Assembly (NCBI GenBank): GCA_905234685.1
Contig: CAJOIR010000008.1
Span: 1-60,498, forward strand
Length of the DNA stretch: 60,498 nucleotides
Reading direction: 5' to 3'
Source of the DNA: Paludibacteraceae bacterium
GTDB taxonomy: Bacteria > Bacteroidota > Bacteroidia > Bacteroidales > Paludibacteraceae
In this document: one piece after another, positions 1-60,498 of the stretch
How the letters are laid out: every line of letters starts with the position of its first letter
Numbering within the stretch: position 1 is the first letter of the stretch
Program-made: the position numbers and the translations under genes
Notes under the pieces: model-generated
Databases searched by the model: none
Told to the model about the DNA's origin: nothing
What the model saw: the letters and a program-made list of their open reading frames with translations, nothing else

Positions 1-791
1 GTCTTTGGTGTAAACTCACTCTCAAAACCGTTGGGAGTGACTACATCGGCAGGCTTCTCAAGCAGTTGGCGGCATTCGCGATTAGTAATATCGCTGACAG
101 TAGTGAAGCAATCGGCATAATGAGCCGCCTGTTTCTCTACCGAATGCTTCGATACCATATTAAGTTCCTGAGCCATCTGGTCGCCGTGATAACCTTCAAA
201 ACAGTCGTATAGGGGTTTGCCGTTGCCTGCTATGCTGCGGCCAATGGAAGTGGCGTGTGTGGTGAAGAGCGTGCCAACCTTTGGCATGTGCTCTTTTACG
301 TAGAAGAGACCGAAAGCAGTCATCCATTCATTGAAATGCGCCACTACAGCAGTGTCCTGCATATTGTAGAAACGGTAAATGCTTTCCATGACTACGCCTG
401 TGACATATCCGAAGACAGATGCTTCATCATAGTCGCCGTAGGCTGCAATTGAGTTGACTTGAAACCGTATCCAGTTGTGATAGTAGATACTGTCTTTCTC
501 GGCATAGAAGGGTTTGAAGTCAACAAGAACTGCTATTGGTCTTCTAGGCACGAGCCAGCGACCAACTCTCACACGCAGGCCTTCCTTCTCGGCTTGCTTG
601 CGCCAATCTGCAAGCAGCGAGCGTGTCTCACGAAAATACTGATTATCCTCCCTGTTGTCAGGACCAATGAAAAAGACTTTGTCTTTATGTTCTTTCTGCA
701 TTATGGCGGCACGCGTTGATAGCACAGCATAAATGCCTCCGATCTTTTGGCATACCTCCCAACTGGTTTCGAATATGTATTCAGGTGTCAT
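1..791 (-). CDS. GT3-type glycogen synthase, 3'-truncated by window edge
   Basis: The frame is open from the ATG at 789-791 to the window edge, giving 263 codons with no stop. The protein begins MTPEYIFETSWEVCQKIGG and continues with IYAVLSTRA, the N-terminal sugar-nucleotide binding signature of eukaryotic-type (GT3) glycogen synthases that Bacteroidales use. Further family blocks are visible: IGPDNRED, HFNEWMTAFGL and FTTHATSIGRSIAGNG. It transfers glucose from a nucleotide sugar to growing cytosolic glycogen. It is the last visible gene of a minus-strand run (30 bp after the PKD lipoprotein). The C-terminal half is outside the window. Glycogen breakdown genes lie at 20-24.6 kb and 54.7 kb. 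Confidence 0.9.
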   Translation of the reverse strand, partial: MTPEYIFETSWEVCQKIGGIYAVLSTRAAIMQKEHKDKVFFIGPDNREDNQYFRETRSLLADWRKQAEKEGLRVRVGRWLVPRRPIAVLVDFKPFYAEKDSIYYHNWIRFQVNSIAAYGDYDEASVFGYVTGVVMESIYRFYNMQDTAVVAHFNEWMTAFGLFYVKEHMPKVGTLFTTHATSIGRSIAGNGKPLYDCFEGYHGDQMAQELNMVSKHSVEKQAAHYADCFTTVSDITNRECRQLLEKPADVVTPNGFESEFTPK

Positions 792-821
792 GGTAATTGA
801 TTAAGGTTAAAAGTTCAACAG

Positions 822-2234
822 TTATCTCTTTGTCTCGTCAATTGTGAGAGTTATGGCGGCGATGTTGTTGAGTTGTTTGTGTTCTGCAACAACGGTATTG
901 TTGCGAGTTTGCACAAGTGGAATATAAAACACTCCATCTTTGTCGGCACTGACAAGATAATTAAGGCTTCCTGCAACACAAAGTGCCCATGAGGACTCTA
1001 TGCCGTCGTCAAGAGTGTTGACATAAGAACCATCAATGTTGCGTACCATGAGTTTTGTTCCCTCAACAGTGTAAATCTTTCCTGCCAGAGGGTCAATAGC
1101 GAGGTTGAGAGGCGCCTCTTCAGTTGTTATAATCGTCGTGGCAGGAGCATTGCCGCTACCGATGTCAGAGTCACGGAAACGGTAAATGCCTTGTGTGGAG
1201 CCTATGTGAGTAATACCGTTATAAACACCTATGCCGCCACACACGCCACTCGCAAGTCCCTTGAGTGTACTCTCGGAAGCATATAATTGTTGTTTGCCGT
1301 CAGTGAAAATGGCATTGCGCGTTGAGAGAGGAATACGATAGATATTCTGGTTGGCGATATCAGCAAAATACAACATTCCATCGGAAATAGTGCCGGTGGA
1401 ATAGACGTAGTCGGTAACTGAGGCGGCATTGCGTATCACGGTCTCAATCTCGCCTGTATTGAGATCCATAGCATAGATTGCTCCTTCTGCTCCAGAGCGA
1501 AGTTCAAAGATATAAAGTATGTTGTCTGAAATAATCAGTTGGCGAACATTAGTGAGTTGAATGTCATCAGGAGTGATTGTATCCGGTGAGGTTAGAATTC
1601 CAGTGTAGAGACGCTGACGAAGCAGGTGACCGTCAGCAGTAGCCATGATACAAGAGGGTGCCGGAGTCTCTATAACCTTGTATGCAATGGTCTTCTCTGT
1701 GGTCTTGTCGCCTACAGTGGTGTTGAGTGTGACTTCTGCATTCTCCGAAGGGTGGGTGAAATAAAGAGTGATGCTGTTAGAGTACTCATCGCCATCTGTA
1801 ATGACAACATCCTTTGGCAGTTTCCACTCATAAGAGAGCGGCAGTGAGTAAGGGTTATAGGTGAGAGCAGTGAATGTGACCGCTGAATAAGTACCAATAT
1901 TGATCTCTGAGGCAGTAAAAGTTGGTATAGAGTCGTAAACGGTTATCTCCTTTGCTGCCTTTTGATAGTTCTTTCCGTCAAGAGTGAGAGTGATCATATA
2001 TACACCTGCCTGACGGTAAACTTTACTTGGACTCTTAACGGTAGATGTTGAGCCATCACCAAATTTCCACTCCCATTTACTATCAGTATCACCTTTTGTG
2101 CTCTTGTTGCTGAATATCACCGTCTGTCCGCAACGCGGTTCTTCAGGCGAGTAACTGAAGTCGATATCTCCCTTAGAGCATGCTGATTCCGCCACAACAA
2201 GGGCGACAAGCAAAATGTAATGCAATCTTTTCAT
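822..2234 (-). CDS. PKD-domain lipoprotein with beta-propeller-like C-terminus
   Basis: 470 aa. An N-terminal signal peptide ends in a lipobox-like ESAC with the putative lipidated Cys19. A PKD domain follows at about residues 28-100 (WKFGDGST and later VYRQAGVYMITLTL). The rest has repeated strands such as YAMDLNTGEIETV and IYRIPLSTRNAIF that look like NHL or SMP-30-style propeller blades. The start codon overlaps the stop of miaA by 4 nt (ATGA), so the two are probably co-transcribed and translationally coupled. It is likely a surface or periplasmic protein. The substrate is unknown. Confidence 0.8.
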   Translation of the reverse strand: MKRLHYILLVALVVAESACSKGDIDFSYSPEEPRCGQTVIFSNKSTKGDTDSKWEWKFGDGSTSTVKSPSKVYRQAGVYMITLTLDGKNYQKAAKEITVYDSIPTFTASEINIGTYSAVTFTALTYNPYSLPLSYEWKLPKDVVITDGDEYSNSITLYFTHPSENAEVTLNTTVGDKTTEKTIAYKVIETPAPSCIMATADGHLLRQRLYTGILTSPDTITPDDIQLTNVRQLIISDNILYIFELRSGAEGAIYAMDLNTGEIETVIRNAASVTDYVYSTGTISDGMLYFADIANQNIYRIPLSTRNAIFTDGKQQLYASESTLKGLASGVCGGIGVYNGITHIGSTQGIYRFRDSDIGSGNAPATTIITTEEAPLNLAIDPLAGKIYTVEGTKLMVRNIDGSYVNTLDDGIESSWALCVAGSLNYLVSADKDGVFYIPLVQTRNNTVVAEHKQLNNIAAITLTIDETKR

Positions 2235-3139
2235 ATATGTCTGTTGTCGGTCAATGCCAGTATGTCACCAGTTGTCACCTTTCCGGCATCGAACCAAGTT
2301 ATGTCATTATGTCTGTTTCTCCACCACGTCAATTGCCTCTTGGCGTAGTTTCGTGAGTGTTGCTGTATGAGTCTAACAGCATCGTCTCTGTTTATATCAC
2401 CGTCGAAGTACTGAAACATCTCCTTGTAACCAACGGTATTGAGGCTATTGAGTCCTTTATATGTATAGACACTACGTGCCTCGTCTTCAAGTCCTGCTTG
2501 CATCATGTGAAGCACCCTTGAATTGATTCTTTCATAGAGTTCACTGCGCTCCCGCTGCAGGCAAACCATAATTATACTGAACTCCCGTTGTGCTTTCTCA
2601 CCTTGCCTCAACTGAGAGTATGGTACTCCCGCTTCACGGATTATTTCGAGTGCATGCAAGAGTCTTTGCGGGTTACAGGTGTCAACCTCGCTGTAATACT
2701 GTGGGTCAAGGCGCCGCAGTTCTGTTTGAAGCCATCCGAGTCCTCTTTCTTGATAGCAGGCTGTCAACTCAGCACGCGTCTCGTGACTCACATCAGGCAA
2801 CATGTCAAGTCCGCTGCACACTGCATCAATATACATCATGCTTCCTCCTGTCATAAGCACAATATCCTGCTTCTGCATCATCTGCCTTATCAGAGACAGG
2901 GCATCGCGCTCATACATGCCGGCGTTATAGTCCTCGGTGACGCTCTTTATACCGACAAACCAATGTTTGATTCGTTTCTGCTCTTCGGCAGTAGGCGCTG
3001 CAGTGCCAATAGTTAACTCACGGTAAATCTGTCGTGAGTCGGCATTTACAATGTCGCTTTGGAGAGCTGCGGCGACATCAAGGGAGAGTGCTGTTTTCCC
3101 AACACCAGTAGGACCAGATATTACCAAAAGAGTCTTCAC
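2231..3139 (-). CDS. miaA: tRNA dimethylallyltransferase
   Basis: 302 aa, the usual length for MiaA. It transfers a dimethylallyl group from DMAPP to N6 of A37 in tRNAs that read UNN codons. The P-loop [11 protein letters not shown] is at residues 9-19, followed by the family blocks NADSRQIYR, GGSMMYIDAVCSGLD and, near the C-terminus, TVGYKEMFQYFDG and QHSRNYAKRQLTWWR. It sits between a pRiA4b ORF-3-like gene (39 bp upstream) and the PKD lipoprotein (4 nt overlap). No key residue appears to be missing. Confidence 0.97.
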   Translation of the reverse strand: MKTLLVISGPTGVGKTALSLDVAAALQSDIVNADSRQIYRELTIGTAAPTAEEQKRIKHWFVGIKSVTEDYNAGMYERDALSLIRQMMQKQDIVLMTGGSMMYIDAVCSGLDMLPDVSHETRAELTACYQERGLGWLQTELRRLDPQYYSEVDTCNPQRLLHALEIIREAGVPYSQLRQGEKAQREFSIIMVCLQRERSELYERINSRVLHMMQAGLEDEARSVYTYKGLNSLNTVGYKEMFQYFDGDINRDDAVRLIQQHSRNYAKRQLTWWRNRHNDITWFDAGKVTTGDILALTDNRHI

Positions 3140-3178
3140 AGGACACTGAATGGGCAGTTAACGTCCGACAGTATAGTG

Positions 3179-3718
3179 TTAGAACAAGGAGTTGTCATCG
3201 AAGTTGAGGTCTCCGAATCCTTCTGGGTCGAGTTCATCCTGATCGTAGTCATCTGAACCATAGAAGTCAGCGTCAACATCCAAGTCTTCAGTCTTGAGGT
3301 TGAGTACATCGTCAGTCTCCAACTGTTTTGGCGCTTTACCTACTGAAGCAGTGCACTTGACTCCCTCCATTGTGCCAGGCTTTATTTCGGTGAGTTCACC
3401 GAAGAAATAACGCTCGAACATCGGATCGAAGATGTAGATAAGTTTCTGCTTAGGCTCTGTAAGCATGTTGGAAAGATGAGTGTCTTCCATAACCATGTTG
3501 TCGTATTCGAAGGAGTTGCCCATTTCTACGAGCGTAATTTCCTGCTCTTTCTCCCAACGGTCGTTACAGAGAAAGAAAGAGGTCATCTGATCATCCTTGT
3601 ACTTTACCGAAGCCAGTATAGCCTTATGCAGGTCGAGAAAAGTAGCATCTGCATCACATTCGTAGATGCGTTTGAAGTTGTCAACTTCGTCGTTAAGCAA
3701 AGTGATCTTATAAATCAT
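3179..3718 (-). CDS. plasmid pRiA4b ORF-3-like family protein
   Basis: 179 aa. The N-terminal part (MIYKITLLNDEVDNFKRIYE, then ATFLDLHKAILASVKY and FFLCNDRWEKEQEI) matches the PRiA4_ORF3 / TnpR-like fold common as a stand-alone protein in Bacteroidales. The C-terminal 40 residues are strongly acidic (many D and E, ending FDDNSLF). The molecular role of the family is not established. It is the first gene of a minus-strand run leading into miaA, with a promoter at 3787-3794. No mobile element is nearby, so the plasmid name is historical. Confidence 0.75.
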   Translation of the reverse strand: MIYKITLLNDEVDNFKRIYECDADATFLDLHKAILASVKYKDDQMTSFFLCNDRWEKEQEITLVEMGNSFEYDNMVMEDTHLSNMLTEPKQKLIYIFDPMFERYFFGELTEIKPGTMEGVKCTASVGKAPKQLETDDVLNLKTEDLDVDADFYGSDDYDQDELDPEGFGDLNFDDNSLF

Positions 3719-3786
3719 ATCAGTATTAAGTTGGTATGCTTCAGCCTGTTATGGAGTACAAGCAGATGCATGTTATTTTATAGGTG

Positions 3787-3794
3787 CAAAGATA
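3787..3794 (-). promoter_or_regulatory. -7 box (TATCTTTG) for the 3718 gene run
   Basis: The minus-strand TATCTTTG fits the Bacteroidota -7 consensus TAnnTTTG and lies 68 bp upstream of the start at 3718. An exact TTTG at -33 was not found. CTTG-like bases occur about 20 bp upstream. Confidence 0.5.
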
Positions 3795-3957
3795 ACACTA
3801 TTAAGTAAATTATGCAAGAGTCCAAGAGAAAATTCAGTTTTAGTGTGGATTACAATCAGATTCTTTTTTCAACACTCCCTGACAGTCGCGTTGCCAAACT
3901 CGGCTTCGTCCGGTTGCGCAAGACCTTCGGTGCTTGCACCATCCTTGCTTTCGTTTT

Positions 3958-4004
3958 CGTCCTTTTTACGTCTTTTTTTCGTCCTTTTTACGTGTTTTTT
4001 ACGT
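3958..4004 (+). repeat. 11-bp tandem array, unit CGTCCTTTTTA, 4 copies
   Basis: Four consecutive 11-nt units begin at 3958, 3969, 3980 and 3991: CGTCCTTTTTA, CGTCTTTTTTT, CGTCCTTTTTA and CGTGTTTTTTA, followed by CGTAAAT. A second copy of the same family, with the same CGTAAAT ending, lies at 26905-26962. The T-tracts are phased once per 11 bp, which would favour DNA curvature. Confidence 0.95.
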
Positions 4005-4123
4005 AAATCATATATCGGCTTTATGGATAAGAGGGGTTAAGGGCATAGAGGAATGACGGGAGAGTGATGAGGAGTTAAGTGAGGTTGTGATGAGGTCAAA
4101 TGATGAAGAAATAGCAGAAATAA

Positions 4124-4155
4124 TTTGCAGGAATGAAAAAGTTGCGCTACCTTTG
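4124..4155 (+). promoter_or_regulatory. Promoter of tRNA-Met
   Basis: TTTG at 4124-4127, a 20-bp spacer, then TACCTTTG at 4148-4155. This is a full match to the Bacteroidota -33/-7 promoter and lies 21 bp before the tRNA. Confidence 0.75.
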
Positions 4156-4176
4156 CAGCCGCAAAAGCGAAATTCT

Positions 4177-4251
4177 GGTCCCGTAGCTCAGTTGGTCAGT
4201 AGCACCTGACTCATAATCAGGGGGTCCTTGGTTCAAGCCCAAGCGGGACCA
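4177..4251 (+). tRNA. tRNA-Met (CAT), elongator-type
   Basis: The acceptor stem GGTCCCG/CGGGACC with discriminator A, the T-arm CTTGG-TTCAAGC-CCAAG and the anticodon arm CCTGA-CTCATAA-TCAGG give anticodon CAT. The first pair is G-C, so it is not the initiator. A tRNA-Ile with lysidine-modified CAT cannot be excluded from sequence. The D-arm is one nucleotide longer than the common elongator pattern, leaving a 3-bp D-stem (GCT/AGC). Confidence 0.93.
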
Positions 4252-4267
4252 CAATATCAATTATAAA

Positions 4268-4300
4268 GGGAGAAAATCACGGTTTTCTCCCTAAATTTTT
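4268..4300 (+). terminator. Rho-independent terminator after tRNA-Met
   Basis: A perfect 9-bp stem GGGAGAAAA/TTTTCTCCC with a 6-nt loop is followed by TAAATTTTT. It separates the tRNA from the small gene at 4319. Confidence 0.85.
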
Positions 4301-4318
4301 ATAATAACTAATAATACC

Positions 4319-4711
4319 ATGAATACTGCTGACTACATATTACTTCTGGATGACAAAGAAGAAGAGGACATGCGCGGTGAATACGGCAAAGACCTGATGA
4401 TGATGTCGCACGAATACCTGATGCTGCCGATGGAGGATATCGGAGAGAAACTGACAGACATGATACAATGCCGCAACCAGAAGAAAACGAGTATGTATCA
4501 GGTGAGACTTCTTAGTATAAAAGGCGAGAGCGTGAACCTCCAGTTTGACTCGTATATTCTCAGGGACGAGACATTCAGCCTGAATGCAGACGAGCCTTAC
4601 AGGAGAGGTGTGAGCGGCTGCAGAGACAAATATCACTACCTTACATTCTCGCTTGTAAGCAAAGAAAAATTCGAGATACCCAAGAACAGTCTCGAGTATC
4701 TCGATATTTAG
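4319..4711 (+). CDS. Conserved-looking hypothetical protein
   Basis: 130 aa, not recognised. It starts MNTADYILLLDDKEEED, has an acidic, Met-rich N-terminal half (GKDLMMMSHEYLMLPMEDIG) and a C-terminal half with alternating hydrophobic residues suggesting beta strands (YQVRLLSIKGESVNLQF, HYLTFSLVSKEKFEI). No signal peptide or membrane segment is visible, so it is probably a small cytosolic protein. It begins 19 bp after the tRNA-Met terminator and is convergent with clpX. Its codon usage resembles its neighbours. Confidence 0.7.
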   Translation: MNTADYILLLDDKEEEDMRGEYGKDLMMMSHEYLMLPMEDIGEKLTDMIQCRNQKKTSMYQVRLLSIKGESVNLQFDSYILRDETFSLNADEPYRRGVSGCRDKYHYLTFSLVSKEKFEIPKNSLEYLDI

Positions 4712-4745
4712 TATGATGCAGTTGTAAAGAAAGGCTTTCCGCTTT

Positions 4746-6026
4746 CTATAATCCTGCCTGCAGTCGAAGCATGTCGGCAGCCTCTATTTGGCGGCGTGCA
4801 AAATCAAGTGTGACAGTGTAGTTATCCACATGGTTATGTGGCAGGTCATACATAACCGGCATCATGACAGTCTCGGCAAGTGAGCGCAATCCGCGTGCTC
4901 CGAGTTTGTACTCGACAGCCTTATCTACAATATAGTCAAGCACCTGAGGCTCGAAATCTAGAACTACGCCATCCATTTGCAGCAGTTTCTTGTACTGCTT
5001 GATGATGGCGTTCTTAGGCTCAGTGAGAATATTTCGCAATGCCTCTCGTGAGAGCGGCTCAAGATATGTGAGTACGGGTAACCGTCCTACAATCTCCGGT
5101 ATGAGTCCGAAAGCCTTAAGGTCCTGTGGTGCTATGTATTTGAGAATATTATCCTTGCCCACGCGCTGACGTGTGTCGGCCTTCTCGAAGCCAATAACCT
5201 GAGTATTGAGTCGTGCAGCAATTCTTCGTTCGATACCGTCGAAAGCGCCTCCGCAGATAAAGAGTATGTTCTGAGTATCGACATGTATGAACTCCTGCTC
5301 AGGGTGCTTTCTTCCTCCCTCAGGTGGCACGTTGACGACAGAGCCCTCAAGGAGTTTCAGTAATGCCTGCTGCACTCCTTCTCCACTAACATCACGTGTG
5401 ATGCTTGGGTTGTCGGACTTGCGTGCAATTTTGTCGATTTCATCGATGAAAACGATGCCTCTCTCAGCCTTCTTGACATCATAGTTGCACTCCTGAAGCA
5501 GCCTTGAAAGGAGAGACTCGACATCTTCGCCGACATAACCAGCTTGAGTGAGCACGGTAGCATCAACGATGGTAAACGGCACCTTGAGCATCTTAGCGAT
5601 GGTCTTGGCAAGTAGAGTCTTTCCTGTGCCAGTGGAGCCGACCAGAATGATGTTAGACTTCTCAATCTCCACATCATCGTCGGTCTTAGGCTGAAGTAGG
5701 CGCTTGTAGTGGTTATAGACGGCAACGGAGAGAAAACGTTTAGCCTCGTCCTGACCTATGACATACTGGTCGAGGAAAGCCTTGATTTCTGCCGGCGCAG
5801 GGAGACTGTCCAATGAGATGGCCTCATCTCTGATTCCTGTTTTCTTTTCCTTCCGTTTTGCCACGAGGGTATTGATGAACTTCTCGTAGTCCACACCCAT
5901 TTCGCTGTATATTGACACCGCCTGAGCAGCGCAAGAAGGGCATATATAGACACCTGCATCTCCAAGCAATCCTTCAGCCTCAGTTCCACAGAAGGAGCAA
6001 CGGTTTATGTTGCTTTTCTTAGCCAT
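4746..6026 (-). CDS. clpX: ATP-dependent Clp protease ATP-binding subunit ClpX
   Basis: 426 aa from the ATG at 6024-6026 ([14 protein letters not shown]). An upstream in-frame ATG would add eight atypical residues. The N-terminal zinc-binding domain has CSFC and CPSC. The AAA+ module has Walker A GSTGTGKT, Walker B FIDEIDK and the arginine-finger region following [15 protein letters not shown]. ClpX unfolds tagged substrates and feeds them to ClpP. Its start overlaps the clpP stop by 8 nt in a different frame, so the pair is translationally coupled. The usual trigger-factor gene is not upstream of clpP here. Confidence 0.98.
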
Positions 6027-6693
6027 TTTTTTTAGAGAAGACGCGGTCAATCATTCCGTATTCAAGTGCCTCCTGAGCTGTCATCCAGTAGTCACGGTCG
6101 GCATCAGCAATAATCTTATCCATAGACTGTCCTGAATGATTGGATATAATCTGATATAGTTCCTCTTTGAGTTTGAGAATCTCGCGAGCGGTGATCTCTA
6201 TATCCGAAGCCTGACCTTGAATACCTCCCATAGGCTGATGAATCATTACGCGGCTGTGAGGCAGTGCAGCACGCATACCCTTCTCGCCAGCGACAAGGAG
6301 CACAGCACCCATAGAGGCCGCCATGCCAGTACAGATAGTGGCAACCTTGGCGGATATAAACTGCATGGTGTCGTAGATGCCGAGACCAGCATATACGCTA
6401 CCACCAGGGGTATTGAGGTAAAGGGAAATGTCGCGACTGCTGTCAACAGAGTCAAGATAGAGCAACTGTGCTTGAATGACATTGGCACTATAGTCAGTGA
6501 CCTCAGTGCCCATGAAGATGATTCGATCCATCATAAGACGTGAGAAGACATCCATTTGAGTGACGTGCAGTTCTCTCTCTTCGAGAATAGAAGGAGAGAT
6601 ATAACTTGCTCTGGGGGCAGAAACGTTCATCAAATTTTCAACGTGCATGGTATTCATACCCATGCTCTTTACATACTTGAGGAAATCATTCAT
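6019..6693 (-). CDS. clpP: ATP-dependent Clp protease proteolytic subunit ClpP
   Basis: 224 aa. It carries the full serine protease triad: Ser127 in GMAASMGA, His152 in VMIHQPMGG and Asp201 in DADRDYWM. The [17 protein letters not shown] block is intact. The N-terminal propeptide-like stretch of about 30 residues is longer than in E. coli, as is usual in Bacteroidota. It forms the tetradecameric chamber that pairs with ClpX (next gene) and probably ClpC (8908-11388). The promoter box is at 6728-6735. Confidence 0.98.
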
Positions 6694-6727
6694 AAGGCTG
6701 TAAGTTAATGTGGTTTGTTATTGGTCG

Positions 6728-6735
6728 CAAAGATA
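6728..6735 (-). promoter_or_regulatory. -7 box (TATCTTTG) of clpP-clpX
   Basis: The minus-strand TATCTTTG lies 34 bp upstream of the clpP start. A CTTG (one mismatch to TTTG) lies 20 bp further upstream at 6756-6759. Confidence 0.6.
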
Positions 6736-6760
6736 GGGCTTTTAGATTAAATACACAAGT

Positions 6761-6782
6761 GTTTTATATTTGTTTTATATGT
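6761..6782 (+). repeat. 11-bp tandem repeat, unit GTTTTATATTT, 2 copies
   Basis: GTTTTATATTT is followed directly by GTTTTATATGT (10 of 11 identical). It sits in the centre of the clpP/porin divergent promoter region and overlaps the -33 TTTG of the porin promoter. With only two AT-rich copies it is weak evidence alone, but the period matches the other arrays. Confidence 0.6.
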
Positions 6783-6803
6783 CAACAATATTTAGTACCT
6801 TTG
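6769..6803 (+). promoter_or_regulatory. Promoter of the porin gene, nearly leaderless
   Basis: TTTG at 6769-6772, then TACCTTTG at 6796-6803 with a 23-bp spacer. Only 9 nt separate the box from the ATG at 6813, so the 5' UTR should be a few nucleotides. This also excludes the longer in-frame start upstream. Confidence 0.65.
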
Positions 6804-6812
6804 CACCGCATA

Positions 6813-8819
6813 ATGTCACACTACACGAAACATATAATAACTATGTTGGTGCTGCTGACGACAGCGGTGTACCAGATTTCAGCCAAGGAGACGACCAAGC
6901 CTTCATTCAGGAGTTGGCATCTGCATGAGGGTCTTCGTGTGGTTGACTCCGTAGGTTTTGACACATCGTATATTGACTATCCGATGAAAGAGATGCCTCA
7001 CATATATTCAGTTGCCAACAGTTATAACGGCAACCTTGTGTCACCTATAGAATCAAAACTATTTTTCGACCGTCGAAATAAGACGGGCTTCCTATTTGCT
7101 CATGCCTATGAACCCTACATACTGACAGGAGAGGATGTGCGCTTTTATAAGACAAACATAGCCTTCAGTTCGATAGCCTACAAGAAAGGATTTACGACAT
7201 ACCGCGAAGACAACGACATTGACTTCATGTTCACAGGTAACGTGACACGCAAGACAAATTTGGGTATCACTCTAAACTACCTGAACGGTGTGGGTCACTA
7301 TGATTCCCAAGCAGGCAAACGTTTTGCCGGCAGTCTTTTCGGGTCGTACAACGGCAACCACTACTCGTGTATGGGTGCTGTTACATTCAACACGATGAGC
7401 ACTTTCGAGAACGGCGGTCTGAGTGATGACAGTTCTCTAAGCGGCATACTGAAAGCAGAAGACCTCAGTGTCAAGCTTAACGCGATGTCAGGCTTCAAAC
7501 ACATAGCCGGCTTCTGGAATCACTACTACAGTATATGTGTGGAGCGTGAACGCAAGGAGAAGATAAAGCCACGCCGCGGCAGTAACGAAGAACCGAGAGA
7601 CACGGTCATCATAGAGTATATACCTGTGACCACTTTCCGTCATGTGCTTGATATCAACCAGTCAACGCGCAGATACGTAGAGAAGACGTCACGTCAGAAC
7701 TTCTATGAGGACACTTATTTTAACATGAGCAAGACCAACGACACCGCCAATGTGCTAAACATACGTAATACGCTGATGGTGACCTTTGAAGAGGAATTCA
7801 ACAAGTGGCTGAAGTTTGGTGCAGACGTATATGCTGTGAATGAATGTCAGCGATATGGCTTTCATATACCCGACCAGAAGGCTCTGTTCATTGACTCAGT
7901 GCTAATTGGCGACCTATCGAAATACACATCGCAGTACTTGCTTCCCGGTGACACGGTGATGGGCAAACGCTGGGTGAACAACACGTGGATAGGCGGCTCG
8001 CTATACAAGAACAGAGGCAAGTGGGTTCACTACGGCTTTAACGGCGACGTATGTCTAGCAGGCTACAAGATAGGACAGTTTCAGGTGAACGGTCATGTGG
8101 ACGGCGATTTCCCAATAGGCAAGGACACTCTGAGTATGAGTGCCAAGGTGTCATTCGGCAATGAGACTCCCGATTACTTTCTGCAGCACTACCGCTCAAA
8201 TCACTTTACATGGAACAACAACTTCGTGAAGCCCTACAAACTGCATGTAAACGGAGTCGTGAGTTATCCGACCAAGTATGTGCAACCTCGTGTACAGGTT
8301 GACTTTGCAAACATAACCAACCATATTTATTTCGGCACTGACGGCAAGCCACACCAAATGACCGGCAACATACAGGTGATAGCAGTGAATGCACAGGTGA
8401 ACATACGAGCTCCGTATTTCGGAATGGACAATAACGTAGTATGGCAGATGTCATCGTCGGAGCATGTGCCTTTGCCTATGATAACGCTATACAGCAACAT
8501 ATACTACTACGGCACATGGTTCAAAGCCCTTGATGTGCAGATGGGTGTTGACCTCAGATATCACACTCTGTATTACGCGCCTGTGCTAAATCCTGCCATA
8601 GGTCAGTTCTGCGAGCAGAAAGACAAAATGATTGGAAACTACCCAGTGTTGAATGTTTATGCCAATTTCTACGTGAAGTTACTAAGATTGAAGTTCTTTG
8701 CACACTTCACGCACTTTAACCAGTATTTCATGCCTGAGAAAACCTATTTCTCCATGCCGGGATACCCACTTAATCCGCCGGTATTCAGAGCAGGACTGGC
8801 ATGGCATTTCTACAAGTAG
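6813..8819 (+). CDS. Putative outer-membrane porin (Porin_10-like)
   Basis: 668 aa from the ATG at 6813 (MSHYTKHIITMLVLLTTAVY), giving a normal signal peptide. A more upstream start would put the promoter inside the gene. The mature protein is rich in alternating polar/aromatic strands (FLFAHAYEPYI, GITLNYLNGVGHY, VHYGFNGDVCLAGYKIGQF) and ends with an aromatic strand, FRAGLAWHFYK, typical of outer-membrane barrels. It resembles the Bacteroidota putative porin family (Porin_10). The substrate is unknown. It is transcribed divergently from clpPX. Confidence 0.8.
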   Translation: MSHYTKHIITMLVLLTTAVYQISAKETTKPSFRSWHLHEGLRVVDSVGFDTSYIDYPMKEMPHIYSVANSYNGNLVSPIESKLFFDRRNKTGFLFAHAYEPYILTGEDVRFYKTNIAFSSIAYKKGFTTYREDNDIDFMFTGNVTRKTNLGITLNYLNGVGHYDSQAGKRFAGSLFGSYNGNHYSCMGAVTFNTMSTFENGGLSDDSSLSGILKAEDLSVKLNAMSGFKHIAGFWNHYYSICVERERKEKIKPRRGSNEEPRDTVIIEYIPVTTFRHVLDINQSTRRYVEKTSRQNFYEDTYFNMSKTNDTANVLNIRNTLMVTFEEEFNKWLKFGADVYAVNECQRYGFHIPDQKALFIDSVLIGDLSKYTSQYLLPGDTVMGKRWVNNTWIGGSLYKNRGKWVHYGFNGDVCLAGYKIGQFQVNGHVDGDFPIGKDTLSMSAKVSFGNETPDYFLQHYRSNHFTWNNNFVKPYKLHVNGVVSYPTKYVQPRVQVDFANITNHIYFGTDGKPHQMTGNIQVIAVNAQVNIRAPYFGMDNNVVWQMSSSEHVPLPMITLYSNIYYYGTWFKALDVQMGVDLRYHTLYYAPVLNPAIGQFCEQKDKMIGNYPVLNVYANFYVKLLRLKFFAHFTHFNQYFMPEKTYFSMPGYPLNPPVFRAGLAWHFYK

Positions 8820-8907
8820 AATTAAAGTTAAAGATTAATGTTTAAGAATCAAAGTTTAATGTTTTAGTGGCAAAACCCTATTTAAACGACAAAATACCAG
8901 TGACAAT

Positions 8908-11388
8908 ATGACATATACAACTCATTTATACAAAGCATTACAATACAGTCGCGAGGAGGCTGAGCGCCTACAAAGTTCACAGATAAAGCCAGAACATCTG
9001 CTTCTCGGAATCTGCCGTATTGGAAGATGCACCGCCACAGACCTATTGGACAAGGCAGGTGTGGATATATCACAACTGAAAACGGCATTAGAGAAGAATG
9101 ATACAGAGGTGACAGTCAGTGACTCTGAGACAGGCTTCTCCCGCGAGTCAGAGCGTGTTCTGCGTATCTTAGACCTTGAGACGCGTGTATACAAGACAGC
9201 TTCAAGTGATGCCCAGCACCTCCTGATGGCAATACTGAAAGAGAAGATGAACAATGCCGCCGTATTGCTGAAAGAGCAGTTTGGAGTTACATACGAGACA
9301 ATGGAGCGCCTTTATCCGAAGCCTCTGCAGCAGCCCCGTATGGGTGCAGGTTTTACAGCCGATGAAGACGAAGACTCTCTTCCCGGTCAGTCGGAATCAG
9401 TGCTAGACAACACTCGTGAGCAGTCTCTCACTCCTGCTCTTGACGCATTTGGCAATGACCTTACAGCCTCTGCAGCCGATGGTAAACTTGATCCAGTAAT
9501 AGGCAGAGAAGAAGAGATAGAACGCGTAATACAGATACTGCTCCGCCGCAAGAAGAACAACCCTATTCTTATAGGCGAACCCGGTGTTGGCAAATCAGCA
9601 ATAGTGGAAGGTCTGGCAATGAAGATAGTGCGTCGTGAGACATCTCCTATATTGTACAACAAGCGAATAGTGACACTTGACGTGGCATCAATGGTTGCTG
9701 GCACAAAGTACAGAGGCCAGTTCGAAGAGCGTATGAAGTCGATACTGAATGAACTAAGACATCACCCTGAAGTGATTCTCTTCATAGACGAGATTCATAC
9801 TATTATTGGTGCCGGAAATCAAGCAGGGCAACTTGATGCAGCCAACATGCTCAAGCCTGCATTGGCAAGAGGCGAAGTGCAGTGTATAGGTGCTACGACA
9901 ACCAACGAATATCGCACTACGATAGAGAAAGACGGTGCTCTTGAGCGACGCTTCCAAAAAGTGATGGTGCGTCCTACAACGAAAGAAGAGACATTCTCAA
10001 TTTTGAAACAACTTGCTCCATATTACACTTCACATCACCATACAGAATATCCCGACGACACACTTCATGCCTGTGTGGAACTGACAGACCGCTATATCTC
10101 CGACCGTGCTTTCCCCGACAAGGCAATAGATGCTATGGACGAAGTGGGTGCACGCAAACACATGATAATGCCTGTGACTCCCAAACAGATAAACGACCTT
10201 AAAGAGCAGATGCGCATCATCAGAAAAGAGAAAGATGAAGTACTGCAGTTGCAGGATTTTTCAAAAGCAGTAGTATTGCGTGCCAAAGAAGTGGAGTTGG
10301 AGAAGCAGTTGCAGTTGGAGATACGTCACTGGGAGGATATACTTCAAAAGGACATACCCGTGGTAAGCACAGAGGATGTGGCAGCTGTTGTCAGCACCAT
10401 GTCAGGAGTGCCGCTTCAGCGTATTGCCCAGGCAGAGAACGTACGCCTGCGCCAGTTGGCGGATGTATTGTGCAGAAAAGTGATAGGTCAGGATGATGCT
10501 GTACGCACCGTGGTGCACAGTATTCAGCGTAGTCGTGTAGGTTTGAAAGACCCCAACCGTCCTATTGGCACTTTTTTGTTTCTCGGTCCTACAGGTGTAG
10601 GCAAGACCTACCTTGCACAGTGTCTTGCAGAGGAGATGTTCGGCACACGCGATTCACTGATACGTTTGGACATGTCGGAGTATATGGAGAAGCATGCAGT
10701 GTCGCTGTTAGTGGGAGCGCCTCCGGGATATGTAGGTCACGAAGATGCCGGCAAACTGACAGAAGCTGTAAGACGAAAACCTTACTCCATAGTGCTCTTT
10801 GACGAGATAGAGAAGGCCCACCCAGACATATTCAATATATTACTCCAGTTGCTTGACGAAGGTCGTTTGACTGACCGTCAGGGTCATGAAGTGGATTTTA
10901 AGAACACCATCATTATTCTAACGTCGAATGTAGGCACACGCCAACTAAAAGACTTCGGCAAAGGTATAGGTTTCTCCATGACCGACATGATAGACGAAAA
11001 AGACGCCAAAGCAATGCTCAGAAAGGCTCTTGACAAGACTTTCTCGCCAGAGTTTCTGAACAGGATTGACAACATCGTCACCTTCAACCAACTGACAGAA
11101 GACTCCATAAGCAAGATACTTGACATAGAGATAGAGTCGCTCAACAAACGCACTGAGTCGCTCGGCTACCATATTATTCTCTCTGACGATGTCCGCCGCA
11201 TGCTGATGAAGAAAGGTTATGATGTGCAATACGGAGCAAGGCCTATGAAACGCACAGTGCAAAGCGAGTTGGAGGACCTACTGACAGATTTTCTGCTCAA
11301 CAGAGACAACGCACAACAAGGAGTTGTGCCGCTGCAAATAACAATAACAGCAGAAGAAGGCAAACTCGTAGCAAAAGCAGAGTCATAA
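8908..11388 (+). CDS. clpC: ClpC-type AAA+ Clp ATPase
   Basis: 826 aa. Two Clp_N repeats occupy about residues 1-140. The first AAA+ domain has Walker A GEPGVGKS at 223-230 and Walker [15 protein letters not shown] short middle coil ([15 protein letters not shown] region) is ClpC-like rather than the long ClpB coil. The second AAA+ domain has GPTGVGKT near 560 and [11 protein letters not shown]. The ClpP-docking tripeptide IGF is at 687-689, so it should work with the ClpP encoded 2.2 kb away. It probably handles protein quality control. Its promoter was not identified. Confidence 0.94.
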
Positions 11389-11427
11389 AGATATGCAAAG
11401 ACAGTTGTAAATATAAAAACTTTCATT

Positions 11428-11435
11428 TATCTTTG
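11428..11435 (+). promoter_or_regulatory. -7 box (TATCTTTG) of trxA
   Basis: TATCTTTG lies 51 bp upstream of the trxA start. No exact TTTG was found at the -33 position. Confidence 0.5.
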
Positions 11436-11486
11436 CACCGACTCTCTAAAATAGGAAATATAAAAATTAATAAATAGCGAAAGAAA

Positions 11487-11801
11487 ATGGTAAATGTACT
11501 GACTGATGCCACCTTCAAGGAAGCTCTGGCACAACCACTGCCTGTAGTGGTGGATTTCTGGGCACCATGGTGCGGACCTTGCAAGATGCTGGGTCCTGTG
11601 ATAGACGAATTGGCTGCAGAATATGCGGGCAAATTGTATGTGTGCAAGATGAACGTGGACGAGAACGATGAAGTATGCCAGCAATACGGTATTATGAGCA
11701 TACCAACCGTATTATTCTTCAAGAACGGAGAATTGGTTAACCGTCATGTCGGTTTTGCACCGAAAGCCAAAATGCAGCAGAACTTCGAAGCAATGCTATA
11801 A
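11487..11801 (+). CDS. trxA: Thioredoxin
   Basis: 104 aa, the standard thioredoxin length. The active site WAPWCGPCK has redox cysteines Cys29 and Cys32, and the cis-proline region reads GIMSIPTVLFFKNGE. It is a cytosolic disulfide reductant, with no signal peptide. It has its own promoter box and a strong terminator, so it is probably monocistronic. Confidence 0.97.
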   Translation: MVNVLTDATFKEALAQPLPVVVDFWAPWCGPCKMLGPVIDELAAEYAGKLYVCKMNVDENDEVCQQYGIMSIPTVLFFKNGELVNRHVGFAPKAKMQQNFEAML

Positions 11802-11808
11802 TCAACCG

Positions 11809-11838
11809 TCCCCGAGTGCTGTGCATACGGGGATTTTT
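11809..11838 (+). terminator. Terminator of trxA
   Basis: Stem TCCCCG/CGGGGA (11809-11814 and 11828-11833) is followed by TTTTT, 7 bp after the trxA stop. Confidence 0.8.
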
Positions 11839-11864
11839 ATTAACATACTAAAACAATTACAATT

Positions 11865-12617
11865 ATGAAGTACACTTATTCCGAGTATCGCCAGATGGCA
11901 TGGAAATCGCTCGAAGGCAAATGGGGCGCAGCGGCAATAGTTATGCTCATTTATTTTGTCATAGCAGGTATCATAGGCTCTGTTATCTGGGTGTCCTGGC
12001 TTGCTATCGCACTATTTCCTATGGAATATGCTATGCAACTTGCTTTCTTACGCGTTGCACAAGGTGGTGAAGAGCCAAAACCGATGGAACTATTCAATGT
12101 TTACCGTGACAACCTGCAGCGCTCGTTCCTTGTTGAATTGCTGGTATTTGTTTTTACATTTCTCTGGACACTTCTATTTGTTATTCCAGGCATTATAAAG
12201 GGCTATGCTTATGCAATGACTGTGTATATTGCCAATGATCATCCCGAACTCACTCCACGTGAGGCAATGAAGAAGAGTGAGGAGATGATGATGGGTCACA
12301 AGTGGGATTTGTTCGTGCTTGACCTCACATTCATCGGCTGGTTACTGCTCTGCATGCTGACCTTCGGTCTGTTGCTATTGATAGTTCAGCCTTACATATA
12401 CACAGCGCATGCACACTTCTATCTTTCTCTCAAGGGAGAAGCAGAACCACATGCAGAAGAGACTTCATCAGCCAAACCTGAGACAGCTCCTGCAGAGACT
12501 ATTGCTGAAACTACTGCTGCAAAGAAAGCAGAACCTGCCGCTGCAGAGCCTAAGGCAAACGAGCCTGCGGATGACGCTCCTGTTGCATCAGAAAGTTCTG
12601 AGGGAGAGAAGAAATAA
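11865..12617 (+). CDS. DUF975-type integral membrane protein
   Basis: 250 aa. The N-terminus MKYTYSEYRQMAWKSLEGKW matches the DUF975 family opening. About four hydrophobic segments follow, including AAIVMLIYFVIAGIIGSVIW, the FVFTFLWTLLFVIPGI region and LLCMLTFGLLLLIVQPYIY, with the family block YAYAMTVYIANDHPELTPREA. The C-terminal 55 residues are low-complexity Ala/Glu/Pro/Lys, likely a disordered cytosolic tail. The family function is unknown. It is bounded by terminators on both sides. Confidence 0.85.
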   Translation: MKYTYSEYRQMAWKSLEGKWGAAAIVMLIYFVIAGIIGSVIWVSWLAIALFPMEYAMQLAFLRVAQGGEEPKPMELFNVYRDNLQRSFLVELLVFVFTFLWTLLFVIPGIIKGYAYAMTVYIANDHPELTPREAMKKSEEMMMGHKWDLFVLDLTFIGWLLLCMLTFGLLLLIVQPYIYTAHAHFYLSLKGEAEPHAEETSSAKPETAPAETIAETTAAKKAEPAAAEPKANEPADDAPVASESSEGEKK

Positions 12618-12643
12618 CATCTATCATCAGATAATACAACTAA

Positions 12644-12690
12644 ACAACAAAGGGTGAGCCGAAATGACTCACCTTTTGTTGTGCTTTTCT
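12644..12690 (+). terminator. Strong terminator after the DUF975 gene
   Basis: A 15-bp stem (12644-12658 with 12668-12682, a single G-T pair) and a 9-nt loop are followed by GCTTTTCTT. The long T/A-flanked stem could work in both directions and so may also end the tRNA-Arg transcript from the other strand. Confidence 0.85.
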
Positions 12691-12692
12691 TG

Positions 12693-12766
12693 TGATCCGG
12701 TCGGGATTCGAACCCGAGACCCACAGCTTAGAAGGCTGTTGCTCTATCCAGCTGAGCTACCAGACC
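12693..12766 (-). tRNA. tRNA-Arg (TCT)
   Basis: On the minus strand the acceptor arms GGTCTGG/CCGGATC pair with two wobble pairs. The D-arm GCTC/GAGC, the anticodon arm ACAGC-CTTCTAA-GCTGT (anticodon TCT, reading AGA) and the T-arm with TTCGAAT are all intact. No CCA is encoded. Confidence 0.96.
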
Positions 12767-12777
12767 GAAAGCGCCTG

Positions 12778-12809
12778 CAAAAGTAGTGCAAATTTTGCAT
12801 ATATACAAA
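12778..12809 (-). promoter_or_regulatory. Promoter of tRNA-Arg
   Basis: On the minus strand, TTTG (12806-12809), a 20-bp spacer, then TACTTTTG (12778-12785), 11 bp before the tRNA. It overlaps the divergent promoter at 12794-12824. Confidence 0.75.
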
Positions 12810-12824
12810 TTTTATATACCTTTG
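12794..12824 (+). promoter_or_regulatory. Promoter of the membrane regulator gene, nearly leaderless
   Basis: TTTG at 12794-12797, a 19-bp spacer, then TACCTTTG at 12817-12824. The ATG at 12834 is 9 nt after the box. The promoter lies inside the longer in-frame extension that begins with GTG at 12786, so that extension cannot be translated from it. Confidence 0.7.
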
Positions 12825-12833
12825 CGTGCATAT

Positions 12834-14399
12834 ATGACATACATAAGATACATATTAGTCTGGTCTACTCTATTTCTTACTACATTCTCAGACGCTTCGG
12901 TATGCGACTCATTATTCAAAGTGTTCGACCAAGAGTTGTCAGGCTATCAGTTTTATATAGACATACGCCAAGCACGCATTGACAGTCTGGTGCGTCTGCA
13001 GACTATGGCAGAAGACAAATATGAGACCAACTGCATTCTCACTTCTGAATACCAGCATTACAAGAGCAAAGAGGCACGCGATTATGTGGAGTTGAACCTT
13101 GACATTGCCAACAAAGAAGGAAACGAGGCACGCCGTGTGGAATCACTCATACGACTCAGTTATCTTCTGGCATCTACAGGTAATTTTAAAGAGGCTGAAG
13201 ACTATATATGCCAAGTGAATAAACACGCAATGAATACCGCCGAGAAAGCTGCATATTACGACTGCATGAACCATATCTGCGGAGAAGCCGGTGCCTATAG
13301 TCATACACAAAACATGCGACAATACTACTTTCACCTCGCAGACCTATATGATGATAGTCTGACTTCAGTATTGCCTGCCACATCAGTACGTCGTTATTTG
13401 CAACTAGAGGCACAATGGCGCAACAGGCGCATGTTCTCTGCCTCACTCGCCATGAACGACAGTCTGCTTGCCTCAACTCAGGAATATTCGCAAGCTTATG
13501 CTTCGTATGCATTCTGCCGGTCGGAGACATACAGAATGACAGGTGATGAGGATATGCAATTACAATGGTTGCTACGCTCTGCGATAGCTGATATAAGAAA
13601 CGGTATCACTGACAACGGGTCATCGTGGATGGTTGCACAAATATGTTACAAAAGGGGTGACCTGAAACGGGCATACAGATACATAGAATACTCTCTCAAC
13701 AACTCCAATATCTATGGCGCAACACTCAGGCATGGACAAATTGGTCCGCTGATGTCAATCATAAACAACGCTTACAAGCAACGTCTGCAACGCCAGCAGA
13801 CGGCATTGTATATATTGTTGGCAGGCATCAGTCTGCTACTCATTATACTCTTCATTCAATTCCTAATCATTAAGATACGCAACACAAAGTTGCACAAGTT
13901 GCACGAAGAGACAGAAGCACTCAATCGTGAGATGAAGAACATAAACGAGCAGTTGAAACTAACCAATATGTCACTGCATGAGTCCAATCATGTAAAAGAG
14001 AAGTATATAGCGCACTATCTCAACCTTTACTCGGAATATATTGACCGTTTGAAGCGACTGATGAAAGATCCTGAATTCACACAGCATGAAGTAGAGCGCT
14101 TCTATCAGGTGTTCGACACTACCTTTCTCAGTCTATACCCTGATTTCGTGGATGAGTTCAATTCGCTGCTAAGAGAAGACTGTCGCATCGAACTTAAGAA
14201 AGGTGAACTGCTTAACACTGAGTTGAGGATTTTCGCCTTGATACGCCTTGGTATAGAGAACTCGGCCGAGATAGCACAACTACTCAGGTATTCTCCTAAC
14301 ACCATATATAATTACAGAGCCAAAATAAAGAATATGGCAAAAGGCAACCGTGACGACTTCGAAGAAGAGATACGCAAGATAGGCACTTTCACGCTATAG
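12834..14399 (+). CDS. DUF6377-like membrane-spanning TPR/HTH regulator
   Basis: 521 aa from the ATG at 12834 (MTYIRYILVWSTLFLTTFSD, a signal peptide). A TPR-like helical sensor region of about 300 residues should be periplasmic. A transmembrane helix follows (TALYILLAGISLLLIILFI), then a coiled coil with ALNREMKNINEQLKLTN. The C-terminus has a LuxR/winged-type HTH (IENSAEIAQLLRYSPNTIYN). This is the architecture of Bacteroidota DUF6377 transcriptional regulators. It may sense an envelope signal and act on DNA directly. Its target is unknown. It is divergent from tRNA-Arg. Confidence 0.85.
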   Translation: MTYIRYILVWSTLFLTTFSDASVCDSLFKVFDQELSGYQFYIDIRQARIDSLVRLQTMAEDKYETNCILTSEYQHYKSKEARDYVELNLDIANKEGNEARRVESLIRLSYLLASTGNFKEAEDYICQVNKHAMNTAEKAAYYDCMNHICGEAGAYSHTQNMRQYYFHLADLYDDSLTSVLPATSVRRYLQLEAQWRNRRMFSASLAMNDSLLASTQEYSQAYASYAFCRSETYRMTGDEDMQLQWLLRSAIADIRNGITDNGSSWMVAQICYKRGDLKRAYRYIEYSLNNSNIYGATLRHGQIGPLMSIINNAYKQRLQRQQTALYILLAGISLLLIILFIQFLIIKIRNTKLHKLHEETEALNREMKNINEQLKLTNMSLHESNHVKEKYIAHYLNLYSEYIDRLKRLMKDPEFTQHEVERFYQVFDTTFLSLYPDFVDEFNSLLREDCRIELKKGELLNTELRIFALIRLGIENSAEIAQLLRYSPNTIYNYRAKIKNMAKGNRDDFEEEIRKIGTFTL

Positions 14400-14416
14400 T
14401 GTGATGCTCTTGTTTG

Positions 14417-16039
14417 TCATTTGCAAAGTTCATTCACAGCACGCTTTGTTATCTCATCATCACGCTCAAAGAGCGGAAAGAAGCCTTCATCTCCAAGCAC
14501 ATCACGCACTATATAGGCATTGACAAGGCGTATGATGAGCGGTTTAGACTTCTCTATTTCTTTTTGCACAGGCTCCACTCCCTTGTCTTCTGCAAAGCGT
14601 ACAAATTCAGGCAACCAGTTGGCTTTCAAAAGGTATGCTTCAAGAGACTGCCAATCCTTGTATTGATTAAGACGCTTGCGATTGCGGTCGGTGTACTGAT
14701 ATGCAAACTGATATGTCAGCGCGCGGTTGACAGTCTGGTTATACCACTTAGTATTGAGCGCAGTGTCTCTGCCAACAAAGATGTCAGGCATGATGCCACC
14801 TCCGCCATACACTATCTTGCCGCCTTTGGTATGATAGACGGTGGTGTCGTTGAAAGCGATGCTGTCTTTGCTGAACATCTCGCCATGCTCGAAGCGCTCA
14901 AGCATGTCTTTGAGGTAGTCCTCCTGATGCCCGAGTTCGTAGGGTTTCTGTATGCAGCGACCTGAGGGTGTGTAGTAGCGTGCCACGGTCAGACGGAGTG
15001 CGCTACCGTCAGTAAATGGTATCTGCTGTTGCACAAGGCCCTTGCCGAATGAGCGGCGTCCTATGATGACAGCACGGTCATTGTCCTGCATTGCACCTGA
15101 GAATATCTCGCTCGCAGAGGCGGAGAAGTCGTCTATCAGTACTGCCATAGGTACACTTTTGAACCTGCCTAAACCATTAGCTTTCGCCTCAAAGCGGGGA
15201 TAGGCGCGACCTTCGGAATATACTATCATATCACCTGCAGGCAGAAACTCGTTTGCCATCTTTATTGCCTGATCCATGAAACCTCCGGAGTTCTCGCGCA
15301 GGTCTATTATATATGCCTCTGCACCTTGACTCTTCAGTTTGGCAAGAGCGGCAATGAACTCATCGTAGGTGTTCTCTCCGAACTTGTTCACGCGCACAAA
15401 GCCTATTCTGGTTTTCGACTTTTGACTCTTGTCTTTAGGTTCTATGATGAAGGCTGCATCAACGGAATGCACAGGTATGTCGCCTCGTGTCACGGTGAAA
15501 TGCAGTGTCTCTTCTGTGCCAAAGCGGCGTATGCCGAGTCTGACCTCTGTGCCTTTTTGGCCACGCAGAGTGTGCATCACTTTCTCGTTGCTGATGCCTT
15601 TGCCTGTGAATGAAGAGTCGTTGACTTCTATTATCTTGTCGCCTGCAAGTATGCCAACTCCTTCACTTGGGCCACCGCTGATAACCGCTACAATACTCAC
15701 TGTGTCATTCTGGATGGAGAACTGCACACCTATGCCCGAGAAACTGCTGCTCAGCTCACTGTTCACGAGTTCAAGGTCTTTCTTCGGTATGTATGCCGAA
15801 TGCGGATCCAGTTTGCTCACTATGTCAGCCATGATATCCTCGGTTATGCTGTCAACATCAATGGAATCCACATACGAGTGCTCCACATACTGAAGCAACT
15901 GGTCGACCTTGGATAGTTGTATGCGGAAGTTACCCCAACGCAATTGCTGAGCATTAGCGCGGTTGGCAAGTCCGTTGCCTATAAAGAAACCTATTATAAA
16001 GCAAAGAACGGTGACAGTAGGAAAGATATATTTTTTCAT
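14417..16039 (-). CDS. S41-family C-terminal processing peptidase (Ctp)
   Basis: 540 aa. An N-terminal signal or membrane anchor (FPTVTVLCFIIGFFIGNGLA) is followed by a PDZ domain at about residues 85-170 (GIGVQFSI, GILAGDKIIEVNDSS) and the S41 catalytic domain. The catalytic block DDFSASASEIFSGAMQDNDR and the Lys in RRSFGKGLVQQQIPF give the Ser/Lys dyad. It cleaves C-termini of periplasmic proteins. It is the last gene of the minus-strand run mpl, dCMP deaminase, ctp, with 33 bp to the preceding gene. Confidence 0.95.
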   Translation of the reverse strand: MKKYIFPTVTVLCFIIGFFIGNGLANRANAQQLRWGNFRIQLSKVDQLLQYVEHSYVDSIDVDSITEDIMADIVSKLDPHSAYIPKKDLELVNSELSSSFSGIGVQFSIQNDTVSIVAVISGGPSEGVGILAGDKIIEVNDSSFTGKGISNEKVMHTLRGQKGTEVRLGIRRFGTEETLHFTVTRGDIPVHSVDAAFIIEPKDKSQKSKTRIGFVRVNKFGENTYDEFIAALAKLKSQGAEAYIIDLRENSGGFMDQAIKMANEFLPAGDMIVYSEGRAYPRFEAKANGLGRFKSVPMAVLIDDFSASASEIFSGAMQDNDRAVIIGRRSFGKGLVQQQIPFTDGSALRLTVARYYTPSGRCIQKPYELGHQEDYLKDMLERFEHGEMFSKDSIAFNDTTVYHTKGGKIVYGGGGIMPDIFVGRDTALNTKWYNQTVNRALTYQFAYQYTDRNRKRLNQYKDWQSLEAYLLKANWLPEFVRFAEDKGVEPVQKEIEKSKPLIIRLVNAYIVRDVLGDEGFFPLFERDDEITKRAVNELCK

Positions 16040-16072
16040 TGTGAGTAGTGTGCTGGTTAATATATGATGCTA

Positions 16073-16492
16073 TTACTCTTCAGGCAGGAAATCAACCTGT
16101 ATTCCTGCACGGCGAAGCAGTTCGATGCCGTCTGTCAGGCGGTATTGTCTTCCATATACCACACGCCTAATGCCTGACTGTATAATCAGTTTGGCGCACT
16201 CAATGCAGGGTGAGTCGGTTATATACAATGTGGCGCCGTCTGAAGAATTACCAGAGCGTGCCACCTTCGTGATGGCGTTGGCTTCGGCATGAAGCACGTA
16301 TGGCAGACTCACGTTGTTTTCGTCCTCACAGACATTGGGAAAACCTGACGGAGTGCCGTTGAAGCCATCGGAGATTATCATCTTGTCTTTCACAAGCAGT
16401 GCTCCCACCTTGCGGCGCGTGCAGTAGCTGTTCTCTGCCCATATTCGCGCCATCTGCATATAGCGCGCATCGAATTTCTTCTCTTTATCCAT
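16073..16492 (-). CDS. dCMP deaminase family protein
   Basis: 139 aa. Zinc-dependent cytidine/deoxycytidylate deaminase fold: HAE at 68-70 (VLHAEANAI), where Glu70 is the proton shuttle, and PCIEC at 95-99 with metal ligands Cys96 and Cys99. It is of the ComEB/dCMP deaminase type, with the substrate loop FNGTPSGFPNVC. The likely role is deamination of dCMP to dUMP for thymidylate synthesis. It sits 26 bp after mpl and 33 bp before the S41 protease gene in one run. Confidence 0.94.
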   Translation of the reverse strand: MDKEKKFDARYMQMARIWAENSYCTRRKVGALLVKDKMIISDGFNGTPSGFPNVCEDENNVSLPYVLHAEANAITKVARSGNSSDGATLYITDSPCIECAKLIIQSGIRRVVYGRQYRLTDGIELLRRAGIQVDFLPEE

Positions 16493-16518
16493 AATAATAA
16501 CAATAGATGTTGTTAAAG

Positions 16519-17880
16519 TTATTTAGCAATACATTTCAGCAGTTCTTTGGCAAAGGCAGGTATGTCTATACCATCGAAAGTGCCTGAGGTCATCATCAGT
16601 AGCGCCGCGTTGCTGTAGTCTTGTTTATGAAGCGCCTGCTGCAAGTCATTGCTGTCAGTGAAGACAGTTACATTTTCCGTGCCAAAGGCTTTCTTCACCT
16701 CCTCTGCCGTGATAGGAGTCAGGTGCTTGTGCTCTATGACTTTCGGGTTGAAATATACGAATGCAGTGTCTGCTTCTGCCATGCAGTCTTTGTATTGGGG
16801 AAGAAAGTCTGCCATCAGTGAGGAGAAAGTATGTAACTCCATACAGGCAATCAGGCGCTTGTCGGGGTATTGCTCACGCACAGCATTGACAGTGGCTTTC
16901 AGTTTCGAAGGTGAATGTGCAAAGTCTTTGAAGGCAACAGAGTCTGTTGTCTCGCATATTTTTTCTAATCTGTTGCTTGCACCCGTGAAGTCGCTCAGGT
17001 AGCGGTAGAAGTCCTCCTTGACTATGCCTGTTGATTCGCAGGCGAGTTGTGCTGCGTGCATGTTCTGAAGGTTATGCCTGCCGAATACCGACATAGGTGT
17101 TGTGCCAACAAAGGTAATGCCGCCTGATATGTGATGCTCCGGAGTGTCGTAAGGCACAAGGGTTATGTCTTTACGTGCATGAGAGGCTATGTTGCGCAGG
17201 TTCTCGTCGTCTGAGAAGTAGATGAATCTGCCGTCAGGTTCTATCAGGTCAACAAACTTGCGGAAGGTGTCAACATACTCAGGGAAAGTAGGGAATACGT
17301 TGATGTGATCCCAGGCTATGCCCGTAAGTATCGCCACGTGAGGGTGATATAGGTGAAACTTACTGCGGCGGTCAAGAGGCGAGGTGAGGTATTCGTCTCC
17401 TTCAAACACTGCGTATCTTGCAGTGTCGCTCAGTCGAACCATAGTATCGAAGCCTGCTATCTGTGCCCCTACCATGTAGTCAGCCTCTATGCCTGCTTTA
17501 CGGAGGGCATAAAGTATCATCGCCGTTGTCGTTGTCTTGCCGTGTGAGCCACCTACCACTATGCGTGTCTTCTGTTTCGTCTGCTCGTATAGGTACTCGG
17601 GGAAGGAGTAAATCTTTATTCCGAGTTCTTTGGCGCGTAGTAACTCAGGATTGTCCTCTCGTGCATGCATGCCGAGAATGACGGCGTCTATGTCAGGAGT
17701 GATGAGTTCAGGATGCCAACCAGTAGTTGCAGGCAGAAGACCTGCTTCGAGCAGATGAGTGCGTGCGGGGTCGAATATCTCGTCGTCTGAGCCAGTCACC
17801 GTGTAGCCTTGTTTCCTTGATACCGCTATAGCCAGATTATGCATAGCGGCGCCTCCAATGGCAATGAAGTGTATGCGCAT
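16519..17880 (-). CDS. mpl: UDP-MurNAc:L-Ala-gamma-D-Glu-meso-DAP ligase
   Basis: 453 aa from the ATG at 17878-17880 (MRIHFIAIGGAAMHNLA). An upstream in-frame ATG would add 25 unlike residues. Mur ligase features: an N-terminal Rossmann motif IGGAAMHN, ATP-binding GGSHGKTTTT at about residues 110-119, FEGDEYLTSPLDRRSKF, and the DFAHSPSKLKAT region of the C-terminal domain. It reattaches recycled murein tripeptide to UDP-MurNAc in the cytosol. It is first in the mpl-dCMP deaminase-ctp run, with a full promoter at 17936-17967. Confidence 0.95.
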   Translation of the reverse strand: MRIHFIAIGGAAMHNLAIAVSRKQGYTVTGSDDEIFDPARTHLLEAGLLPATTGWHPELITPDIDAVILGMHAREDNPELLRAKELGIKIYSFPEYLYEQTKQKTRIVVGGSHGKTTTTAMILYALRKAGIEADYMVGAQIAGFDTMVRLSDTARYAVFEGDEYLTSPLDRRSKFHLYHPHVAILTGIAWDHINVFPTFPEYVDTFRKFVDLIEPDGRFIYFSDDENLRNIASHARKDITLVPYDTPEHHISGGITFVGTTPMSVFGRHNLQNMHAAQLACESTGIVKEDFYRYLSDFTGASNRLEKICETTDSVAFKDFAHSPSKLKATVNAVREQYPDKRLIACMELHTFSSLMADFLPQYKDCMAEADTAFVYFNPKVIEHKHLTPITAEEVKKAFGTENVTVFTDSNDLQQALHKQDYSNAALLMMTSGTFDGIDIPAFAKELLKCIAK

Positions 17881-17935
17881 GATTGTCTTGTGTTTGTCAC
17901 GTGTAAAATGAATATGCTTCTTTTCTGCGGGTGTG

Positions 17936-17967
17936 CAAAGATAAGACAAAAGCATGTAATATGCAAA
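17936..17967 (-). promoter_or_regulatory. Promoter of the mpl run
   Basis: On the minus strand, TTTG (17964-17967), a 20-bp spacer, then TATCTTTG (17936-17943), about 55 bp before the mpl start. Confidence 0.75.
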
Positions 17968-18059
17968 CGAAAACCTCCCACGCCATCAATATACACCATG
18001 ACATCGACATGTGAAGGAACAGTGTTAAATGATTGATATATAAGCAATAGTATATTTAT

Positions 18060-18125
18060 CACCTACTAATCACCTACTAACCACCTACTAATCACCTACT
18101 AATCACCTACTAATCACCTACTAAA
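18060..18125 (+). repeat. 11-bp tandem array, unit CACCTACTAAT, 6 copies
   Basis: Six head-to-tail units start at 18060, 18071, 18082, 18093, 18104 and 18115. Four are identical, and two differ only at the last base (C or A). This is the longest and cleanest array in the window. Confidence 0.99.
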
Positions 18126-18126
18126 A

Positions 18127-18159
18127 ATATAGTTATGATATAGTTATAATATTGTTACA
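18127..18159 (+). repeat. 11-bp tandem array, unit ATATAGTTATG, 3 copies
   Basis: ATATAGTTATG, ATATAGTTATA and ATATTGTTACA follow one base after the CACCTACTAAT array, so the 11-bp phase is almost continuous although the unit sequence changes completely. Confidence 0.85.
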
Positions 18160-18248
18160 AAATATTGATTGTGGAGGGGTTAAGTGTGGGTGGAAAGTGT
18201 GTTTTGTGCTCAAGTTTCTTACTGAGTACGATTTTTTCTTAAAATAAT

Positions 18249-18280
18249 TTTGTACATAATGTTAATTTGTTGTAATTTTG
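18249..18280 (+). promoter_or_regulatory. Promoter of the 18287 leader / secreted protein gene
   Basis: TTTG at 18249-18252, a 20-bp spacer, then TAATTTTG at 18273-18280. It predicts transcription from about 18286, giving a 5' UTR of about 230 nt before the ATG at 18518. Confidence 0.7.
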
Positions 18281-18286
18281 CGGCAG

Positions 18287-18448
18287 TAAATCACACACAA
18301 GACATGCAGCAACCTATGCAAAATCAGATACTTACATTTACCCCCCCAGTGCGAACAGATAGACGATAGAATTATCAGCGATACTTCGCGGCCATACAAG
18401 CGGCGCCTGACTATTGTGTCTGGTGCCGTTTTGTGTGTTTGTGTGATT
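18287..18448 (+). ncRNA. Candidate structured leader RNA or small RNA
   Basis: Directly after the predicted start site, AATCACACA (18289-18297) is perfectly complementary to TGTGTGATT (18440-18448), forming a closing stem. Inside are a hairpin CGGCGCC/GGTGCCG (18401-18407 with 18422-18428) followed by TTTT, and a smaller hairpin GCGA/TCGC near 18379. A 21-codon open frame (18304-18369) with a run of seven C lies within. It could be a cis-regulatory leader with an attenuator or a separate small RNA. No known family was recognised. Confidence 0.45.
18401..18432 (+). terminator. Terminator-like hairpin in the leader
   Basis: The 7-bp stem CGGCGCC/GGTGCCG (one G-T pair) with a 14-nt loop is followed immediately by TTTT, 86 bp before the start of the secreted protein gene. 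It may act as an attenuator or as the 3' end of a small RNA. Confidence 0.5.
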
Positions 18449-18517
18449 GATATATCTAATAACTATTTGAGACATTAAATAACTTTCAATATAAACCTAT
18501 TTATAATTATTAAACTT

Positions 18518-19822
18518 ATGAGAAAAATCTTTACACTTTTAACCGCAGCGCTTCTCACACTCGCTGCAAACGCTTCTATAGTCACTTGGGACTATGATTT
18601 CCTATATGATGATCTATGGATTTACGCCGAAAATGGTGTTGTTGAAGACGAAGAAAATAATACTTTAGACGGTATTACTGCAACAGCGTCCTCAGTCATA
18701 GGAAATATTGTTTTTTGGGATAATATTGTATTTGAGAACGGCGGGGGCACAATAACCTTTACTTCTTCAATAGGCGATATCTCAAAAATAGAGATACTTG
18801 GAAGTAAAACTTATGAACAATATAATTCAGAAACTTATAATTATGATGTGTTTGATAATTTTACAGGAACTATAAGTGGTGACGAATGGACAATTACTTT
18901 AACAGACAAGAATACCAAAAAGGTGGCAACGTGGAGTGGTACACCTTCAACATCGGTGAATCTAACTTCTGCTGACCTTGAGATTAATGACATTATCTCT
19001 ATTGTCTTTACCATTGCTGACGAGCACACCATAACCTTTGCTAAAGAAGGAGGAGTAGATGGAGATGTGCCTGCTACTATCAAGGTTGTTCCCGGCGAGA
19101 GTTTCACTGTTCCTGTCAACCGTACTCTCTACAAAGAAGGCTACACACTCACAGGCTGGAATGACGGCACAACAACCCGTCTTCCCGGGGCTGTTATAAC
19201 ACCTGACGGTGACATGACACTGACAGCAATGTTCACACAGAATACAAAAGACCTTAGCACAACTTCATCCGCTGTTACCGTTACTTGGGAATTCGGTATA
19301 GGCAATGGCGCTCCGAGTGTTAGCATTGAGGGTAACACAGGTATCCTCGTTGCTCAGGCTTCTGTAGGCGGAGAGACACAGGATATAAAATTGGATATTG
19401 ATGCTACTTCATCGGGAGCAAAGTTCAAAACTATTGGAAATACTGAGTGTGCAAATGTGTTTGAAAATACAATATTCTCTCTCCCCAACAAAGAAGGTGT
19501 TACAGTAGAGGTGAAGACATCAAGCTCTCCCGGAGCAAGTACGTTTGGAGGTAGTACATATTCCTCTATTGAAAACCATAGCACCTATTATGTTGCTACT
19601 TATTCGACAGATGATGTATCTGACCCTGTGGAATTTCAGGTGTTGGGTGGCTCATTGTACTTTTACCTTAAGGCATGCTATCCTTCATCGTCATCATCAC
19701 CCACAACGGGAATAGAGAATACTGTTGCTGATGAGCAACCTGTGAAGCGTCTCATTGACGGCAACATACTTATCTTCCGCGGTGGCAAAGTTTATAGTTT
19801 GATGGGGCAGGAGGTGAAGTAA
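18518..19822 (+). CDS. Secreted protein with InlB-type repeat and sorting-like C-terminus
   Basis: 434 aa. The signal peptide (MRKIFTLLTAALLTLAANAS) is followed by a beta-rich domain rich in Asn/Asp/Thr. A Listeria-Bacteroides (InlB B-type) repeat is at about residues 172-240, with YKEGYTLTGWNDGTT and MTLTAMF. After a second beta domain comes a Ser-rich linker and a C-terminal tail TGIENTVADEQPVKRL with LIFRGGKVYSLMGQEVK, resembling the short C-terminal sorting/anchor tails of Prevotella exported proteins. It is probably surface-exposed. The ligand is unknown. It is preceded by the long structured leader. Confidence 0.75.
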   Translation: MRKIFTLLTAALLTLAANASIVTWDYDFLYDDLWIYAENGVVEDEENNTLDGITATASSVIGNIVFWDNIVFENGGGTITFTSSIGDISKIEILGSKTYEQYNSETYNYDVFDNFTGTISGDEWTITLTDKNTKKVATWSGTPSTSVNLTSADLEINDIISIVFTIADEHTITFAKEGGVDGDVPATIKVVPGESFTVPVNRTLYKEGYTLTGWNDGTTTRLPGAVITPDGDMTLTAMFTQNTKDLSTTSSAVTVTWEFGIGNGAPSVSIEGNTGILVAQASVGGETQDIKLDIDATSSGAKFKTIGNTECANVFENTIFSLPNKEGVTVEVKTSSSPGASTFGGSTYSSIENHSTYYVATYSTDDVSDPVEFQVLGGSLYFYLKACYPSSSSSPTTGIENTVADEQPVKRLIDGNILIFRGGKVYSLMGQEVK

Positions 19823-19871
19823 GAACCTCGCCCTTGGGGGCTGGTTAAGAGGCTAAAAGGCTAAAGGCCAA

Positions 19872-19970
19872 TTCGTAAGGGCGACTCAATGTAGTCGCCC
19901 TTACTATATTTAACCTTGGATTTCACGAATAAGGGCGACCACACTGCGCTGACGCTGTCGCCCCTACGAA
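19872..19970. repeat. Nested inverted repeats built on GGGCGAC (REP-like)
   Basis: A perfect 11-bp stem TAAGGGCGACT/AGTCGCCCTTA (19876-19886 with 19893-19903) is followed by a second hairpin GGGCGAC/GTCGCCC (19933-19939 with 19957-19963). The outer arms TTCGTAAGGGCGAC (19872) and GTCGCCCCTACGAA (19957-19970) are complementary at 13 of 14 positions, so the whole 99 bp can fold as a cruciform. It lies between convergent genes and could serve as a bidirectional terminator. Confidence 0.85.
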
Positions 19971-19999
19971 ACATAAAATAATTATTTAGTATTAAGTCA

Positions 20000-20032
20000 G
20001 TGTATATTAAGCATATATTGAGCATATATTGG
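20000..20032 (+). repeat. 11-bp tandem array, unit GCATATATTGA, 3 copies
   Basis: GTGTATATTAA, GCATATATTGA and GCATATATTGG occur head to tail at 20000, 20011 and 20022. It is the only such array in this window located between convergent genes. Confidence 0.85.
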
Positions 20033-20063
20033 AGTGAGGTTGGAAAGACTCCGTTTTGCCCTG

Positions 20064-21344
20064 TTATGCTTTCTTCTTTGACTTCAGGCGTTTCACCTCG
20101 TCTTCAAGAGCTGCTATCTCTTTCTCCTGGTTGTTGATGGTGGTCAACAGTTCGTTGAGTTCTTCGTTCTCTATTGTTGTAGGATACTGCTCATCAACCA
20201 GTTGGAGGAAGTCAGAGAGCACATTCATATAGTTAGTGAAGGCATCATAAGCCGACTCATAGTATGACCCAGAGTGGTCAATATGGTTCATGTAGCGGAG
20301 ATGTGTGACATCCTGCAGAATGAGCCAGTCGCTCTTAAGGCGTTTGTCCTGACAGAGGCGTACACGCTCTGCCACAGCGTAGAGTTTGTTGATAGCCTCC
20401 TGCTGCAGGTCATTGCCATTGTATGCGGCAAGGTCTTTAGCCTCGCCAGTCCAAGTGACAGGATAAGGAATGGGAATGGTATCGGCAGCAGTGAGTTTCT
20501 TGACAGCCTCCTGCGGCGTGAGGAAGATGAGTTCTTTCTCCAACGCATAGAAAGGCAAGGCTTTGAGGAAGGCGAAGATGCCTGTCTCCTGACGCTGGCG
20601 TATGCCAAAGGTCTCGGCTCCAATCCAGATATTGACAATCTGCTCTTCTTCAGGCAAAGAAGCGAGTTGCTGTGCGTAACGCTCTGCGTCCATTGGGAAG
20701 TTGTGCCATGCAGGGTCTGAGAAGTGGAAAGAGAGTTCATCACTAAGACCTGTGTTGCGGAGCAGGAGTTTTAGTTTGGGGCTTACAGCGGTGTTGTAGA
20801 GATAGTTGGGTGACTTCCAAGAAAGAATCTGTTTGGCACCCTCAGTCATTACGGTCTTGTAACCAAGCTTGAGCAGTTGGTCTCCAATCTCGTCGCTGTA
20901 GAGCAACTCAGTGTTCCAGACTGTGACAGGTTTCTGCCCGAAGAGTTCTGTAATCTGAGCAGCATGCTTGGCGAGTTGCTCTTCGAACTCGAGTTTGTTG
21001 TATTCCGCAGACAGGGAGTATGCATAAGGAGTGCAGACAAACTCAACACACTTGGTCTGAGCAAGTTCCTTGAGAATGTCAATCATCTCGGGAGCATACT
21101 GCTGAAACATGTCAAGCATGATGCCGCTGACACTAAAGGCACAATGGAACTTGCCGTGCGAGAACTGTATCATCTCCTTGACGGTCTGACACAATGGCAT
21201 ATAACTGCTTTCAACGAGCCACGACACCTGCTCTTCGGTCTGCATGTCGTCGTAGTAATAATGGTCTTGCCCTATTTCAAAGAAACGATAACGTTTCAGG
21301 CGGTAAGGAGCATGGAACTGGAAAAGGAATGATATGTTTTTCAT
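20064..21344 (-). CDS. GH57 family glycoside hydrolase (alpha-amylase type)
   Basis: 426 aa. The N-terminus MKNISFLFQFHAPYRLKRYR carries the HxP motif of GH57. The family block WNTELLYSDEIGD contains the predicted nucleophile Glu146, and the RNTGLSDELSFHFSD region matches the conserved block with the acid/base side. No signal peptide is present, so it acts in the cytosol on alpha-glucan. The C-terminal 30 residues are a Lys/Glu coiled coil. It is last in the run debranching enzyme, GT4, GH57 (12 bp from GT4), the conserved Bacteroidales glycogen cluster. Confidence 0.93.
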   Translation of the reverse strand: MKNISFLFQFHAPYRLKRYRFFEIGQDHYYYDDMQTEEQVSWLVESSYMPLCQTVKEMIQFSHGKFHCAFSVSGIMLDMFQQYAPEMIDILKELAQTKCVEFVCTPYAYSLSAEYNKLEFEEQLAKHAAQITELFGQKPVTVWNTELLYSDEIGDQLLKLGYKTVMTEGAKQILSWKSPNYLYNTAVSPKLKLLLRNTGLSDELSFHFSDPAWHNFPMDAERYAQQLASLPEEEQIVNIWIGAETFGIRQRQETGIFAFLKALPFYALEKELIFLTPQEAVKKLTAADTIPIPYPVTWTGEAKDLAAYNGNDLQQEAINKLYAVAERVRLCQDKRLKSDWLILQDVTHLRYMNHIDHSGSYYESAYDAFTNYMNVLSDFLQLVDEQYPTTIENEELNELLTTINNQEKEIAALEDEVKRLKSKKKA

Positions 21345-21356
21345 AATTGTAAGTAT

Positions 21357-22616
21357 TTATCTGTTATATATTACTTTATCATAAATAGCACGGACTTTCA
21401 ATCCTGCATCGTACCAACGTATGTTGTTGACCTCCTCCCGACCGAGTTCGGAGAGTGACTTATACATGGCAGGATACTTGACAATGCTGTAAATGGCATC
21501 CGCCATAGCGTCAATATCCCAGTAGTCAGTCTTTATGGCATGCGTGAGAATCTCGGCGCAACCAGACTGGTGTGAGATGATACTCGGGCATCCGACCTGC
21601 ATAGCCTCAAGTGGCGAGATGCCGAAAGGCTCGCTGACAGAAGGCATGATATATACGTCGCTCTCAGCAAGCATCTCCTGAACCTGTTTGCCGCGCATAA
21701 AGCCCGGGAAGTGGAACTTGTCAGCGATCCCACGTTTGGCAACGAGGTCAATCATCTCGTTCATCTTGTCACCCGAACCCGCCATCACGAAGCGTACTCC
21801 TTTGGTCTTGGCAAGAACACGAGCGGCCGCCTCGACGAAGAACTCAGGCCCTTTCTGCATTGTTATACGCCCAAGGAAGGTGACAACCTTGTCCTTTCTT
21901 GGATGTTTTACAAACTCCTCAGGGTGTGCAAGAGGCTCAACCGCATTATGCACGGTAGAGACTTTTGCCGGATTGATGCCGTATTTCTCAATCACGGTGT
22001 TGCGTGTGAGGTTGCTTACACACATGATATGATCAGCCTCCTCCATACCACGTTTCTCAATAGAGAACACTGTGGGGTTGACATTACCACGTGAGCGGTC
22101 GAAGTCGGTTGCATGTACGTGAATGACAAGAGGCTTGCCTGAGATATGCTTAGCAAAGACACCTGCAGGGTAGGTTAGCCAGTCGTGAGAGTGTATGATG
22201 TCGAAGTCAAGACTGTGTGCGAGCACAGATGCCACCGCCTCATAGTTGCCAATCTCCTCAATGAGGTTATCCGGATAGCGACCAGAGAAAGCTATGCAAC
22301 CGAGGTCATCCGTGCCAATACGGGTAAAGTCGTAGTGTATGCCGTTACGGAGATGATAATACTCTTCAGGTGACATCTTACCCTCCATGCGCTGGCGCAC
22401 GTAGTCGTAACTATTGTCTTTCCACACGACAGGCACTGAATTGGCTCCGATGATACGCAGGAAAGACTGGTCTTCATCACCCCAAGGCTTAGGAATGACG
22501 AATGTGATATGCATATCCTCCTGCTGCGCCATGCCTCTTGTGAGACCGTAACTGGCAGTGCCAAGACCGCCCAAGATATGGGGAGGAAACTCCCAACCGA
22601 ACATTAACGCTTTCAT
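21357..22616 (-). CDS. GT4 family glycosyltransferase (glycogen/starch synthase-like)
   Basis: 419 aa, GT-B fold. The N-terminal domain begins MKALMFGWEFPPHILGGLGT with the GGLG nucleotide-sugar motif. The C-terminal domain has VTFLGRITMQKGPEFFVEA and the EX7E motif region SVSEPFGISPLEAMQVGCP. It lies between the debranching enzyme (4 nt overlap) and GH57, so the acceptor is probably an alpha-glucan, but the exact donor and product cannot be read from sequence. It is cytosolic. Confidence 0.9.
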   Translation of the reverse strand: MKALMFGWEFPPHILGGLGTASYGLTRGMAQQEDMHITFVIPKPWGDEDQSFLRIIGANSVPVVWKDNSYDYVRQRMEGKMSPEEYYHLRNGIHYDFTRIGTDDLGCIAFSGRYPDNLIEEIGNYEAVASVLAHSLDFDIIHSHDWLTYPAGVFAKHISGKPLVIHVHATDFDRSRGNVNPTVFSIEKRGMEEADHIMCVSNLTRNTVIEKYGINPAKVSTVHNAVEPLAHPEEFVKHPRKDKVVTFLGRITMQKGPEFFVEAAARVLAKTKGVRFVMAGSGDKMNEMIDLVAKRGIADKFHFPGFMRGKQVQEMLAESDVYIMPSVSEPFGISPLEAMQVGCPSIISHQSGCAEILTHAIKTDYWDIDAMADAIYSIVKYPAMYKSLSELGREEVNNIRWYDAGLKVRAIYDKVIYNR

Positions 22617-24565
22617 TGTTCTTCCTCCTTGCTTAATTGTTCAACTGTCTTCATAACACTAATGACGGCGGCAACTGAGGGAGCGTAACTCATACCTCCG
22701 TGCCCCTTGTATGGCGGGTTGCCGTCGTAAATCTCGTTGAGTGTGCCGATACATAGTTCAGACATCTCAACTTCGTATCCAACCAAGAGGCGTTGCATAA
22801 ATCCGAGACCACTATGTTTATATACACGCATATATGCACGCGCGTATGCAGCAATGGTGCAAGGCCAGACAGGCCCGTTATGGAAGTTGTGGTCTCGCTC
22901 ATGCTGTCCTCCTATATATACAGGACGGTAATCACCGCTCTTAGGCGAGATGGTGCGCAGACCACGAGGAGTGAGTAACTCCTTAGTGCAAATATCAACG
23001 ACAGCTTTCTGCTGCTTGCGGTCAAGCGGTGAGTATGGCAAACCTGCAGCCCAAATCTGGTTTGGTCTGACCTCTCGATTCTGATAGGCATCAATGACGT
23101 AGTCATAAAGGTAGAAGCCATTCCAGAATATGTCGATGAATGCACTCTTACACAGTTCAGACTGATAGCTCACAAGGTCAGCGCGGTGATCATTACCGGT
23201 CTCGCGAAGCATATCCGCCGTGAAGCAGAGAGCATTATACCAGAGAGCGTTTATCTCAACGATGTAACCGGTACGAGGAGTGATAGGTCGCCCGTTTTCC
23301 ATAGCATTCATCCATGTTGCAGGCCGCTGCGTTCCATCAACCCAGACGAGACCATTGGAGTGGAGATACATACGCGGGTGACGCTGTTTGCGTATAAACT
23401 CAATTATCTCTGCACAGAGAGCACCATATTTCTCCGCTGCATCATGGAGAGAACTATATTCGGCATATTGCTGAATGGCGCGAATGAACCAGAGCAGTGC
23501 ATCAGGCTCGTCCATTCCTGTCAGTTTCACTTTTCCATAGTCTCCTGCGAGGAAAGCCTTCACCTCGTCAATAGCGGTCATATCCATTATAGCCTCCCAG
23601 TATTCAGGTCTGTCGATCTGCAGAGTGCATGAAGGCAGCGAGAAGAACTGTTCGCGAGCTGAGGCTTTGAACCATGGATAACCTGCCAGCAAGTGACACT
23701 TGTCACCTTCACGTTTGTAGAACTGCGCAGCCGAGTTTTTGAGACATGCAAACATGTCGGTACGCACAATACGGCGCAGAGTCTCTTTCTCCCATGTCTG
23801 CTTGAGGGTGCGCGGGTTGACCTCGGTGATGCCAGCAGCGAAGATGACTGACTCGCCTTTCTTCATAGGCATCTCAAACCAACCAGGTACAAGCAGGTCT
23901 TCCTTATAATCATACCCGCGCTCCTGCTCTTTCTGATATTCGATATCTTTATACCAGTGCGGCTCATGAGTGTAGGTCACTGCCTTAGAGAACTGCATAA
24001 AGAGTTGCGGGAACTCAGGATACATGCGGTTAACACGACCGTTCTGCACCTCATCCATGTTGCTGTTAGCACGTGAATTGGCATGAGTGAGTTCATTGAC
24101 GTTACGGAAAGCAAGGAACGGGCGGAAACGCAGAGTAGTAGGTGAGTGCGCCTCCACGAGAGTATAGCGTATGAGTACACGCGGTTCGAAAGAAACGAGC
24201 ATTCGCTCTTTTGTGAGGATGACACCACCTACACGATAGGTTGTTTTGGAAATGACCTCACAGTCGAACTCGCGTATGTACTTGTGCCCATTAGGAGAAA
24301 ACTGGTTCTCTCCATACTTGTGGAGTCCGAGATTGAACTCCGCTCCATGTTGTATGACAGTCTCGTCGAGCGACGAAAGTAGCACATAGTTGTCGTCGCT
24401 CAACTCAGGTAACGGCAGCACCAATTGCCCATGATACTTGCGGGTGTTGCAGTCCACAAGCGTGGTGCTGTTGTAGGCTCCTGCCCTGTTGGTGCGTATC
24501 ATCTCTTTTGAGAGTGAGCGCTCAAGGTTAATCAGAAGCGACTTGTCGAAATTAAGATATCCCAT
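22613..24565 (-). CDS. Glycogen debranching enzyme (GH133-type amylo-alpha-1,6-glucosidase)
   Basis: 650 aa. An N-terminal GDE_N-type domain (about residues 1-230, opening FDKSLLINLERSLSKEMIRT) is followed by an (alpha/alpha)6 barrel. The barrel has WVDGTQRPATWMNAMENG, VEINALWYNAL, NQIWAAGLPYSPLD and GGQHERDHNFHNGPVWPC, conserved in bacterial GDE enzymes. It removes alpha-1,6 branches during glycogen turnover. It overlaps the GT4 start by 4 nt and follows manC by 27 bp. Confidence 0.94.
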   Translation of the reverse strand: MGYLNFDKSLLINLERSLSKEMIRTNRAGAYNSTTLVDCNTRKYHGQLVLPLPELSDDNYVLLSSLDETVIQHGAEFNLGLHKYGENQFSPNGHKYIREFDCEVISKTTYRVGGVILTKERMLVSFEPRVLIRYTLVEAHSPTTLRFRPFLAFRNVNELTHANSRANSNMDEVQNGRVNRMYPEFPQLFMQFSKAVTYTHEPHWYKDIEYQKEQERGYDYKEDLLVPGWFEMPMKKGESVIFAAGITEVNPRTLKQTWEKETLRRIVRTDMFACLKNSAAQFYKREGDKCHLLAGYPWFKASAREQFFSLPSCTLQIDRPEYWEAIMDMTAIDEVKAFLAGDYGKVKLTGMDEPDALLWFIRAIQQYAEYSSLHDAAEKYGALCAEIIEFIRKQRHPRMYLHSNGLVWVDGTQRPATWMNAMENGRPITPRTGYIVEINALWYNALCFTADMLRETGNDHRADLVSYQSELCKSAFIDIFWNGFYLYDYVIDAYQNREVRPNQIWAAGLPYSPLDRKQQKAVVDICTKELLTPRGLRTISPKSGDYRPVYIGGQHERDHNFHNGPVWPCTIAAYARAYMRVYKHSGLGFMQRLLVGYEVEMSELCIGTLNEIYDGNPPYKGHGGMSYAPSVAAVISVMKTVEQLSKEEEQ

Positions 24566-24592
24566 ATATGTTAACTGTTTGGTTATTTGCGA

Positions 24593-25687
24593 TTAACTGT
24601 ATTTGCCGTTATAGAGTACCTGTATGTCATTGACCATCTGGCGGATGTGTTGTTCATTCTGTTTGCGGCATATGAGGAGTACTCCTTCGTTCTCGGCGAT
24701 GATATAGTTCTCCAATCCTTCGATGACAGCGAGTTTGCCGCTCTCGAGTGTTACAATGTTGTTTTGAGCATCGTAGAAGCAACTCTGACTATGCAGACTC
24801 ACATTGCCATTGTTGTCCTTGTCTGAGAGGTCGTAAAGTGACCCCCATGTACCAAGGTCAGACCACCCGAAGTCAGCCTCCATGACCATGACGTTGGAGG
24901 CTTTCTCCATCACGCCGTAGTCGATAGATATGTTAGGGCACTGCGGGAAATGCTCTTGTATGAAAGCTTCTTCGGAGTCAGTGCCGATGACAGTAACGCC
25001 AAGGTCGAACTGCAGCATGAGTTCTGGGAGATAACGGTGAAGAGCATTCATAATGGCATCAATATTCCAAAGAAACATGCCTGAGTTCCATAAAAACTCT
25101 CCGCTCTTAAAGAACACTTCCGCGAGTTCGCGATTGGGCTTCTCCGTGAATGTCTTCACAGGCATGATGCTGCCTTGTGCTGCCGATTGATGGCGGTCAA
25201 TCTGAATATAGCCATATCCTGTCTCAGGGCGAGTTGGTCGCATGCCGAGAGTGAGAAGACAGTCGTGTTTTGCCACATAGCCGAGTCCTTCGGCTATAAC
25301 TCGGCAGAACTCCTGCTCATTAGTAATCAAATGGTCGCTTGCCGCCACGACTACGTTGGCATTGCCGCCTTTGCAGTGTGCACGGATACGCGCCATAGCA
25401 TAGGCGATACACGGCGCTGTGTTGCGGCGACATGGTTCACAGAGTATATTCTCAGCAGGGAGATCCGGCACTTGCTCCAAGATAGTGGCTTTGTAAGCGG
25501 CATTGGTAACTACAAGAACGTTTTCCACAGGTACAAGTGTGCGGAAACGGTCAACAGTCATTTGCAGGAGGCTACGCCCAGTCCCGAAGAAGTCAAGAAA
25601 CTGCTTTGGGCGGTTGTTACGAGAAAAAGGCCAGAAACGGCTTCCGATGCCGCCAGCCATTATGACGCAGTAGTTGGATTTATTCAT
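24593..25687 (-). CDS. manC: Mannose-1-phosphate guanylyltransferase
   Basis: 364 aa from the ATG at 25685-25687 (MNKSNYCVIMAGGIGSRFWP). The nucleotidyltransferase signature GGIGSRFWPFSRNNRPKQF and the substrate block FTEKPNRELAEVF are intact. It makes GDP-mannose from Man-1-P and GTP for glycan synthesis. It lacks the C-terminal isomerase domain of bifunctional ManC proteins. A box TAACTTTG at 25740-25747 supports a start upstream of the glycogen run. Confidence 0.93.
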   Translation of the reverse strand: MNKSNYCVIMAGGIGSRFWPFSRNNRPKQFLDFFGTGRSLLQMTVDRFRTLVPVENVLVVTNAAYKATILEQVPDLPAENILCEPCRRNTAPCIAYAMARIRAHCKGGNANVVVAASDHLITNEQEFCRVIAEGLGYVAKHDCLLTLGMRPTRPETGYGYIQIDRHQSAAQGSIMPVKTFTEKPNRELAEVFFKSGEFLWNSGMFLWNIDAIMNALHRYLPELMLQFDLGVTVIGTDSEEAFIQEHFPQCPNISIDYGVMEKASNVMVMEADFGWSDLGTWGSLYDLSDKDNNGNVSLHSQSCFYDAQNNIVTLESGKLAVIEGLENYIIAENEGVLLICRKQNEQHIRQMVNDIQVLYNGKYS

Positions 25688-25739
25688 GGCAATTCGGTTG
25701 TTCACAAGGCATCATGCATGAGGGCATAATACCTCGCCA

Positions 25740-25771
25740 CAAAGTTATATCATATTCCTAACTTACGCAAG
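25740..25771 (-). promoter_or_regulatory. Promoter of manC and the glycogen run
   Basis: The minus-strand TAACTTTG is at 25740-25747, with CTTG (one mismatch to TTTG) 20 bp upstream at 25768-25771. Confidence 0.55.
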
Positions 25772-25788
25772 CGTCTTTTTTATGTTTC

Positions 25789-26766
25789 TTAACATAGATT
25801 TGTTGCTGAGTAGCGGCAGACAATATCATCCATGATGGTGAAGACCTCGTCGCGTGTTTCAGCACGGAGAAGGGCAATGCGCGTCGGTCGGAAATCAGGG
25901 AGACCTTTGAATACAGGCGAAGCAGCGAAGTGTCGTCTGCTGTGTACGATGCCTTTACGCTCGTCGCCAATCCACTCAATGCTTCGGAGTACATGCTGCT
26001 TAAGTATATCCACCTGCCACTGCATAGACGGGGGAGACCAGTGTTCGCCCGTATCAAGAAAAGCGCCTATCTCACGGAATATCCAAGGTCTGCCGAAAGA
26101 AGCGCGACCTATCATAATGGCATCAACACCGTAACGTTCGAAGCACTCACGGGCACGCTCGGGAGTAGTGACATCGCCGTTACCGATTACAGGAATGTGC
26201 ATGCGGGGGTTGTTTTTAACTTTCCCAATGAGAGTCCAGTCAGCCTCTCCAGAATACATCTGACTTCGTGTGCGTCCGTGAATGGTGATAGCCAGAATGC
26301 CGCAGTCCTGCAACGCCTCTGCGAGACAGACAATGTTCTTCTGCTCCTCGTTCCAACCAAGGCGAGTCTTGACAGTGACAGGAGTATGAACGGCGTTGAC
26401 TACAGCTTTAGTGATGGCTATCATGCGGTCAGGGTATTGCAGGAGCCCGGCTCCAGCACCTTTGCCTGCGACCTTGCGCACCGGACAACCGAAGTTAATG
26501 TCAATATAGTCCGGTTGTGCCTCTTCGACTATTTTAGCCGCCTCTGCCATTGACTCAGGCTCACGACCGTAGATTTGTATGCCTACAGGACGCTCAGCGT
26601 CAGATATGGTGAGTTTGCGCATAGTGCGAGAGACACTGCGTACGAGAGCATCGGCATTGACAAACTCGGTATATACCCGGTCAGCACCGAAGCTCTTGCA
26701 TAGCAAGCGGAAGGCAGGGTCGGTGACATCCTCCATAGGCGCCAGATATAGTGGGTAGTGAGTCAT
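25789..26766 (-). CDS. dusB: tRNA-dihydrouridine synthase, DusB-type
   Basis: 325 aa FMN-dependent TIM barrel that reduces uridine in tRNA D-loops. It opens with YLAPMEDVTDPAFRLLC. The catalytic Cys lies in DINFGCPVRKVAGKGAG, and the FMN phosphate-binding segment VIGNGDVTTPERA and IMIGRASFGRPWIF are present. The length and motifs are normal. The promoter box TACCTTTG is at 26790-26797. It is divergent from gldE across a repeat-rich region. Confidence 0.95.
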   Translation of the reverse strand: MTHYPLYLAPMEDVTDPAFRLLCKSFGADRVYTEFVNADALVRSVSRTMRKLTISDAERPVGIQIYGREPESMAEAAKIVEEAQPDYIDINFGCPVRKVAGKGAGAGLLQYPDRMIAITKAVVNAVHTPVTVKTRLGWNEEQKNIVCLAEALQDCGILAITIHGRTRSQMYSGEADWTLIGKVKNNPRMHIPVIGNGDVTTPERARECFERYGVDAIMIGRASFGRPWIFREIGAFLDTGEHWSPPSMQWQVDILKQHVLRSIEWIGDERKGIVHSRRHFAASPVFKGLPDFRPTRIALLRAETRDEVFTIMDDIVCRYSATNLC

Positions 26767-26789
26767 AGAGTATAACAGAAATTATGGGG

Positions 26790-26797
26790 CAAAGGTA
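26790..26797 (-). promoter_or_regulatory. -7 box (TACCTTTG) of dusB
   Basis: The minus-strand TACCTTTG ends 23 bp before the dusB start. No TTTG was found at standard spacing. Confidence 0.55.
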
Positions 26798-26865
26798 CGA
26801 AGAATAATTCAAAATTCATAATTCTTAATGCATAATTGAATGTATGGTAGGTTAGAAACAGACTG

Positions 26866-26898
26866 ATGTTCCGTTCATGTTCCGTTGATCCTATAGTC
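26866..26898 (+). repeat. 11-bp tandem repeat, unit ATGTTCCGTTC, 2 copies plus a third 11-mer
   Basis: ATGTTCCGTTC (26866-26876) and ATGTTCCGTTG (26877-26887) are followed by the 11-mer ATCCTATAGTC (26888-26898). That third unit shares CCTATAGT with the arrays at 41374 and, in reverse complement, 52834. Confidence 0.8.
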
Positions 26899-26904
26899 TT
26901 TTCT

Positions 26905-26962
26905 CATCCTTTTTACGTCCTTTTTTCGTCCTTTTTTCGTGTTTTTTTCGTCTTTTTTCCGT
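26905..26962 (+). repeat. 11-bp tandem array, unit CGTCCTTTTTT, 5 copies
   Basis: Five 11-nt units start at 26905, 26916, 26927, 26938 and 26949, then CGTAAAT. It is the same family and the same ending as the array at 3958-4004, 23 kb away. Confidence 0.95.
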
Positions 26963-26963
26963 A

Positions 26964-26985
26964 AATGACAGGTGAATGACAGGTA
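26964..26985 (+). repeat. 11-bp tandem repeat, unit AATGACAGGTG, 2 copies
   Basis: AATGACAGGTG and AATGACAGGTA lie head to tail immediately after the T-rich array. Confidence 0.8.
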
Positions 26986-27064
26986 TGAGGTATAAAGGAC
27001 AAGGTTTTAAGGTAGGTGTGTCGGAGGTTAAGGGTTTAGAGTTCAAGGAATAAAAAGAGTGTGA

Positions 27065-27096
27065 TTTGGCAGTGTGGGAAAATATGTGTATCTTTG
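27065..27096 (+). promoter_or_regulatory. Promoter of the gldE run
   Basis: TTTG at 27065-27068, a 20-bp spacer, then TATCTTTG at 27089-27096. It lies 84 bp before the gldE start. Confidence 0.75.
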
Positions 27097-27180
27097 CAGA
27101 CTTGAATATTTGACGGTAAAAGTCCTGTTTAAGGTTAAAGGCTAAAGGTTTATAATTTAAATATTATTGATTGATTCGGT

Positions 27181-28443
27181 ATGAGTGTTTCGGCTTGGAT
27201 AGCGTTGGTTGCGGGTGTGTTGCTACTATTTGTATCTGCATTCATGAGCATGTCGGAAACGGCGTTCTTTTCGTTGTCGCCTACTCACAAGGAGGAGCTT
27301 CGCCGGAGTGAGCGCAAACGTGACAAGCAGGTCCTGAATTTGCTTAGCAATCCGCAGAAACTGTTAGCAACGATATTGATAGGCAACAACTTCGTGAATA
27401 TTGTCATCACGCTTTTGATAGCGTACTTCACAGCAAGCGTACTGCCAGATACACTGTCGCCGTTAGTGACATTTCTGATAGAGACAGTGCTGATAACCTT
27501 TCTGCTTTTGCTCTTCGGTGAGATAACGCCAAAGGTGTATGCCACAGTGGAGCCATTAAGAATGTCGCGGTTTGCCGCCGGTGTACTGATGGTGCTTACC
27601 AAAGTGCTTACTCCGTTCTCGCTGCTACTTGTGAAATCCACCTCCATAGTGGAACACAGGATGGAGAAACACGGTCACGCCAATCTGTCGATGGATGAAC
27701 TGTCACAGGCAGTGGAACTTACGGATATCGCTACAGAAGAGGAGAAAGACATTTTGGAAGGTATTACGAAGTTTGGCAACCGCTGCGTGGCAGATGTGAT
27801 GCGCTCAAGACTCGACATAGTGGATATAGACATAAAAGCCAGCTACAAAGAGTTGCTGAGTGTTATAATCACTTCCGGCTATTCACGTATTCCGGTGTAC
27901 TCCGGTACGGCTGACACGATAAGAGGCGTGTTGTATTCGAAAGACCTTCTGCCACATCTTGACAAACCACAGAATTTCCGTTGGCAGACGCTGATCAGGC
28001 CCGCCTATTTTGTGCCAGAAAGCAAACACCTTGATGACCTACTGACAGAATTCCAGCAACAGAAGGTTCACCTTGCAATAGTGGTAGATGAATACGGAGG
28101 CACGGCAGGTCTGATAACGCTTGAAGACATATTGGAGGAGATAGTGGGCGAGATATCAGACGAATATGATGACGAGGAGAAACAGTACACACGCCTGAAC
28201 GAGAATACATATCTGTTTGAAGGCAAGATACTCCTGAATGATTTCTACAAGGTGCTTGATGTGTCGGAGGAAGAGTTTGAGAAGGTGGCATCGGAAGTTG
28301 AGACATTAGCCGGGTTGGTGTTAGAGCTGAAAGGCGACTTTCCCAAGAGGGGAGAAGTGGTGAAATACGGTGATTATGAGTTTGAGATAGTGGCATTGGA
28401 CAAGAGAAGGATAAAGACGATAAAGCTGAAAGTGGGAAAGTGA
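27181..28443 (+). CDS. gldE: GldE-type CNNM/CBS membrane protein
   Basis: 420 aa. An N-terminal DUF21/CNNM transmembrane domain (about residues 1-190, with SAFMSMSETAFFSLSPTHKE) is followed by a CBS pair (about 200-320, with RIPVYSGTADTIRGVLYSKD and VDEYGGTAGLITLEDILEEI) and a C-terminal CorC/HlyC transporter-associated domain. The location next to gldD identifies it as GldE. In gliding Bacteroidota it supports GldD. CNNM proteins are linked to divalent cation export. It heads the run gldE-gldD-PPTase-GGGPS-tadA. Confidence 0.92.
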   Translation: MSVSAWIALVAGVLLLFVSAFMSMSETAFFSLSPTHKEELRRSERKRDKQVLNLLSNPQKLLATILIGNNFVNIVITLLIAYFTASVLPDTLSPLVTFLIETVLITFLLLLFGEITPKVYATVEPLRMSRFAAGVLMVLTKVLTPFSLLLVKSTSIVEHRMEKHGHANLSMDELSQAVELTDIATEEEKDILEGITKFGNRCVADVMRSRLDIVDIDIKASYKELLSVIITSGYSRIPVYSGTADTIRGVLYSKDLLPHLDKPQNFRWQTLIRPAYFVPESKHLDDLLTEFQQQKVHLAIVVDEYGGTAGLITLEDILEEIVGEISDEYDDEEKQYTRLNENTYLFEGKILLNDFYKVLDVSEEEFEKVASEVETLAGLVLELKGDFPKRGEVVKYGDYEFEIVALDKRRIKTIKLKVGK

Positions 28444-28458
28444 AAACAGGAATTGGTG

Positions 28459-29040
28459 ATGCGAAACAAGACGATGATATTGCTCATATTGCTTCTTTGC
28501 GGTTGCGAAAGAGCGAGTGTTCCCAAGCCCCGGGGATATTACAGGATAGAGTTGCCTGAGCATGAGTATGTCGGTCTGCAAGACGAGGCATACAAGGCTG
28601 TAACTGGCAGTCTGCCATACAGTTTTGAGGTTAACAGGATAGCAGAAATAGTGCCTCATGACACGGCTGAGCCTCAGTGGATAGACATACGCTACCCGCA
28701 ATTCGATGCGTGCGTGCATTGTTCATACAAGCCAGTGAAAGGCAACTTGCGTGAGTTGAGTGATGACGCAGTGAAGTTTGTGTACAACCACGCCGGCAAA
28801 GCAGATGCGATACCAGAACAGGGGTTTGACAACGAAGATGTGAAGGTGCATGGAGTGATGTATATGCTTCTGGGCAACACAGCATCTCCATGTCAGTTTT
28901 TCATGACTGATTCGACACGTCATTTCTTCCGTGCTTCGGTATATTTCAACTGTGTGCCCAACCAAGACTCGCTTGCTCCGGTGCGGGACTACATAACAGA
29001 CGACATGAGGCATTTGGTGGAGACCATGAGCTGGCGATGA
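28459..29040 (+). CDS. gldD: Gliding-motility-associated lipoprotein GldD
   Basis: 193 aa from the ATG at 28459 (MRNKTMILLILLLCGCERAS). The in-frame TTG six bases upstream is less likely. The lipobox LCGC predicts lipidated Cys16. The mature start has the GldD signature PKPRGYYRIELPEHEY. Internal conserved stretches include RYPQFDACVHCSYKPV and VKVHGVMYMLLGNTASPCQF. It is 15 bp after gldE. In non-gliding Bacteroidales the gldD/gldE pair persists without most other gld genes, with an unclear role. Confidence 0.92.
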   Translation: MRNKTMILLILLLCGCERASVPKPRGYYRIELPEHEYVGLQDEAYKAVTGSLPYSFEVNRIAEIVPHDTAEPQWIDIRYPQFDACVHCSYKPVKGNLRELSDDAVKFVYNHAGKADAIPEQGFDNEDVKVHGVMYMLLGNTASPCQFFMTDSTRHFFRASVYFNCVPNQDSLAPVRDYITDDMRHLVETMSWR

Positions 29041-29050
29041 GAGGTGTGAT

Positions 29051-29629
29051 ATGGAGACTGAGTTGTACAGATACGGAGACGTAAGCATATATGTGGCGGA
29101 GATAGACCACGACAAGAGTGTGGCATCTTCGCCGCGAGAGAGGGAGAGAATAGCAGAGAGAACGCTGATACGTCAGTTGTTAGGCGACAAAGTGATGCTG
29201 ACACATGACGAAAACGGTAGGCCGAGATTAGAGGGAGTGAAAATGTATATCTCCATTTCGCACAGCAGACACAAGTTGTGCATAGCTCTAAGCGAGACGA
29301 CGGAGACAGGTGTTGACATAGAAGAGTTGCAACCGCGTTTAGAAGAAGTGAAATACAAGTATATGACAGAGGGGGCATTGGGAGAACTGAGAGAGAAAGG
29401 GTCGTTGGCGGAGCTTGCACTATGCTGGTCGGCAAAGGAGGCTGTTTATAAGCTTGCAGGCGAGAAAGCAGGAGCATTGGGAGAGAACGTAGTGCTTGAA
29501 GGTCTTGCAAACATGAGAGAAAGAGGGGTGTTTCAAGCACGAATCGGCGAAGAGAGGTTTGACATAAGGATATTGAAGCAGACGGCGACAGATGAGATAG
29601 TGATAGCATGCAGGTGTATGAATATATAA
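29051..29629 (+). CDS. 4'-phosphopantetheinyl transferase family protein
   Basis: 192 aa. The Sfp-type signature blocks are visible: YISISHSRHKLCIAL (residues about 68-82), GVDIEELQPR with the Mg-binding Asp, and WSAKEAVYKL. It transfers phosphopantetheine from CoA to carrier proteins. A likely client is the acyl carrier protein at 38089, although the Sfp fold is also used for other synthases. Its end overlaps the next gene by 22 nt, indicating one transcript with gldE-gldD. Confidence 0.9.
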   Translation: METELYRYGDVSIYVAEIDHDKSVASSPRERERIAERTLIRQLLGDKVMLTHDENGRPRLEGVKMYISISHSRHKLCIALSETTETGVDIEELQPRLEEVKYKYMTEGALGELREKGSLAELALCWSAKEAVYKLAGEKAGALGENVVLEGLANMRERGVFQARIGEERFDIRILKQTATDEIVIACRCMNI

Positions 29630-30354
29630 GAAGTGAGGCGAGAGCAGGCAGAAAACTGCTTGCAGTGCTTCTTGACCCTGAGAAAGAGTGCGACCTGATG
29701 CATGTGGCCAAGTTGACAGTCAGTGCAGATGTAAAGATAGTTCTTGTAGGCGGCAGCGGATATAAGAAGCCGGTTGACGAATACGTGGTAAGACTGAGGA
29801 CGTGCTTTGAGCAAGCAGGCGGAGGAAAAGGTAACCCGTATATAGTGTTGTTCCCCGGTGACGTGAGCCAGGTAAGCCGGCATGCCGATGCATTGCTGTT
29901 TCTCTCACTACTGTCAAGCAGAGATGCGGAATTGCTGATAGGTCAGCATGTCCGCGCAGCAGAGAAGGTGAAAGAATCGGGTATAGAGACAATAGCGATG
30001 GGGTATATTCTGGTTGACGGAGGCAGAGTGAGTACGGTAGAGAGAGTGACCGGCAGCAGAGCATTGAGAGATACAAGAGAGATAACAGCTACTGCTATGG
30101 CGGGTGAGATGTCGGGCAAGAGACTGATATATCTGGAAGCAGGCAGCGGCGCAGAGAAACCGGTGCAATCAGATATAATAAAAACAGTAAGATGCTGCAC
30201 GTCAGTGCCATTGATTGTAGGGGGCGGCATAAAGACAGTTGGGCAGATGAACGAGGCATTCTCAGCAGGAGCAGACATGGTGGTAATAGGCAACCACTTC
30301 GAAGAGATGCCTGAGGATATAGTTAAGTTTGCAAGAGAGGCAAATAAGTTATGA
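29608..30354 (+). CDS. Geranylgeranylglyceryl phosphate synthase family protein (PcrB-like)
   Basis: 248 aa TIM barrel. Family motifs: LLAVLLDPEKECD near the N-terminus, IVLVGGSGY, PYIVLFPGDVSQVS, LIYLEAGSGAEKPV and, near the C-terminus, LIVGGGIKTVGQM and DMVVIGNHFEE. Archaeal and Bacteroidota enzymes of this family join a prenyl diphosphate to glycerol-1-phosphate, making ether lipid precursors. The exact chain length in this organism cannot be read from sequence. It overlaps the PPTase by 22 nt and tadA by 4 nt. Confidence 0.9.
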   Translation: MQVYEYIRSEARAGRKLLAVLLDPEKECDLMHVAKLTVSADVKIVLVGGSGYKKPVDEYVVRLRTCFEQAGGGKGNPYIVLFPGDVSQVSRHADALLFLSLLSSRDAELLIGQHVRAAEKVKESGIETIAMGYILVDGGRVSTVERVTGSRALRDTREITATAMAGEMSGKRLIYLEAGSGAEKPVQSDIIKTVRCCTSVPLIVGGGIKTVGQMNEAFSAGADMVVIGNHFEEMPEDIVKFAREANKL

Positions 30355-30806
30355 ATGACGAGCATTACATGAGGCTTGCTTTGAAAGAGGCTCAGGAGGC
30401 GTTACAGGAGGGTGAGATACCTGTGGGTTGCATTGTTGTGTGCGGCGACAGGATAGTGGGCAGAGGTCACAACCTGACAGAGACTCTTCAGGACGTGACT
30501 GCTCATGCGGAAATGCAGGCAATCACTGCCGCGATGCAGACCCTCGGAGGCAAATATCTGACAGAATGCACGGTGTATGTGACACTTGAACCATGCGTGA
30601 TGTGTGCAGGTGCATTAGGTTGGGCACAGGTGAGCAGACTGGTTTACGGAGCAGATGACGAGAAGAGAGGATATACGCGTTATGCACCCAATGCCCTTCA
30701 CCCAAAATGTGAGGTGACGAAGGGAGTGCTTGGGGATGAGTGCGGAGAGATGATGAGAGAGTTCTTCTCGAAGAAAAGACAGAAAACCACAATTCATAAT
30801 TCATAA
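30351..30806 (+). CDS. tadA: tRNA-specific adenosine deaminase (TadA-type)
   Basis: 151 aa. Zinc deaminase motif HAE at 52-54 (AHAEMQAI) with catalytic Glu54, and PCVMC at 81-85 with ligands Cys82 and Cys85. The length and the EPCVMCAGAL pattern fit TadA, which converts A34 to inosine in tRNA-Arg(ACG). It ends the gldE run and is followed by AT-rich ATTCATAATTCATAA sequence. Confidence 0.93.
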   Translation: MNDEHYMRLALKEAQEALQEGEIPVGCIVVCGDRIVGRGHNLTETLQDVTAHAEMQAITAAMQTLGGKYLTECTVYVTLEPCVMCAGALGWAQVSRLVYGADDEKRGYTRYAPNALHPKCEVTKGVLGDECGEMMREFFSKKRQKTTIHNS

Positions 30807-30901
30807 ATTATAATGCATGATTAAGCATGAGGGTTGGAGACGAGTCGAAGCCTTATCTCTACCAGATATAAACCATAACACACAAACTATAAACAGATAC
30901 G

Positions 30902-32926
30902 ATGAATAAGAATATCATAAACCGTATAGTCAGTGTGGCAGTGTTTGTGCTGTTTGCAGCGGTGGTGTCGTATATGCTACCGAGGCGCACAAGCAACTTC
31001 GCCTATTATTTTGAGAAAGGCAAACCTTGGAACTACGACCTGTTGACGGCAGAAAGAGACATTCCTATCTACAAGACGGAGAAAGAACTACAGTCCGAAC
31101 GCGAACAGGTGCTCGAGACTTACACTCCTTTCTTCAACGTGAATGTCTCAGTGAGGGATTCAGTTTTGAGACAATTGGGGGAATCGGAAAACATGCAACG
31201 TCTGTCGCAGAGAGAACAGGAGATGGTTACAGAGGCTATACGTGGTGTTTACTCGACCGGCGTCATCTCCGCCTCTGACTATGAGAGACTGCGGAAAGAA
31301 GGTATAAAGAAGGTAAAACTGGTCAACACCAAACATGTGGCGCAAGATGTGCAGACAGAGGCGCTTTATACGCCAAAGAGTGCATACGCCATGGTGGCAG
31401 AGAGTGTGAAACGAGAGTCGAAGGTGAAGAATCTTGACCTGAACACATATCTTGTGCCCAACCTTAGTTATGACGAGGTGCGTTCAGAGAAGCTGCGCAA
31501 CGACTTGTCAGCATCTGTGAGTCTGACACGAGGCATGGTGCAAAAAGGCGAGAGGATAATAGACAGAGGCGAGATAGTTACTGATGAGACATTCCAGATA
31601 TTATCCTCGCTTCGTATAGAGGCTGACAAGCAGACGGTTGATGAGAAGCAGTCATGGCTTTCGTTTGCAGGCATGGTGCTGCTATGCTGCATACTGACAG
31701 GTATGATGTATATGTATCTGTTCTTCTTCCGCAGGAAATGGCTTGAGCAGTCACGTAACGTGATATTCATGTGCCTTCTTATGGCGATGATTTTCGTATG
31801 CGCGGCGCTTGTAGTACGTTTCACCGACATAAGCGTGTACATTGTGCCTTTTGCTATTGTGCCGATGATGCTGCGTGTGTTCTACGATTCTCGCACTGCG
31901 TTTTTCTTCCACCTGATAACATGTCTGCTGACAACGATGCTACTGCCCACCGCGTTTACATTTGTGATGATACAAGTGGCAGTGGGTCTGGTTACTGTAG
32001 TGAGTCTGAAGGATGTGTCGGTGAGAGCACAATTGGTGACTACTTCGGCATACATATTCCTCGCGCAGACGGTGGTATATACTGCATGTATGCTTGCAAC
32101 GACGGGTGTAGTGCGTGGCATTGACTGGCAGATATACATATATTTCTTTGCCAACACGCTGCTATTGCTGCTTGTTTACGGCTTGATATATATAGCGGAA
32201 CGCGGTTTCGGGTTCACCTCAGCACTGACCTTGGTGGAACTGACCAACGTTAACAGCGGTCTGCTGCTGGAATTTGCCCAGCGTGCACCAGGCAGTTTCC
32301 AGCACTCTCTTCAGGTAAGCAACCTCGCCACTGAGGCAGCGAAACGGATTAATGCCAATGTGCTTTTGGTGAGAGTAGGCGCCTTGTATCATGACATAGG
32401 CAAAATGTCGAACCCCGAGTACTTCACCGAAAACCAGTCGGACGGAGTCAATCCGCTTGACAGCATGAGCGAACAGGAGGCAGCGAGAGTCATCATAGGG
32501 CATGTGAGTGAAGGTATGCGTCTCGCAGCAAAACGACATCTTCCTTCGGTGATAACCAACTTTATAGCCTGTCATCATGGTACAAGTAAGGTGCGTTACT
32601 TCTATAACAAATACGTAAATGCGCATCCCGAAGAGGAGGTTGACGTAACACTTTTCATGTATCCCGGTCCGAAGCCACAGACAAAAGAGACAGGTCTGTT
32701 GATGATGGCGGATGCTGTGGAGGCAAGGTCGAGAAGCCTTACCAATGTGACGGATGAAAGCCTCAAACAGATGGTGGAGCAGATGGTGAGTGCACAGATA
32801 GCCGATGGTCTGCTGAGCGAGACACCGCTAAGTTTGAAGGATATAGAGGTAGTGAAACAGGTGTTTACCGATTGCCTTGCAACAATGTATCATCACAGGA
32901 TAGCATATCCCGAGTTGAAAAAATAA
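30902..32926 (+). CDS. 7TM-HD (PgpH-like) c-di-AMP phosphodiesterase
   Basis: 674 aa. One N-terminal transmembrane helix (residues 7-25) precedes an extracytoplasmic 7TMR-HDED domain (about 30-250). A block of seven hydrophobic helices follows (about 255-430), then a cytosolic HD domain with the motif YHDIGKMSN (His497, Asp498), GHVSEGMRLA and ACHHGTSKVRYFY. This is the PgpH architecture, which hydrolyses c-di-AMP to pApA. The ligand of the outer domain is unknown. No upstream promoter box was clear. Confidence 0.93.
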   Translation: MNKNIINRIVSVAVFVLFAAVVSYMLPRRTSNFAYYFEKGKPWNYDLLTAERDIPIYKTEKELQSEREQVLETYTPFFNVNVSVRDSVLRQLGESENMQRLSQREQEMVTEAIRGVYSTGVISASDYERLRKEGIKKVKLVNTKHVAQDVQTEALYTPKSAYAMVAESVKRESKVKNLDLNTYLVPNLSYDEVRSEKLRNDLSASVSLTRGMVQKGERIIDRGEIVTDETFQILSSLRIEADKQTVDEKQSWLSFAGMVLLCCILTGMMYMYLFFFRRKWLEQSRNVIFMCLLMAMIFVCAALVVRFTDISVYIVPFAIVPMMLRVFYDSRTAFFFHLITCLLTTMLLPTAFTFVMIQVAVGLVTVVSLKDVSVRAQLVTTSAYIFLAQTVVYTACMLATTGVVRGIDWQIYIYFFANTLLLLLVYGLIYIAERGFGFTSALTLVELTNVNSGLLLEFAQRAPGSFQHSLQVSNLATEAAKRINANVLLVRVGALYHDIGKMSNPEYFTENQSDGVNPLDSMSEQEAARVIIGHVSEGMRLAAKRHLPSVITNFIACHHGTSKVRYFYNKYVNAHPEEEVDVTLFMYPGPKPQTKETGLLMMADAVEARSRSLTNVTDESLKQMVEQMVSAQIADGLLSETPLSLKDIEVVKQVFTDCLATMYHHRIAYPELKK

Positions 32927-32935
32927 CATGAAGTA

Positions 32936-32966
32936 TTTGCAGTGTGAGAAATTATTTATATCTTTG
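32936..32966 (+). promoter_or_regulatory. Promoter of the TPR lipoprotein gene
   Basis: TTTG at 32936-32939, a 19-bp spacer, then TATCTTTG at 32959-32966, giving a leader of about 120 nt before 33091. Confidence 0.75.
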
Positions 32967-33090
32967 CACGCACTTTGTATGGTATAGTTTCAAGTTTTGA
33001 ATTACATATATTCAAGATGTTGAACATGAGTATAAAACAAAGGATATTGAAACATAAAGATAACAAACAAAACATATAACAAACACAAGT

Positions 33091-34782
33091 ATGAAAAAAA
33101 GTCTATTCCTTATGTCAGCAGTAGCAGTGGTTATGCTGACAGCATGCAACAAAGAGTTGCAGAAACCTGATGACCTGGTAGTAAATCCAAGTCCTCTAAC
33201 AGTGGTTGGCGGTCAGGTGAACGCTGACATCACGGGTACATTCCCTGTGAAGAAATTCGTAAAGAAAGCCGTCCTGAATGTGACTCCCGTATTGAAATAC
33301 GGTGACCAAGAAGTAGTTGGCGAGACTATTACCTATGTGGGTGAGAAGTCTAAAGAAAACGGCAAGATGGTGAACTACAAGGAAGGTGGCACCTATAGTC
33401 AGCACTTCAACTGCAAGTACGTTCCTGACATGCAGAAATCAGAGCTCTATCTCCGCTTCAGTGGCAAGATAGGCAAGAAAGAGTTCAACGACATACCCGA
33501 CATGAAAATTGCCGACGGTATCATCGCTACATCACAACTGGCTTCAGCATCGGACAACACTCCCGCCGTTACTCCAGACAAGTTCCAACGCGTGATTCAG
33601 GAGATGCAGGAGGCAGACATTCGCTTCCTCATCCAGCAGGCTAACCTTCGCAACTCGGAGACCAAGAGCGAGGCTATGAAGAACCTGCAAGCTGCCATCA
33701 AAGACGCTAACGATGACGAGCACAAGGCAATCAACAAATTGGAGGTATCAGGTTATGCTTCACCTGACGGTTCTACAAAACTCAACGAAGGTCTTGCAAA
33801 GCAGCGTCAGAGCGCCGCTCAGAAATTCCTTCAGAATCAGATGAAGAAAGACAAGGTGAAAGCTGAAATAGAGAGCAACACCACCGCTGAGGACTGGGAA
33901 GGCTTCAAGTCACTTATGGAGAACAGCAACATTCAGGACAAAGACCTCGTTCTGCGCGTGTTGAACATGTATAGCGACCCCGAAGAGCGTGAGGCACAGA
34001 TAAAGAATCTGAGTGCTGTTTACAAGAATATCGCTGATGACATTCTGCCCGAACTCCGCCGCAGTCGTCTCATTCTCACCACCGACCTTATCGGCAAGAG
34101 TGACGAAGAGATACAACAACTCGCCAAGGAGGATGCAGCTCAGCTCAGTCTTGAGGAATTGCTCTATGCAGCAACTCTTGAGGATGATGCCAACGAGAAA
34201 GCAAAGATCTACCAGAAGGCTATCGAACTCTATCCTAATGACTATCGCGCTTACAACAACCTCGGTATGATTTACTTTGAGCAAGGCAACGTTGCTGAAG
34301 CACGCCGCTGCTATCAGAAAGCACTTGAGATTGAACCTAACAACCCTGACGTAAACTACAATGCTGCTATTGCTGCTATGGCAGACGGTGACATGGAGAA
34401 AGCAGAAGAGCATCTTGGCAAGGCTGCAGGTACAAGTGCTGACCTTAATGCCGCTATGGGTACATACTACACCATGAAGGGTGATTATCAGAATGCCAAG
34501 AATGCATACGGCAATGCTGCTACCAACAATGCTGCAGTACAGCAGATACTTGACGAGGACTATGCAGGTGCACGTCAAACTCTTGCCAACGTGCAGAAGC
34601 CCAATGCAACCACTGCTTATCTGGCTGCTATAGTAGGCGCACGCACCAACGACCGTGAGGCTGTATATGCAAACCTTAAGACCGCTATTGAGAAAGACCC
34701 GGCAATGAAGGACAAAGCTCAGAAAGATATAGAGTTTGCCAAGTTCGCCGAGGATGAGAACTTCCTTGCAATAGTGAAATAA
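33091..34782 (+). CDS. TPR lipoprotein with OmpA-like segment
   Basis: 563 aa. The signal peptide ends in lipobox MLTAC, lipidated Cys19. A segment at about residues 215-250 (VSGYASPDGSTKLNEGLAKQ) resembles the peptidoglycan-associated OmpA-like motif, though without the full domain. TPR units follow at about 365-470 (YRAYNNLGMIYFEQGNVAEA, PDVNYNAAIAAMADGDMEKA). It is probably a periplasmic scaffold at the outer membrane. Its codon use (Gln/Lys/Ala-rich, few rare codons) suggests high expression, and it has its own promoter and terminator. Confidence 0.85.
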   Translation: MKKSLFLMSAVAVVMLTACNKELQKPDDLVVNPSPLTVVGGQVNADITGTFPVKKFVKKAVLNVTPVLKYGDQEVVGETITYVGEKSKENGKMVNYKEGGTYSQHFNCKYVPDMQKSELYLRFSGKIGKKEFNDIPDMKIADGIIATSQLASASDNTPAVTPDKFQRVIQEMQEADIRFLIQQANLRNSETKSEAMKNLQAAIKDANDDEHKAINKLEVSGYASPDGSTKLNEGLAKQRQSAAQKFLQNQMKKDKVKAEIESNTTAEDWEGFKSLMENSNIQDKDLVLRVLNMYSDPEEREAQIKNLSAVYKNIADDILPELRRSRLILTTDLIGKSDEEIQQLAKEDAAQLSLEELLYAATLEDDANEKAKIYQKAIELYPNDYRAYNNLGMIYFEQGNVAEARRCYQKALEIEPNNPDVNYNAAIAAMADGDMEKAEEHLGKAAGTSADLNAAMGTYYTMKGDYQNAKNAYGNAATNNAAVQQILDEDYAGARQTLANVQKPNATTAYLAAIVGARTNDREAVYANLKTAIEKDPAMKDKAQKDIEFAKFAEDENFLAIVK

Positions 34783-34806
34783 GTATTTGAAAAAGCATAA
34801 ACAAGT

Positions 34807-34834
34807 GAGGCTGCCAACTGGCAGCCTCGCTTTT
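34807..34834 (+). terminator. Terminator of the TPR lipoprotein gene
   Basis: A perfect 9-bp stem GAGGCTGCC/GGCAGCCTC with loop AACT is followed by GCTTTT. Confidence 0.9.
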
Positions 34835-34836
34835 CA

Positions 34837-34868
34837 TTTGCATAATAAGGCAAAAGATTATATCTTTG
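34837..34868 (+). promoter_or_regulatory. Promoter of the 34924-mutL run
   Basis: TTTG at 34837-34840, a 20-bp spacer, then TATCTTTG at 34861-34868. It lies directly after the preceding terminator. Confidence 0.75.
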
Positions 34869-34923
34869 CAGCGCGAGAGGCGAGATTGTTTCAAAATTGT
34901 CAATAAAAGATTTATCAACAGGT

Positions 34924-35184
34924 ATGTCAATATTGTTTCCAAAGGTTAACAAGATGCCTGAGTGGCATTTCACTCCGCGTTTCTATGATCCTGAAAAGGA
35001 GAGGCGCAAGGAGATGCTGACCCAGAAGCAGTCAGAAAGAAAGACAATATTACACAGAGGCAGTTTCCGTGAGGCTCGTGATGAGAAGTTTCCACGAAAG
35101 AACACTGCGCGCAACACCTCACGTATAGCATTCTGGGTGGCACTGCTGGTGATGCTTGTATTCTGCTTCTATTATCTGCTATGA
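34924..35184 (+). CDS. Small single-pass membrane protein upstream of mutL
   Basis: 86 aa if started at the ATG at 34924. A shorter start at 34954 (MPEWHFTPRFYDPEKERRKE) is also possible, and a TTG at 34897 is less likely. A charged N-terminal region rich in Lys/Arg/Glu is followed by one C-terminal transmembrane helix (IAFWVALLVMLVFCFYYLL). The FxPRFYDPEKE opening is typical of a conserved Bacteroidales protein of unknown function located before mutL. It is 45 bp upstream of mutL and probably co-transcribed. Confidence 0.75.
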   Translation: MSILFPKVNKMPEWHFTPRFYDPEKERRKEMLTQKQSERKTILHRGSFREARDEKFPRKNTARNTSRIAFWVALLVMLVFCFYYLL

Positions 35185-35229
35185 GCATGAATGTGAAAAT
35201 CAATAAATAACCTCATACACTTCTTTGTC

Positions 35230-37062
35230 ATGGATATCATACATCTATTACCGGATAGTGTTGCTAATCAGATAGCAGCAGGCGAGGTAATACAACGTCC
35301 TGCCTCCTGTTTGAAGGAGTTGGTGGAAAACTCGCTTGATGCCGGAGCAAAGCGCATAGAAGTAATATTGCGTGATGCAGGCAGAACCCTTCTTCAGGTT
35401 ATAGATGACGGCTCGGGGATGAGTGAGACAGATGCCCGTATGGCTTTTGAGAGGCATGCCACATCGAAGATAAGCAACGCATCTGACCTCTTTAATTTGC
35501 ACACAATGGGTTTCCGCGGTGAGGCTTTGGCTTCTATCGCTGCAGTAGCGCAAATAGAGATGATTACACGCCGCGAGTCAGACGAGACTGGTACACTGCT
35601 TGAGATATCCGCTTCGCGTGTGACACGACAAGAACCTGTTCAGTGCGCTACTGGTACTAATTTCAAGATAAAGAACCTGTTTTTTAATGTGCCTGCCCGT
35701 AGACGTTTTTTAAAGACAAACAGTACAGAATTGAGGAATCTGATAAACGAATTCTACCGTATAGTTCTTGTAAATCCTGATGTAAGTTTTTTGTTTGTCA
35801 GTGATGACGAGGTGCTGTTTGACCTGCCTAAGTCAAGTTTGAAACAGCGTATAGAGAATGTGTTCAGCAAGTCTTCGCGCAGAGGTCTTGCATCGCAGTT
35901 GATAGATGTGCATGCAGAGACTTCGATAGTCACTATAAACGGTTATATCGGCAAGCCTGAGGCTGCACAGAAGCAAGCGCAGGAGTACTTCTTTGTAAAC
36001 GGCAGATATATGCGTCACCCTTATTTTCACAAAGCGGTGATGACAGTATATCAGGATATGCTCACTCATGAGCAGATGCCGCATTATTTCATATATTTCA
36101 CAATAAGTCCTGAACTGATAGATGTGAATATACACCCTACGAAAACTGAGATAAAGTTTGCCGATGAACAAATGATATGGCAGATACTTCAAGCTGCGCT
36201 GAAAGAGAGTCTTGGTAAGTTCAATGTCACACCTTCTCTCATGTTTGACAGGGAGGGTGATATAGACATTCCGTCATCTGTCAATGCACAAAACATAAAA
36301 GTTGATGTTCCTCAGGTCACAATCAATACACAATACAATCCCTTTACAGAGCACAGACAGCGTTCAGAGTCGGTAGCCGGATGGGAGAATCTGTATGACA
36401 GAAGAGTGACCAATGAGAAGATTAAAGAAGAAAAGGCTTATGCTGATATGTTGTTCGGTGGCAATGAAAGTACTGCGCCGCTATTGAACACCGCAAATGT
36501 TTCAAGTACTCCATGCCAATACAAAGAACGCTATATTGTGTTGCCGATGGCGGAGGGTATGTTGTTTATAGACCAACATAGAGCTCATGCTTCTTTACTT
36601 TATGCACAGATAAGAGAGCAGATGCAGTCAGGCAAGTGCGTGATGCAGCAAGTGCTATTTCCTGAAGTGCTAGACCTAAGCACAGATGATGCTGTGTTGC
36701 TTCTTCAGATGACTGATGAACTGCATAATGCAGGGTTTGAGATAACACAGATTGCACGCAACTCATTCTCAGTTGACGCAGTGCCAGCAGAACTGAACAA
36801 CGGTAATCCTCTTGTAGTGCTGTTGGATATACTGCATGCTGTGACTGAGACAGGTGTGTCGGGTGTTGAAGCATGGAATCACAGGATAGCACTCTCAGTG
36901 TCAGAGGCCGCTGCTATACCAGCAGGTAAAGTGTTGGGAGAGAATGAGATGAGAGACCTAGTGGAGCGTATTTCGGCAGCAGAGACTGTATATACTCCTG
37001 ACGGTAAACGCATATATGCTTTGCTGCCTGATGAAGCAATAGTTAAGTTGTTCGGAAAATAG
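35230..37062 (+). CDS. mutL: DNA mismatch repair protein MutL
   Basis: 610 aa. The GHKL ATPase motifs are intact: ELVENSLDAGA (motif I), DDGSGMSE (II) and GFRGEALASIAAV (III). The C-terminal dimerisation domain begins near residue 430. At the position of the DQHAxxExxxxE endonuclease motif the sequence reads DQHRAHASLLYAQ, lacking the acidic residues, so the nicking activity of many MutLs is probably absent. It acts with MutS in mismatch repair. 28 bp follow before the next gene. Confidence 0.96.
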   Translation: MDIIHLLPDSVANQIAAGEVIQRPASCLKELVENSLDAGAKRIEVILRDAGRTLLQVIDDGSGMSETDARMAFERHATSKISNASDLFNLHTMGFRGEALASIAAVAQIEMITRRESDETGTLLEISASRVTRQEPVQCATGTNFKIKNLFFNVPARRRFLKTNSTELRNLINEFYRIVLVNPDVSFLFVSDDEVLFDLPKSSLKQRIENVFSKSSRRGLASQLIDVHAETSIVTINGYIGKPEAAQKQAQEYFFVNGRYMRHPYFHKAVMTVYQDMLTHEQMPHYFIYFTISPELIDVNIHPTKTEIKFADEQMIWQILQAALKESLGKFNVTPSLMFDREGDIDIPSSVNAQNIKVDVPQVTINTQYNPFTEHRQRSESVAGWENLYDRRVTNEKIKEEKAYADMLFGGNESTAPLLNTANVSSTPCQYKERYIVLPMAEGMLFIDQHRAHASLLYAQIREQMQSGKCVMQQVLFPEVLDLSTDDAVLLLQMTDELHNAGFEITQIARNSFSVDAVPAELNNGNPLVVLLDILHAVTETGVSGVEAWNHRIALSVSEAAAIPAGKVLGENEMRDLVERISAAETVYTPDGKRIYALLPDEAIVKLFGK

Positions 37063-37090
37063 GATTTTTCATTTTGTGTGCATTGGATTT

Positions 37091-37915
37091 ATGAAACAAT
37101 GGTATTATATATTGTTGTGTTCAGTTTTGCTTGCAGCATGTGCAAGACAGCAGAGTTCTGTAGAACTGACAATCCTGCACACCAATGACACACATTCTCA
37201 AGTGGAGCCGCGACAAGACAACACTGGTGGATATGCACGACGTATGGGGCTTATCAGTCAGGAACGGCAGAAAGACCCAGAACTCATCCTGCTTGATGCA
37301 GGAGACTTTTGTCAGGGAACGCCCTATTATAATTATTTAGGTGGTGAAGTGGAGATAGCGGCAATGAACAGAATGGGATATGACGCTGCCACAATAGGAA
37401 ATCATGAATTTGACAATGGTGTGAATGCATTGGCAGAACAACTAAAGAGAACTGAGTTTGATGTGGTGTGTGCCAATTACCGAATAGAGAAAAGTCCACT
37501 GGAAGGAATTGTTAAACCCTATACCATACTGAACAGGAAAGGTTTGAAGATTGGAGTGACAGGTGTGGATGTAAATCCAGAGGCGCTTGTGACAGAAGAT
37601 AATTTTTCCCCTTTGGCATATGAGTCTCCGTTTGAAGCAGCCAATAAAATAGCCAAAATGCTGAAAAAAGAGAAGCACTGTGATGTTGTAATATGCCTTT
37701 CTCATCTGGGTACTGATGTAAGTCATGGTGACACTACAGGTGTGTGTGATGTGAATCTTGCAGCACAAAGCAGAGATATAGACCTGATAATAGGAGGTCA
37801 TACACACAGAGCGGAGAATAGATATGTGAAGAACAGAGATGATAAAGATGTGTTGCTCGTACAGACAGGCAAAAGTGGAGTGAGACTTGGGAAAGTGACA
37901 TTAATAGTGGAGTAG
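37091..37915 (+). CDS. Metallophosphatase lipoprotein (5'-nucleotidase N-domain only)
   Basis: 274 aa from the ATG at 37091 (MKQWYYILLCSVLLAACARQ), with lipidated Cys17. All metal-site motifs of UshA-type 5'-nucleotidases are present: ILHTNDTHSQ, LLDAGDFCQG, IGNHEFDNG, CLSHLGTDVSHG and IGGHTHR. The C-terminal substrate-binding domain of full-length UshA is missing. In Bacteroidales that domain is often a separate protein, but none is adjacent here. It is likely a periplasmic nucleotide or phosphate scavenger. Confidence 0.9.
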   Translation: MKQWYYILLCSVLLAACARQQSSVELTILHTNDTHSQVEPRQDNTGGYARRMGLISQERQKDPELILLDAGDFCQGTPYYNYLGGEVEIAAMNRMGYDAATIGNHEFDNGVNALAEQLKRTEFDVVCANYRIEKSPLEGIVKPYTILNRKGLKIGVTGVDVNPEALVTEDNFSPLAYESPFEAANKIAKMLKKEKHCDVVICLSHLGTDVSHGDTTGVCDVNLAAQSRDIDLIIGGHTHRAENRYVKNRDDKDVLLVQTGKSGVRLGKVTLIVE

Positions 37916-37970
37916 AGCGAAATATGGAAAGCCTTCATTATATGTAGCGCGAAAATAATGTCTTAATAAA

Positions 37971-38002
37971 TTTGCATAATTGAAAAGATTGTAGTAATTT
38001 TG
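37971..38002 (+). promoter_or_regulatory. Promoter of acpP
   Basis: TTTG at 37971-37974, a 20-bp spacer, then TAATTTTG at 37995-38002. It lies 86 bp upstream of the acpP start. Confidence 0.75.
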
Positions 38003-38088
38003 CGGCGTTTTTGCGGAATATGCCAATTCCTCAATCACATGGTCAGAATAGAAAATAAATGAAAGTTAAACTTAAATAATAAAAGATT

Positions 38089-38331
38089 ATGTCTGAAATT
38101 GAAAACAAAGTTAAAGCCATTATTGTGGAGAAACTTGGAGTAGAAGAGTCACAGGTAACAATGGATGCAAACTTCCAGAACGACCTTAATGCTGACTCAC
38201 TGGATACTGTAGAACTCATTATGGAATTTGAGAAAGTGTTCGGTATCAGTATTCCTGATGAAGATACAGAAAAGATATCCACAGTAGGCGAGGCTGTTGC
38301 TTACGTTGAGCAGGCAACACAGCAAGCATAA
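38089..38331 (+). CDS. acpP: Acyl carrier protein
   Basis: 80 aa, acidic, with the phosphopantetheine attachment motif DSLD at Ser37 ([16 protein letters not shown]). It carries acyl chains in fatty acid synthesis. It is followed by a hairpin (38349-38402) and then fabF, the usual partner, so the hairpin probably sets expression ratios rather than fully separating the genes. Confidence 0.98.
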
Positions 38332-38348
38332 CAAGTGCTTTATGACAT

Positions 38349-38402
38349 AAGGTTGTAGTCTAAGTTCTCCTATGGAGCACTTGTGCTACAACCTTTGTTT
38401 GT
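38349..38402 (+). terminator. Hairpin between acpP and fabF
   Basis: A perfect 10-bp stem AAGGTTGTAG/CTACAACCTT (38349-38358 with 38386-38395) and a 27-nt loop containing a mini-hairpin CTCC-TAT-GGAG are followed by TGTTTGTT. It is probably a partial terminator that allows high acpP and lower fabF expression. Confidence 0.65.
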
Positions 38403-38481
38403 TATATAAATAACATAACTATGACAAGCGGGGTTTGTGTATTCCAAAGAATTGTATCCCCGTCTGTATGGAATAATAATC

Positions 38482-39738
38482 ATGGAACTAAAACGCGTAG
38501 TAGTAACAGGCATAGGAGCAGTATCACCTCTCGGCAATGACATGCCTACAACATGGGCTGCAATGCTTGCAGGAAAGAGCGGTTGTGGTCCTATTACCCA
38601 TTTTGATGCGTCTCTTTTTAAAACACAGTTTGCCTGTGAAGTGAAGGATTTCGATCCTTCTTCCATAATTGACAAGAAAGAAGCAAGGCGTCTTGACCTG
38701 TTTGTGCAATATGCACTTTGTGCCGCTAGCGAAGCTATGAACGATGCGGCACTGGAGATAGATAATGAGGACAAATACAGAATAGGCTGCGTATGGGCTA
38801 CAGGCATGGGTGGTTTACGTTCGTTTCAAGAGTGCATTGAGGAGTATATGTCAGGAGACGGAACTCCTCGTTTCAACCCATTTGTTATACCTAAGTTGAT
38901 AACCAACATAGCAGCAGGACACATAAGTATAAAATATGGTCTTGGCGGACCTAATTACGCCACAACATCGGCCTGTGCCAGTTCTGCTCATGCCATTGCT
39001 GACAGTTTTAACCTGATTCGGTTAGGCAAAGCAGATGCGATACTCACTGGAGGCAGTGAGGCATCGATAGAATATTCCGGTGTCGGAGGTTTCAATGCCA
39101 TGCACGCTCTTTCTACCCGCAATGACTCGCCTGAATCTGCTTCACGTCCATTCTCCAAGAGTCGCGACGGATTTGTTCTTGGTGAAGGAGCAGCGGCACT
39201 AGTACTTGAGGAATATGAGCATGCTGTAAAAAGAGGAGCAAAGATATATGCTGAACTCGCAGGTGCAGCAATGACTGCTGATGCCTATCATATAACTGCT
39301 CCTGACCCAGATGGAAACGGTGCACTGAAGGTGATGCAGTTTGCTATAGAAGAGGCGGGTCTGCAACCTGCTGATATAGACTATATCAACGCTCACGGTA
39401 CTTCCACTCCTATAGGCGATGTGGCAGAGATCAAGAGTATATGCGCTTTGTTCGGTGAACATGCCTTCAACCTCAACATTAGTTCAACCAAATCAATGAC
39501 AGGTCACCTGCTTGGTGCTACGGGAGCATTGGAGGCAATCGCGACTCTGCTTGCCGTGAAAGAGAATATAGTGCCTCCAACTATCAACCATGCCGAAGAT
39601 GACACAGACGAGCAGTTTGATCCTCGTCTAAACTTCACTTTCAACAAAGCGCAGAGGCGCAAGGTTGATTATGCAATATCCAATGCATTCGGTTTCGGAG
39701 GACATAATGCTTGCCTGCTATTCAAGAAACTGAACTAA
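38482..39738 (+). CDS. fabF: Beta-ketoacyl-ACP synthase II
   Basis: 418 aa from the ATG at 38482 (MELKRVVVTGIGAVSPLGND). Upstream in-frame codons are not conserved-looking. The catalytic triad is clear: Cys165 in TTSACASSAH, His305 in NAHGTSTP and His342 in MTGHLLGATG. It elongates acyl-ACP with malonyl-ACP. It lies between acpP and rnc, a classic acpP-fabF-rnc order. Confidence 0.97.
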   Translation: MELKRVVVTGIGAVSPLGNDMPTTWAAMLAGKSGCGPITHFDASLFKTQFACEVKDFDPSSIIDKKEARRLDLFVQYALCAASEAMNDAALEIDNEDKYRIGCVWATGMGGLRSFQECIEEYMSGDGTPRFNPFVIPKLITNIAAGHISIKYGLGGPNYATTSACASSAHAIADSFNLIRLGKADAILTGGSEASIEYSGVGGFNAMHALSTRNDSPESASRPFSKSRDGFVLGEGAAALVLEEYEHAVKRGAKIYAELAGAAMTADAYHITAPDPDGNGALKVMQFAIEEAGLQPADIDYINAHGTSTPIGDVAEIKSICALFGEHAFNLNISSTKSMTGHLLGATGALEAIATLLAVKENIVPPTINHAEDDTDEQFDPRLNFTFNKAQRRKVDYAISNAFGFGGHNACLLFKKLN

Positions 39739-39750
39739 CAACACTTCATC

Positions 39751-40470
39751 TTGAAACTACTACAAAAGATATTCGGCATAAGACTCTCTCGTAAACAGAG
39801 TGAGTCTTATTCTTATATATGCAGTCTGTTAGATACTGAACCCAAGAACATGGGTCTGTATGAGCAAGCCCTCACCCATCGCTCTGCTTCAGGTAAGAGC
39901 AATGAGCGTCTTGAGTATTTGGGTGACTCTCTGCTCGGCATGGTGGTGGCAGAAGAACTATTCCGCCGTTTCCCAACTGAGGGAGAGGGCTTTCTAACGA
40001 AAGCAAGAGCAAATGTGGTATGCAGGGAAAACCTAAACAAAATTGCCTGTCGCATAGGTCTTGACAAACACTTGCATACAGGTTTGAAGATGAAGAAGAA
40101 CAGTGAGAATGTGTACGGGAATGCATTAGAAGCTCTTGTAGGTGCCATATATCTTGACCTCGGCTTTGATACTGTAGCTACATTTATAAGGAAGGTGGTA
40201 GCAGGCGGCAAAGGTGAGAACTTGATGCGTGTGTCAGAGCGCAATACTGATTACAAGTCGCGTCTACTTGAATATGCGCAGGCAAGACACATAAAAGTGG
40301 AATATGTGATGATAGGCGAGCGATATGAGTTACAGGATGATCGTCACGTGTTTTTGTATGAAGTAAGGTTAGACGATGTAGCTCAAGCGCAGGCGGCAGG
40401 CTACTCAAAGAGAGAGGCACAACAATCGGTATCAAGAAAGGTTCTGAAGCAACTGATGAACAAAAAATAA
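39751..40470 (+). CDS. rnc: Ribonuclease III
   Basis: 239 aa with a TTG start at 39751. No in-frame ATG exists between the fabF stop and residue 34. The RNase III signature NERLEYLGDSLLG has Glu52 and Asp59. The second active-site motif reads GNALEALVGAIYLD: Glu127 is present, but Asn124 stands where many RNase III enzymes have Asp. A C-terminal dsRNA-binding domain follows (DYKSRLLEYAQARHIK to SRKVLKQL). It processes rRNA and double-stranded RNA. It is 12 bp after fabF. Confidence 0.95.
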   Translation: MKLLQKIFGIRLSRKQSESYSYICSLLDTEPKNMGLYEQALTHRSASGKSNERLEYLGDSLLGMVVAEELFRRFPTEGEGFLTKARANVVCRENLNKIACRIGLDKHLHTGLKMKKNSENVYGNALEALVGAIYLDLGFDTVATFIRKVVAGGKGENLMRVSERNTDYKSRLLEYAQARHIKVEYVMIGERYELQDDRHVFLYEVRLDDVAQAQAAGYSKREAQQSVSRKVLKQLMNKK

Positions 40471-40535
40471 TCTGGACAAGTAATAAGACTATAAATAATC
40501 ATACGAACAATATAAACCAACAACTGTCAATAATA

Positions 40536-40799
40536 ATGAAAAAACTGTTTATAGTGATTGCAGTGTTGTGTGCTTGTGCACTCACATCATGTACAGATCC
40601 CAACAAAGAACAATGCTGGGAGATAACCATTACTTACGCTAACAATGCTACTGCCACATATCTTTTCTGGGCAGACGGTGATACAAGTGACGCTTACCTA
40701 AAGAAACTTGCTTTGTCGCCTGACGTAAAGACAGCATCCAAGATGTCTACATTTGTGAGTGAAGGCGACTGCGGCACTGTTCTGCACGGAGTAGAATGA
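40536..40799 (+). CDS. Small lipoprotein, unknown function
   Basis: 87 aa. The signal peptide MKKLFIVIAVLCACALTSC has a clear lipobox with lipidated Cys19. The mature part of 68 residues has strands such as CWEITITYANNATATYLFWA and two further cysteines (WEI-preceding C and GDCGTV). No family was recognised. It follows rnc by 65 bp. Confidence 0.75.
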   Translation: MKKLFIVIAVLCACALTSCTDPNKEQCWEITITYANNATATYLFWADGDTSDAYLKKLALSPDVKTASKMSTFVSEGDCGTVLHGVE

Positions 40800-40819
40800 G
40801 TGACAATCTGCTCATATAT

Positions 40820-40850
40820 TTTGATATAACAAAAACATTTTGTAACTTTG
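40820..40850 (+). promoter_or_regulatory. Promoter of the small wHTH gene
   Basis: TTTG at 40820-40823, a 19-bp spacer, then TAACTTTG at 40843-40850, giving a leader of about 107 nt. Confidence 0.75.
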
Positions 40851-40963
40851 CACCCGATTTTAAGAACAATAAGCGTCGGCAGAATGCCGTTGCACAGGTG
40901 AGAAGGTGAGGTTAAATGCGCCTAATCGCCAAATAAACAAACAAAACAATATAAGGTATTATT

Positions 40964-41161
40964 ATGTTAACACAGAAGATCGGTGAGAATGCCGGAGCAA
41001 TCTGGAATGCACTGCAAGGCGGTGCTCTCACCATTGATGCACTGAAAAAGGCAACAAAACTGAAAGTGGCAGATTTGAATCTTGCTCTTGGCTGGCTTGC
41101 CCGTGAAGGCAAGCTTGCGTTTGAGGTAAAGGAAAATGAGACAATAGTAAGTCTTATCTAA
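40964..41161 (+). CDS. Small winged-helix protein (DUF2582-like)
   Basis: 65 aa, a complete stand-alone winged helix: [37 protein letters not shown] and the wing [15 protein letters not shown]. This is the short winged-helix family (DUF2582) found in Bacteroidota and Archaea. DNA or protein binding is inferred from the fold only. It has its own promoter, a long leader and a strong terminator, so it is probably a separately regulated gene. Confidence 0.88.
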
Positions 41162-41177
41162 GTGAATCTGTTAGAAA

Positions 41178-41220
41178 AGCAAGAGCGGAGATCAAAATGA
41201 CCTCCGCTCTTGCTTTATGT
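41178..41220 (+). terminator. Terminator of the wHTH gene
   Basis: A perfect 13-bp stem AGCAAGAGCGGAG/CTCCGCTCTTGCT (41178-41190 with 41202-41214) is followed by TTATGTTGTTTT. Confidence 0.9.
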
Positions 41221-41227
41221 TGTTTTG

Positions 41228-41312
41228 CGGAAAGTGAGGGATTCGAACCCCCGAACCCTTTCAGGTCAACGGTTTTCAAGACCGCCGCTATCGACCACTC
41301 AGCCAACTTTCC
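41228..41312 (-). tRNA. tRNA-Ser (TGA)
   Basis: On the minus strand the acceptor GGAAAGT/ACTTTCC with discriminator G, a long variable arm, the anticodon loop CTTGAAA (anticodon TGA) and the T-loop TTCGAAT are all present. The length of 85 nt fits a class II tRNA. Confidence 0.96.
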
Positions 41313-41323
41313 TAAAAGCGGTG

Positions 41324-41355
41324 CAAAAGTACGGCAAAAAAATCATATACGCAAG
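41324..41355 (-). promoter_or_regulatory. Promoter of tRNA-Ser (TGA)
   Basis: The minus-strand TACTTTTG at 41324-41331, with CTTG (near TTTG) 20 bp upstream at 41352-41355, lies 11 bp before the tRNA. This matches the geometry of the tRNA-Arg promoter. Confidence 0.65.
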
Positions 41356-41373
41356 AGCAATTTAAGATTTTTA

Positions 41374-41406
41374 CTATAGTGGTCCTATAGTGGTTGTATA
41401 GTGGGC
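41374..41406 (+). repeat. 11-bp tandem array, unit CTATAGTGGTC, 3 copies
   Basis: CTATAGTGGTC, CTATAGTGGTT and GTATAGTGGGC start at 41374, 41385 and 41396. The reverse complement of the 52834 array (CCTATAGTGAT) is closely related. Confidence 0.9.
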
Positions 41407-41567
41407 AATAGTAATACAATTATTAAAAATATTGAGGTGTATGATATGAAATAAAGAAAAAAGTTATTTACTATTATTAAGAAATCTATATACGAATTTT
41501 AAGATTTAGGAATGTCGTAGGTAGTTATGGTGTTTGATTGTTAAAAATATTATATAATTTTGTCCCG

Positions 41568-41640
41568 TGATTTTTTCATAGTATTAGATTTAAGGTTAAT
41601 TTTTGTGAGTAAGGGTTGTCGGGAGACAACTCTTATTTTT
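41568..41640 (+). ncRNA. Candidate small RNA between promoter and terminator
   Basis: A promoter-like TTTG (41533-41536) and TAATTTTG (41555-41562) are followed, about 50 nt later, by a stem AGGGTTGTC/GACAACTCT (41612-41620 with 41625-41633) with loop GGGA and TATTTTT. Transcription would yield an RNA of about 70 nt. The spacer is 18 bp, slightly short. It could instead be an attenuated leader of the downstream gene. Confidence 0.35.
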
Positions 41641-41731
41641 GTATAGAAGTTATTCCGTAGTTGTGTTAATGAAGTGTCGTGGATAAGTTGAAATTATACA
41701 GGAATCAGTTGTGAAAGTGAAAAAAAATGTG

Positions 41732-41739
41732 TACCTTTG
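41732..41739 (+). promoter_or_regulatory. -7 box (TACCTTTG) of the RlmL-like gene
   Basis: TACCTTTG lies 37 bp upstream of the start at 41777. No TTTG was found at the standard spacing. Confidence 0.5.
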
Positions 41740-41776
41740 TGCTTTGTAACCAACAAAAGTGGCGGCGGCATAATAC

Positions 41777-42961
41777 ATGAGAGAGAGTACTATGAGAAAA
41801 GTAGCAGGTCAAAAAGAGTTTCAGATGACGGCGAAGACCTTTAAAGGTCTGGAAGAAGTTCTTGCGGGCGAACTTGTCTGTTTGGGCGCCAACAATATAC
41901 AGACAGAACGTCGCGCCGTATCATTTACTGGTGACAAGGCTTTGATGTACAAGGCCAATCTGTGGCTACGCACGGCATCGCGTGTGCTTATTCCAATAGC
42001 GACATTTCGCGCCAAGGATGCCGATGAAGTTTATGCACGAGTAAAGAATATAGACTGGTCGGAGTATATGTCTGTGAGTAGCACCTTCGCCATAGACACG
42101 ACGGTTTATTCGGACAGTTTTCATAACTCGCGCTATGTTACTTATCGCGTGAAAGACGCGATAGCTGACCGTTTCTTTGAGAAGGAAGGCAGGCGGCCGA
42201 GTGTGCGCGTTGACAATGCAGACATACAGATAAATGTTCACATCTCGCATGAGAAGGTAACTGTGTCGCTCGACTCTTCGGGCGAGTCACTACACAAACG
42301 CGGTTGGCGCACAGAACATACTACAGCATCAATAAACGAGGCTCTTGCTGCTGGAATGCTGCTTCTTGCAGGGTGGCGCGGTGACCTCGACTTGGTTGAC
42401 CCGATGTGTGGCAGCGGCACTTTCCTAATAGAGGCTGCAATGATAGCACTTAACATTCCTCCAGGAATTTACCGTCAGGGTTTTGCATTCGAGAAGTGGC
42501 GTGACTTCGACAGGGAGTTGTTTGAAGAGTTGTATAATGATGACAGCGAAGAGAGGGATTTTGTTCACCACATATATGGCTCCGACACATCGTTCTATGC
42601 AGTGCGTGCCGCAGAGAAGAATGTGAAGAGTGCCAACTTGCAGAAGTATATCACGCTGAGACAATGTCCGATGCAGAGTACATCTGCTCCGACAGAAGGC
42701 TGCATGGTAGTGATGAATCCTCCATACGGCGAGCGCATAGAACCTAAGGACATAATGCAGTTGTATGACGAAATAGGTAGTACTCTTAAGCACCGTTATG
42801 CTGGTTCTACAGCGTGGCTAATATCATCGAATACAGAGGCGCTGAAGCATATAGGTCTTCGTCCTTCGGCGAAGATACATCTTTTGAACGGAGAACTTGA
42901 GTGTATGTATGCAAAATACGAACTGTTTGCAGGTGAGCGCAAAACATATAAGAAACAATGA
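41777..42961 (+). CDS. THUMP-domain class I rRNA methyltransferase (RlmL N-part-like)
   Basis: 394 aa (a second ATG at 41792 is possible). An N-terminal ferredoxin-like/THUMP region (about residues 15-165: FKGLEEVLAGELVCLGANN and VYARVKNIDWSEY) precedes a Rossmann methyltransferase domain. The domain has DPMCGSGTFLIEAAM (motif I) and the catalytic VVMNPPYGERI (NPPY, N2-guanine type). It corresponds to the m2G2445 half of E. coli RlmL without the RlmK half. It starts the overlapping run with ispD, queA and tatD. Confidence 0.92.
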   Translation: MRESTMRKVAGQKEFQMTAKTFKGLEEVLAGELVCLGANNIQTERRAVSFTGDKALMYKANLWLRTASRVLIPIATFRAKDADEVYARVKNIDWSEYMSVSSTFAIDTTVYSDSFHNSRYVTYRVKDAIADRFFEKEGRRPSVRVDNADIQINVHISHEKVTVSLDSSGESLHKRGWRTEHTTASINEALAAGMLLLAGWRGDLDLVDPMCGSGTFLIEAAMIALNIPPGIYRQGFAFEKWRDFDRELFEELYNDDSEERDFVHHIYGSDTSFYAVRAAEKNVKSANLQKYITLRQCPMQSTSAPTEGCMVVMNPPYGERIEPKDIMQLYDEIGSTLKHRYAGSTAWLISSNTEALKHIGLRPSAKIHLLNGELECMYAKYELFAGERKTYKKQ

Positions 42962-43608
42962 AACGATATGCCCTTATAGTTGCGGGAGGTTCAGGACATA
43001 GAATGCAGTCCGCAACTCCCAAGCAGTTCATGCTGCTTCAAGGCAAGCCTGTGCTGATGCACACGCTTGAGAAATTCCGTAAGTACGAGATAGTTCTGGT
43101 GCTGCCAGAGGCACATATCCCATATTGGAAGCAGTTGTGCAAAGAATACTGCTGTGAGGTGCTGCACGAATTGGTGTCAGGCGGTGCTACGCGGTCGGAG
43201 TCAGTGTTCCGCGGTCTTCAGCATGTGCCAGACGATGCTATGGTAGCCATACACGACGGAGTCCGTCCACTGCTGAGTGAGGATATGATAAAGAGAGGCT
43301 TTGCTATGGCCGAAGAGAGAGGTAATGCTATACCTGTGGTAGCCTTGACCGACAGCATAAGACAACTAACTGAGAACGGCAGTATAGCGGTGAACAGAGA
43401 AGATTACAGACTGGTGCAGACACCGCAGATATTTGTTGCATCAGAGATAAAAGACGCATACAGACAATGTGACACCGCCGAATGTACTGACGATGCATCA
43501 GTGATTGAGATGACAGGCAATAGATTGCACCTGTATGAGGGTGAGGCAAGAAACATAAAGATAACACGCCCAATAGACATATTATTTGCTGAGACGTTAT
43601 TATGCTGA
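42958..43608 (+). CDS. ispD: 2-C-methyl-D-erythritol 4-phosphate cytidylyltransferase
   Basis: 216 aa. The nucleotide-binding motif reads IVAGGSGHRMQSATPKQF, close to the family GxGxRMxxxxPKQF. AIHDGVRPLLSEDMI and TPQIFVASEIKDAY are further IspD blocks. It makes CDP-ME in the MEP isoprenoid pathway. It overlaps the methyltransferase by 4 nt and queA by 7 nt. Confidence 0.95.
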   Translation: MKRYALIVAGGSGHRMQSATPKQFMLLQGKPVLMHTLEKFRKYEIVLVLPEAHIPYWKQLCKEYCCEVLHELVSGGATRSESVFRGLQHVPDDAMVAIHDGVRPLLSEDMIKRGFAMAEERGNAIPVVALTDSIRQLTENGSIAVNREDYRLVQTPQIFVASEIKDAYRQCDTAECTDDASVIEMTGNRLHLYEGEARNIKITRPIDILFAETLLC

Positions 43609-44780
43609 ATATAAACGAATATGACTATCCGCTGACAGATGACCGCATAGCAAAGTACCCTCTTGATGAGCGTGACCACAGCAAATTGCTTGTATATAAG
43701 TCGGGGAAAATAGAGGAACAGGTGTTTTGCCGACTGCCCGAACTTCTGCCCGAGGGGACACGCCTTGTGTGCAACAATACGCGTGTAATACAAGCGCGAC
43801 TGGTGTTTCACAAAGAATCTGGCGCGAGGATAGAGGTGTTCTGTCTAGAGCCTCTCGAGCCTCACGACTATCAGTTAAACTTATCAAGTACTGAGCCAGT
43901 GGAGTGGAAATGCATGGTAGGCAATCTGAAGAAGTGGAAACAAGGAGTTTTGAGTTTGCAGTTGCTGAACTCAGAAGTTATCCTGACTGCCGAACTGAAG
44001 GCAAGTGCAGGCAACACGCATACGGTGAGATTTGAGTGGTCAGACAGTAGCATATCGTTTGCAGAGATACTTGACAAGGCAGGTGAACTGCCTATACCTC
44101 CGTATCTTAACCGTCCTACCGAGGAACGCGACAAAATGACATACCAGACTGTATATTCGAGAATCAAAGGTTCTGTAGCAGCACCTACAGCAGGTTTGCA
44201 CTTCACCGAGGCGGTGCTTGAAGACCTGAAGATGAGAGGTATAGGACGTACAGAACTGACGCTACATGTGGGTGCAGGCACTTTTCAACCAGTGAAGACC
44301 GAAGACGCCAATCAACACGTGATGCACACTGAGATAATTGCTGTGCCGAAACGGACTATAGAGGAAATACGTGATTCATTAGGACACATCTGCGCAGTAG
44401 GCACTACATCAATGCGCACTCTGGAATCATTATATTTTATAGGTCTTCATCCAAATAAACCACATGTAGATCAGACAGAACCATACGAGAGAAAGTACGA
44501 AGTTTCAATGCAGGATGCTCTGCAGAATATACTGGACTATCTTGACAAGACAAGTTCAGATACGTTGCATGCTGAAACACAGATAATGATAAAACCAGGC
44601 TATAGGTTCAGAGTGGTTGACATGCTTGTAACAAATTTCCATCAGCCGAAGTCAACACTGCTTCTCCTCGTCTCCGCCTTTGTAGGAGAAGACTGGCGTA
44701 AGATATATGACTTCGCTCTTGACAACAACTTCCGTTTTCTCTCCTACGGAGACTCCTCATTGTTATATAAGAATGATTGA
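43602..44780 (+). CDS. queA: S-adenosylmethionine:tRNA ribosyltransferase-isomerase
   Basis: 392 aa. It converts preQ1 in tRNA to epoxyqueuosine. QueA hallmarks: YPLDERDHSKLLVY near the N-terminus, GELPIPPYLNR, YSRIKGSVAAPTAGLHF, LTLHVGAGTFQPVKTED, a C-terminal YRFRVVDMLVTNFHQPKSTL and LSYGDSSLL. It is slightly longer than the E. coli form. It overlaps ispD by 7 nt and tatD by 8 nt, so translation of the three is coupled. Confidence 0.95.
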   Translation: MLNINEYDYPLTDDRIAKYPLDERDHSKLLVYKSGKIEEQVFCRLPELLPEGTRLVCNNTRVIQARLVFHKESGARIEVFCLEPLEPHDYQLNLSSTEPVEWKCMVGNLKKWKQGVLSLQLLNSEVILTAELKASAGNTHTVRFEWSDSSISFAEILDKAGELPIPPYLNRPTEERDKMTYQTVYSRIKGSVAAPTAGLHFTEAVLEDLKMRGIGRTELTLHVGAGTFQPVKTEDANQHVMHTEIIAVPKRTIEEIRDSLGHICAVGTTSMRTLESLYFIGLHPNKPHVDQTEPYERKYEVSMQDALQNILDYLDKTSSDTLHAETQIMIKPGYRFRVVDMLVTNFHQPKSTLLLLVSAFVGEDWRKIYDFALDNNFRFLSYGDSSLLYKND

Positions 44781-45537
44781 CACTCACGCCCATCTTGACG
44801 ACCCTCAGTATGCTGACAACTTCGATGCTTTCATTGCAGAACAGAAAGCCGAAGGTGTGGAGGCTGTCGTTGTGCCAGGAATCAATACCGATTCCGTTAA
44901 GTCTGTACTCTCGGTGTGCAACGCTGCCTCAGGATTCTGTTTCCCAGCCTTGGGTCTTCACCCCGAAGAAGTCAAGGCAGACTGGCAGGAGCAACTGGCT
45001 ACTATTGAGACTGCCTTGAGGCAGACACATTGTGTAGCGGTAGGTGAGATAGGGCTTGATTACTACTGGGACAAGACATATATACAGGAGCAGAAGCAGG
45101 CGCTGAAAGCGCAGTTGGAGATTGCCCTTGACGTGAATCTCCCTGTCATATTACATAACCGTGATTCTACAGAAGACCTCCTCACCACCCTTCTCCCGTT
45201 TGCCAAACGAGGTCTGCGGGGTGTCATGCATTGCTTCACAGGCAGTCGTGAGACCGCTGAGCGGATACTTGACATGGGGCTGTATGTCGGTATAGGAGGA
45301 GTGCTCACTTTCAAGAACTCACGCCTTGCCGAGACACTCTCTTTTGTGCCTTTGGACAGAATTGTATTAGAGACAGACTCGCCATATATGGCACCTGTGC
45401 CATTCCGAGGCAAGCGCAACGAGCCTCGGTTTATTCACTATGTGATAGAGCGCCTCAGCACAATATACAGCCTTTCCGAAGCAGAGATTGACACTATCAC
45501 TACAGCCAATGCTAAGACGCTCTTCAATTGCGGTTAG
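44773..45537 (+). CDS. tatD: TatD family metal-dependent hydrolase (DNase)
   Basis: 254 aa from the ATG at 44773 (MIDTHAHLDD), which overlaps the queA stop by 8 nt. A longer start inside queA would add 22 residues before the metal motif and is unlikely. Metal ligands: THAH near residue 5, AVGEIGLDYYWD, ILHNRDSTED, MHCFTGS and ETDSPYMAP. It is predicted to be a Mg-dependent deoxyribonuclease or related hydrolase. It is last in the run. Confidence 0.94.
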   Translation: MIDTHAHLDDPQYADNFDAFIAEQKAEGVEAVVVPGINTDSVKSVLSVCNAASGFCFPALGLHPEEVKADWQEQLATIETALRQTHCVAVGEIGLDYYWDKTYIQEQKQALKAQLEIALDVNLPVILHNRDSTEDLLTTLLPFAKRGLRGVMHCFTGSRETAERILDMGLYVGIGGVLTFKNSRLAETLSFVPLDRIVLETDSPYMAPVPFRGKRNEPRFIHYVIERLSTIYSLSEAEIDTITTANAKTLFNCG

Positions 45538-45640
45538 AATTTGTAAAGCAACTAATAATTGTTAAGAGTAGTTTCTGCCCGAAATAATTATGCATTTCAT
45601 TTTATGAATGAATCTTTGTAAAAGACTGTACATTAAAGAG

Positions 45641-46171
45641 CTAACAATATAACCTAACTGGATAACTATCTGTTTCACATCTTGCCATTTTATAAACATT
45701 TTGTGTTTTTATATTTCCAAAATTACCAAATAATACACCATCTATCTTTGAGCCGAAATCAAAACCCTCCTCATCAGGTAATAATCTATTACTGACTTCT
45801 TTTAAATCTATAATTCTAACTATCTCATTTAATATTTTTCTATATCTGTTATAGTATCTTTTATCCATTGGCGGATTATCGTCACAATATAGATAGAATT
45901 CAAAAAATTTTTCTGAAGAACATTGGAAATGGATTTCATCAGGATATGCAGAAAAATAGAATTGTAACTTTTCAAACGTCTTTAAAGCCAAAGGGAACCA
46001 ATATAAATCTACATCTTCAGGATAATCACGTAAAAAATAGTTATTTCTATTCTTAAAGGCAATACATTGTCTTTCCATATCAAGAATAATACAATATGGA
46101 TAACAATGCCTGATAATCATAGCTCTATCTATTTTATTATACTTTTTTATAAAATTGTCTGTTATTTTCAT
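45641..46171 (-). CDS. Hypothetical protein in AT-rich accessory block
   Basis: 176 aa, not recognised. It is rich in Tyr, Phe, Asp, Asn and Ile (for example RDYPEDVDLYWFPLALKTFE and YLYCDDNPPMDKRYYNRYRK) with no signal peptide or membrane segment. The reading frame is clean and uses AT-rich codons unlike the flanking tatD and exbB genes, suggesting acquisition by transfer. It lies 46 bp downstream of a PKD lipoprotein gene on the same strand. Its function cannot be inferred. Confidence 0.6.
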   Translation of the reverse strand: MKITDNFIKKYNKIDRAMIIRHCYPYCIILDMERQCIAFKNRNNYFLRDYPEDVDLYWFPLALKTFEKLQFYFSAYPDEIHFQCSSEKFFEFYLYCDDNPPMDKRYYNRYRKILNEIVRIIDLKEVSNRLLPDEEGFDFGSKIDGVLFGNFGNIKTQNVYKMARCETDSYPVRLYC

Positions 46172-46217
46172 AAATGAAGTAATAATTATTGTGATTATTT
46201 CTTGTTAATTATATAGT

Positions 46218-46958
46218 TTATTTATAACTAAACATCACTGCCACTTGTGTGTCTGCATTGTTGCTTGTAAGTATAATTTCCGAAGGATATTTTTTAATAT
46301 CATAAGTGTTCATCTTTTGTTTCAATATCTGCGTACCATCACCATTTGTTTTGTTATTCCAATATACATATATGGTGTAATATTCATCGTCGTTTAACCC
46401 ATTCATCAATACTGAAGAAGAAAATGGAAAACTATATGGAATCGTACTACTATTTAATATTGACGTGTATGTTGTGTTCCACCATGTAGTAGTGAAGAAA
46501 TCATCATCTTTGCATACGGTACGATAATACATGTTTTCCTTCCCTACTTTGATATATTTAACACCGGTGACATATACTAACGGAGTCGTTATCTTGATTG
46601 TCTCCCGCACACTGCTCGTACCTGCCGAATTAGAAACTGTAAGTGTAACTATATATGAACCTGTTGAGGCATATTTGTGTTTGGGTGACAATTCGGAAGA
46701 AGTGACACCATCACCAAAATCCCACATAGTATTCGTTGGATTATTAGTACTTTTATTAGTAAAGGCTACTGCCAATGGTTGCTGAATTTGATAAATAAAT
46801 TGAGCAACTGGAACTTCTATTGTACTCTCCGCAGGTTCACTATTATCATCAGGATTCCGATTGTTACCATGAGATGGATAGTCGGGAGTGTTTTTTTCAC
46901 CACACGAGTTTAACACTGACATCAGTGTAACTAACAATAATTTGATAAGTACTTTCAT
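46218..46958 (-). CDS. PKD-domain lipoprotein in accessory block
   Basis: 246 aa. The signal peptide ends in LNSC with lipidated Cys19. A Pro/Asn/Asp-rich linker (to about residue 50) precedes a PKD domain at about 50-125 (MWDFGDGVTSSELSPKHKYA and GSYIVTLTVSN). The C-terminal 110 residues are beta-rich and unassigned. It is likely a cell-surface protein. It has AT-rich codons. It resembles the PKD lipoprotein at 822-2234 only in the PKD part. A box TACTTTTG (minus, 47014-47021) lies upstream. Confidence 0.75.
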   Translation of the reverse strand: MKVLIKLLLVTLMSVLNSCGEKNTPDYPSHGNNRNPDDNSEPAESTIEVPVAQFIYQIQQPLAVAFTNKSTNNPTNTMWDFGDGVTSSELSPKHKYASTGSYIVTLTVSNSAGTSSVRETIKITTPLVYVTGVKYIKVGKENMYYRTVCKDDDFFTTTWWNTTYTSILNSSTIPYSFPFSSSVLMNGLNDDEYYTIYVYWNNKTNGDGTQILKQKMNTYDIKKYPSEIILTSNNADTQVAVMFSYK

Positions 46959-46985
46959 AATGTTTGTATTTTAAATAATGACATA

Positions 46986-47012
46986 AAAAAACTCCGTGAA
47001 AACAATTCACGG
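46986..47012 (-). terminator. Terminator of the 47075 gene (minus strand)
   Basis: Read on the minus strand, CCGTGAA/TTCACGG (46994-47000 with 47006-47012) is followed by AGTTTTTTT, 63 bp after the stop at 47075. Confidence 0.85.
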
Positions 47013-47013
47013 G

Positions 47014-47021
47014 CAAAAGTA
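47014..47021 (-). promoter_or_regulatory. -7 box (TACTTTTG) of the PKD lipoprotein gene
   Basis: The minus-strand TACTTTTG is immediately upstream of the terminator hairpin of the preceding gene, 55 bp before the start at 46958. Confidence 0.45.
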
Positions 47022-47074
47022 CTATAGTTTTACAATACCACCTAAAATTCTAATTCGATATAGAGAATATCGAA

Positions 47075-47740
47075 TTATTGTATAGTTGTTCTTATTTTAT
47101 CTTTTACTTTGTTCACCTTGTTTTTTGCCGAACCACTATTATATGCTTCATTAAACTCGCTTACGCTGGGCACTTGTTTTCCTGTAATTTGTGCCACCCA
47201 ATTACGAAGATTACGAAGATCTAAGCGCTCATTGTTGCTGACTTCAAGGTAATCAAGAGCTTTAAGTGCTCGGAGAAAATGTGCCACCTCTGCCATATTG
47301 ATTTTATTTGGATTTTTAGAATGAGACGGCAAATCTCTTAACATTTGTATAACTATATTTTTTTGAATCTCGGTCAATCCTTTTAAAGGAGAAACTACAT
47401 TACTAAGATCGGGTTGATGGTTATTCTCAAGTTCTGAGGCTCTTTGCAAAACATAATTTACCTTCTCCTCAAAACTCCTTTCTTCATCACTTTTAACAAA
47501 AGGTGATAATATCAATCTCACAACAACGCCTAACAAAAATACAACAAGCATAATAGCACCTGAATATTTGAACACTTGTTGTAATATGTCTTGCTGAAAT
47601 ATCTCTAATCCATAATTTGATAGTAGATGAAAAATAAACCATATAATAATCCCTGCAAATAGTAATGAGATAGATATTTCAACTATTTGCTTGAATATAG
47701 CATCTATTCGAATCAACTTTTTTTCGACCTCTTTATTCAT
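47075..47740 (-). CDS. Two-TM protein with cytosolic helical domain, unknown
   Basis: 221 aa. Two transmembrane helices at about residues 22-42 (ISLLFAGIIIWFIFHLL) and 58-80 (SGAIMLVVFLLGVVVRLIL) precede a soluble helical domain. That domain contains LTEIQKNIVIQMLRDLP, MAEVAHFLRALKALDYLEVS and LRNWVAQITGKQVPSVSEF, the last part resembling a small helical protein-protein or DNA-interaction domain. I do not recognise a family. It has its own full promoter (47807-47838) and terminator, and its AT-rich codons suggest transfer. Confidence 0.65.
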   Translation of the reverse strand: MNKEVEKKLIRIDAIFKQIVEISISLLFAGIIIWFIFHLLSNYGLEIFQQDILQQVFKYSGAIMLVVFLLGVVVRLILSPFVKSDEERSFEEKVNYVLQRASELENNHQPDLSNVVSPLKGLTEIQKNIVIQMLRDLPSHSKNPNKINMAEVAHFLRALKALDYLEVSNNERLDLRNLRNWVAQITGKQVPSVSEFNEAYNSGSAKNKVNKVKDKIRTTIQ

Positions 47741-47806
47741 ACTCTGACGAATTTTAACTAATGTACATTATGAATCCTAAACAACAATTTGTACGCTATT
47801 TGTGTG

Positions 47807-47838
47807 CAAAAATATATGTTTCCTGATGATTATGCAAA
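47807..47838 (-). promoter_or_regulatory. Promoter of the 47075 gene
   Basis: On the minus strand, TTTG (47835-47838), a 20-bp spacer, then TATTTTTG (47807-47814), 66 bp before the start at 47740. Confidence 0.7.
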
Positions 47839-48038
47839 TTCTAAATATTTTGGAATTGCAATAGGCGTACGAAACTCATTGTTTGTCATTTTTTCTTCAA
47901 AAAGAAAACAAATGATTTTTACTGTTATACTATTTATAACGCTATCATCATCTAATTACAATCAAATTAACAAATAACCACCAAAAACAAAATTATTAAA
48001 CAATAAATTAGAAATCTTTTACAATATTTTTACGGAGG

Positions 48039-48071
48039 ATATACGATAGATACACGATAGATACACGATAG
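48039..48071 (+). repeat. 11-bp tandem array, unit ATACACGATAG, 3 copies
   Basis: ATATACGATAG, ATACACGATAG and ATACACGATAG start at 48039, 48050 and 48061. Confidence 0.9.
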
Positions 48072-48289
48072 ATAAATTATATTTTTAGTATATGCAACTA
48101 TAATCCATAACTTTCCTTTCTTTCAAATGTGTTTGAAAAAGTAAAGATGCTTCTCCAATAACACTAACTCTCTATTATTACCACCATTTTCAACTCCTTT
48201 GTTACATTTGGCATAGTATATATTCACATTAATGAGGGATTTTTTTAAAAAAATAAGCAAAGAGTATGCACAATTAAAATAATTTGCTT

Positions 48290-48297
48290 ATCTTTGC
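48290..48297 (+). promoter_or_regulatory. -7 box (TATCTTTG) of tRNA-Ser (GGA) and possibly the exb operon
   Basis: TATCTTTG lies 47 bp upstream of tRNA-Ser. No terminator was seen between the tRNA and exbB (60 bp), so read-through into exbB is possible. Confidence 0.55.
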
Positions 48298-48344
48298 GGT
48301 CGAATATGTGCTAATGCGCCTTTTCTCGGGCAAAAGGTGTATAG

Positions 48345-48432
48345 GGAGAGATGCTCGAGTGGTTGAAGAGGCACGCCTGGAAAGCGTGTAAACCTCAAAA
48401 GGGTTTCCGGGGTTCGAATCCCCGTCTCTCCG
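48345..48432 (+). tRNA. tRNA-Ser (GGA)
   Basis: Acceptor GGAGAGA/TCTCTCC with discriminator G, anticodon arm CACGC-CTGGAAA-GCGTG (anticodon GGA), a long variable arm and T-loop TTCGAAT. It is 88 nt, a class II tRNA. It sits at the edge of the AT-rich accessory block. Confidence 0.96.
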
Positions 48433-48491
48433 CAAAGGTCAAAATATAATAAATAAACAAACATAATATTATCATTAAAAAACACAAGAAC

Positions 48492-49307
48492 ATGAAAAAA
48501 GTATTTGCTACCCTTACGGTTATTGCAATGTTCGCATTTTGCGGCAATGCAGTAGTAATGGCTCAAGACGCTGCTCCTGCAGCAGATGAAACTGTACAAG
48601 TTGATGAACAAGCTCCTGCTGAGGAGGTGGTTGAGGCTGCTCCTGAAGTTGAGGAAAGTGGTCTGGTTGCTCTGCACAAGACTTTGAAAACTAAGTTTAT
48701 TGAAGGTGGTGCCGGCTTTATGGCTGCTACTTTGCTCTGCTTGGTATTCGGTCTCGCTCTCTGCATTGAGCGTATTATCTATTTGAGTCTAAGTAAGACC
48801 AACACCAAGGCTCTCCTGAAAAATGTTGAAGATGCTTTGGCAGAAGGCGGTGTTGAAAAAGCTATGGAGGTATGCCGTGAGACTCGCGGACCGGTAGCAA
48901 GTATCTTCTATCAAGGTCTGAGCCGCTATAACGAGGGTGTTGACGTTGTGGAGAAGACTGTTGCTTCCTATGGTGGAGTGCAGCTTGGTCTCCTAGAGAA
49001 GAACCTGAGTTGGATCACCCTGTTTATTGCTATCGCTCCTTCGTTGGGATTCTTGGGAACCATCATCGGTATGATCGCTGCGTTCGACAAGATACAGCAA
49101 GTAGGTGATATATCGGCTACTGTTGTTGCCGGTGGTATCAAGGTTGCATTGTTGACCACATTGCTCGGTCTTATCATTGCTATCGTTCTTCAGATTTTCT
49201 ATAACTACATCCTCTCACTCGTTGAAGGTCTTGTAAATGAAATGGAAGACGCTTCCATCTCGCTGCTTGACATCGTTGTTGAATACGACAAGAAGCAGAA
49301 GAAATAA
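48492..49307 (+). CDS. exbB: MotA/TolQ/ExbB proton channel family protein
   Basis: 271 aa. Unlike E. coli ExbB it has an N-terminal signal-like segment (MKKVFATLTVIAMFAFCGNA) and an acidic Ala/Pro/Glu-rich stretch (residues 25-56) before the first channel helix (FMAATLLCLVFGLALCIERI). The TolQ/ExbB core follows, with NLSWITLFIAIAPSLGFLGT, GTIIGMIAAFDKIQ and VALLTTLLGLIIAIVLQIF. It forms the proton channel energising TonB. It is first in the four-gene run exbB, unknown, exbD, exbD. Confidence 0.95.
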   Translation: MKKVFATLTVIAMFAFCGNAVVMAQDAAPAADETVQVDEQAPAEEVVEAAPEVEESGLVALHKTLKTKFIEGGAGFMAATLLCLVFGLALCIERIIYLSLSKTNTKALLKNVEDALAEGGVEKAMEVCRETRGPVASIFYQGLSRYNEGVDVVEKTVASYGGVQLGLLEKNLSWITLFIAIAPSLGFLGTIIGMIAAFDKIQQVGDISATVVAGGIKVALLTTLLGLIIAIVLQIFYNYILSLVEGLVNEMEDASISLLDIVVEYDKKQKK

Positions 49308-49358
49308 TTGCGGTTGCTTGGGCAAACGTCATTAAACATTTAACTAAAAGTTACTGCA

Positions 49359-49838
49359 ATGAAAAATCTGAATTTAATCCCCAAAATCACTCTCTGGGTG
49401 CTCCTCGCACTCGGAATAATTGCCTCTGTGATGTTTTACGCAGGAGGTGATGAGGCTCAGGGGTTGGAGGTTGCAGGCGACATACTTAACATACCTGTAT
49501 TCACCAACCTGTTCCTCAATTGGAATTACATACTTCTTACTCTCGCCATTATCGTTACGATTTGCGCTGTGGTGGCAAGTTTCACACTTAAGTTCAAGGT
49601 CAACAGAAAGAAAGCTATCAGTTCGCTCATCATCTTAGTTGCTTTCGTCTTGGTGGCTGTGCTTTGCTGGTTCCTTGGTAGCCCTGCTGAAATGCATATC
49701 GTTGGTTATGAAGGCACTGACAACGTTGGAGCTATGGCTCAAATGTCGGATGCTATTATGTATCTTACTTACATCCTGTTGGCAGGTCTGATTTGCACAA
49801 TCTGCTGGGGTGCTTTCTATACACACATTAAAAAGTAA
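49359..49838 (+). CDS. Small membrane protein between exbB and exbD
   Basis: 159 aa. Four hydrophobic segments are visible (ITLWVLLALGIIASVMFYA, YILLTLAIIVTICAVVASFTL, AISSLIILVAFVLVAVLCWFL, and AIMYLTYILLAGLICTICWG). It occupies a conserved place in Bacteroidota TonB-motor operons, 51 bp after exbB and 5 bp before exbD. Its function is unknown. The position suggests an accessory subunit of the ExbB/ExbD motor, which is inference from context only. Confidence 0.85.
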   Translation: MKNLNLIPKITLWVLLALGIIASVMFYAGGDEAQGLEVAGDILNIPVFTNLFLNWNYILLTLAIIVTICAVVASFTLKFKVNRKKAISSLIILVAFVLVAVLCWFLGSPAEMHIVGYEGTDNVGAMAQMSDAIMYLTYILLAGLICTICWGAFYTHIKK

Positions 49839-49843
49839 ACGCT

Positions 49844-50437
49844 ATGGCAGGAGGAAAGAAGAAAGTTCCGGCATTGAATGCCAGCTCTATGGCTGACATC
49901 TCTTTCCTGTTGCTTATATTCTTCTTAGTAACAACTTCTATGGATGTAAGTCAGGGTCTCGCACGTCGTCTCCCTGCTCCTATACCACCTGACCAGAAGA
50001 TTGAAGACACTGATATCAACAAGCGTAACCTGTTTGTCGTTAAGATTAACTCGATGAACCAGTTGCTTGTTCAAGGTCAGGAGATGAATGTAAGACAACT
50101 GAAAGAGAAAGCCAAGGAGTTTATTGTTAACCCTAACGATGATCCAAATCTACCTAAAGTCTTTACTGAGGACTTCGGTGAGCCTTTCGGTATGGTTGCT
50201 TATACACCGGATCATGTTATCTCGGTTCAGAATGACGTGGACACACAGTATCAGGCATATCTTGATGTGCAGAACGAACTTGTTGCTGCGTACAATGAAC
50301 TCCGTGAAGAGTGTGCTCAGAAGTATTGTCATAAGAGTTTCAACGAGCTTGACGAGGAGACTCAGAAGGTAATCCAGAAGATATACCCGCAGAAGATTTC
50401 CGAGGCAGAGCCTAAAAACTATGGAGGGAACAAGTAA
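49844..50437 (+). CDS. exbD: ExbD/TolR family biopolymer transport protein (first copy)
   Basis: 197 aa. The N-terminal tail and transmembrane helix show the ExbD signature NASSMADISFLLLIFFLVTT, with the conserved Asp of the proton path at the start of the helix. A periplasmic domain follows, including a long insertion (residues about 80-190) not present in E. coli ExbD. It couples proton flow through ExbB to TonB. Its stop overlaps the start of the second exbD by 1 nt (TAATG). Confidence 0.93.
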   Translation: MAGGKKKVPALNASSMADISFLLLIFFLVTTSMDVSQGLARRLPAPIPPDQKIEDTDINKRNLFVVKINSMNQLLVQGQEMNVRQLKEKAKEFIVNPNDDPNLPKVFTEDFGEPFGMVAYTPDHVISVQNDVDTQYQAYLDVQNELVAAYNELREECAQKYCHKSFNELDEETQKVIQKIYPQKISEAEPKNYGGNK

Positions 50438-50907
50438 TGGCAAAGATTCGCAGAAATGAAAAGAAAGAGATGCCGGCGCTTAACACGTCGTCGCTCCCCG
50501 ATATCATCTTCATGCTCTTGTTCTTCTTCATGACTGTTACTTCCATGAAGGAGGTGAGTTACAAGGTCCGCTTCACGGTGCCTCAGGCTACTGAGCTCAC
50601 CAAGATGGAGAAGAAGTCGCTTGTGCGCTATATTTATGTAGGTACTCCTACTGAGGAGTTCCGTAAACAATACGGTGCTGAGACTCGTATCCAGCTTGAT
50701 GACGCCTTTGCTGAGGTTAACGAGATAGAGAACTATATCGTCAATGAGCGTTCTGCCATGTCTGAGGCTGACCAGGGGCAGATGACCGTCAGCATTAAGG
50801 CTGATGCCGATACACGTATGGGTGTCATTGCCGACATCAAGCAGGCTCTACGTCGTGCTTACGCTTTGAAAATCAGTTATGCTGCCACTCAGCGTACTTC
50901 CTATTGA
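50437..50907 (+). CDS. exbD: ExbD/TolR family biopolymer transport protein (second copy)
   Basis: 156 aa, a second ExbD paralogue with the signature NTSSLPDIIFMLLFFFMTVT and a periplasmic domain ending VSIKADADTRMGVIADIKQA, the usual ExbD C-terminal fold. The two copies may form a heterodimer in one motor or serve different TonB proteins. tonB is not in this window. A hairpin follows at 50929-50960. Confidence 0.93.
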   Translation: MAKIRRNEKKEMPALNTSSLPDIIFMLLFFFMTVTSMKEVSYKVRFTVPQATELTKMEKKSLVRYIYVGTPTEEFRKQYGAETRIQLDDAFAEVNEIENYIVNERSAMSEADQGQMTVSIKADADTRMGVIADIKQALRRAYALKISYAATQRTSY

Positions 50908-50928
50908 TGCGTAGCACTCACAATCTTT

Positions 50929-50960
50929 AGAGCAGGGGTCATAACTATGGCTCCTGCTCT
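50929..50960 (+). terminator. Hairpin after the exb operon
   Basis: Stem AGAGCAGG/CCTGCTCT (50929-50936 with 50953-50960), extendable by a G-T and a G-C pair. It has no clear T-tract (followed by ATCTGG), so termination is uncertain. Confidence 0.4.
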
Positions 50961-51003
50961 ATCTGGTATTAACAAATATAAAATCAAATAAGTATTGTAT
51001 ATT

Positions 51004-51735
51004 ATGGAAGACTTGGGTTATAGCTTTGGATCTGCCGTAAGAGAAGGCACATTCATGTGGACGGATTATATCATATATGCGCTTTTCGGAATAATCACTA
51101 TTATCAGTTGGATTGTGCAACAGGCGCTGCAGAGCAAGTTTAAGAAATACAGTCAGGTCGAGTTGCCATTCTCAGGGAAAGAGCTGGCTGAGAAGATGCT
51201 TCGTGACAACGGGATTGACGATGTGCAGGTTGTCTCTACTGAAGGACAGCTCACTGATCACTATAATCCTTCCAACCGCACGGTCAACCTCTCGCAGGGA
51301 GTCTTTGACAAGAGGACTGTTGCTGCTGCGGCTGTGGCTGCACATGAGTGCGGACATGCTGTACAGCATAGTAAATCCTATGCTTTTCTCAGTCTTAGGT
51401 CAGCCTTGGTGCCGGCAGTGAATATATCTTCCAAGTGGATGCCATGGATATTGTTGCTGGGCATTGTCTTCGTGCAATATACCGCCATCCCGCTTGGAAT
51501 AGGCATTGCCTTGTTCGCTATAACCACTCTCTTCTCTTTCGTGACATTACCTGTAGAAATAGATGCAAGCAGGCGAGCTGTCGCTTGGCTGGAAGAGGCT
51601 CAAATCACAACTGCGGAAACCACTCCTATGGCTAAGGACGCATTGCGTGCGGCTGCTTACACCTATGTAATAGCGGCTCTCTCTTCGCTCGCAACACTAT
51701 TGTATTACGTTGCCATCTTCATGAAAAGACGTTGA
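51004..51735 (+). CDS. Membrane zinc metallopeptidase (Zn_peptidase_2-like)
   Basis: 243 aa from the ATG at 51004. The in-frame TTG 9 bases upstream is less likely. One N-terminal transmembrane helix is followed by the zinc motif HECGH at residues 114-118 (AAHECGHAVQHSKSYAF) and further hydrophobic helices (WILLLGIVFVQYTAIPLGIG, ALSSLATLLYYVAIF). EIDASRRAVAWL is a family block. It is a predicted membrane protease of the neutral zinc metallopeptidase family. The substrate is unknown. Confidence 0.92.
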   Translation: MEDLGYSFGSAVREGTFMWTDYIIYALFGIITIISWIVQQALQSKFKKYSQVELPFSGKELAEKMLRDNGIDDVQVVSTEGQLTDHYNPSNRTVNLSQGVFDKRTVAAAAVAAHECGHAVQHSKSYAFLSLRSALVPAVNISSKWMPWILLLGIVFVQYTAIPLGIGIALFAITTLFSFVTLPVEIDASRRAVAWLEEAQITTAETTPMAKDALRAAAYTYVIAALSSLATLLYYVAIFMKRR

Positions 51736-51778
51736 CGGTAGAGGGCTGAAGTTGGATAGCAGGATTCTGACTTGGGAG

Positions 51779-52810
51779 TCAGAGGTTGAAGAGGAAATCG
51801 AGTGCATCACCGATTTCCTCTTTTTTTGCAGTCTGGTTGATACGGCAGTTGCCCACCTGACGCAGCAGAGAGAAGTTGATGACGTCTGCCGACATGTTCT
51901 TCTTGTCATGACGCATGAACTCTATCAGTTTCTCATAGTCCTTGCAGGCGCACGCAGGCTTTGGATAATGTTCAAGCATGAAGTGAACAACTTGAATCAT
52001 GGTCTGTTTGGGAAACGAGAGTTTGACCATAGAGAGGTATAGTTCTGCCACTATGCCGTACATCACTGCTGTGCCGTGAAGTAGTTTCTGACCCTTGCTC
52101 AGCGAGTATTCCTCAAGCGCATGACCCACTGTATGGCCGAAGTTGAGCGACTTCCTCAAACCTGTCTCCTCGGGGTCTAGGTCCACTATATACTGCTTGA
52201 TGTCTATGCTCCGCTGTATCAGTTCTGCAAGGCTCTCGTAGTCAGGGTTGTCTATGTTAAAAGCAAGAACATGTATTAGTTCCAGTGGCGATGCTATCAG
52301 GGCATGTTTGAGCATCTCCGCATAGCCTGACAGAAGTTGATCGTGAGGCAGAGTGCGGAGAAAAGGAGGATAGATCACTGTGGATTTCGGCTGATAAAAA
52401 ACGCCTATCTCATTTTTCAAACCCTGGTAGTCAAATCCTGTCTTGCCGCCGCATGACGCATCTACCATGGCAAGGAGGGTCGTCGGTATGTTGACAAAGG
52501 GGATCCCGCGCTTGAATGTAGCAGCTGCAAAACCGCCCATGTCGCACAGCACTCCGCCGCCAAGTATAAGCAGAAGTGAGGAGCGTGTTGCATTACCTTT
52601 AATAAGGAAATCCCAGATGCGCTCAACCGTCTCGAGGGTCTTGTATTGCTCACCATCAGGCAGACACAGGATATGCTCAGCTGATATATCTAATGTCTTC
52701 CTGATTTCGCTCAGGCAGTACTGCTGCGAATTGGTGTCAGTCAGAAGATACAAGTCGCGGCTTTCGCTGAGTCCCACTGCGTTGCGAAGGTCTAAGTCAA
52801 GGTCAAACAT
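51779..52810 (-). CDS. aroB: 3-dehydroquinate synthase
   Basis: 343 aa. Second enzyme of the shikimate pathway, NAD- and metal-dependent. Key blocks: GGGVLCDMGGFAAATFKRGI (NAD site), IPTTLLAMVDASCGGKTGFD, GYAEMLKHALI with the metal-ligand Glu, and LNFGHTVGHALEEY with catalytic histidines. It is convergent with the zinc peptidase gene. A minus promoter box TATCTTTG is at 52896-52903, so the 11-bp repeat at 52834 falls in its 5' UTR. Its 3' coding end contains a terminator-like hairpin read from the other strand. Confidence 0.96.
   Translation of the reverse strand: MFDLDLDLRNAVGLSESRDLYLLTDTNSQQYCLSEIRKTLDISAEHILCLPDGEQYKTLETVERIWDFLIKGNATRSSLLLILGGGVLCDMGGFAAATFKRGIPFVNIPTTLLAMVDASCGGKTGFDYQGLKNEIGVFYQPKSTVIYPPFLRTLPHDQLLSGYAEMLKHALIASPLELIHVLAFNIDNPDYESLAELIQRSIDIKQYIVDLDPEETGLRKSLNFGHTVGHALEEYSLSKGQKLLHGTAVMYGIVAELYLSMVKLSFPKQTMIQVVHFMLEHYPKPACACKDYEKLIEFMRHDKKNMSADVINFSLLRQVGNCRINQTAKKEEIGDALDFLFNL
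51791..51827 (+). terminator. Terminator for the zinc peptidase transcript, inside the aroB 3' end
   Basis: A perfect 10-bp stem GAGGAAATCG/CGATTTCCTC (51791-51800 with 51811-51820) and a 10-nt loop are followed by seven T on the plus strand, 55 bp after the zinc peptidase stop. The same bases encode the last residues of aroB on the minus strand. Confidence 0.85.
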
Positions 52811-52833
52811 ATCTACTCTTTGTATATATGGAA

Positions 52834-52855
52834 ATCACTATAGGATCACTATAGG
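52834..52855 (+). repeat. 11-bp tandem repeat, unit ATCACTATAGG, 2 copies
   Basis: Two identical 11-mers start at 52834 and 52845. Read on the other strand they match the 41374 array (CCTATAGTG core). Confidence 0.9.
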
Positions 52856-52895
52856 ACTGTCGTTCTCTCTTTGGCTCGTTTTTTGATTCACACTG

Positions 52896-52903
52896 CAAAG
52901 ATA
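52896..52903 (-). promoter_or_regulatory. -7 box (TATCTTTG) of aroB
   Basis: The minus-strand TATCTTTG lies 85 bp before the aroB start. No TTTG was found at standard spacing. Confidence 0.5.
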
Positions 52904-52918
52904 CAACATTTTTCTTTA

Positions 52919-52950
52919 TTTGCCTATGTTAAATAAAAATCCTATTTTTG
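52919..52950 (+). promoter_or_regulatory. Promoter of the TPR/PD40 gene, nearly leaderless
   Basis: TTTG at 52919-52922, a 20-bp spacer, then TATTTTTG at 52943-52950. The ATG at 52959 is 8 nt after the box. Earlier in-frame starts (TTG 52920, ATG 52926) lie within the promoter. Confidence 0.75.
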
Positions 52951-52958
52951 CATGGTCT

Positions 52959-54359
52959 ATGAGAAGACTTTTTTTGATATTAGTTTCGCTCTGTCTAGTT
53001 TGCTCTCTGTTGTCTGCTCAGTCTGCACAGAAGGCTGACGAACTGTTTTCTGCTCAGCAATATAACGATGCTCTCAAGCAGTATGAGGCTCTCCTCCGCG
53101 TGAGTCCGCAGCAGCAGTTGTATCAGTATCGTTATGCCCGTTGTCTGCAGGAAACAGGCAGAAAGGAAGAGGCTGTCAGGTGGTTTGAAGTCGCTGGAGA
53201 GCGTTACCTCTTGCGTAACTTCTACTTGGCTGGGCTTTATAATGATACATACAGGTTTGATGCGGCGGTTATGACCATAGAGAAATATCTTGCCGCTATT
53301 GACTCCACAAGCGAGCGGTTTGAGGCTGCTAATACCATTCTCAGGGAGGCCAGGAAGGGGGCTAGGTTTATAAAAAGAGTGGACGATATTGTCATAACCG
53401 ATAGTATCATTCTTCCTAAGAAGCGTTTCCTTGAGGCTTATGACCTCTCTTCAGAATGTGGAATCCTCGAGGCGGACACCAATGGAGTGAACTATACTAA
53501 TGCACGTGGAGACAGACGGCTGCTTTCTAAAGATGGGAGGCTGCTCACATGTGAGCGCTTCCTTGACAACTGGTCGCAGTGTGACACCCTGCCTGAGCCT
53601 CTTAATGGAGATTTCTCTTCGGATTATCCATATATGCTATCTGATGGCATCACTATGTATTTCGCTTCCGATGATGCCGCTGGTATGGGAGGATACGACA
53701 TCTTCAAGACTCGGTATAATACTGCTACAAAGACCTGGCTTACACCAGAGAATATTGGTTTTCCTTTCAACTCTCGCAGGAATGACTATATGCTTGCTAT
53801 CGACGAGCAGCGAGGTGTAGGCTTCTTTGCTACTGACCGCAGGACTGCGGATGACAGCGTAACTGTTTATAGATTCCTTTTGAATGAAGAGAAGACAATC
53901 CTTCGTGACACTACTGAGGAGTATGTGCGCAAGGCGGCACAACTCCTGGTATATGGAAGAGCGCTCAATGCAGAGAGCAAGACAGAATACCAAGCAGAGC
54001 AGAGTAGCAGCCATAAAGCAGATACGGCAGAAGCGACTCAAAGGATTATAATCAACGACAGTATTATATATAAATCCCTGCAAGAATTCCGTTCTGACGA
54101 GGCAAGACACCTTGCAGCTGAGTATGCTGATTTGCTGAAGCGAATAGAGGAAGAGTGCCTGTCGCTGGAAGAGAACAGAAGGCTTTTTTCTCAGGCTTCC
54201 GATGATACTCAGAAGTCATCTCTCCGTGCAATCATACTCACACAGGAGAAGACTCTCCGTCTGTTCTCTGCCGACTCGCACCGGTTGTTAAAAGTTCTCA
54301 GACGCGAAGAGTTGAATTCTCTCAATCCCGAAGAATTGAAACCTGTCACTACAGAGTAG
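52959..54359 (+). CDS. Exported TPR and PD40/WD40-like repeat protein
   Basis: 466 aa from the ATG at 52959 (MRRLFLILVSLCLVCSLLSA, signal peptide). TPR-like helices occupy about residues 22-140 (ADELFSAQQYNDALKQYEAL, VSPQQQLYQYRYARCLQETG). A PD40-type beta-propeller segment follows (DYPYMLSDGITMYFASDDA, GGYDIFKTRYN, NIGFPFNSRRNDYMLAIDE). The C-terminal 120 residues are charged coiled coil. The plan is that of Bacteroidota TPR/PD40 envelope proteins such as those with a C-terminal OmpA domain, but no OmpA domain is present. The periplasmic role is unknown. Confidence 0.85.
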   Translation: MRRLFLILVSLCLVCSLLSAQSAQKADELFSAQQYNDALKQYEALLRVSPQQQLYQYRYARCLQETGRKEEAVRWFEVAGERYLLRNFYLAGLYNDTYRFDAAVMTIEKYLAAIDSTSERFEAANTILREARKGARFIKRVDDIVITDSIILPKKRFLEAYDLSSECGILEADTNGVNYTNARGDRRLLSKDGRLLTCERFLDNWSQCDTLPEPLNGDFSSDYPYMLSDGITMYFASDDAAGMGGYDIFKTRYNTATKTWLTPENIGFPFNSRRNDYMLAIDEQRGVGFFATDRRTADDSVTVYRFLLNEEKTILRDTTEEYVRKAAQLLVYGRALNAESKTEYQAEQSSSHKADTAEATQRIIINDSIIYKSLQEFRSDEARHLAAEYADLLKRIEEECLSLEENRRLFSQASDDTQKSSLRAIILTQEKTLRLFSADSHRLLKVLRREELNSLNPEELKPVTTE

Positions 54360-54391
54360 TTCTTACTTTTATTAGACTCATCTCATATCTA

Positions 54392-54421
54392 TATAAAAAA
54401 GCCCTCTTCTCCTGAGAAGAC
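54392..54421 (-). terminator. Minus-strand terminator downstream of glgP
   Basis: Read on the minus strand, the stem TCTTCT/AGAAGA with a 4-nt loop is followed by GGGCTTTTTTATATAG. It is about 300 nt after the glgP stop. Confidence 0.55.
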
Positions 54422-54460
54422 TTGTTTCACAAAGAACAGAAAGCCATTGACGAATGGAGT

Positions 54461-54646
54461 ATGAGAAACGTGGCAATGTGTGCCCAAAGACAGAAAGATA
54501 TACTGATGGATGTCTGGGATGCACTTTGCCAAGGAGGACTGTTCATCTACAACCTCTGTACCTTCATTATTCTCTCGCGATGGCTAAAGACTTTATACCT
54601 TGCTTTTTTTGTAATTTTCTCCGTAACATCTGTTTTTATGCTTTGA
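54461..54646 (+). CDS. Possible small membrane protein or gene remnant
   Basis: 61 codons (MRNVAMCAQRQKDILMDVWD, then a hydrophobic C-terminal helix with LYLAFFVIFSVTSVFML). No family, promoter or strong start signal is visible, and a second frame over the same bases is equally open. The stretch 54360-54719 otherwise holds the glgP-side terminator and an imperfect hairpin CGGGAA/TTCCCG (54655-54685). It may be a chance open frame. Confidence 0.2.
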   Translation: MRNVAMCAQRQKDILMDVWDALCQGGLFIYNLCTFIILSRWLKTLYLAFFVIFSVTSVFML

Positions 54647-54719
54647 TAACAAAACGGGAACTCCCGTATTGAACAGGAATTCCCGTATTGATAGAAACAA
54701 GTGTCTCTCAGCAACCTTG

Positions 54720-57284
54720 TCAACTTATCCACCTTACATAGCAGAAGTCCATGCGGTGCGGCAGGTCTGCGTTCTTCGGGAACATACGGAATCCGAATTT
54801 CAGTCCTCCTGCATAGTCGAGCAAGTAGTCTGTCTCGAAGTACATACGGCTGCCTTCTGTCCGCACGAGCGATAGTTCTTCGACTTCATACAACTTGTCA
54901 TTGTTGTGAAGCGAGGTGCGCACTGCCACGAGCTCCACGCCAATGCCATTGTCATGAAGGTCTTTTGTGTCTATCTCAACTGACACTTTGAACTTGTCAC
55001 CCACATTCGGGTTATTAAGCATTGCATCAGGCATGTTGACAGAAATGACCTCTATATCATCCCAGTGTGCGACCATGTTCATTTTCCATGCTGCTATCTC
55101 GCGTGCCTTCTTGTAGTTGTTTGCAATGAGGTATGCGTGACGCTTTGCCTGCTTGTTGTAGAACTTCTCGAAGTAGTCATCCATCATGCGCTTGGTGGTG
55201 AACCGCGGTGTGATTTTTGTTACGGAGTTCTTTATTGTCTGTATCCACTCTGGTGAGTAGCCTTTCGAGTTGCGAGCGTAATACATCGGTATTATCTGCT
55301 TTTCAAGCAGCATATAGATGGTGGCAGCATCCAGTTGGTCCTGGTGAGCCTGATTCTCATAGGTGCGTTTCTCTGTCAGAGCCCAGCCGGCTCCCGGCAC
55401 GTAGCCTTCTAGCCACCAGCCGTCAAGCACTGAGAAATTCAGTACGCCGTTCATCTGTGCTTTCTCGCCTGATGTGCCGGATGCCTCCAATGGACGGGTT
55501 GGTGTGTTGAGCCAGATGTCCACACCAGAAACAAGACGCTTTGCAAGGCGCATATCGTAGTTCTCAAGGAAGATTATCTTTCCGAGGAACTGAGGCATAC
55601 GGCTTATCTCTATTATACGCTTGATGAGCGCCTGACCACCTCCGTCTGCGGGATGAGCCTTTCCTGTAAAGAGGAACTGAACAGGCCTGTCGGGGTTGTT
55701 CACAAGGCGCTCCAGACGCTCAAGGTCAGTGAACAGCAGATGAGCTCTCTTATATGTTGCGAAGCGGCGGCCAAAGCCGATAATCAGTGTGTCCGGACTC
55801 ATCTCGTTCACTGCGCGAACTATTCTTGCAGGGTCACCCTGCGACTTCATCCAGTTGTCCCTGAACTGAACACGGATATAGTCTATGAGCTTGCGTTTTA
55901 GCATCATACGTGTCTCCCATATCATATCCTCTGGCAGGTCATTGAATGGAGCCCACATGGCAGGATTAGACTGGTCTCTGTACCACTCCTTCGGGAAGTT
56001 TTCGAAATAGACTTTCTTCCACTCCGATGCAGCCCAAGTAGGCATGTGAACGCCGTTCGTCACATAACTTACATGCAGTTCTTCCGGAAAATAGCCGGGC
56101 CAGATAGGTGCGAACATCTTCTTCGACACCTCACCGTGAAGACGGCTGACACCGTTCACTTCCTGTGAGCAGTTGCATGCAAACACCGACATGGAGAACT
56201 TCTCCTGAGTGCCAGGGTGCTCTCTACCCATGTCGATAAACTCGTTCCAGTCTATGCCCAGTTTCTGTGGGTACTCGCTCATATACTTATAGAACAGACC
56301 TTCCTCGAAGGCGTCGTGACCTGCCGGAACAGGTGTATGACAGGTATAGAGAGATGAGGAGCGAACCACTTCGAAAGCCTCGTATACGTTGAGCCCTTCT
56401 TCCTGAACAAGGTCAACCAGACGCTGTATGTTGATAAAGGCTGCATGACCCTCGTTGCAGTGATATACGTCTTTCTTGATGCCGAGTTTTTTCAGTGCTA
56501 GTATACCGCCTATACCGAGCATTATCTCCTGTTTTATACGGTTCTCCCAGTCACCGCCATACAGTTGGTGGGTGATGCTGCGATCCCATTCGGAGTTCAG
56601 GTCATTGTCTGTGTCAAGCAGATACAGATTGATGCGTCCTACTGCCACTTTCCAGAGGTATGCATGAACCTCTCTACCGGGGTATGGCACATCAATAACC
56701 ATGGGAGTGCCATCTTCGTTTTTCACTTGTGAAAGAGGTAAATTGGAGAAATTCTGTGCTTCATAGTTGGCTATCTGCTGACCTTCTGGCGAGAGGGTCT
56801 GTGTGAAGTAGCCGTAGCGGTATAGGAAGCCGACTGCCGTCATATCTACGTTGCAGTCCGATGCCTCTTTCAGGTAGTCGCCTGCAAGGATGCCCAGACC
56901 GCCGCTGTATATCTTCAGCACATGCGTAAGACCGTATTCCATTGAGAAATAGGCTATGCTCGGCTTTGAGTGGTCTTTGGGTTCATCCATATATGTACGA
57001 TAGTCTGCATAGGTCTTGTTGAGTTGCTGCATGAACTGCTCGTCTTTGCCAAGTTCCACCAGTTTCTCATAACTGATGATGTTGAGCAGGACTACGGGAT
57101 TCGATAGTGCCTTGTGCCATGCGTCATTGTCTATATAGCGGAAGATATTCTTTGCATCTGCATTCCACACCCACCAGAGGTTGTATGCCAACTCTTCCAG
57201 TTTCTTGAGGTTTTCAGGCAGATTCTGGTGAACATTGATCTCTTTCCATGATGCCTGATTGACATTGCTTACTTTGATTTTCAT
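54720..57284 (-). CDS. glgP: Alpha-glucan (glycogen) phosphorylase
   Basis: 854 aa, GT35 of the AgpA-like type with an N-terminal DUF3417 region (ELAYNLWWVWNADAKNIFRY). Phosphorylase blocks: SMEYGLTHVLKIYSGGLGIL, HCNEGHAAF, VSYVTNGVHMPTW, the KRAHLLFTDL region, TPTRPLEASGTSGEKAQMNG with the PLP-binding Lys, and VLDGWWLEGY. It releases glucose-1-phosphate from glycogen. A minus box TACCTTTG is at 57338-57345. It is remote from the other glycogen genes in the window. Confidence 0.96.
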   Translation of the reverse strand: MKIKVSNVNQASWKEINVHQNLPENLKKLEELAYNLWWVWNADAKNIFRYIDNDAWHKALSNPVVLLNIISYEKLVELGKDEQFMQQLNKTYADYRTYMDEPKDHSKPSIAYFSMEYGLTHVLKIYSGGLGILAGDYLKEASDCNVDMTAVGFLYRYGYFTQTLSPEGQQIANYEAQNFSNLPLSQVKNEDGTPMVIDVPYPGREVHAYLWKVAVGRINLYLLDTDNDLNSEWDRSITHQLYGGDWENRIKQEIMLGIGGILALKKLGIKKDVYHCNEGHAAFINIQRLVDLVQEEGLNVYEAFEVVRSSSLYTCHTPVPAGHDAFEEGLFYKYMSEYPQKLGIDWNEFIDMGREHPGTQEKFSMSVFACNCSQEVNGVSRLHGEVSKKMFAPIWPGYFPEELHVSYVTNGVHMPTWAASEWKKVYFENFPKEWYRDQSNPAMWAPFNDLPEDMIWETRMMLKRKLIDYIRVQFRDNWMKSQGDPARIVRAVNEMSPDTLIIGFGRRFATYKRAHLLFTDLERLERLVNNPDRPVQFLFTGKAHPADGGGQALIKRIIEISRMPQFLGKIIFLENYDMRLAKRLVSGVDIWLNTPTRPLEASGTSGEKAQMNGVLNFSVLDGWWLEGYVPGAGWALTEKRTYENQAHQDQLDAATIYMLLEKQIIPMYYARNSKGYSPEWIQTIKNSVTKITPRFTTKRMMDDYFEKFYNKQAKRHAYLIANNYKKAREIAAWKMNMVAHWDDIEVISVNMPDAMLNNPNVGDKFKVSVEIDTKDLHDNGIGVELVAVRTSLHNNDKLYEVEELSLVRTEGSRMYFETDYLLDYAGGLKFGFRMFPKNADLPHRMDFCYVRWIS

Positions 57285-57337
57285 ATATAAGATAATTTTA
57301 ATTATCTGAGTTTATGATGCCTTCACGAAAGGCGGCG

Positions 57338-57345
57338 CAAAGGTA
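57338..57345 (-). promoter_or_regulatory. -7 box (TACCTTTG) of glgP
   Basis: The minus-strand TACCTTTG lies 53 bp before the glgP start. No TTTG was found at standard spacing. Confidence 0.5.
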
Positions 57346-57372
57346 GTGAAAAACTATGACATTTGAAAATAT

Positions 57373-59622
57373 TTATTCTTCATCTTTCATTTCCGATGTT
57401 ACCTCATAGCGTTCCTGACCTTTGTATGACATGAGGTTGTCGCGGCTGTCAGTTGTTATTGTTATACGCTTTTCACGTATGTCTTGCTGCTTAGTCATGT
57501 ATCTTGTCAAAATTCTGTTTCTTATCTCTGCCTGCCTGAGTACTTGGCTTTCCAGTGAGTCCTGAGTGTAATACTCCACAGCTCTGGCTGTCAGTGTGCC
57601 CCGTTTTGGGAGCAATGGGTCGGCATATTGCCTGAATTGCGGGTCAGTGTTGGCTATCTTCTGTATCTTCTCTATGTCAAGCAGAGTCAGTGAGCCTATA
57701 GCATCGGAGTTGCTATGCTTATAGTACTCCCGTTTGATGTTGAAGAGAGCTTGTTCCTCTATGGCATGCTTGAGGTTGAACTGCTGTGTCATCTTCAGTG
57801 AAAGGTCATCCTGCTCATGCATCATCTGTGCTATCAGGTCCAGTTTCTGGTATTGCTCAAGCCCGAGGTCAGGTTGCATAAGATTTATTGACATCTGGCT
57901 CAGGTCACCTGCATTGATGTTGTGAGCCTGTGCCATTGCCACAAATGGTGCTGCTGTTGCTTTTAGTATCAGGTTGCCTATGGCGAGACCTATCACCTTG
58001 CCGAGAGAGAATTTAGGCTCCTTCAGGTCGCCTACCACCGGTACTTCCAAGAGTATCTTGCCGTTTACGTCTGTCATTAGGGCAACTGCTGACTTCAGAG
58101 GTATATTCTTGAGTTCTGCATCAAGACGGTTCTGCTTCCTGCCCAGATGCAGGTCGAAGATCTCTATCTTCTGCAGACCGTCTATCTGACCCTTCTGCAG
58201 ACTGTTGTCACTTGTCAGTGAGAGTGTACCTTTCTTAACAGGATAGGCAAACATGTATTCTGTCCAAGGCGAGAGGTCTTCAAGTTGTACATTTCGCAAC
58301 ATTGCTACTATACGCGAGTCTTTCTTCATTATGTTAAGACTGCCTCTTAGATTGAGCATCATGCTGCCTCCTTTGGGAAGTGAGGCATTGAGCAGTATAT
58401 GGTTCTGCCCGTCAAGAGTGAGGTCTTTGGCTGTTGCACTCAGTGCTCTAATACGGTAGTTGAATTTGGAGAATAGTGTCTTGTCTGTGTAGTTGACGTT
58501 TGAGTTGCGCAAGGCAAACATCCCTATATTAAGAGATGGAGATTTCCCTGTGAAACTGCTTTGAGTGGCACTTTCCTCTTCTGTGGCAGTAGCAGTGGTG
58601 TCTGTTGCTTGAGGCAGTTCTTTCTTCTCTGGTGAGAGCAGGCGGCTGATGGTATTGCCTTGTTTGTCTCGGGTTATGTTGAGAGCCATGCTGTCTATAA
58701 CTACACTGTCGAAGTCAAGAGTCATGTCCTTTAGTGCTATACGCTTGATACCGACATCTATTCTGTCAACTTCTGCAACCGACTTTCTGTCTTTGTCACG
58801 TATATCAAGACCGTCAATATTAATGTTGCCTTGCATTTCCACTCCCGTAACGTCATCCAGAATGCCGTGGGCTACCAGATGTGCTCCCAGCATGCCGTCA
58901 AGGCCTTCTGTTGCAAGGTAATCCTGTGCAAGAGGCATGAAGGTGTGCAGGTCAATGTTATGCAGGTCAGCTATGAGTGAATACATGTTGCTCTGCATGT
59001 TATATGCTCCTCGCAGTATTACAGTGCCTGCATCATCAGGCAGGTCAAACCGAAGACCTGCGTCGGTCTGTCCTGCTCCGAATTGCAGACCGGGCACTAC
59101 CAGATGTAGATGCTCAAACTGCCAGTGTTGTGCGCGGCTCTTGTCATCGTATGCGAAGTTGCCTTCATAGAGACGTATGTCATTCAGGCTGATACGCCAT
59201 GCCGAAGGAGTGGTGTCCTGCACTGCTGTGGAGTCATCTGAGGAAAAACGCTGGGGCAGGTCAGAGAAGTTGAAGCGTGACCCGTCGCTCCATATATTCA
59301 CATTAAAGTCGGTAAGGTGGATATGTCTCAAATAGACGTGTTTGCCTATGAGTCTTGGCAGGCTGATACTCACCGATAGGTCTTGCCAGCCTACGAACTC
59401 TGTAGTGTCGCCTTCGTCTGTGACATGAAGGTCTTTTATATGCACTCTGCCTGTGAGGACACTCACGCTTAGGCTGCCGATGCTTACCTGCCTGCCTATC
59501 CATGCCTCACTGTTATTCTCAATAACCAACTTGGCTATAGGAGAGCCTACAAAGCGGATTACAAGTAGCAGTGCCGCAATGCACGCCACTATGGTAATTG
59601 TAATTTTCCAACCTCTTTTCAT
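57373..59622 (-). CDS. AsmA-like DUF748 protein
   Basis: 749 aa. One N-terminal transmembrane helix (ITITIVACIAALLLVIRFVG) is followed by a long, beta-rich periplasmic region. It contains AsmA/DUF748-type repeats: VSIGSLSVSVLTGRVHIKDL, LRHIHLTDFNVNIW, LNIGMFALRNSNVNYTDKTL and a late LLEVPVVGDLKEPKFSLGKV. These proteins may bridge the periplasm and move phospholipid, but the role here is inference. It overlaps the stop of the DUF6340 gene by one base (TAATG), so the two are coupled. Confidence 0.88.
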   Translation of the reverse strand: MKRGWKITITIVACIAALLLVIRFVGSPIAKLVIENNSEAWIGRQVSIGSLSVSVLTGRVHIKDLHVTDEGDTTEFVGWQDLSVSISLPRLIGKHVYLRHIHLTDFNVNIWSDGSRFNFSDLPQRFSSDDSTAVQDTTPSAWRISLNDIRLYEGNFAYDDKSRAQHWQFEHLHLVVPGLQFGAGQTDAGLRFDLPDDAGTVILRGAYNMQSNMYSLIADLHNIDLHTFMPLAQDYLATEGLDGMLGAHLVAHGILDDVTGVEMQGNINIDGLDIRDKDRKSVAEVDRIDVGIKRIALKDMTLDFDSVVIDSMALNITRDKQGNTISRLLSPEKKELPQATDTTATATEEESATQSSFTGKSPSLNIGMFALRNSNVNYTDKTLFSKFNYRIRALSATAKDLTLDGQNHILLNASLPKGGSMMLNLRGSLNIMKKDSRIVAMLRNVQLEDLSPWTEYMFAYPVKKGTLSLTSDNSLQKGQIDGLQKIEIFDLHLGRKQNRLDAELKNIPLKSAVALMTDVNGKILLEVPVVGDLKEPKFSLGKVIGLAIGNLILKATAAPFVAMAQAHNINAGDLSQMSINLMQPDLGLEQYQKLDLIAQMMHEQDDLSLKMTQQFNLKHAIEEQALFNIKREYYKHSNSDAIGSLTLLDIEKIQKIANTDPQFRQYADPLLPKRGTLTARAVEYYTQDSLESQVLRQAEIRNRILTRYMTKQQDIREKRITITTDSRDNLMSYKGQERYEVTSEMKDEE

Positions 59623-60498
59623 TATTGTTGTTCTGATAGTTTCTTCTCATCTTTTTCCCTGTGCTGCAATTGCTGCAGGTAATACGACATATTGACGCGC
59701 TGTTGTGCTGCATCGGAAGTCTTGAGTTTGGCAAAGTCATCTACCGAGCGTTTTGCCCACAGAATGGCAGTTTGCAGATCACCGAGTATCTCATTGGTTA
59801 TTGCTATGTCTGCCGCAGCATAGGCACAGGTCTCGTACTTCGTTTTGCTCTTCTTTGACATGCTCTTTGCATTCTCATATGCCTGTTGCCAGGTATCTGC
59901 AGCCTGTTCCCAGCATTGATGAGTAAAGTGATGCATACCTGCATTCATAAGACTGTCGGTATTATCATACAAGTATCTGTCCACTGTCTCCCATTGTGGA
60001 GTATGCTGCTTTGCAAATCTCTCACCGGTATATTCCGCCACGTCAAGCAAGGCAGTCTGTCTGTCAGGTAACTGCTGCAGCGCGAGTTGACTGTCATACG
60101 ATACCCCCTCCCAATAGAGAGTGTCGGAATGTGTGAAAGTGGTGACTTTTATATCGTTGTTCTTGTGACAGAACAGAGTCCACGCAGAAGAGACATACAC
60201 TTCGAGGAAGGCAAGGTAATCGTGCGCATCGTTTAGCATCACCTCCTGTTTGTCATAGATTACAATTTTGTCAAGTGACAACACGGCATCAGCATCATAA
60301 AGTGAGCATAGCGAGTCTGATAGTGTCTTGTTAAATGATGAGGAAGAGAAGAAAGAACCTTTTGCAAATGTTTTGTCAATCACGCCTACGGAGGCGAAGA
60401 GTTCGGTGTTGTCAAGTTCTCTGGCAGCGCCAAAGAGAGTCCGCTGTGCAGCAGTTGTGAGGTCTATGCTTTCGTTGTGGATCTTGCTCCCCATTACT
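59622..60498 (-). CDS. DUF6340-like protein, 5' end outside window
   Basis: At least 290 aa. The frame stays open past the ATG at 60494 to the window edge, so the true start and the expected lipoprotein signal are probably outside. Visible blocks: ELDNTELFASVGVIDKTFAK, DADAVLSLDKIVIYDKQEV and a C-terminal TPR-like helical part (CWEQAADTWQQAYENAKSM, YAAADIAITNEILGDLQTA). The plan fits the DUF6340 family of Bacteroidota exported proteins of unknown function. It is coupled to the AsmA-like gene. Confidence 0.75.
   Translation of the reverse strand, partial: VMGSKIHNESIDLTTAAQRTLFGAARELDNTELFASVGVIDKTFAKGSFFSSSSFNKTLSDSLCSLYDADAVLSLDKIVIYDKQEVMLNDAHDYLAFLEVYVSSAWTLFCHKNNDIKVTTFTHSDTLYWEGVSYDSQLALQQLPDRQTALLDVAEYTGERFAKQHTPQWETVDRYLYDNTDSLMNAGMHHFTHQCWEQAADTWQQAYENAKSMSKKSKTKYETCAYAAADIAITNEILGDLQTAILWAKRSVDDFAKLKTSDAAQQRVNMSYYLQQLQHREKDEKKLSEQQ

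What the first reader, a model, noticed from the sequence alone, without database searches (positions are those of the whole stretch)
3958..52855. A family of intergenic tandem arrays with different units but a constant 11-bp period
Eleven arrays were read directly: 3958 (x4), 6761 (x2), 18060 (x6), 18127 (x3), 20000 (x3), 26866 (x2-3), 26905 (x5), 26964 (x2), 41374 (x3), 48039 (x3) and 52834 (x2). The units are mostly unrelated (CACCTACTAAT, ATACACGATAG, CGTCCTTTTTT, GCATATATTGA and others), yet every period is exactly 11 nt. None was found inside a gene. Ten of the eleven lie in divergent intergenic regions, and seven of the eight divergent junctions in the window have at least one. Only the 67-bp tRNA-Arg junction lacks an array. 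A constant period near one helical turn, independent of sequence, suggests an amplification mechanism or a binding/architectural constraint acting on helical phase, perhaps separating divergent promoters or marking DNA curvature. I know of no described system of this kind in Bacteroidota.
Basis: seen in the sequence. Interest (0 to 1): 0.8.

Follow-up and report, generated by a model that had tools for sequence, protein, structure and literature searches.

The report
Dispersed 11-bp intergenic repeat arrays
A rumen bacterium carries short arrays of repeated 11-letter DNA units scattered between its genes; the units belong to about ten recurring families that keep the 11-letter spacing, and two of these families favour particular gene-boundary positions, but what spreads them and what they do are unknown.

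Summary
The arrays are real: all 11 are found, and period 11 dominates the window and 1.23 Mb of its genome (45 intergenic arrays against 0.05 in shuffled intergenic DNA). Units are not unrelated: 42 of 49 arrays fall into ten families recurring at unlinked loci. There is no general divergent bias: outside the window divergent spacers have the lowest density (not significantly).

What replaces them is more structured. In five of seven families tested, similarity extends just one or two 11-bp blocks beyond the array; no terminal inverted repeats are seen. Neighbouring units lie 11 apart (189 pairs; none at 10 or 12 inside the arrays) despite 205 substitutions. Two families track gene architecture: a phased A-tract family lies in divergent spacers (8 of 8; held-out 4 of 5), another just behind stop codons and enriched in convergent spacers (7 of 12; held-out 6 of 14), in either orientation. 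Relatives carry other units, copy number differs in steps of 11, and some arrays sit inside protein loops.

Best reading: a lineage of dispersed minisatellite elements in at least two genera, under unit-length constraint, probably multi-site DNA-protein platforms at gene boundaries. Architecture is shown; function is inferred.

The parts
3954..4004 (-). Family H array (GGACGAAAAAA / ACGTAAAAAGG, phased A-tracts), about 4.6 units, divergent spacer before tRNA-Met
6760..6780 (.). TGTTTTATATT x1.9, below the threshold of the family comparison; in the divergent spacer or in the N-terminus of ORF 6708-8819, depending on the start codon
18058..18124 (+). Family I array (AATCACCTACT) x6.1, also found once more in the genome part read (C1:150315)
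18127..18163 (.). ATATAGTTATG x3.4, no second member in the part read, directly behind the family I array
20003..20031 (+). Family J array (GCATATATTGA) x2.6, CONVERGENT spacer; an intrinsic terminator-like hairpin lies separately at 19875-19904
26866..26889 (-). Family B array (GAACGGAACAT, CAACGGAACAT) x2.2, in 11-bp register with the next parts
26888..26898 (-). One family A unit (GACTATAGGAT) joining the B and H arrays in exact 11-bp register
26898..26962 (-). Family H array x5.9, divergent spacer
26961..26984 (.). AATGACAGGTG x2.2, end of the composite array, below the threshold of the family comparison
41374..41404 (-). Family A array (CACTATAGGAC/T) x2.8, upstream of tRNA-Ser (minus strand)
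48038..48074 (.). GATACACGATA x3.4, no second member in the part read, divergent spacer before tRNA-Ser
52834..52856 (+). Family A array (CACTATAGGAT) x2.1, divergent spacer

Best explanation
The arrays are members of a lineage of dispersed minisatellite elements found in this genus and in at least one sister genus. Shown: an element is a head-to-tail array of one or a few 11-bp unit types, in five of seven families tested with one or two similar 11-bp end blocks, and nothing further is conserved within 99 bp. About ten unit families recur at unlinked loci in this genome. Copy number differs in steps of 11 between two near relatives. Related species carry other units, sometimes inside protein loops. 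The 11-bp register is kept far better than the sequence. Two families have preferred gene-boundary positions (H between divergent genes, E just behind stop codons). Inferred: whole arrays are copied to new places by an unknown process, and unit length is held by selection because the array works as a row of binding places one helical turn apart for a DNA-binding protein or proteins acting at gene boundaries. Orientation independence in family E and the lack of general RNA structure point to double-stranded DNA as the working form.
For: Ten families cover 42 of 49 arrays; identical units in 53 array pairs against 0.4 (mean of 5 letter shuffles). Conservation around arrays drops towards background (about 0.27) after one or two 11-bp blocks, for example G 0.64/0.68 then 0.38/0.47, H 0.59/0.47 then 0.36/0.29. 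Different unit types abut in exact register, e.g. an A-like unit before B at 4 of 11 B arrays. 189 pairs at spacing 11, 0 at 10, 1 at 12, 1 at 13, with 205 substitutions; the cases at 8, 12 and 13 are 7/8-bp repeats or stray matches, not family arrays. In the same spacers lag 22 has 38 hits but 21 and 23 only 3 each, while the 7/8-bp repeats mix lengths (14: 9, 15: 19, 16: 9). Family by context with one family per junction: H 8 of 8 divergent (p 4.5e-5), E 7 of 12 convergent (p 2e-4), 1 of 20,000 label permutations as uneven (8 of 8 and 8 of 13 before double counts were removed); held out, H 4 of 5 (p 0.026) and E 6 of 14 (p 0.005). E lies in the stop-codon half in 11 of 11 co-directional spacers, nearest stop 3-124 bp away (median 18 of 25), orientation 13 sense to 12 antisense. 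Steps of 13x11 and 4x11 between L077 and L090. Family G in 35 of 101 genomes of the genus (this one included) with very unequal counts; another unit, TAACCTACTAA, at 12 places in a genome of a sister genus.
Against: No binding protein, transposase or other mover was looked for or found, and no bench data exist. Only two of nine families show a context preference. The H/E tests were framed after seeing the fitted data; only the held-out part (5 and 14 arrays) is clean. Family A shows almost no conserved end block (0.33/0.32) and B a weak one (0.39/0.36). The tenth family, ATTTACGATTT, occurs mostly singly (77 single matches between genes, 2 arrays), unlike the others. The congener G014 has few 11-bp arrays (5 in 310 kb) and more 7-bp ones (18). 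The reversed-unit control for spacing was not clean (55 pairs at 11). Gene calls come from a home-made caller.
Confidence: 0.45

Rival explanations
1. Neutral or selfish dispersed minisatellite: arrays copy themselves around and expand by slippage; the constant period is common descent only, and gene-boundary positions reflect where insertions are tolerated.
For: Arrays also sit in tolerant coding places of relatives (19 of 71 in called genes; exonuclease loop). Both units of an array differ together between L069 and L079 with 97-99% identical flanks. Very unequal family counts between congeners. Seven of nine families show no context preference.
Against: No unit-length change seen inside the family arrays among strongly varied units. 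H in divergent and E behind stop codons, replicated in held-out arrays; simple tolerance would not send different families to different junction types.
Confidence: 0.33
2. Operators of OmpR/PhoB-type or similar regulators that bind head-to-tail 11-bp half-sites; each family is one regulon.
For: Direct repeats of 11 bp centre to centre fit the published PhoP rule of 7-bp motifs with 4-bp spacers (PMC4832192, start of abstract in the listing). B is sense-oriented in 7 of 7 co-directional spacers.
Against: Arrays of up to nine units, many in convergent or 3'-end positions; single sites between genes are few for most families; units differ between close relatives. No regulator was searched for.
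Confidence: 0.08
3. Helical-phase or curvature elements: any repeat near one helical turn adds up bends, so sequence is free and period fixed.
For: Family H is a phased A-tract and is found between divergent genes. Of 58 distinct units 20-21 fall in the top fifth of predicted bend among permutations of their letters (11.6 expected; KS p 0.019 at 10.5 bp/turn, 0.059 at 11). An 11-bp periodicity of bacterial DNA is in print (PMC4132750, PMC516772, starts of abstracts in the listing).
Against: Mean percentile only 0.56-0.57, with A 0.09, B 0.05, G 0.10, E 0.19 (wedge values recalled). Curvature would also admit 10- and 21-bp spacing, which is nearly absent.
Confidence: 0.07
4. RNA-level elements (Rho loading sites, hairpins or G-quadruplexes).
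For: Several units are C-rich and G-poor on one strand. Family G has one GGG in most units and 4-6 units in 8 of 8 arrays, as in the four-unit preference reported for GGGNATC repeats (PMC4692102 abstract). 13% of 98 folded strands have z below -2.
Against: E is orientation-independent (13:12). Fold z-scores average -0.27. The other unit consensus sequences lack GGG on either strand.
Confidence: 0.05
5. Templated writing of repeats by a telomerase-like reverse transcriptase, followed by insertion.
For: DRT10 makes short tandem-repeat cDNA (9 nt in one system), with unit sequences differing between systems (PMC12632851, abstract and passages).
Against: In DRT10 unit length varies between systems too, whereas here it is constant; nothing in the passages seen speaks of genomic insertion; this genome has at least ten unit types; no reverse transcriptase was searched for.
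Confidence: 0.02

Closest known systems
BrickBuilt minisatellite/MITE of Porphyromonas gingivalis (PMC4596501; abstract, passages and part 1 of section 7 read)
   Same: Porphyromonas is of the same order (recalled); spacer-free tandem repeat inside a dispersed intergenic element with leader and tail; 19 copies in one strain; variable unit number; narrow host group.
   Different: Unit of 23 nt, one family, leader and tail up to about 300 nt with terminal inverted repeats like those of IS5-family elements, always intergenic. Here: 11 bp, ten families, ends of one or two units, no inverted ends seen, sometimes coding in relatives, two families sorted by gene context.
GGGNATC heptad arrays of Xanthomonas and Nostoc (PMC4692102; abstract read)
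   Same: Short tandem arrays spread over the genome, over-represented between genes, near stop codons, variable copy number.
   Different: 7-nt unit, one G-rich consensus, G-quadruplex reading, under-represented between divergent ORFs. Here only family G has GGG and family H is found in divergent spacers.
REP/BIME/REPIN repeats (PMC3116915, PMC1525189: start of abstracts seen in the listing; placement behind genes and hairpin form are recalled)
   Same: Numerous short dispersed extragenic elements; family E shares placement behind stop codons and between convergent genes.
   Different: REPs are palindromic hairpins; no general hairpin here, and the body is a direct-repeat array.
Bacterial VNTR/minisatellite loci in general (recalled)
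   Same: Copy number differs by whole units between relatives.
   Different: VNTRs differ in period from locus to locus; here one period is shared by ten families and units recur between loci.
parC of plasmid R1 (ParR sites, 11-bp direct repeats; recalled, no call)
   Same: Head-to-tail 11-bp repeats as a protein platform.
   Different: One plasmid locus with one unit sequence; here 49 chromosomal arrays in 1.23 Mb, 42 of them in ten families.

Membership tests
BrickBuilt-type minisatellite MITE | spacer-free tandem direct repeats, dispersed in many copies | tested here: met
BrickBuilt-type minisatellite MITE | 23-nt unit | tested here: not met
   unit 11 bp
BrickBuilt-type minisatellite MITE | leader and tail with terminal inverted repeats | tested here: not met
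   for seven families flank conservation ends after one or two 11-bp blocks within the 99 bp examined, and by eye the end consensus sequences are not inverse complements
BrickBuilt-type minisatellite MITE | strictly intergenic | tested here: not met
   2 of 47 own arrays and 19 of 71 arrays in relatives lie in called genes
REP/REPIN | imperfect palindrome forming a hairpin | tested here: not met
   fold z mean -0.27 over 98 strands, 13% below -2
VNTR (minisatellite locus) | whole-unit copy number change between close relatives | tested here: met
   L077 against L090: 13x11 and 4x11 bp, two neighbouring arrays
Phased A-tract curved DNA | A-tracts in helical phase, bend above composition expectation, in all families | tested here: not met
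   H 0.86 percentile; A, B, E and G at 0.05-0.19; 58 units average 0.56-0.57 with an excess in the top fifth
GGGNATC-type G4 repeats | four or more G-runs per array | tested here: not met
   of the ten unit consensus sequences only family G carries GGG
CRISPR | repeats separated by unique spacers | tested here: not met
   units abut without spacers
OmpR/PhoB-type operator arrays | bound by a response regulator | not testable with these tools
   needs binding data; no regulator search was made
DRT10-type templated repeats | reverse transcriptase with an RNA template matching the unit | not tested
   no search of the genome for such a gene was made

The most novel reading that the evidence does not exclude
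The arrays form a gene-boundary punctuation system: different 11-bp 'words' mark different kinds of junction (H between divergent genes, E behind stop codons, ordered composites such as A-B and C-D-B elsewhere). The array is read at the DNA level by proteins that polymerise in 11-bp steps, and the words are rewritten quickly between species while the register is kept.
Probability: 0.13. Interest if true: 0.85.

Novelty: new variant of a known kind. Interest (0 to 1): 0.5.

Why it matters
If unit length really is under selection while unit sequence is free to change, these bacteria offer a natural experiment on one-helical-turn spacing: ten families in one genome, dozens of loci, and many related genomes with other units. 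The context-specific families (H, E) would give a sequence handle on gene-boundary function in uncultured Bacteroidales. Even if neutral, it is a dispersed minisatellite lineage with an unknown means of spread, and the copy-number steps could serve as strain markers in rumen metagenomes.

Tried and rejected
Curvature as the general reason: tested with a wedge model whose parameters I recalled; H stands out and there is an excess of units in the top fifth, but A, B, E and G bend less than most permutations. RNA hairpins: z-scores near zero on average. Rho-type RNA signal: E has no orientation bias. Orthologous spacers of the sister species G013 were inspected by eye for empty sites in five places; at about 70% identity of the flanking genes the spacers do not align, so presence or absence could not be polarised. 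Replicate species G014: too few arrays (5 in 310 kb) for a context test. Reversed-unit control for unit spacing gave 55 pairs at 11, probably because some units nearly match their own reversal, so it is no clean control. A general divergent-junction bias was tested and not found outside the window. In one search families C and E, and A and B, counted some junctions twice; one search repeats the test with one family per junction (H 8 of 8, E 7 of 12; the apparent convergent excess of C, 4 of 9, goes to 1 of 6). Comparison of arrays between named relatives: 73 arrays with enough flank gave 23 array-locus comparisons; apart from those cited, most pairs had equal length or did not align across the array. 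Taxonomic range: 277 kb from 11 genomes of other families gave 0 lag-11 arrays. The family G pattern gave 0 of 58 genomes of other genera in the same family, but the backward control pattern hit one of them, G144; one search shows this to be a real dispersed 11-bp array family there, so 'one genus only' is wrong.

Not done: no search for binding proteins, reverse transcriptases or transposases; no strain-level comparison; target-site duplications were not examined; period spectra of sister genera were not measured.
Full report
WHAT WAS CHECKED. The window is contig C8 of a 2.1-Mb, 63-contig genome. Its closest named relatives are Paludibacteraceae genomes assembled from rumen and gut samples. 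Tandem Repeats Finder reports all 11 arrays of the finding with period 11. Counting exact self-matches of 10 bases or more, lag 11 has 13 hits; every other lag from 4 to 40 has at most 1, except 22 (5) and 33 (2). Lag 11 gives 47 arrays: 26 in co-directional, 11 in divergent and 8 in convergent spacers, 2 in coding. In 96,951 bases of intergenic DNA lag 11 gives 45 arrays; 20 dinucleotide shuffles give 0.05 on average, at most 1. Other intergenic periods exist: 7 (11), 8 (16), 15 (19).

Units recur. Of 49 arrays (slightly lower threshold), 42 fall into ten families of two to eight members, linked by units at most one base apart; 53 pairs of arrays have identical units, against 0.4 pairs on average in five letter shuffles. 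The families as named here are G AATCACCCAAT, A CACTATAGGAT, F CACGGACGATA, B GAACGGAACAT, E CATCCTAAGCT, C CATCGTAACCT, H GGACGAAAAAA, J GCATATATTGA, I AATCACCTACT, and ATTTACGATTT. Window arrays belong to H (3954, 26898), A (41374, 52834), B (26866), I (18058) and J (20003); 18127 and 48038 have no second member in the part read, and 6760 and 26961 were below the threshold and not compared. The divergent excess is local. With tRNAs counted, the window has 6 of 7 arrays (at this threshold) in divergent spacers. Outside it, divergent spacers hold 6 arrays in 22.9 kb, convergent 7 in 10.7 kb and co-directional 27 in 59.7 kb; 42 arrays in all, two not assigned to a spacer. The low divergent count is not significant (p 0.11).

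ANATOMY. Aligning the flanks of all members of seven families, similarity above background extends one 11-bp block, at most two, to each side and then stops. For G the blocks next to the array score 0.64 and 0.68 and the next ones 0.38 and 0.47, against a background of about 0.27; F, C, H and one side of E behave alike, B is weak (0.39/0.36) and A is close to background (0.33/0.32). By eye the end blocks resemble one another across families (GAAATATAAG on G and, on the other strand, next to F and E). They are not inverse complements, so I see no terminal inverted repeats. Different unit types abut in exact register: an A-like unit directly precedes B in 4 of 11 B arrays, a C-D-B order occurs twice, and in the window H, A and B follow one another without a break. 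Single copies (up to one mismatch) between genes are few for most families (0 to 5 each), except ATTTACGATTT with 77.

CONSTANT UNIT LENGTH. For nine families, neighbouring unit matches lie 11 bp apart in 189 cases, 10 apart in none, 12 apart in one and 13 apart in one, while neighbouring units at 11 differ by 205 substitutions in all; spacing 8 occurs 11 times and 16 six times. The cases at 8, 12 and 13 are stray matches or other repeats such as CCTCTTAA octamers, not family arrays. In the same spacers lag 22 occurs 38 times and lags 21 and 23 three times each; the 7/8-bp repeats of the same genome mix their lengths (14: 9, 15: 19, 16: 9). This is the strongest sign that the length, and not only the sequence, is held. 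One control failed: reversed units also gave 55 pairs at 11, probably because some units, G above all, nearly match their own reversal.

CONTEXT. A first count gave H 8 of 8 in divergent spacers (p 4e-5) and E 8 of 13 in convergent ones (p 3e-5), with 0 of 20,000 permutations of 72 labels as uneven, but some junctions were counted under two families. With one family per junction (64 junctions) H is 8 of 8 divergent (expected share 0.29, p 4.5e-5), E 7 of 12 convergent (expected 0.13, p 2e-4), and 1 of 20,000 permutations is as uneven; the other seven families show nothing of note. Pattern searches then located H and E arrays in parts of the genome not used before; I wrote down the prediction, fetched the regions and read the contexts: H was divergent in 4 of 5 and E convergent in 6 of 14 (7 co-directional, 1 divergent); binomial p 0.026 and 0.005. 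In fitted and held-out arrays together, E lies in the stop-codon half of 11 of 11 co-directional spacers, 3 to 124 bp from the nearest stop codon (median 18, n 25), in sense orientation 13 times and antisense 12 times. That argues against an RNA sequence signal. B is sense-oriented in 7 of 7 co-directional spacers.

RELATIVES. Sister species G013 (203 kb) has 14 lag-11 arrays and at most 3 at any lag that is not a multiple of 11; G is shared and a different family, AACATAAGATG, is added. G014 has only 5 in 310 kb, with 7-bp repeats (18) more common. Twenty stretches (277 kb) from 11 genomes of other families have none. The family G pattern is in 35 of 101 genomes of the genus (this one included) with very unequal counts; the backward control pattern also hits some of them. 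It is in 0 of 58 genomes of other genera of the family, but the backward control hit one, G144. A closer look shows the unit TAACCTACTAA, close to family I, in tandem at 12 places of that genome and in none of a second genome of its genus. So dispersed 11-bp arrays are not confined to one genus. Among 80 named loci 46 have an array, and 19 of 71 arrays lie in called genes. One such site is a loop of an RNB-domain exonuclease (PF00773; I read it as RNase R): of 50 loci with the gene 36 loops could be parsed, and 11 of these carry 11-bp arrays with different units in different species and an open frame. Between L077 and L090 two neighbouring arrays differ by 13 and by 4 whole units. Between L069 and L079, with flanks 97-99% identical, both units of an array differ together. 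So arrays change in number and sequence while keeping the register.

MECHANISM. Bends do not explain the families in general: 58 distinct units average the 56th-57th percentile among permutations of their own letters; H is at 0.86, but A, B, E and G are at 0.05-0.19. There is an excess in the top fifth (20-21 of 58, 11.6 expected; KS p 0.02-0.06), so bending may matter for some (wedge parameters recalled). RNA folds are unremarkable on average (98 strands, mean z -0.27, 13% below -2). The best-supported account is a dispersed minisatellite lineage whose arrays are copied as wholes and whose unit length is selected, most simply because the array is a row of protein places one helical turn apart. 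Copying, binder and effect are all inferred. The strongest rival is a selfish or neutral lineage tolerated between genes and in protein loops; it explains turnover and coding insertions but not the lack of unit-length change or the sorting of H and E.

COMPARISON WITH WHAT IS KNOWN. The nearest published kind is BrickBuilt of P. gingivalis (23-nt repeats in a MITE; abstract, passages and part of one section read). These arrays share the idea of a dispersed intergenic minisatellite but fail its tests of unit, inverted ends and strict intergenic location. The GGGNATC heptads of Xanthomonas and Nostoc (abstract read) share dispersal and placement near stop codons. Searches for an 11-bp intergenic system in Bacteroidota found none; the library holds open-licence papers only, so this is weak evidence of absence. 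I file it as a new variant of a known kind.

Noticed in passing
window 41567-41643 (+): Rfam match to BTncRNA_FopS (RF04319), a family of paralogous Bacteroidetes sRNAs, score 58.2 against a cut-off of 56, in the same spacer as the 41374 array.
   Followed up: no
own genome, e.g. L012 14736-14830, L022 19347-19440; window 4020-4100: Degenerate purine-rich 7/8-bp repeats (gaggtgaaaaggctaaggggttaag type) follow several of the 11-bp arrays; they probably account for the lag 7, 8 and 15 signals and may be a second dispersed repeat class.
   Followed up: partly
G144 (sister genus g44), 12 places on 10 contigs: Dispersed tandem arrays of TAACCTACTAA, an 11-bp unit close to family I, in a genome of another genus of the same family; a second genome of that genus has none.
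   Followed up: partly
L067, L070, L072, L078, L098, L099 and others: A variable loop of an RNB-domain exonuclease is a repeated landing or growth site for 11-bp arrays with different units in different species, with an open frame in the parsed loops.
   Followed up: partly
L051 3509-3553; L108 4832-4869; L085 13346-13378: 11-bp arrays sit near what looks like the N-terminus, before a signal-peptide-like stretch, of large proteins (read by eye).
   Followed up: no
L077 15230-15372; L090 15351-15449: An 11-bp array with a nearly constant TATTAT part and a variable 5-bp middle, differing by 4 whole units between the two relatives.
   Followed up: no
G013: L172, L175, L179, L180, L185, L187: Family AACATAAGATG occurs six times; in at least four (L172, L175, L179, L187) AAGATG-type units come first and ACATC-type units after, as if whole arrays were copied (by eye).
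   Followed up: no
window 19875-19904 (+): Strong intrinsic terminator-like hairpin right behind gene 18518-19822, separate from the array at 20003.
   Followed up: no
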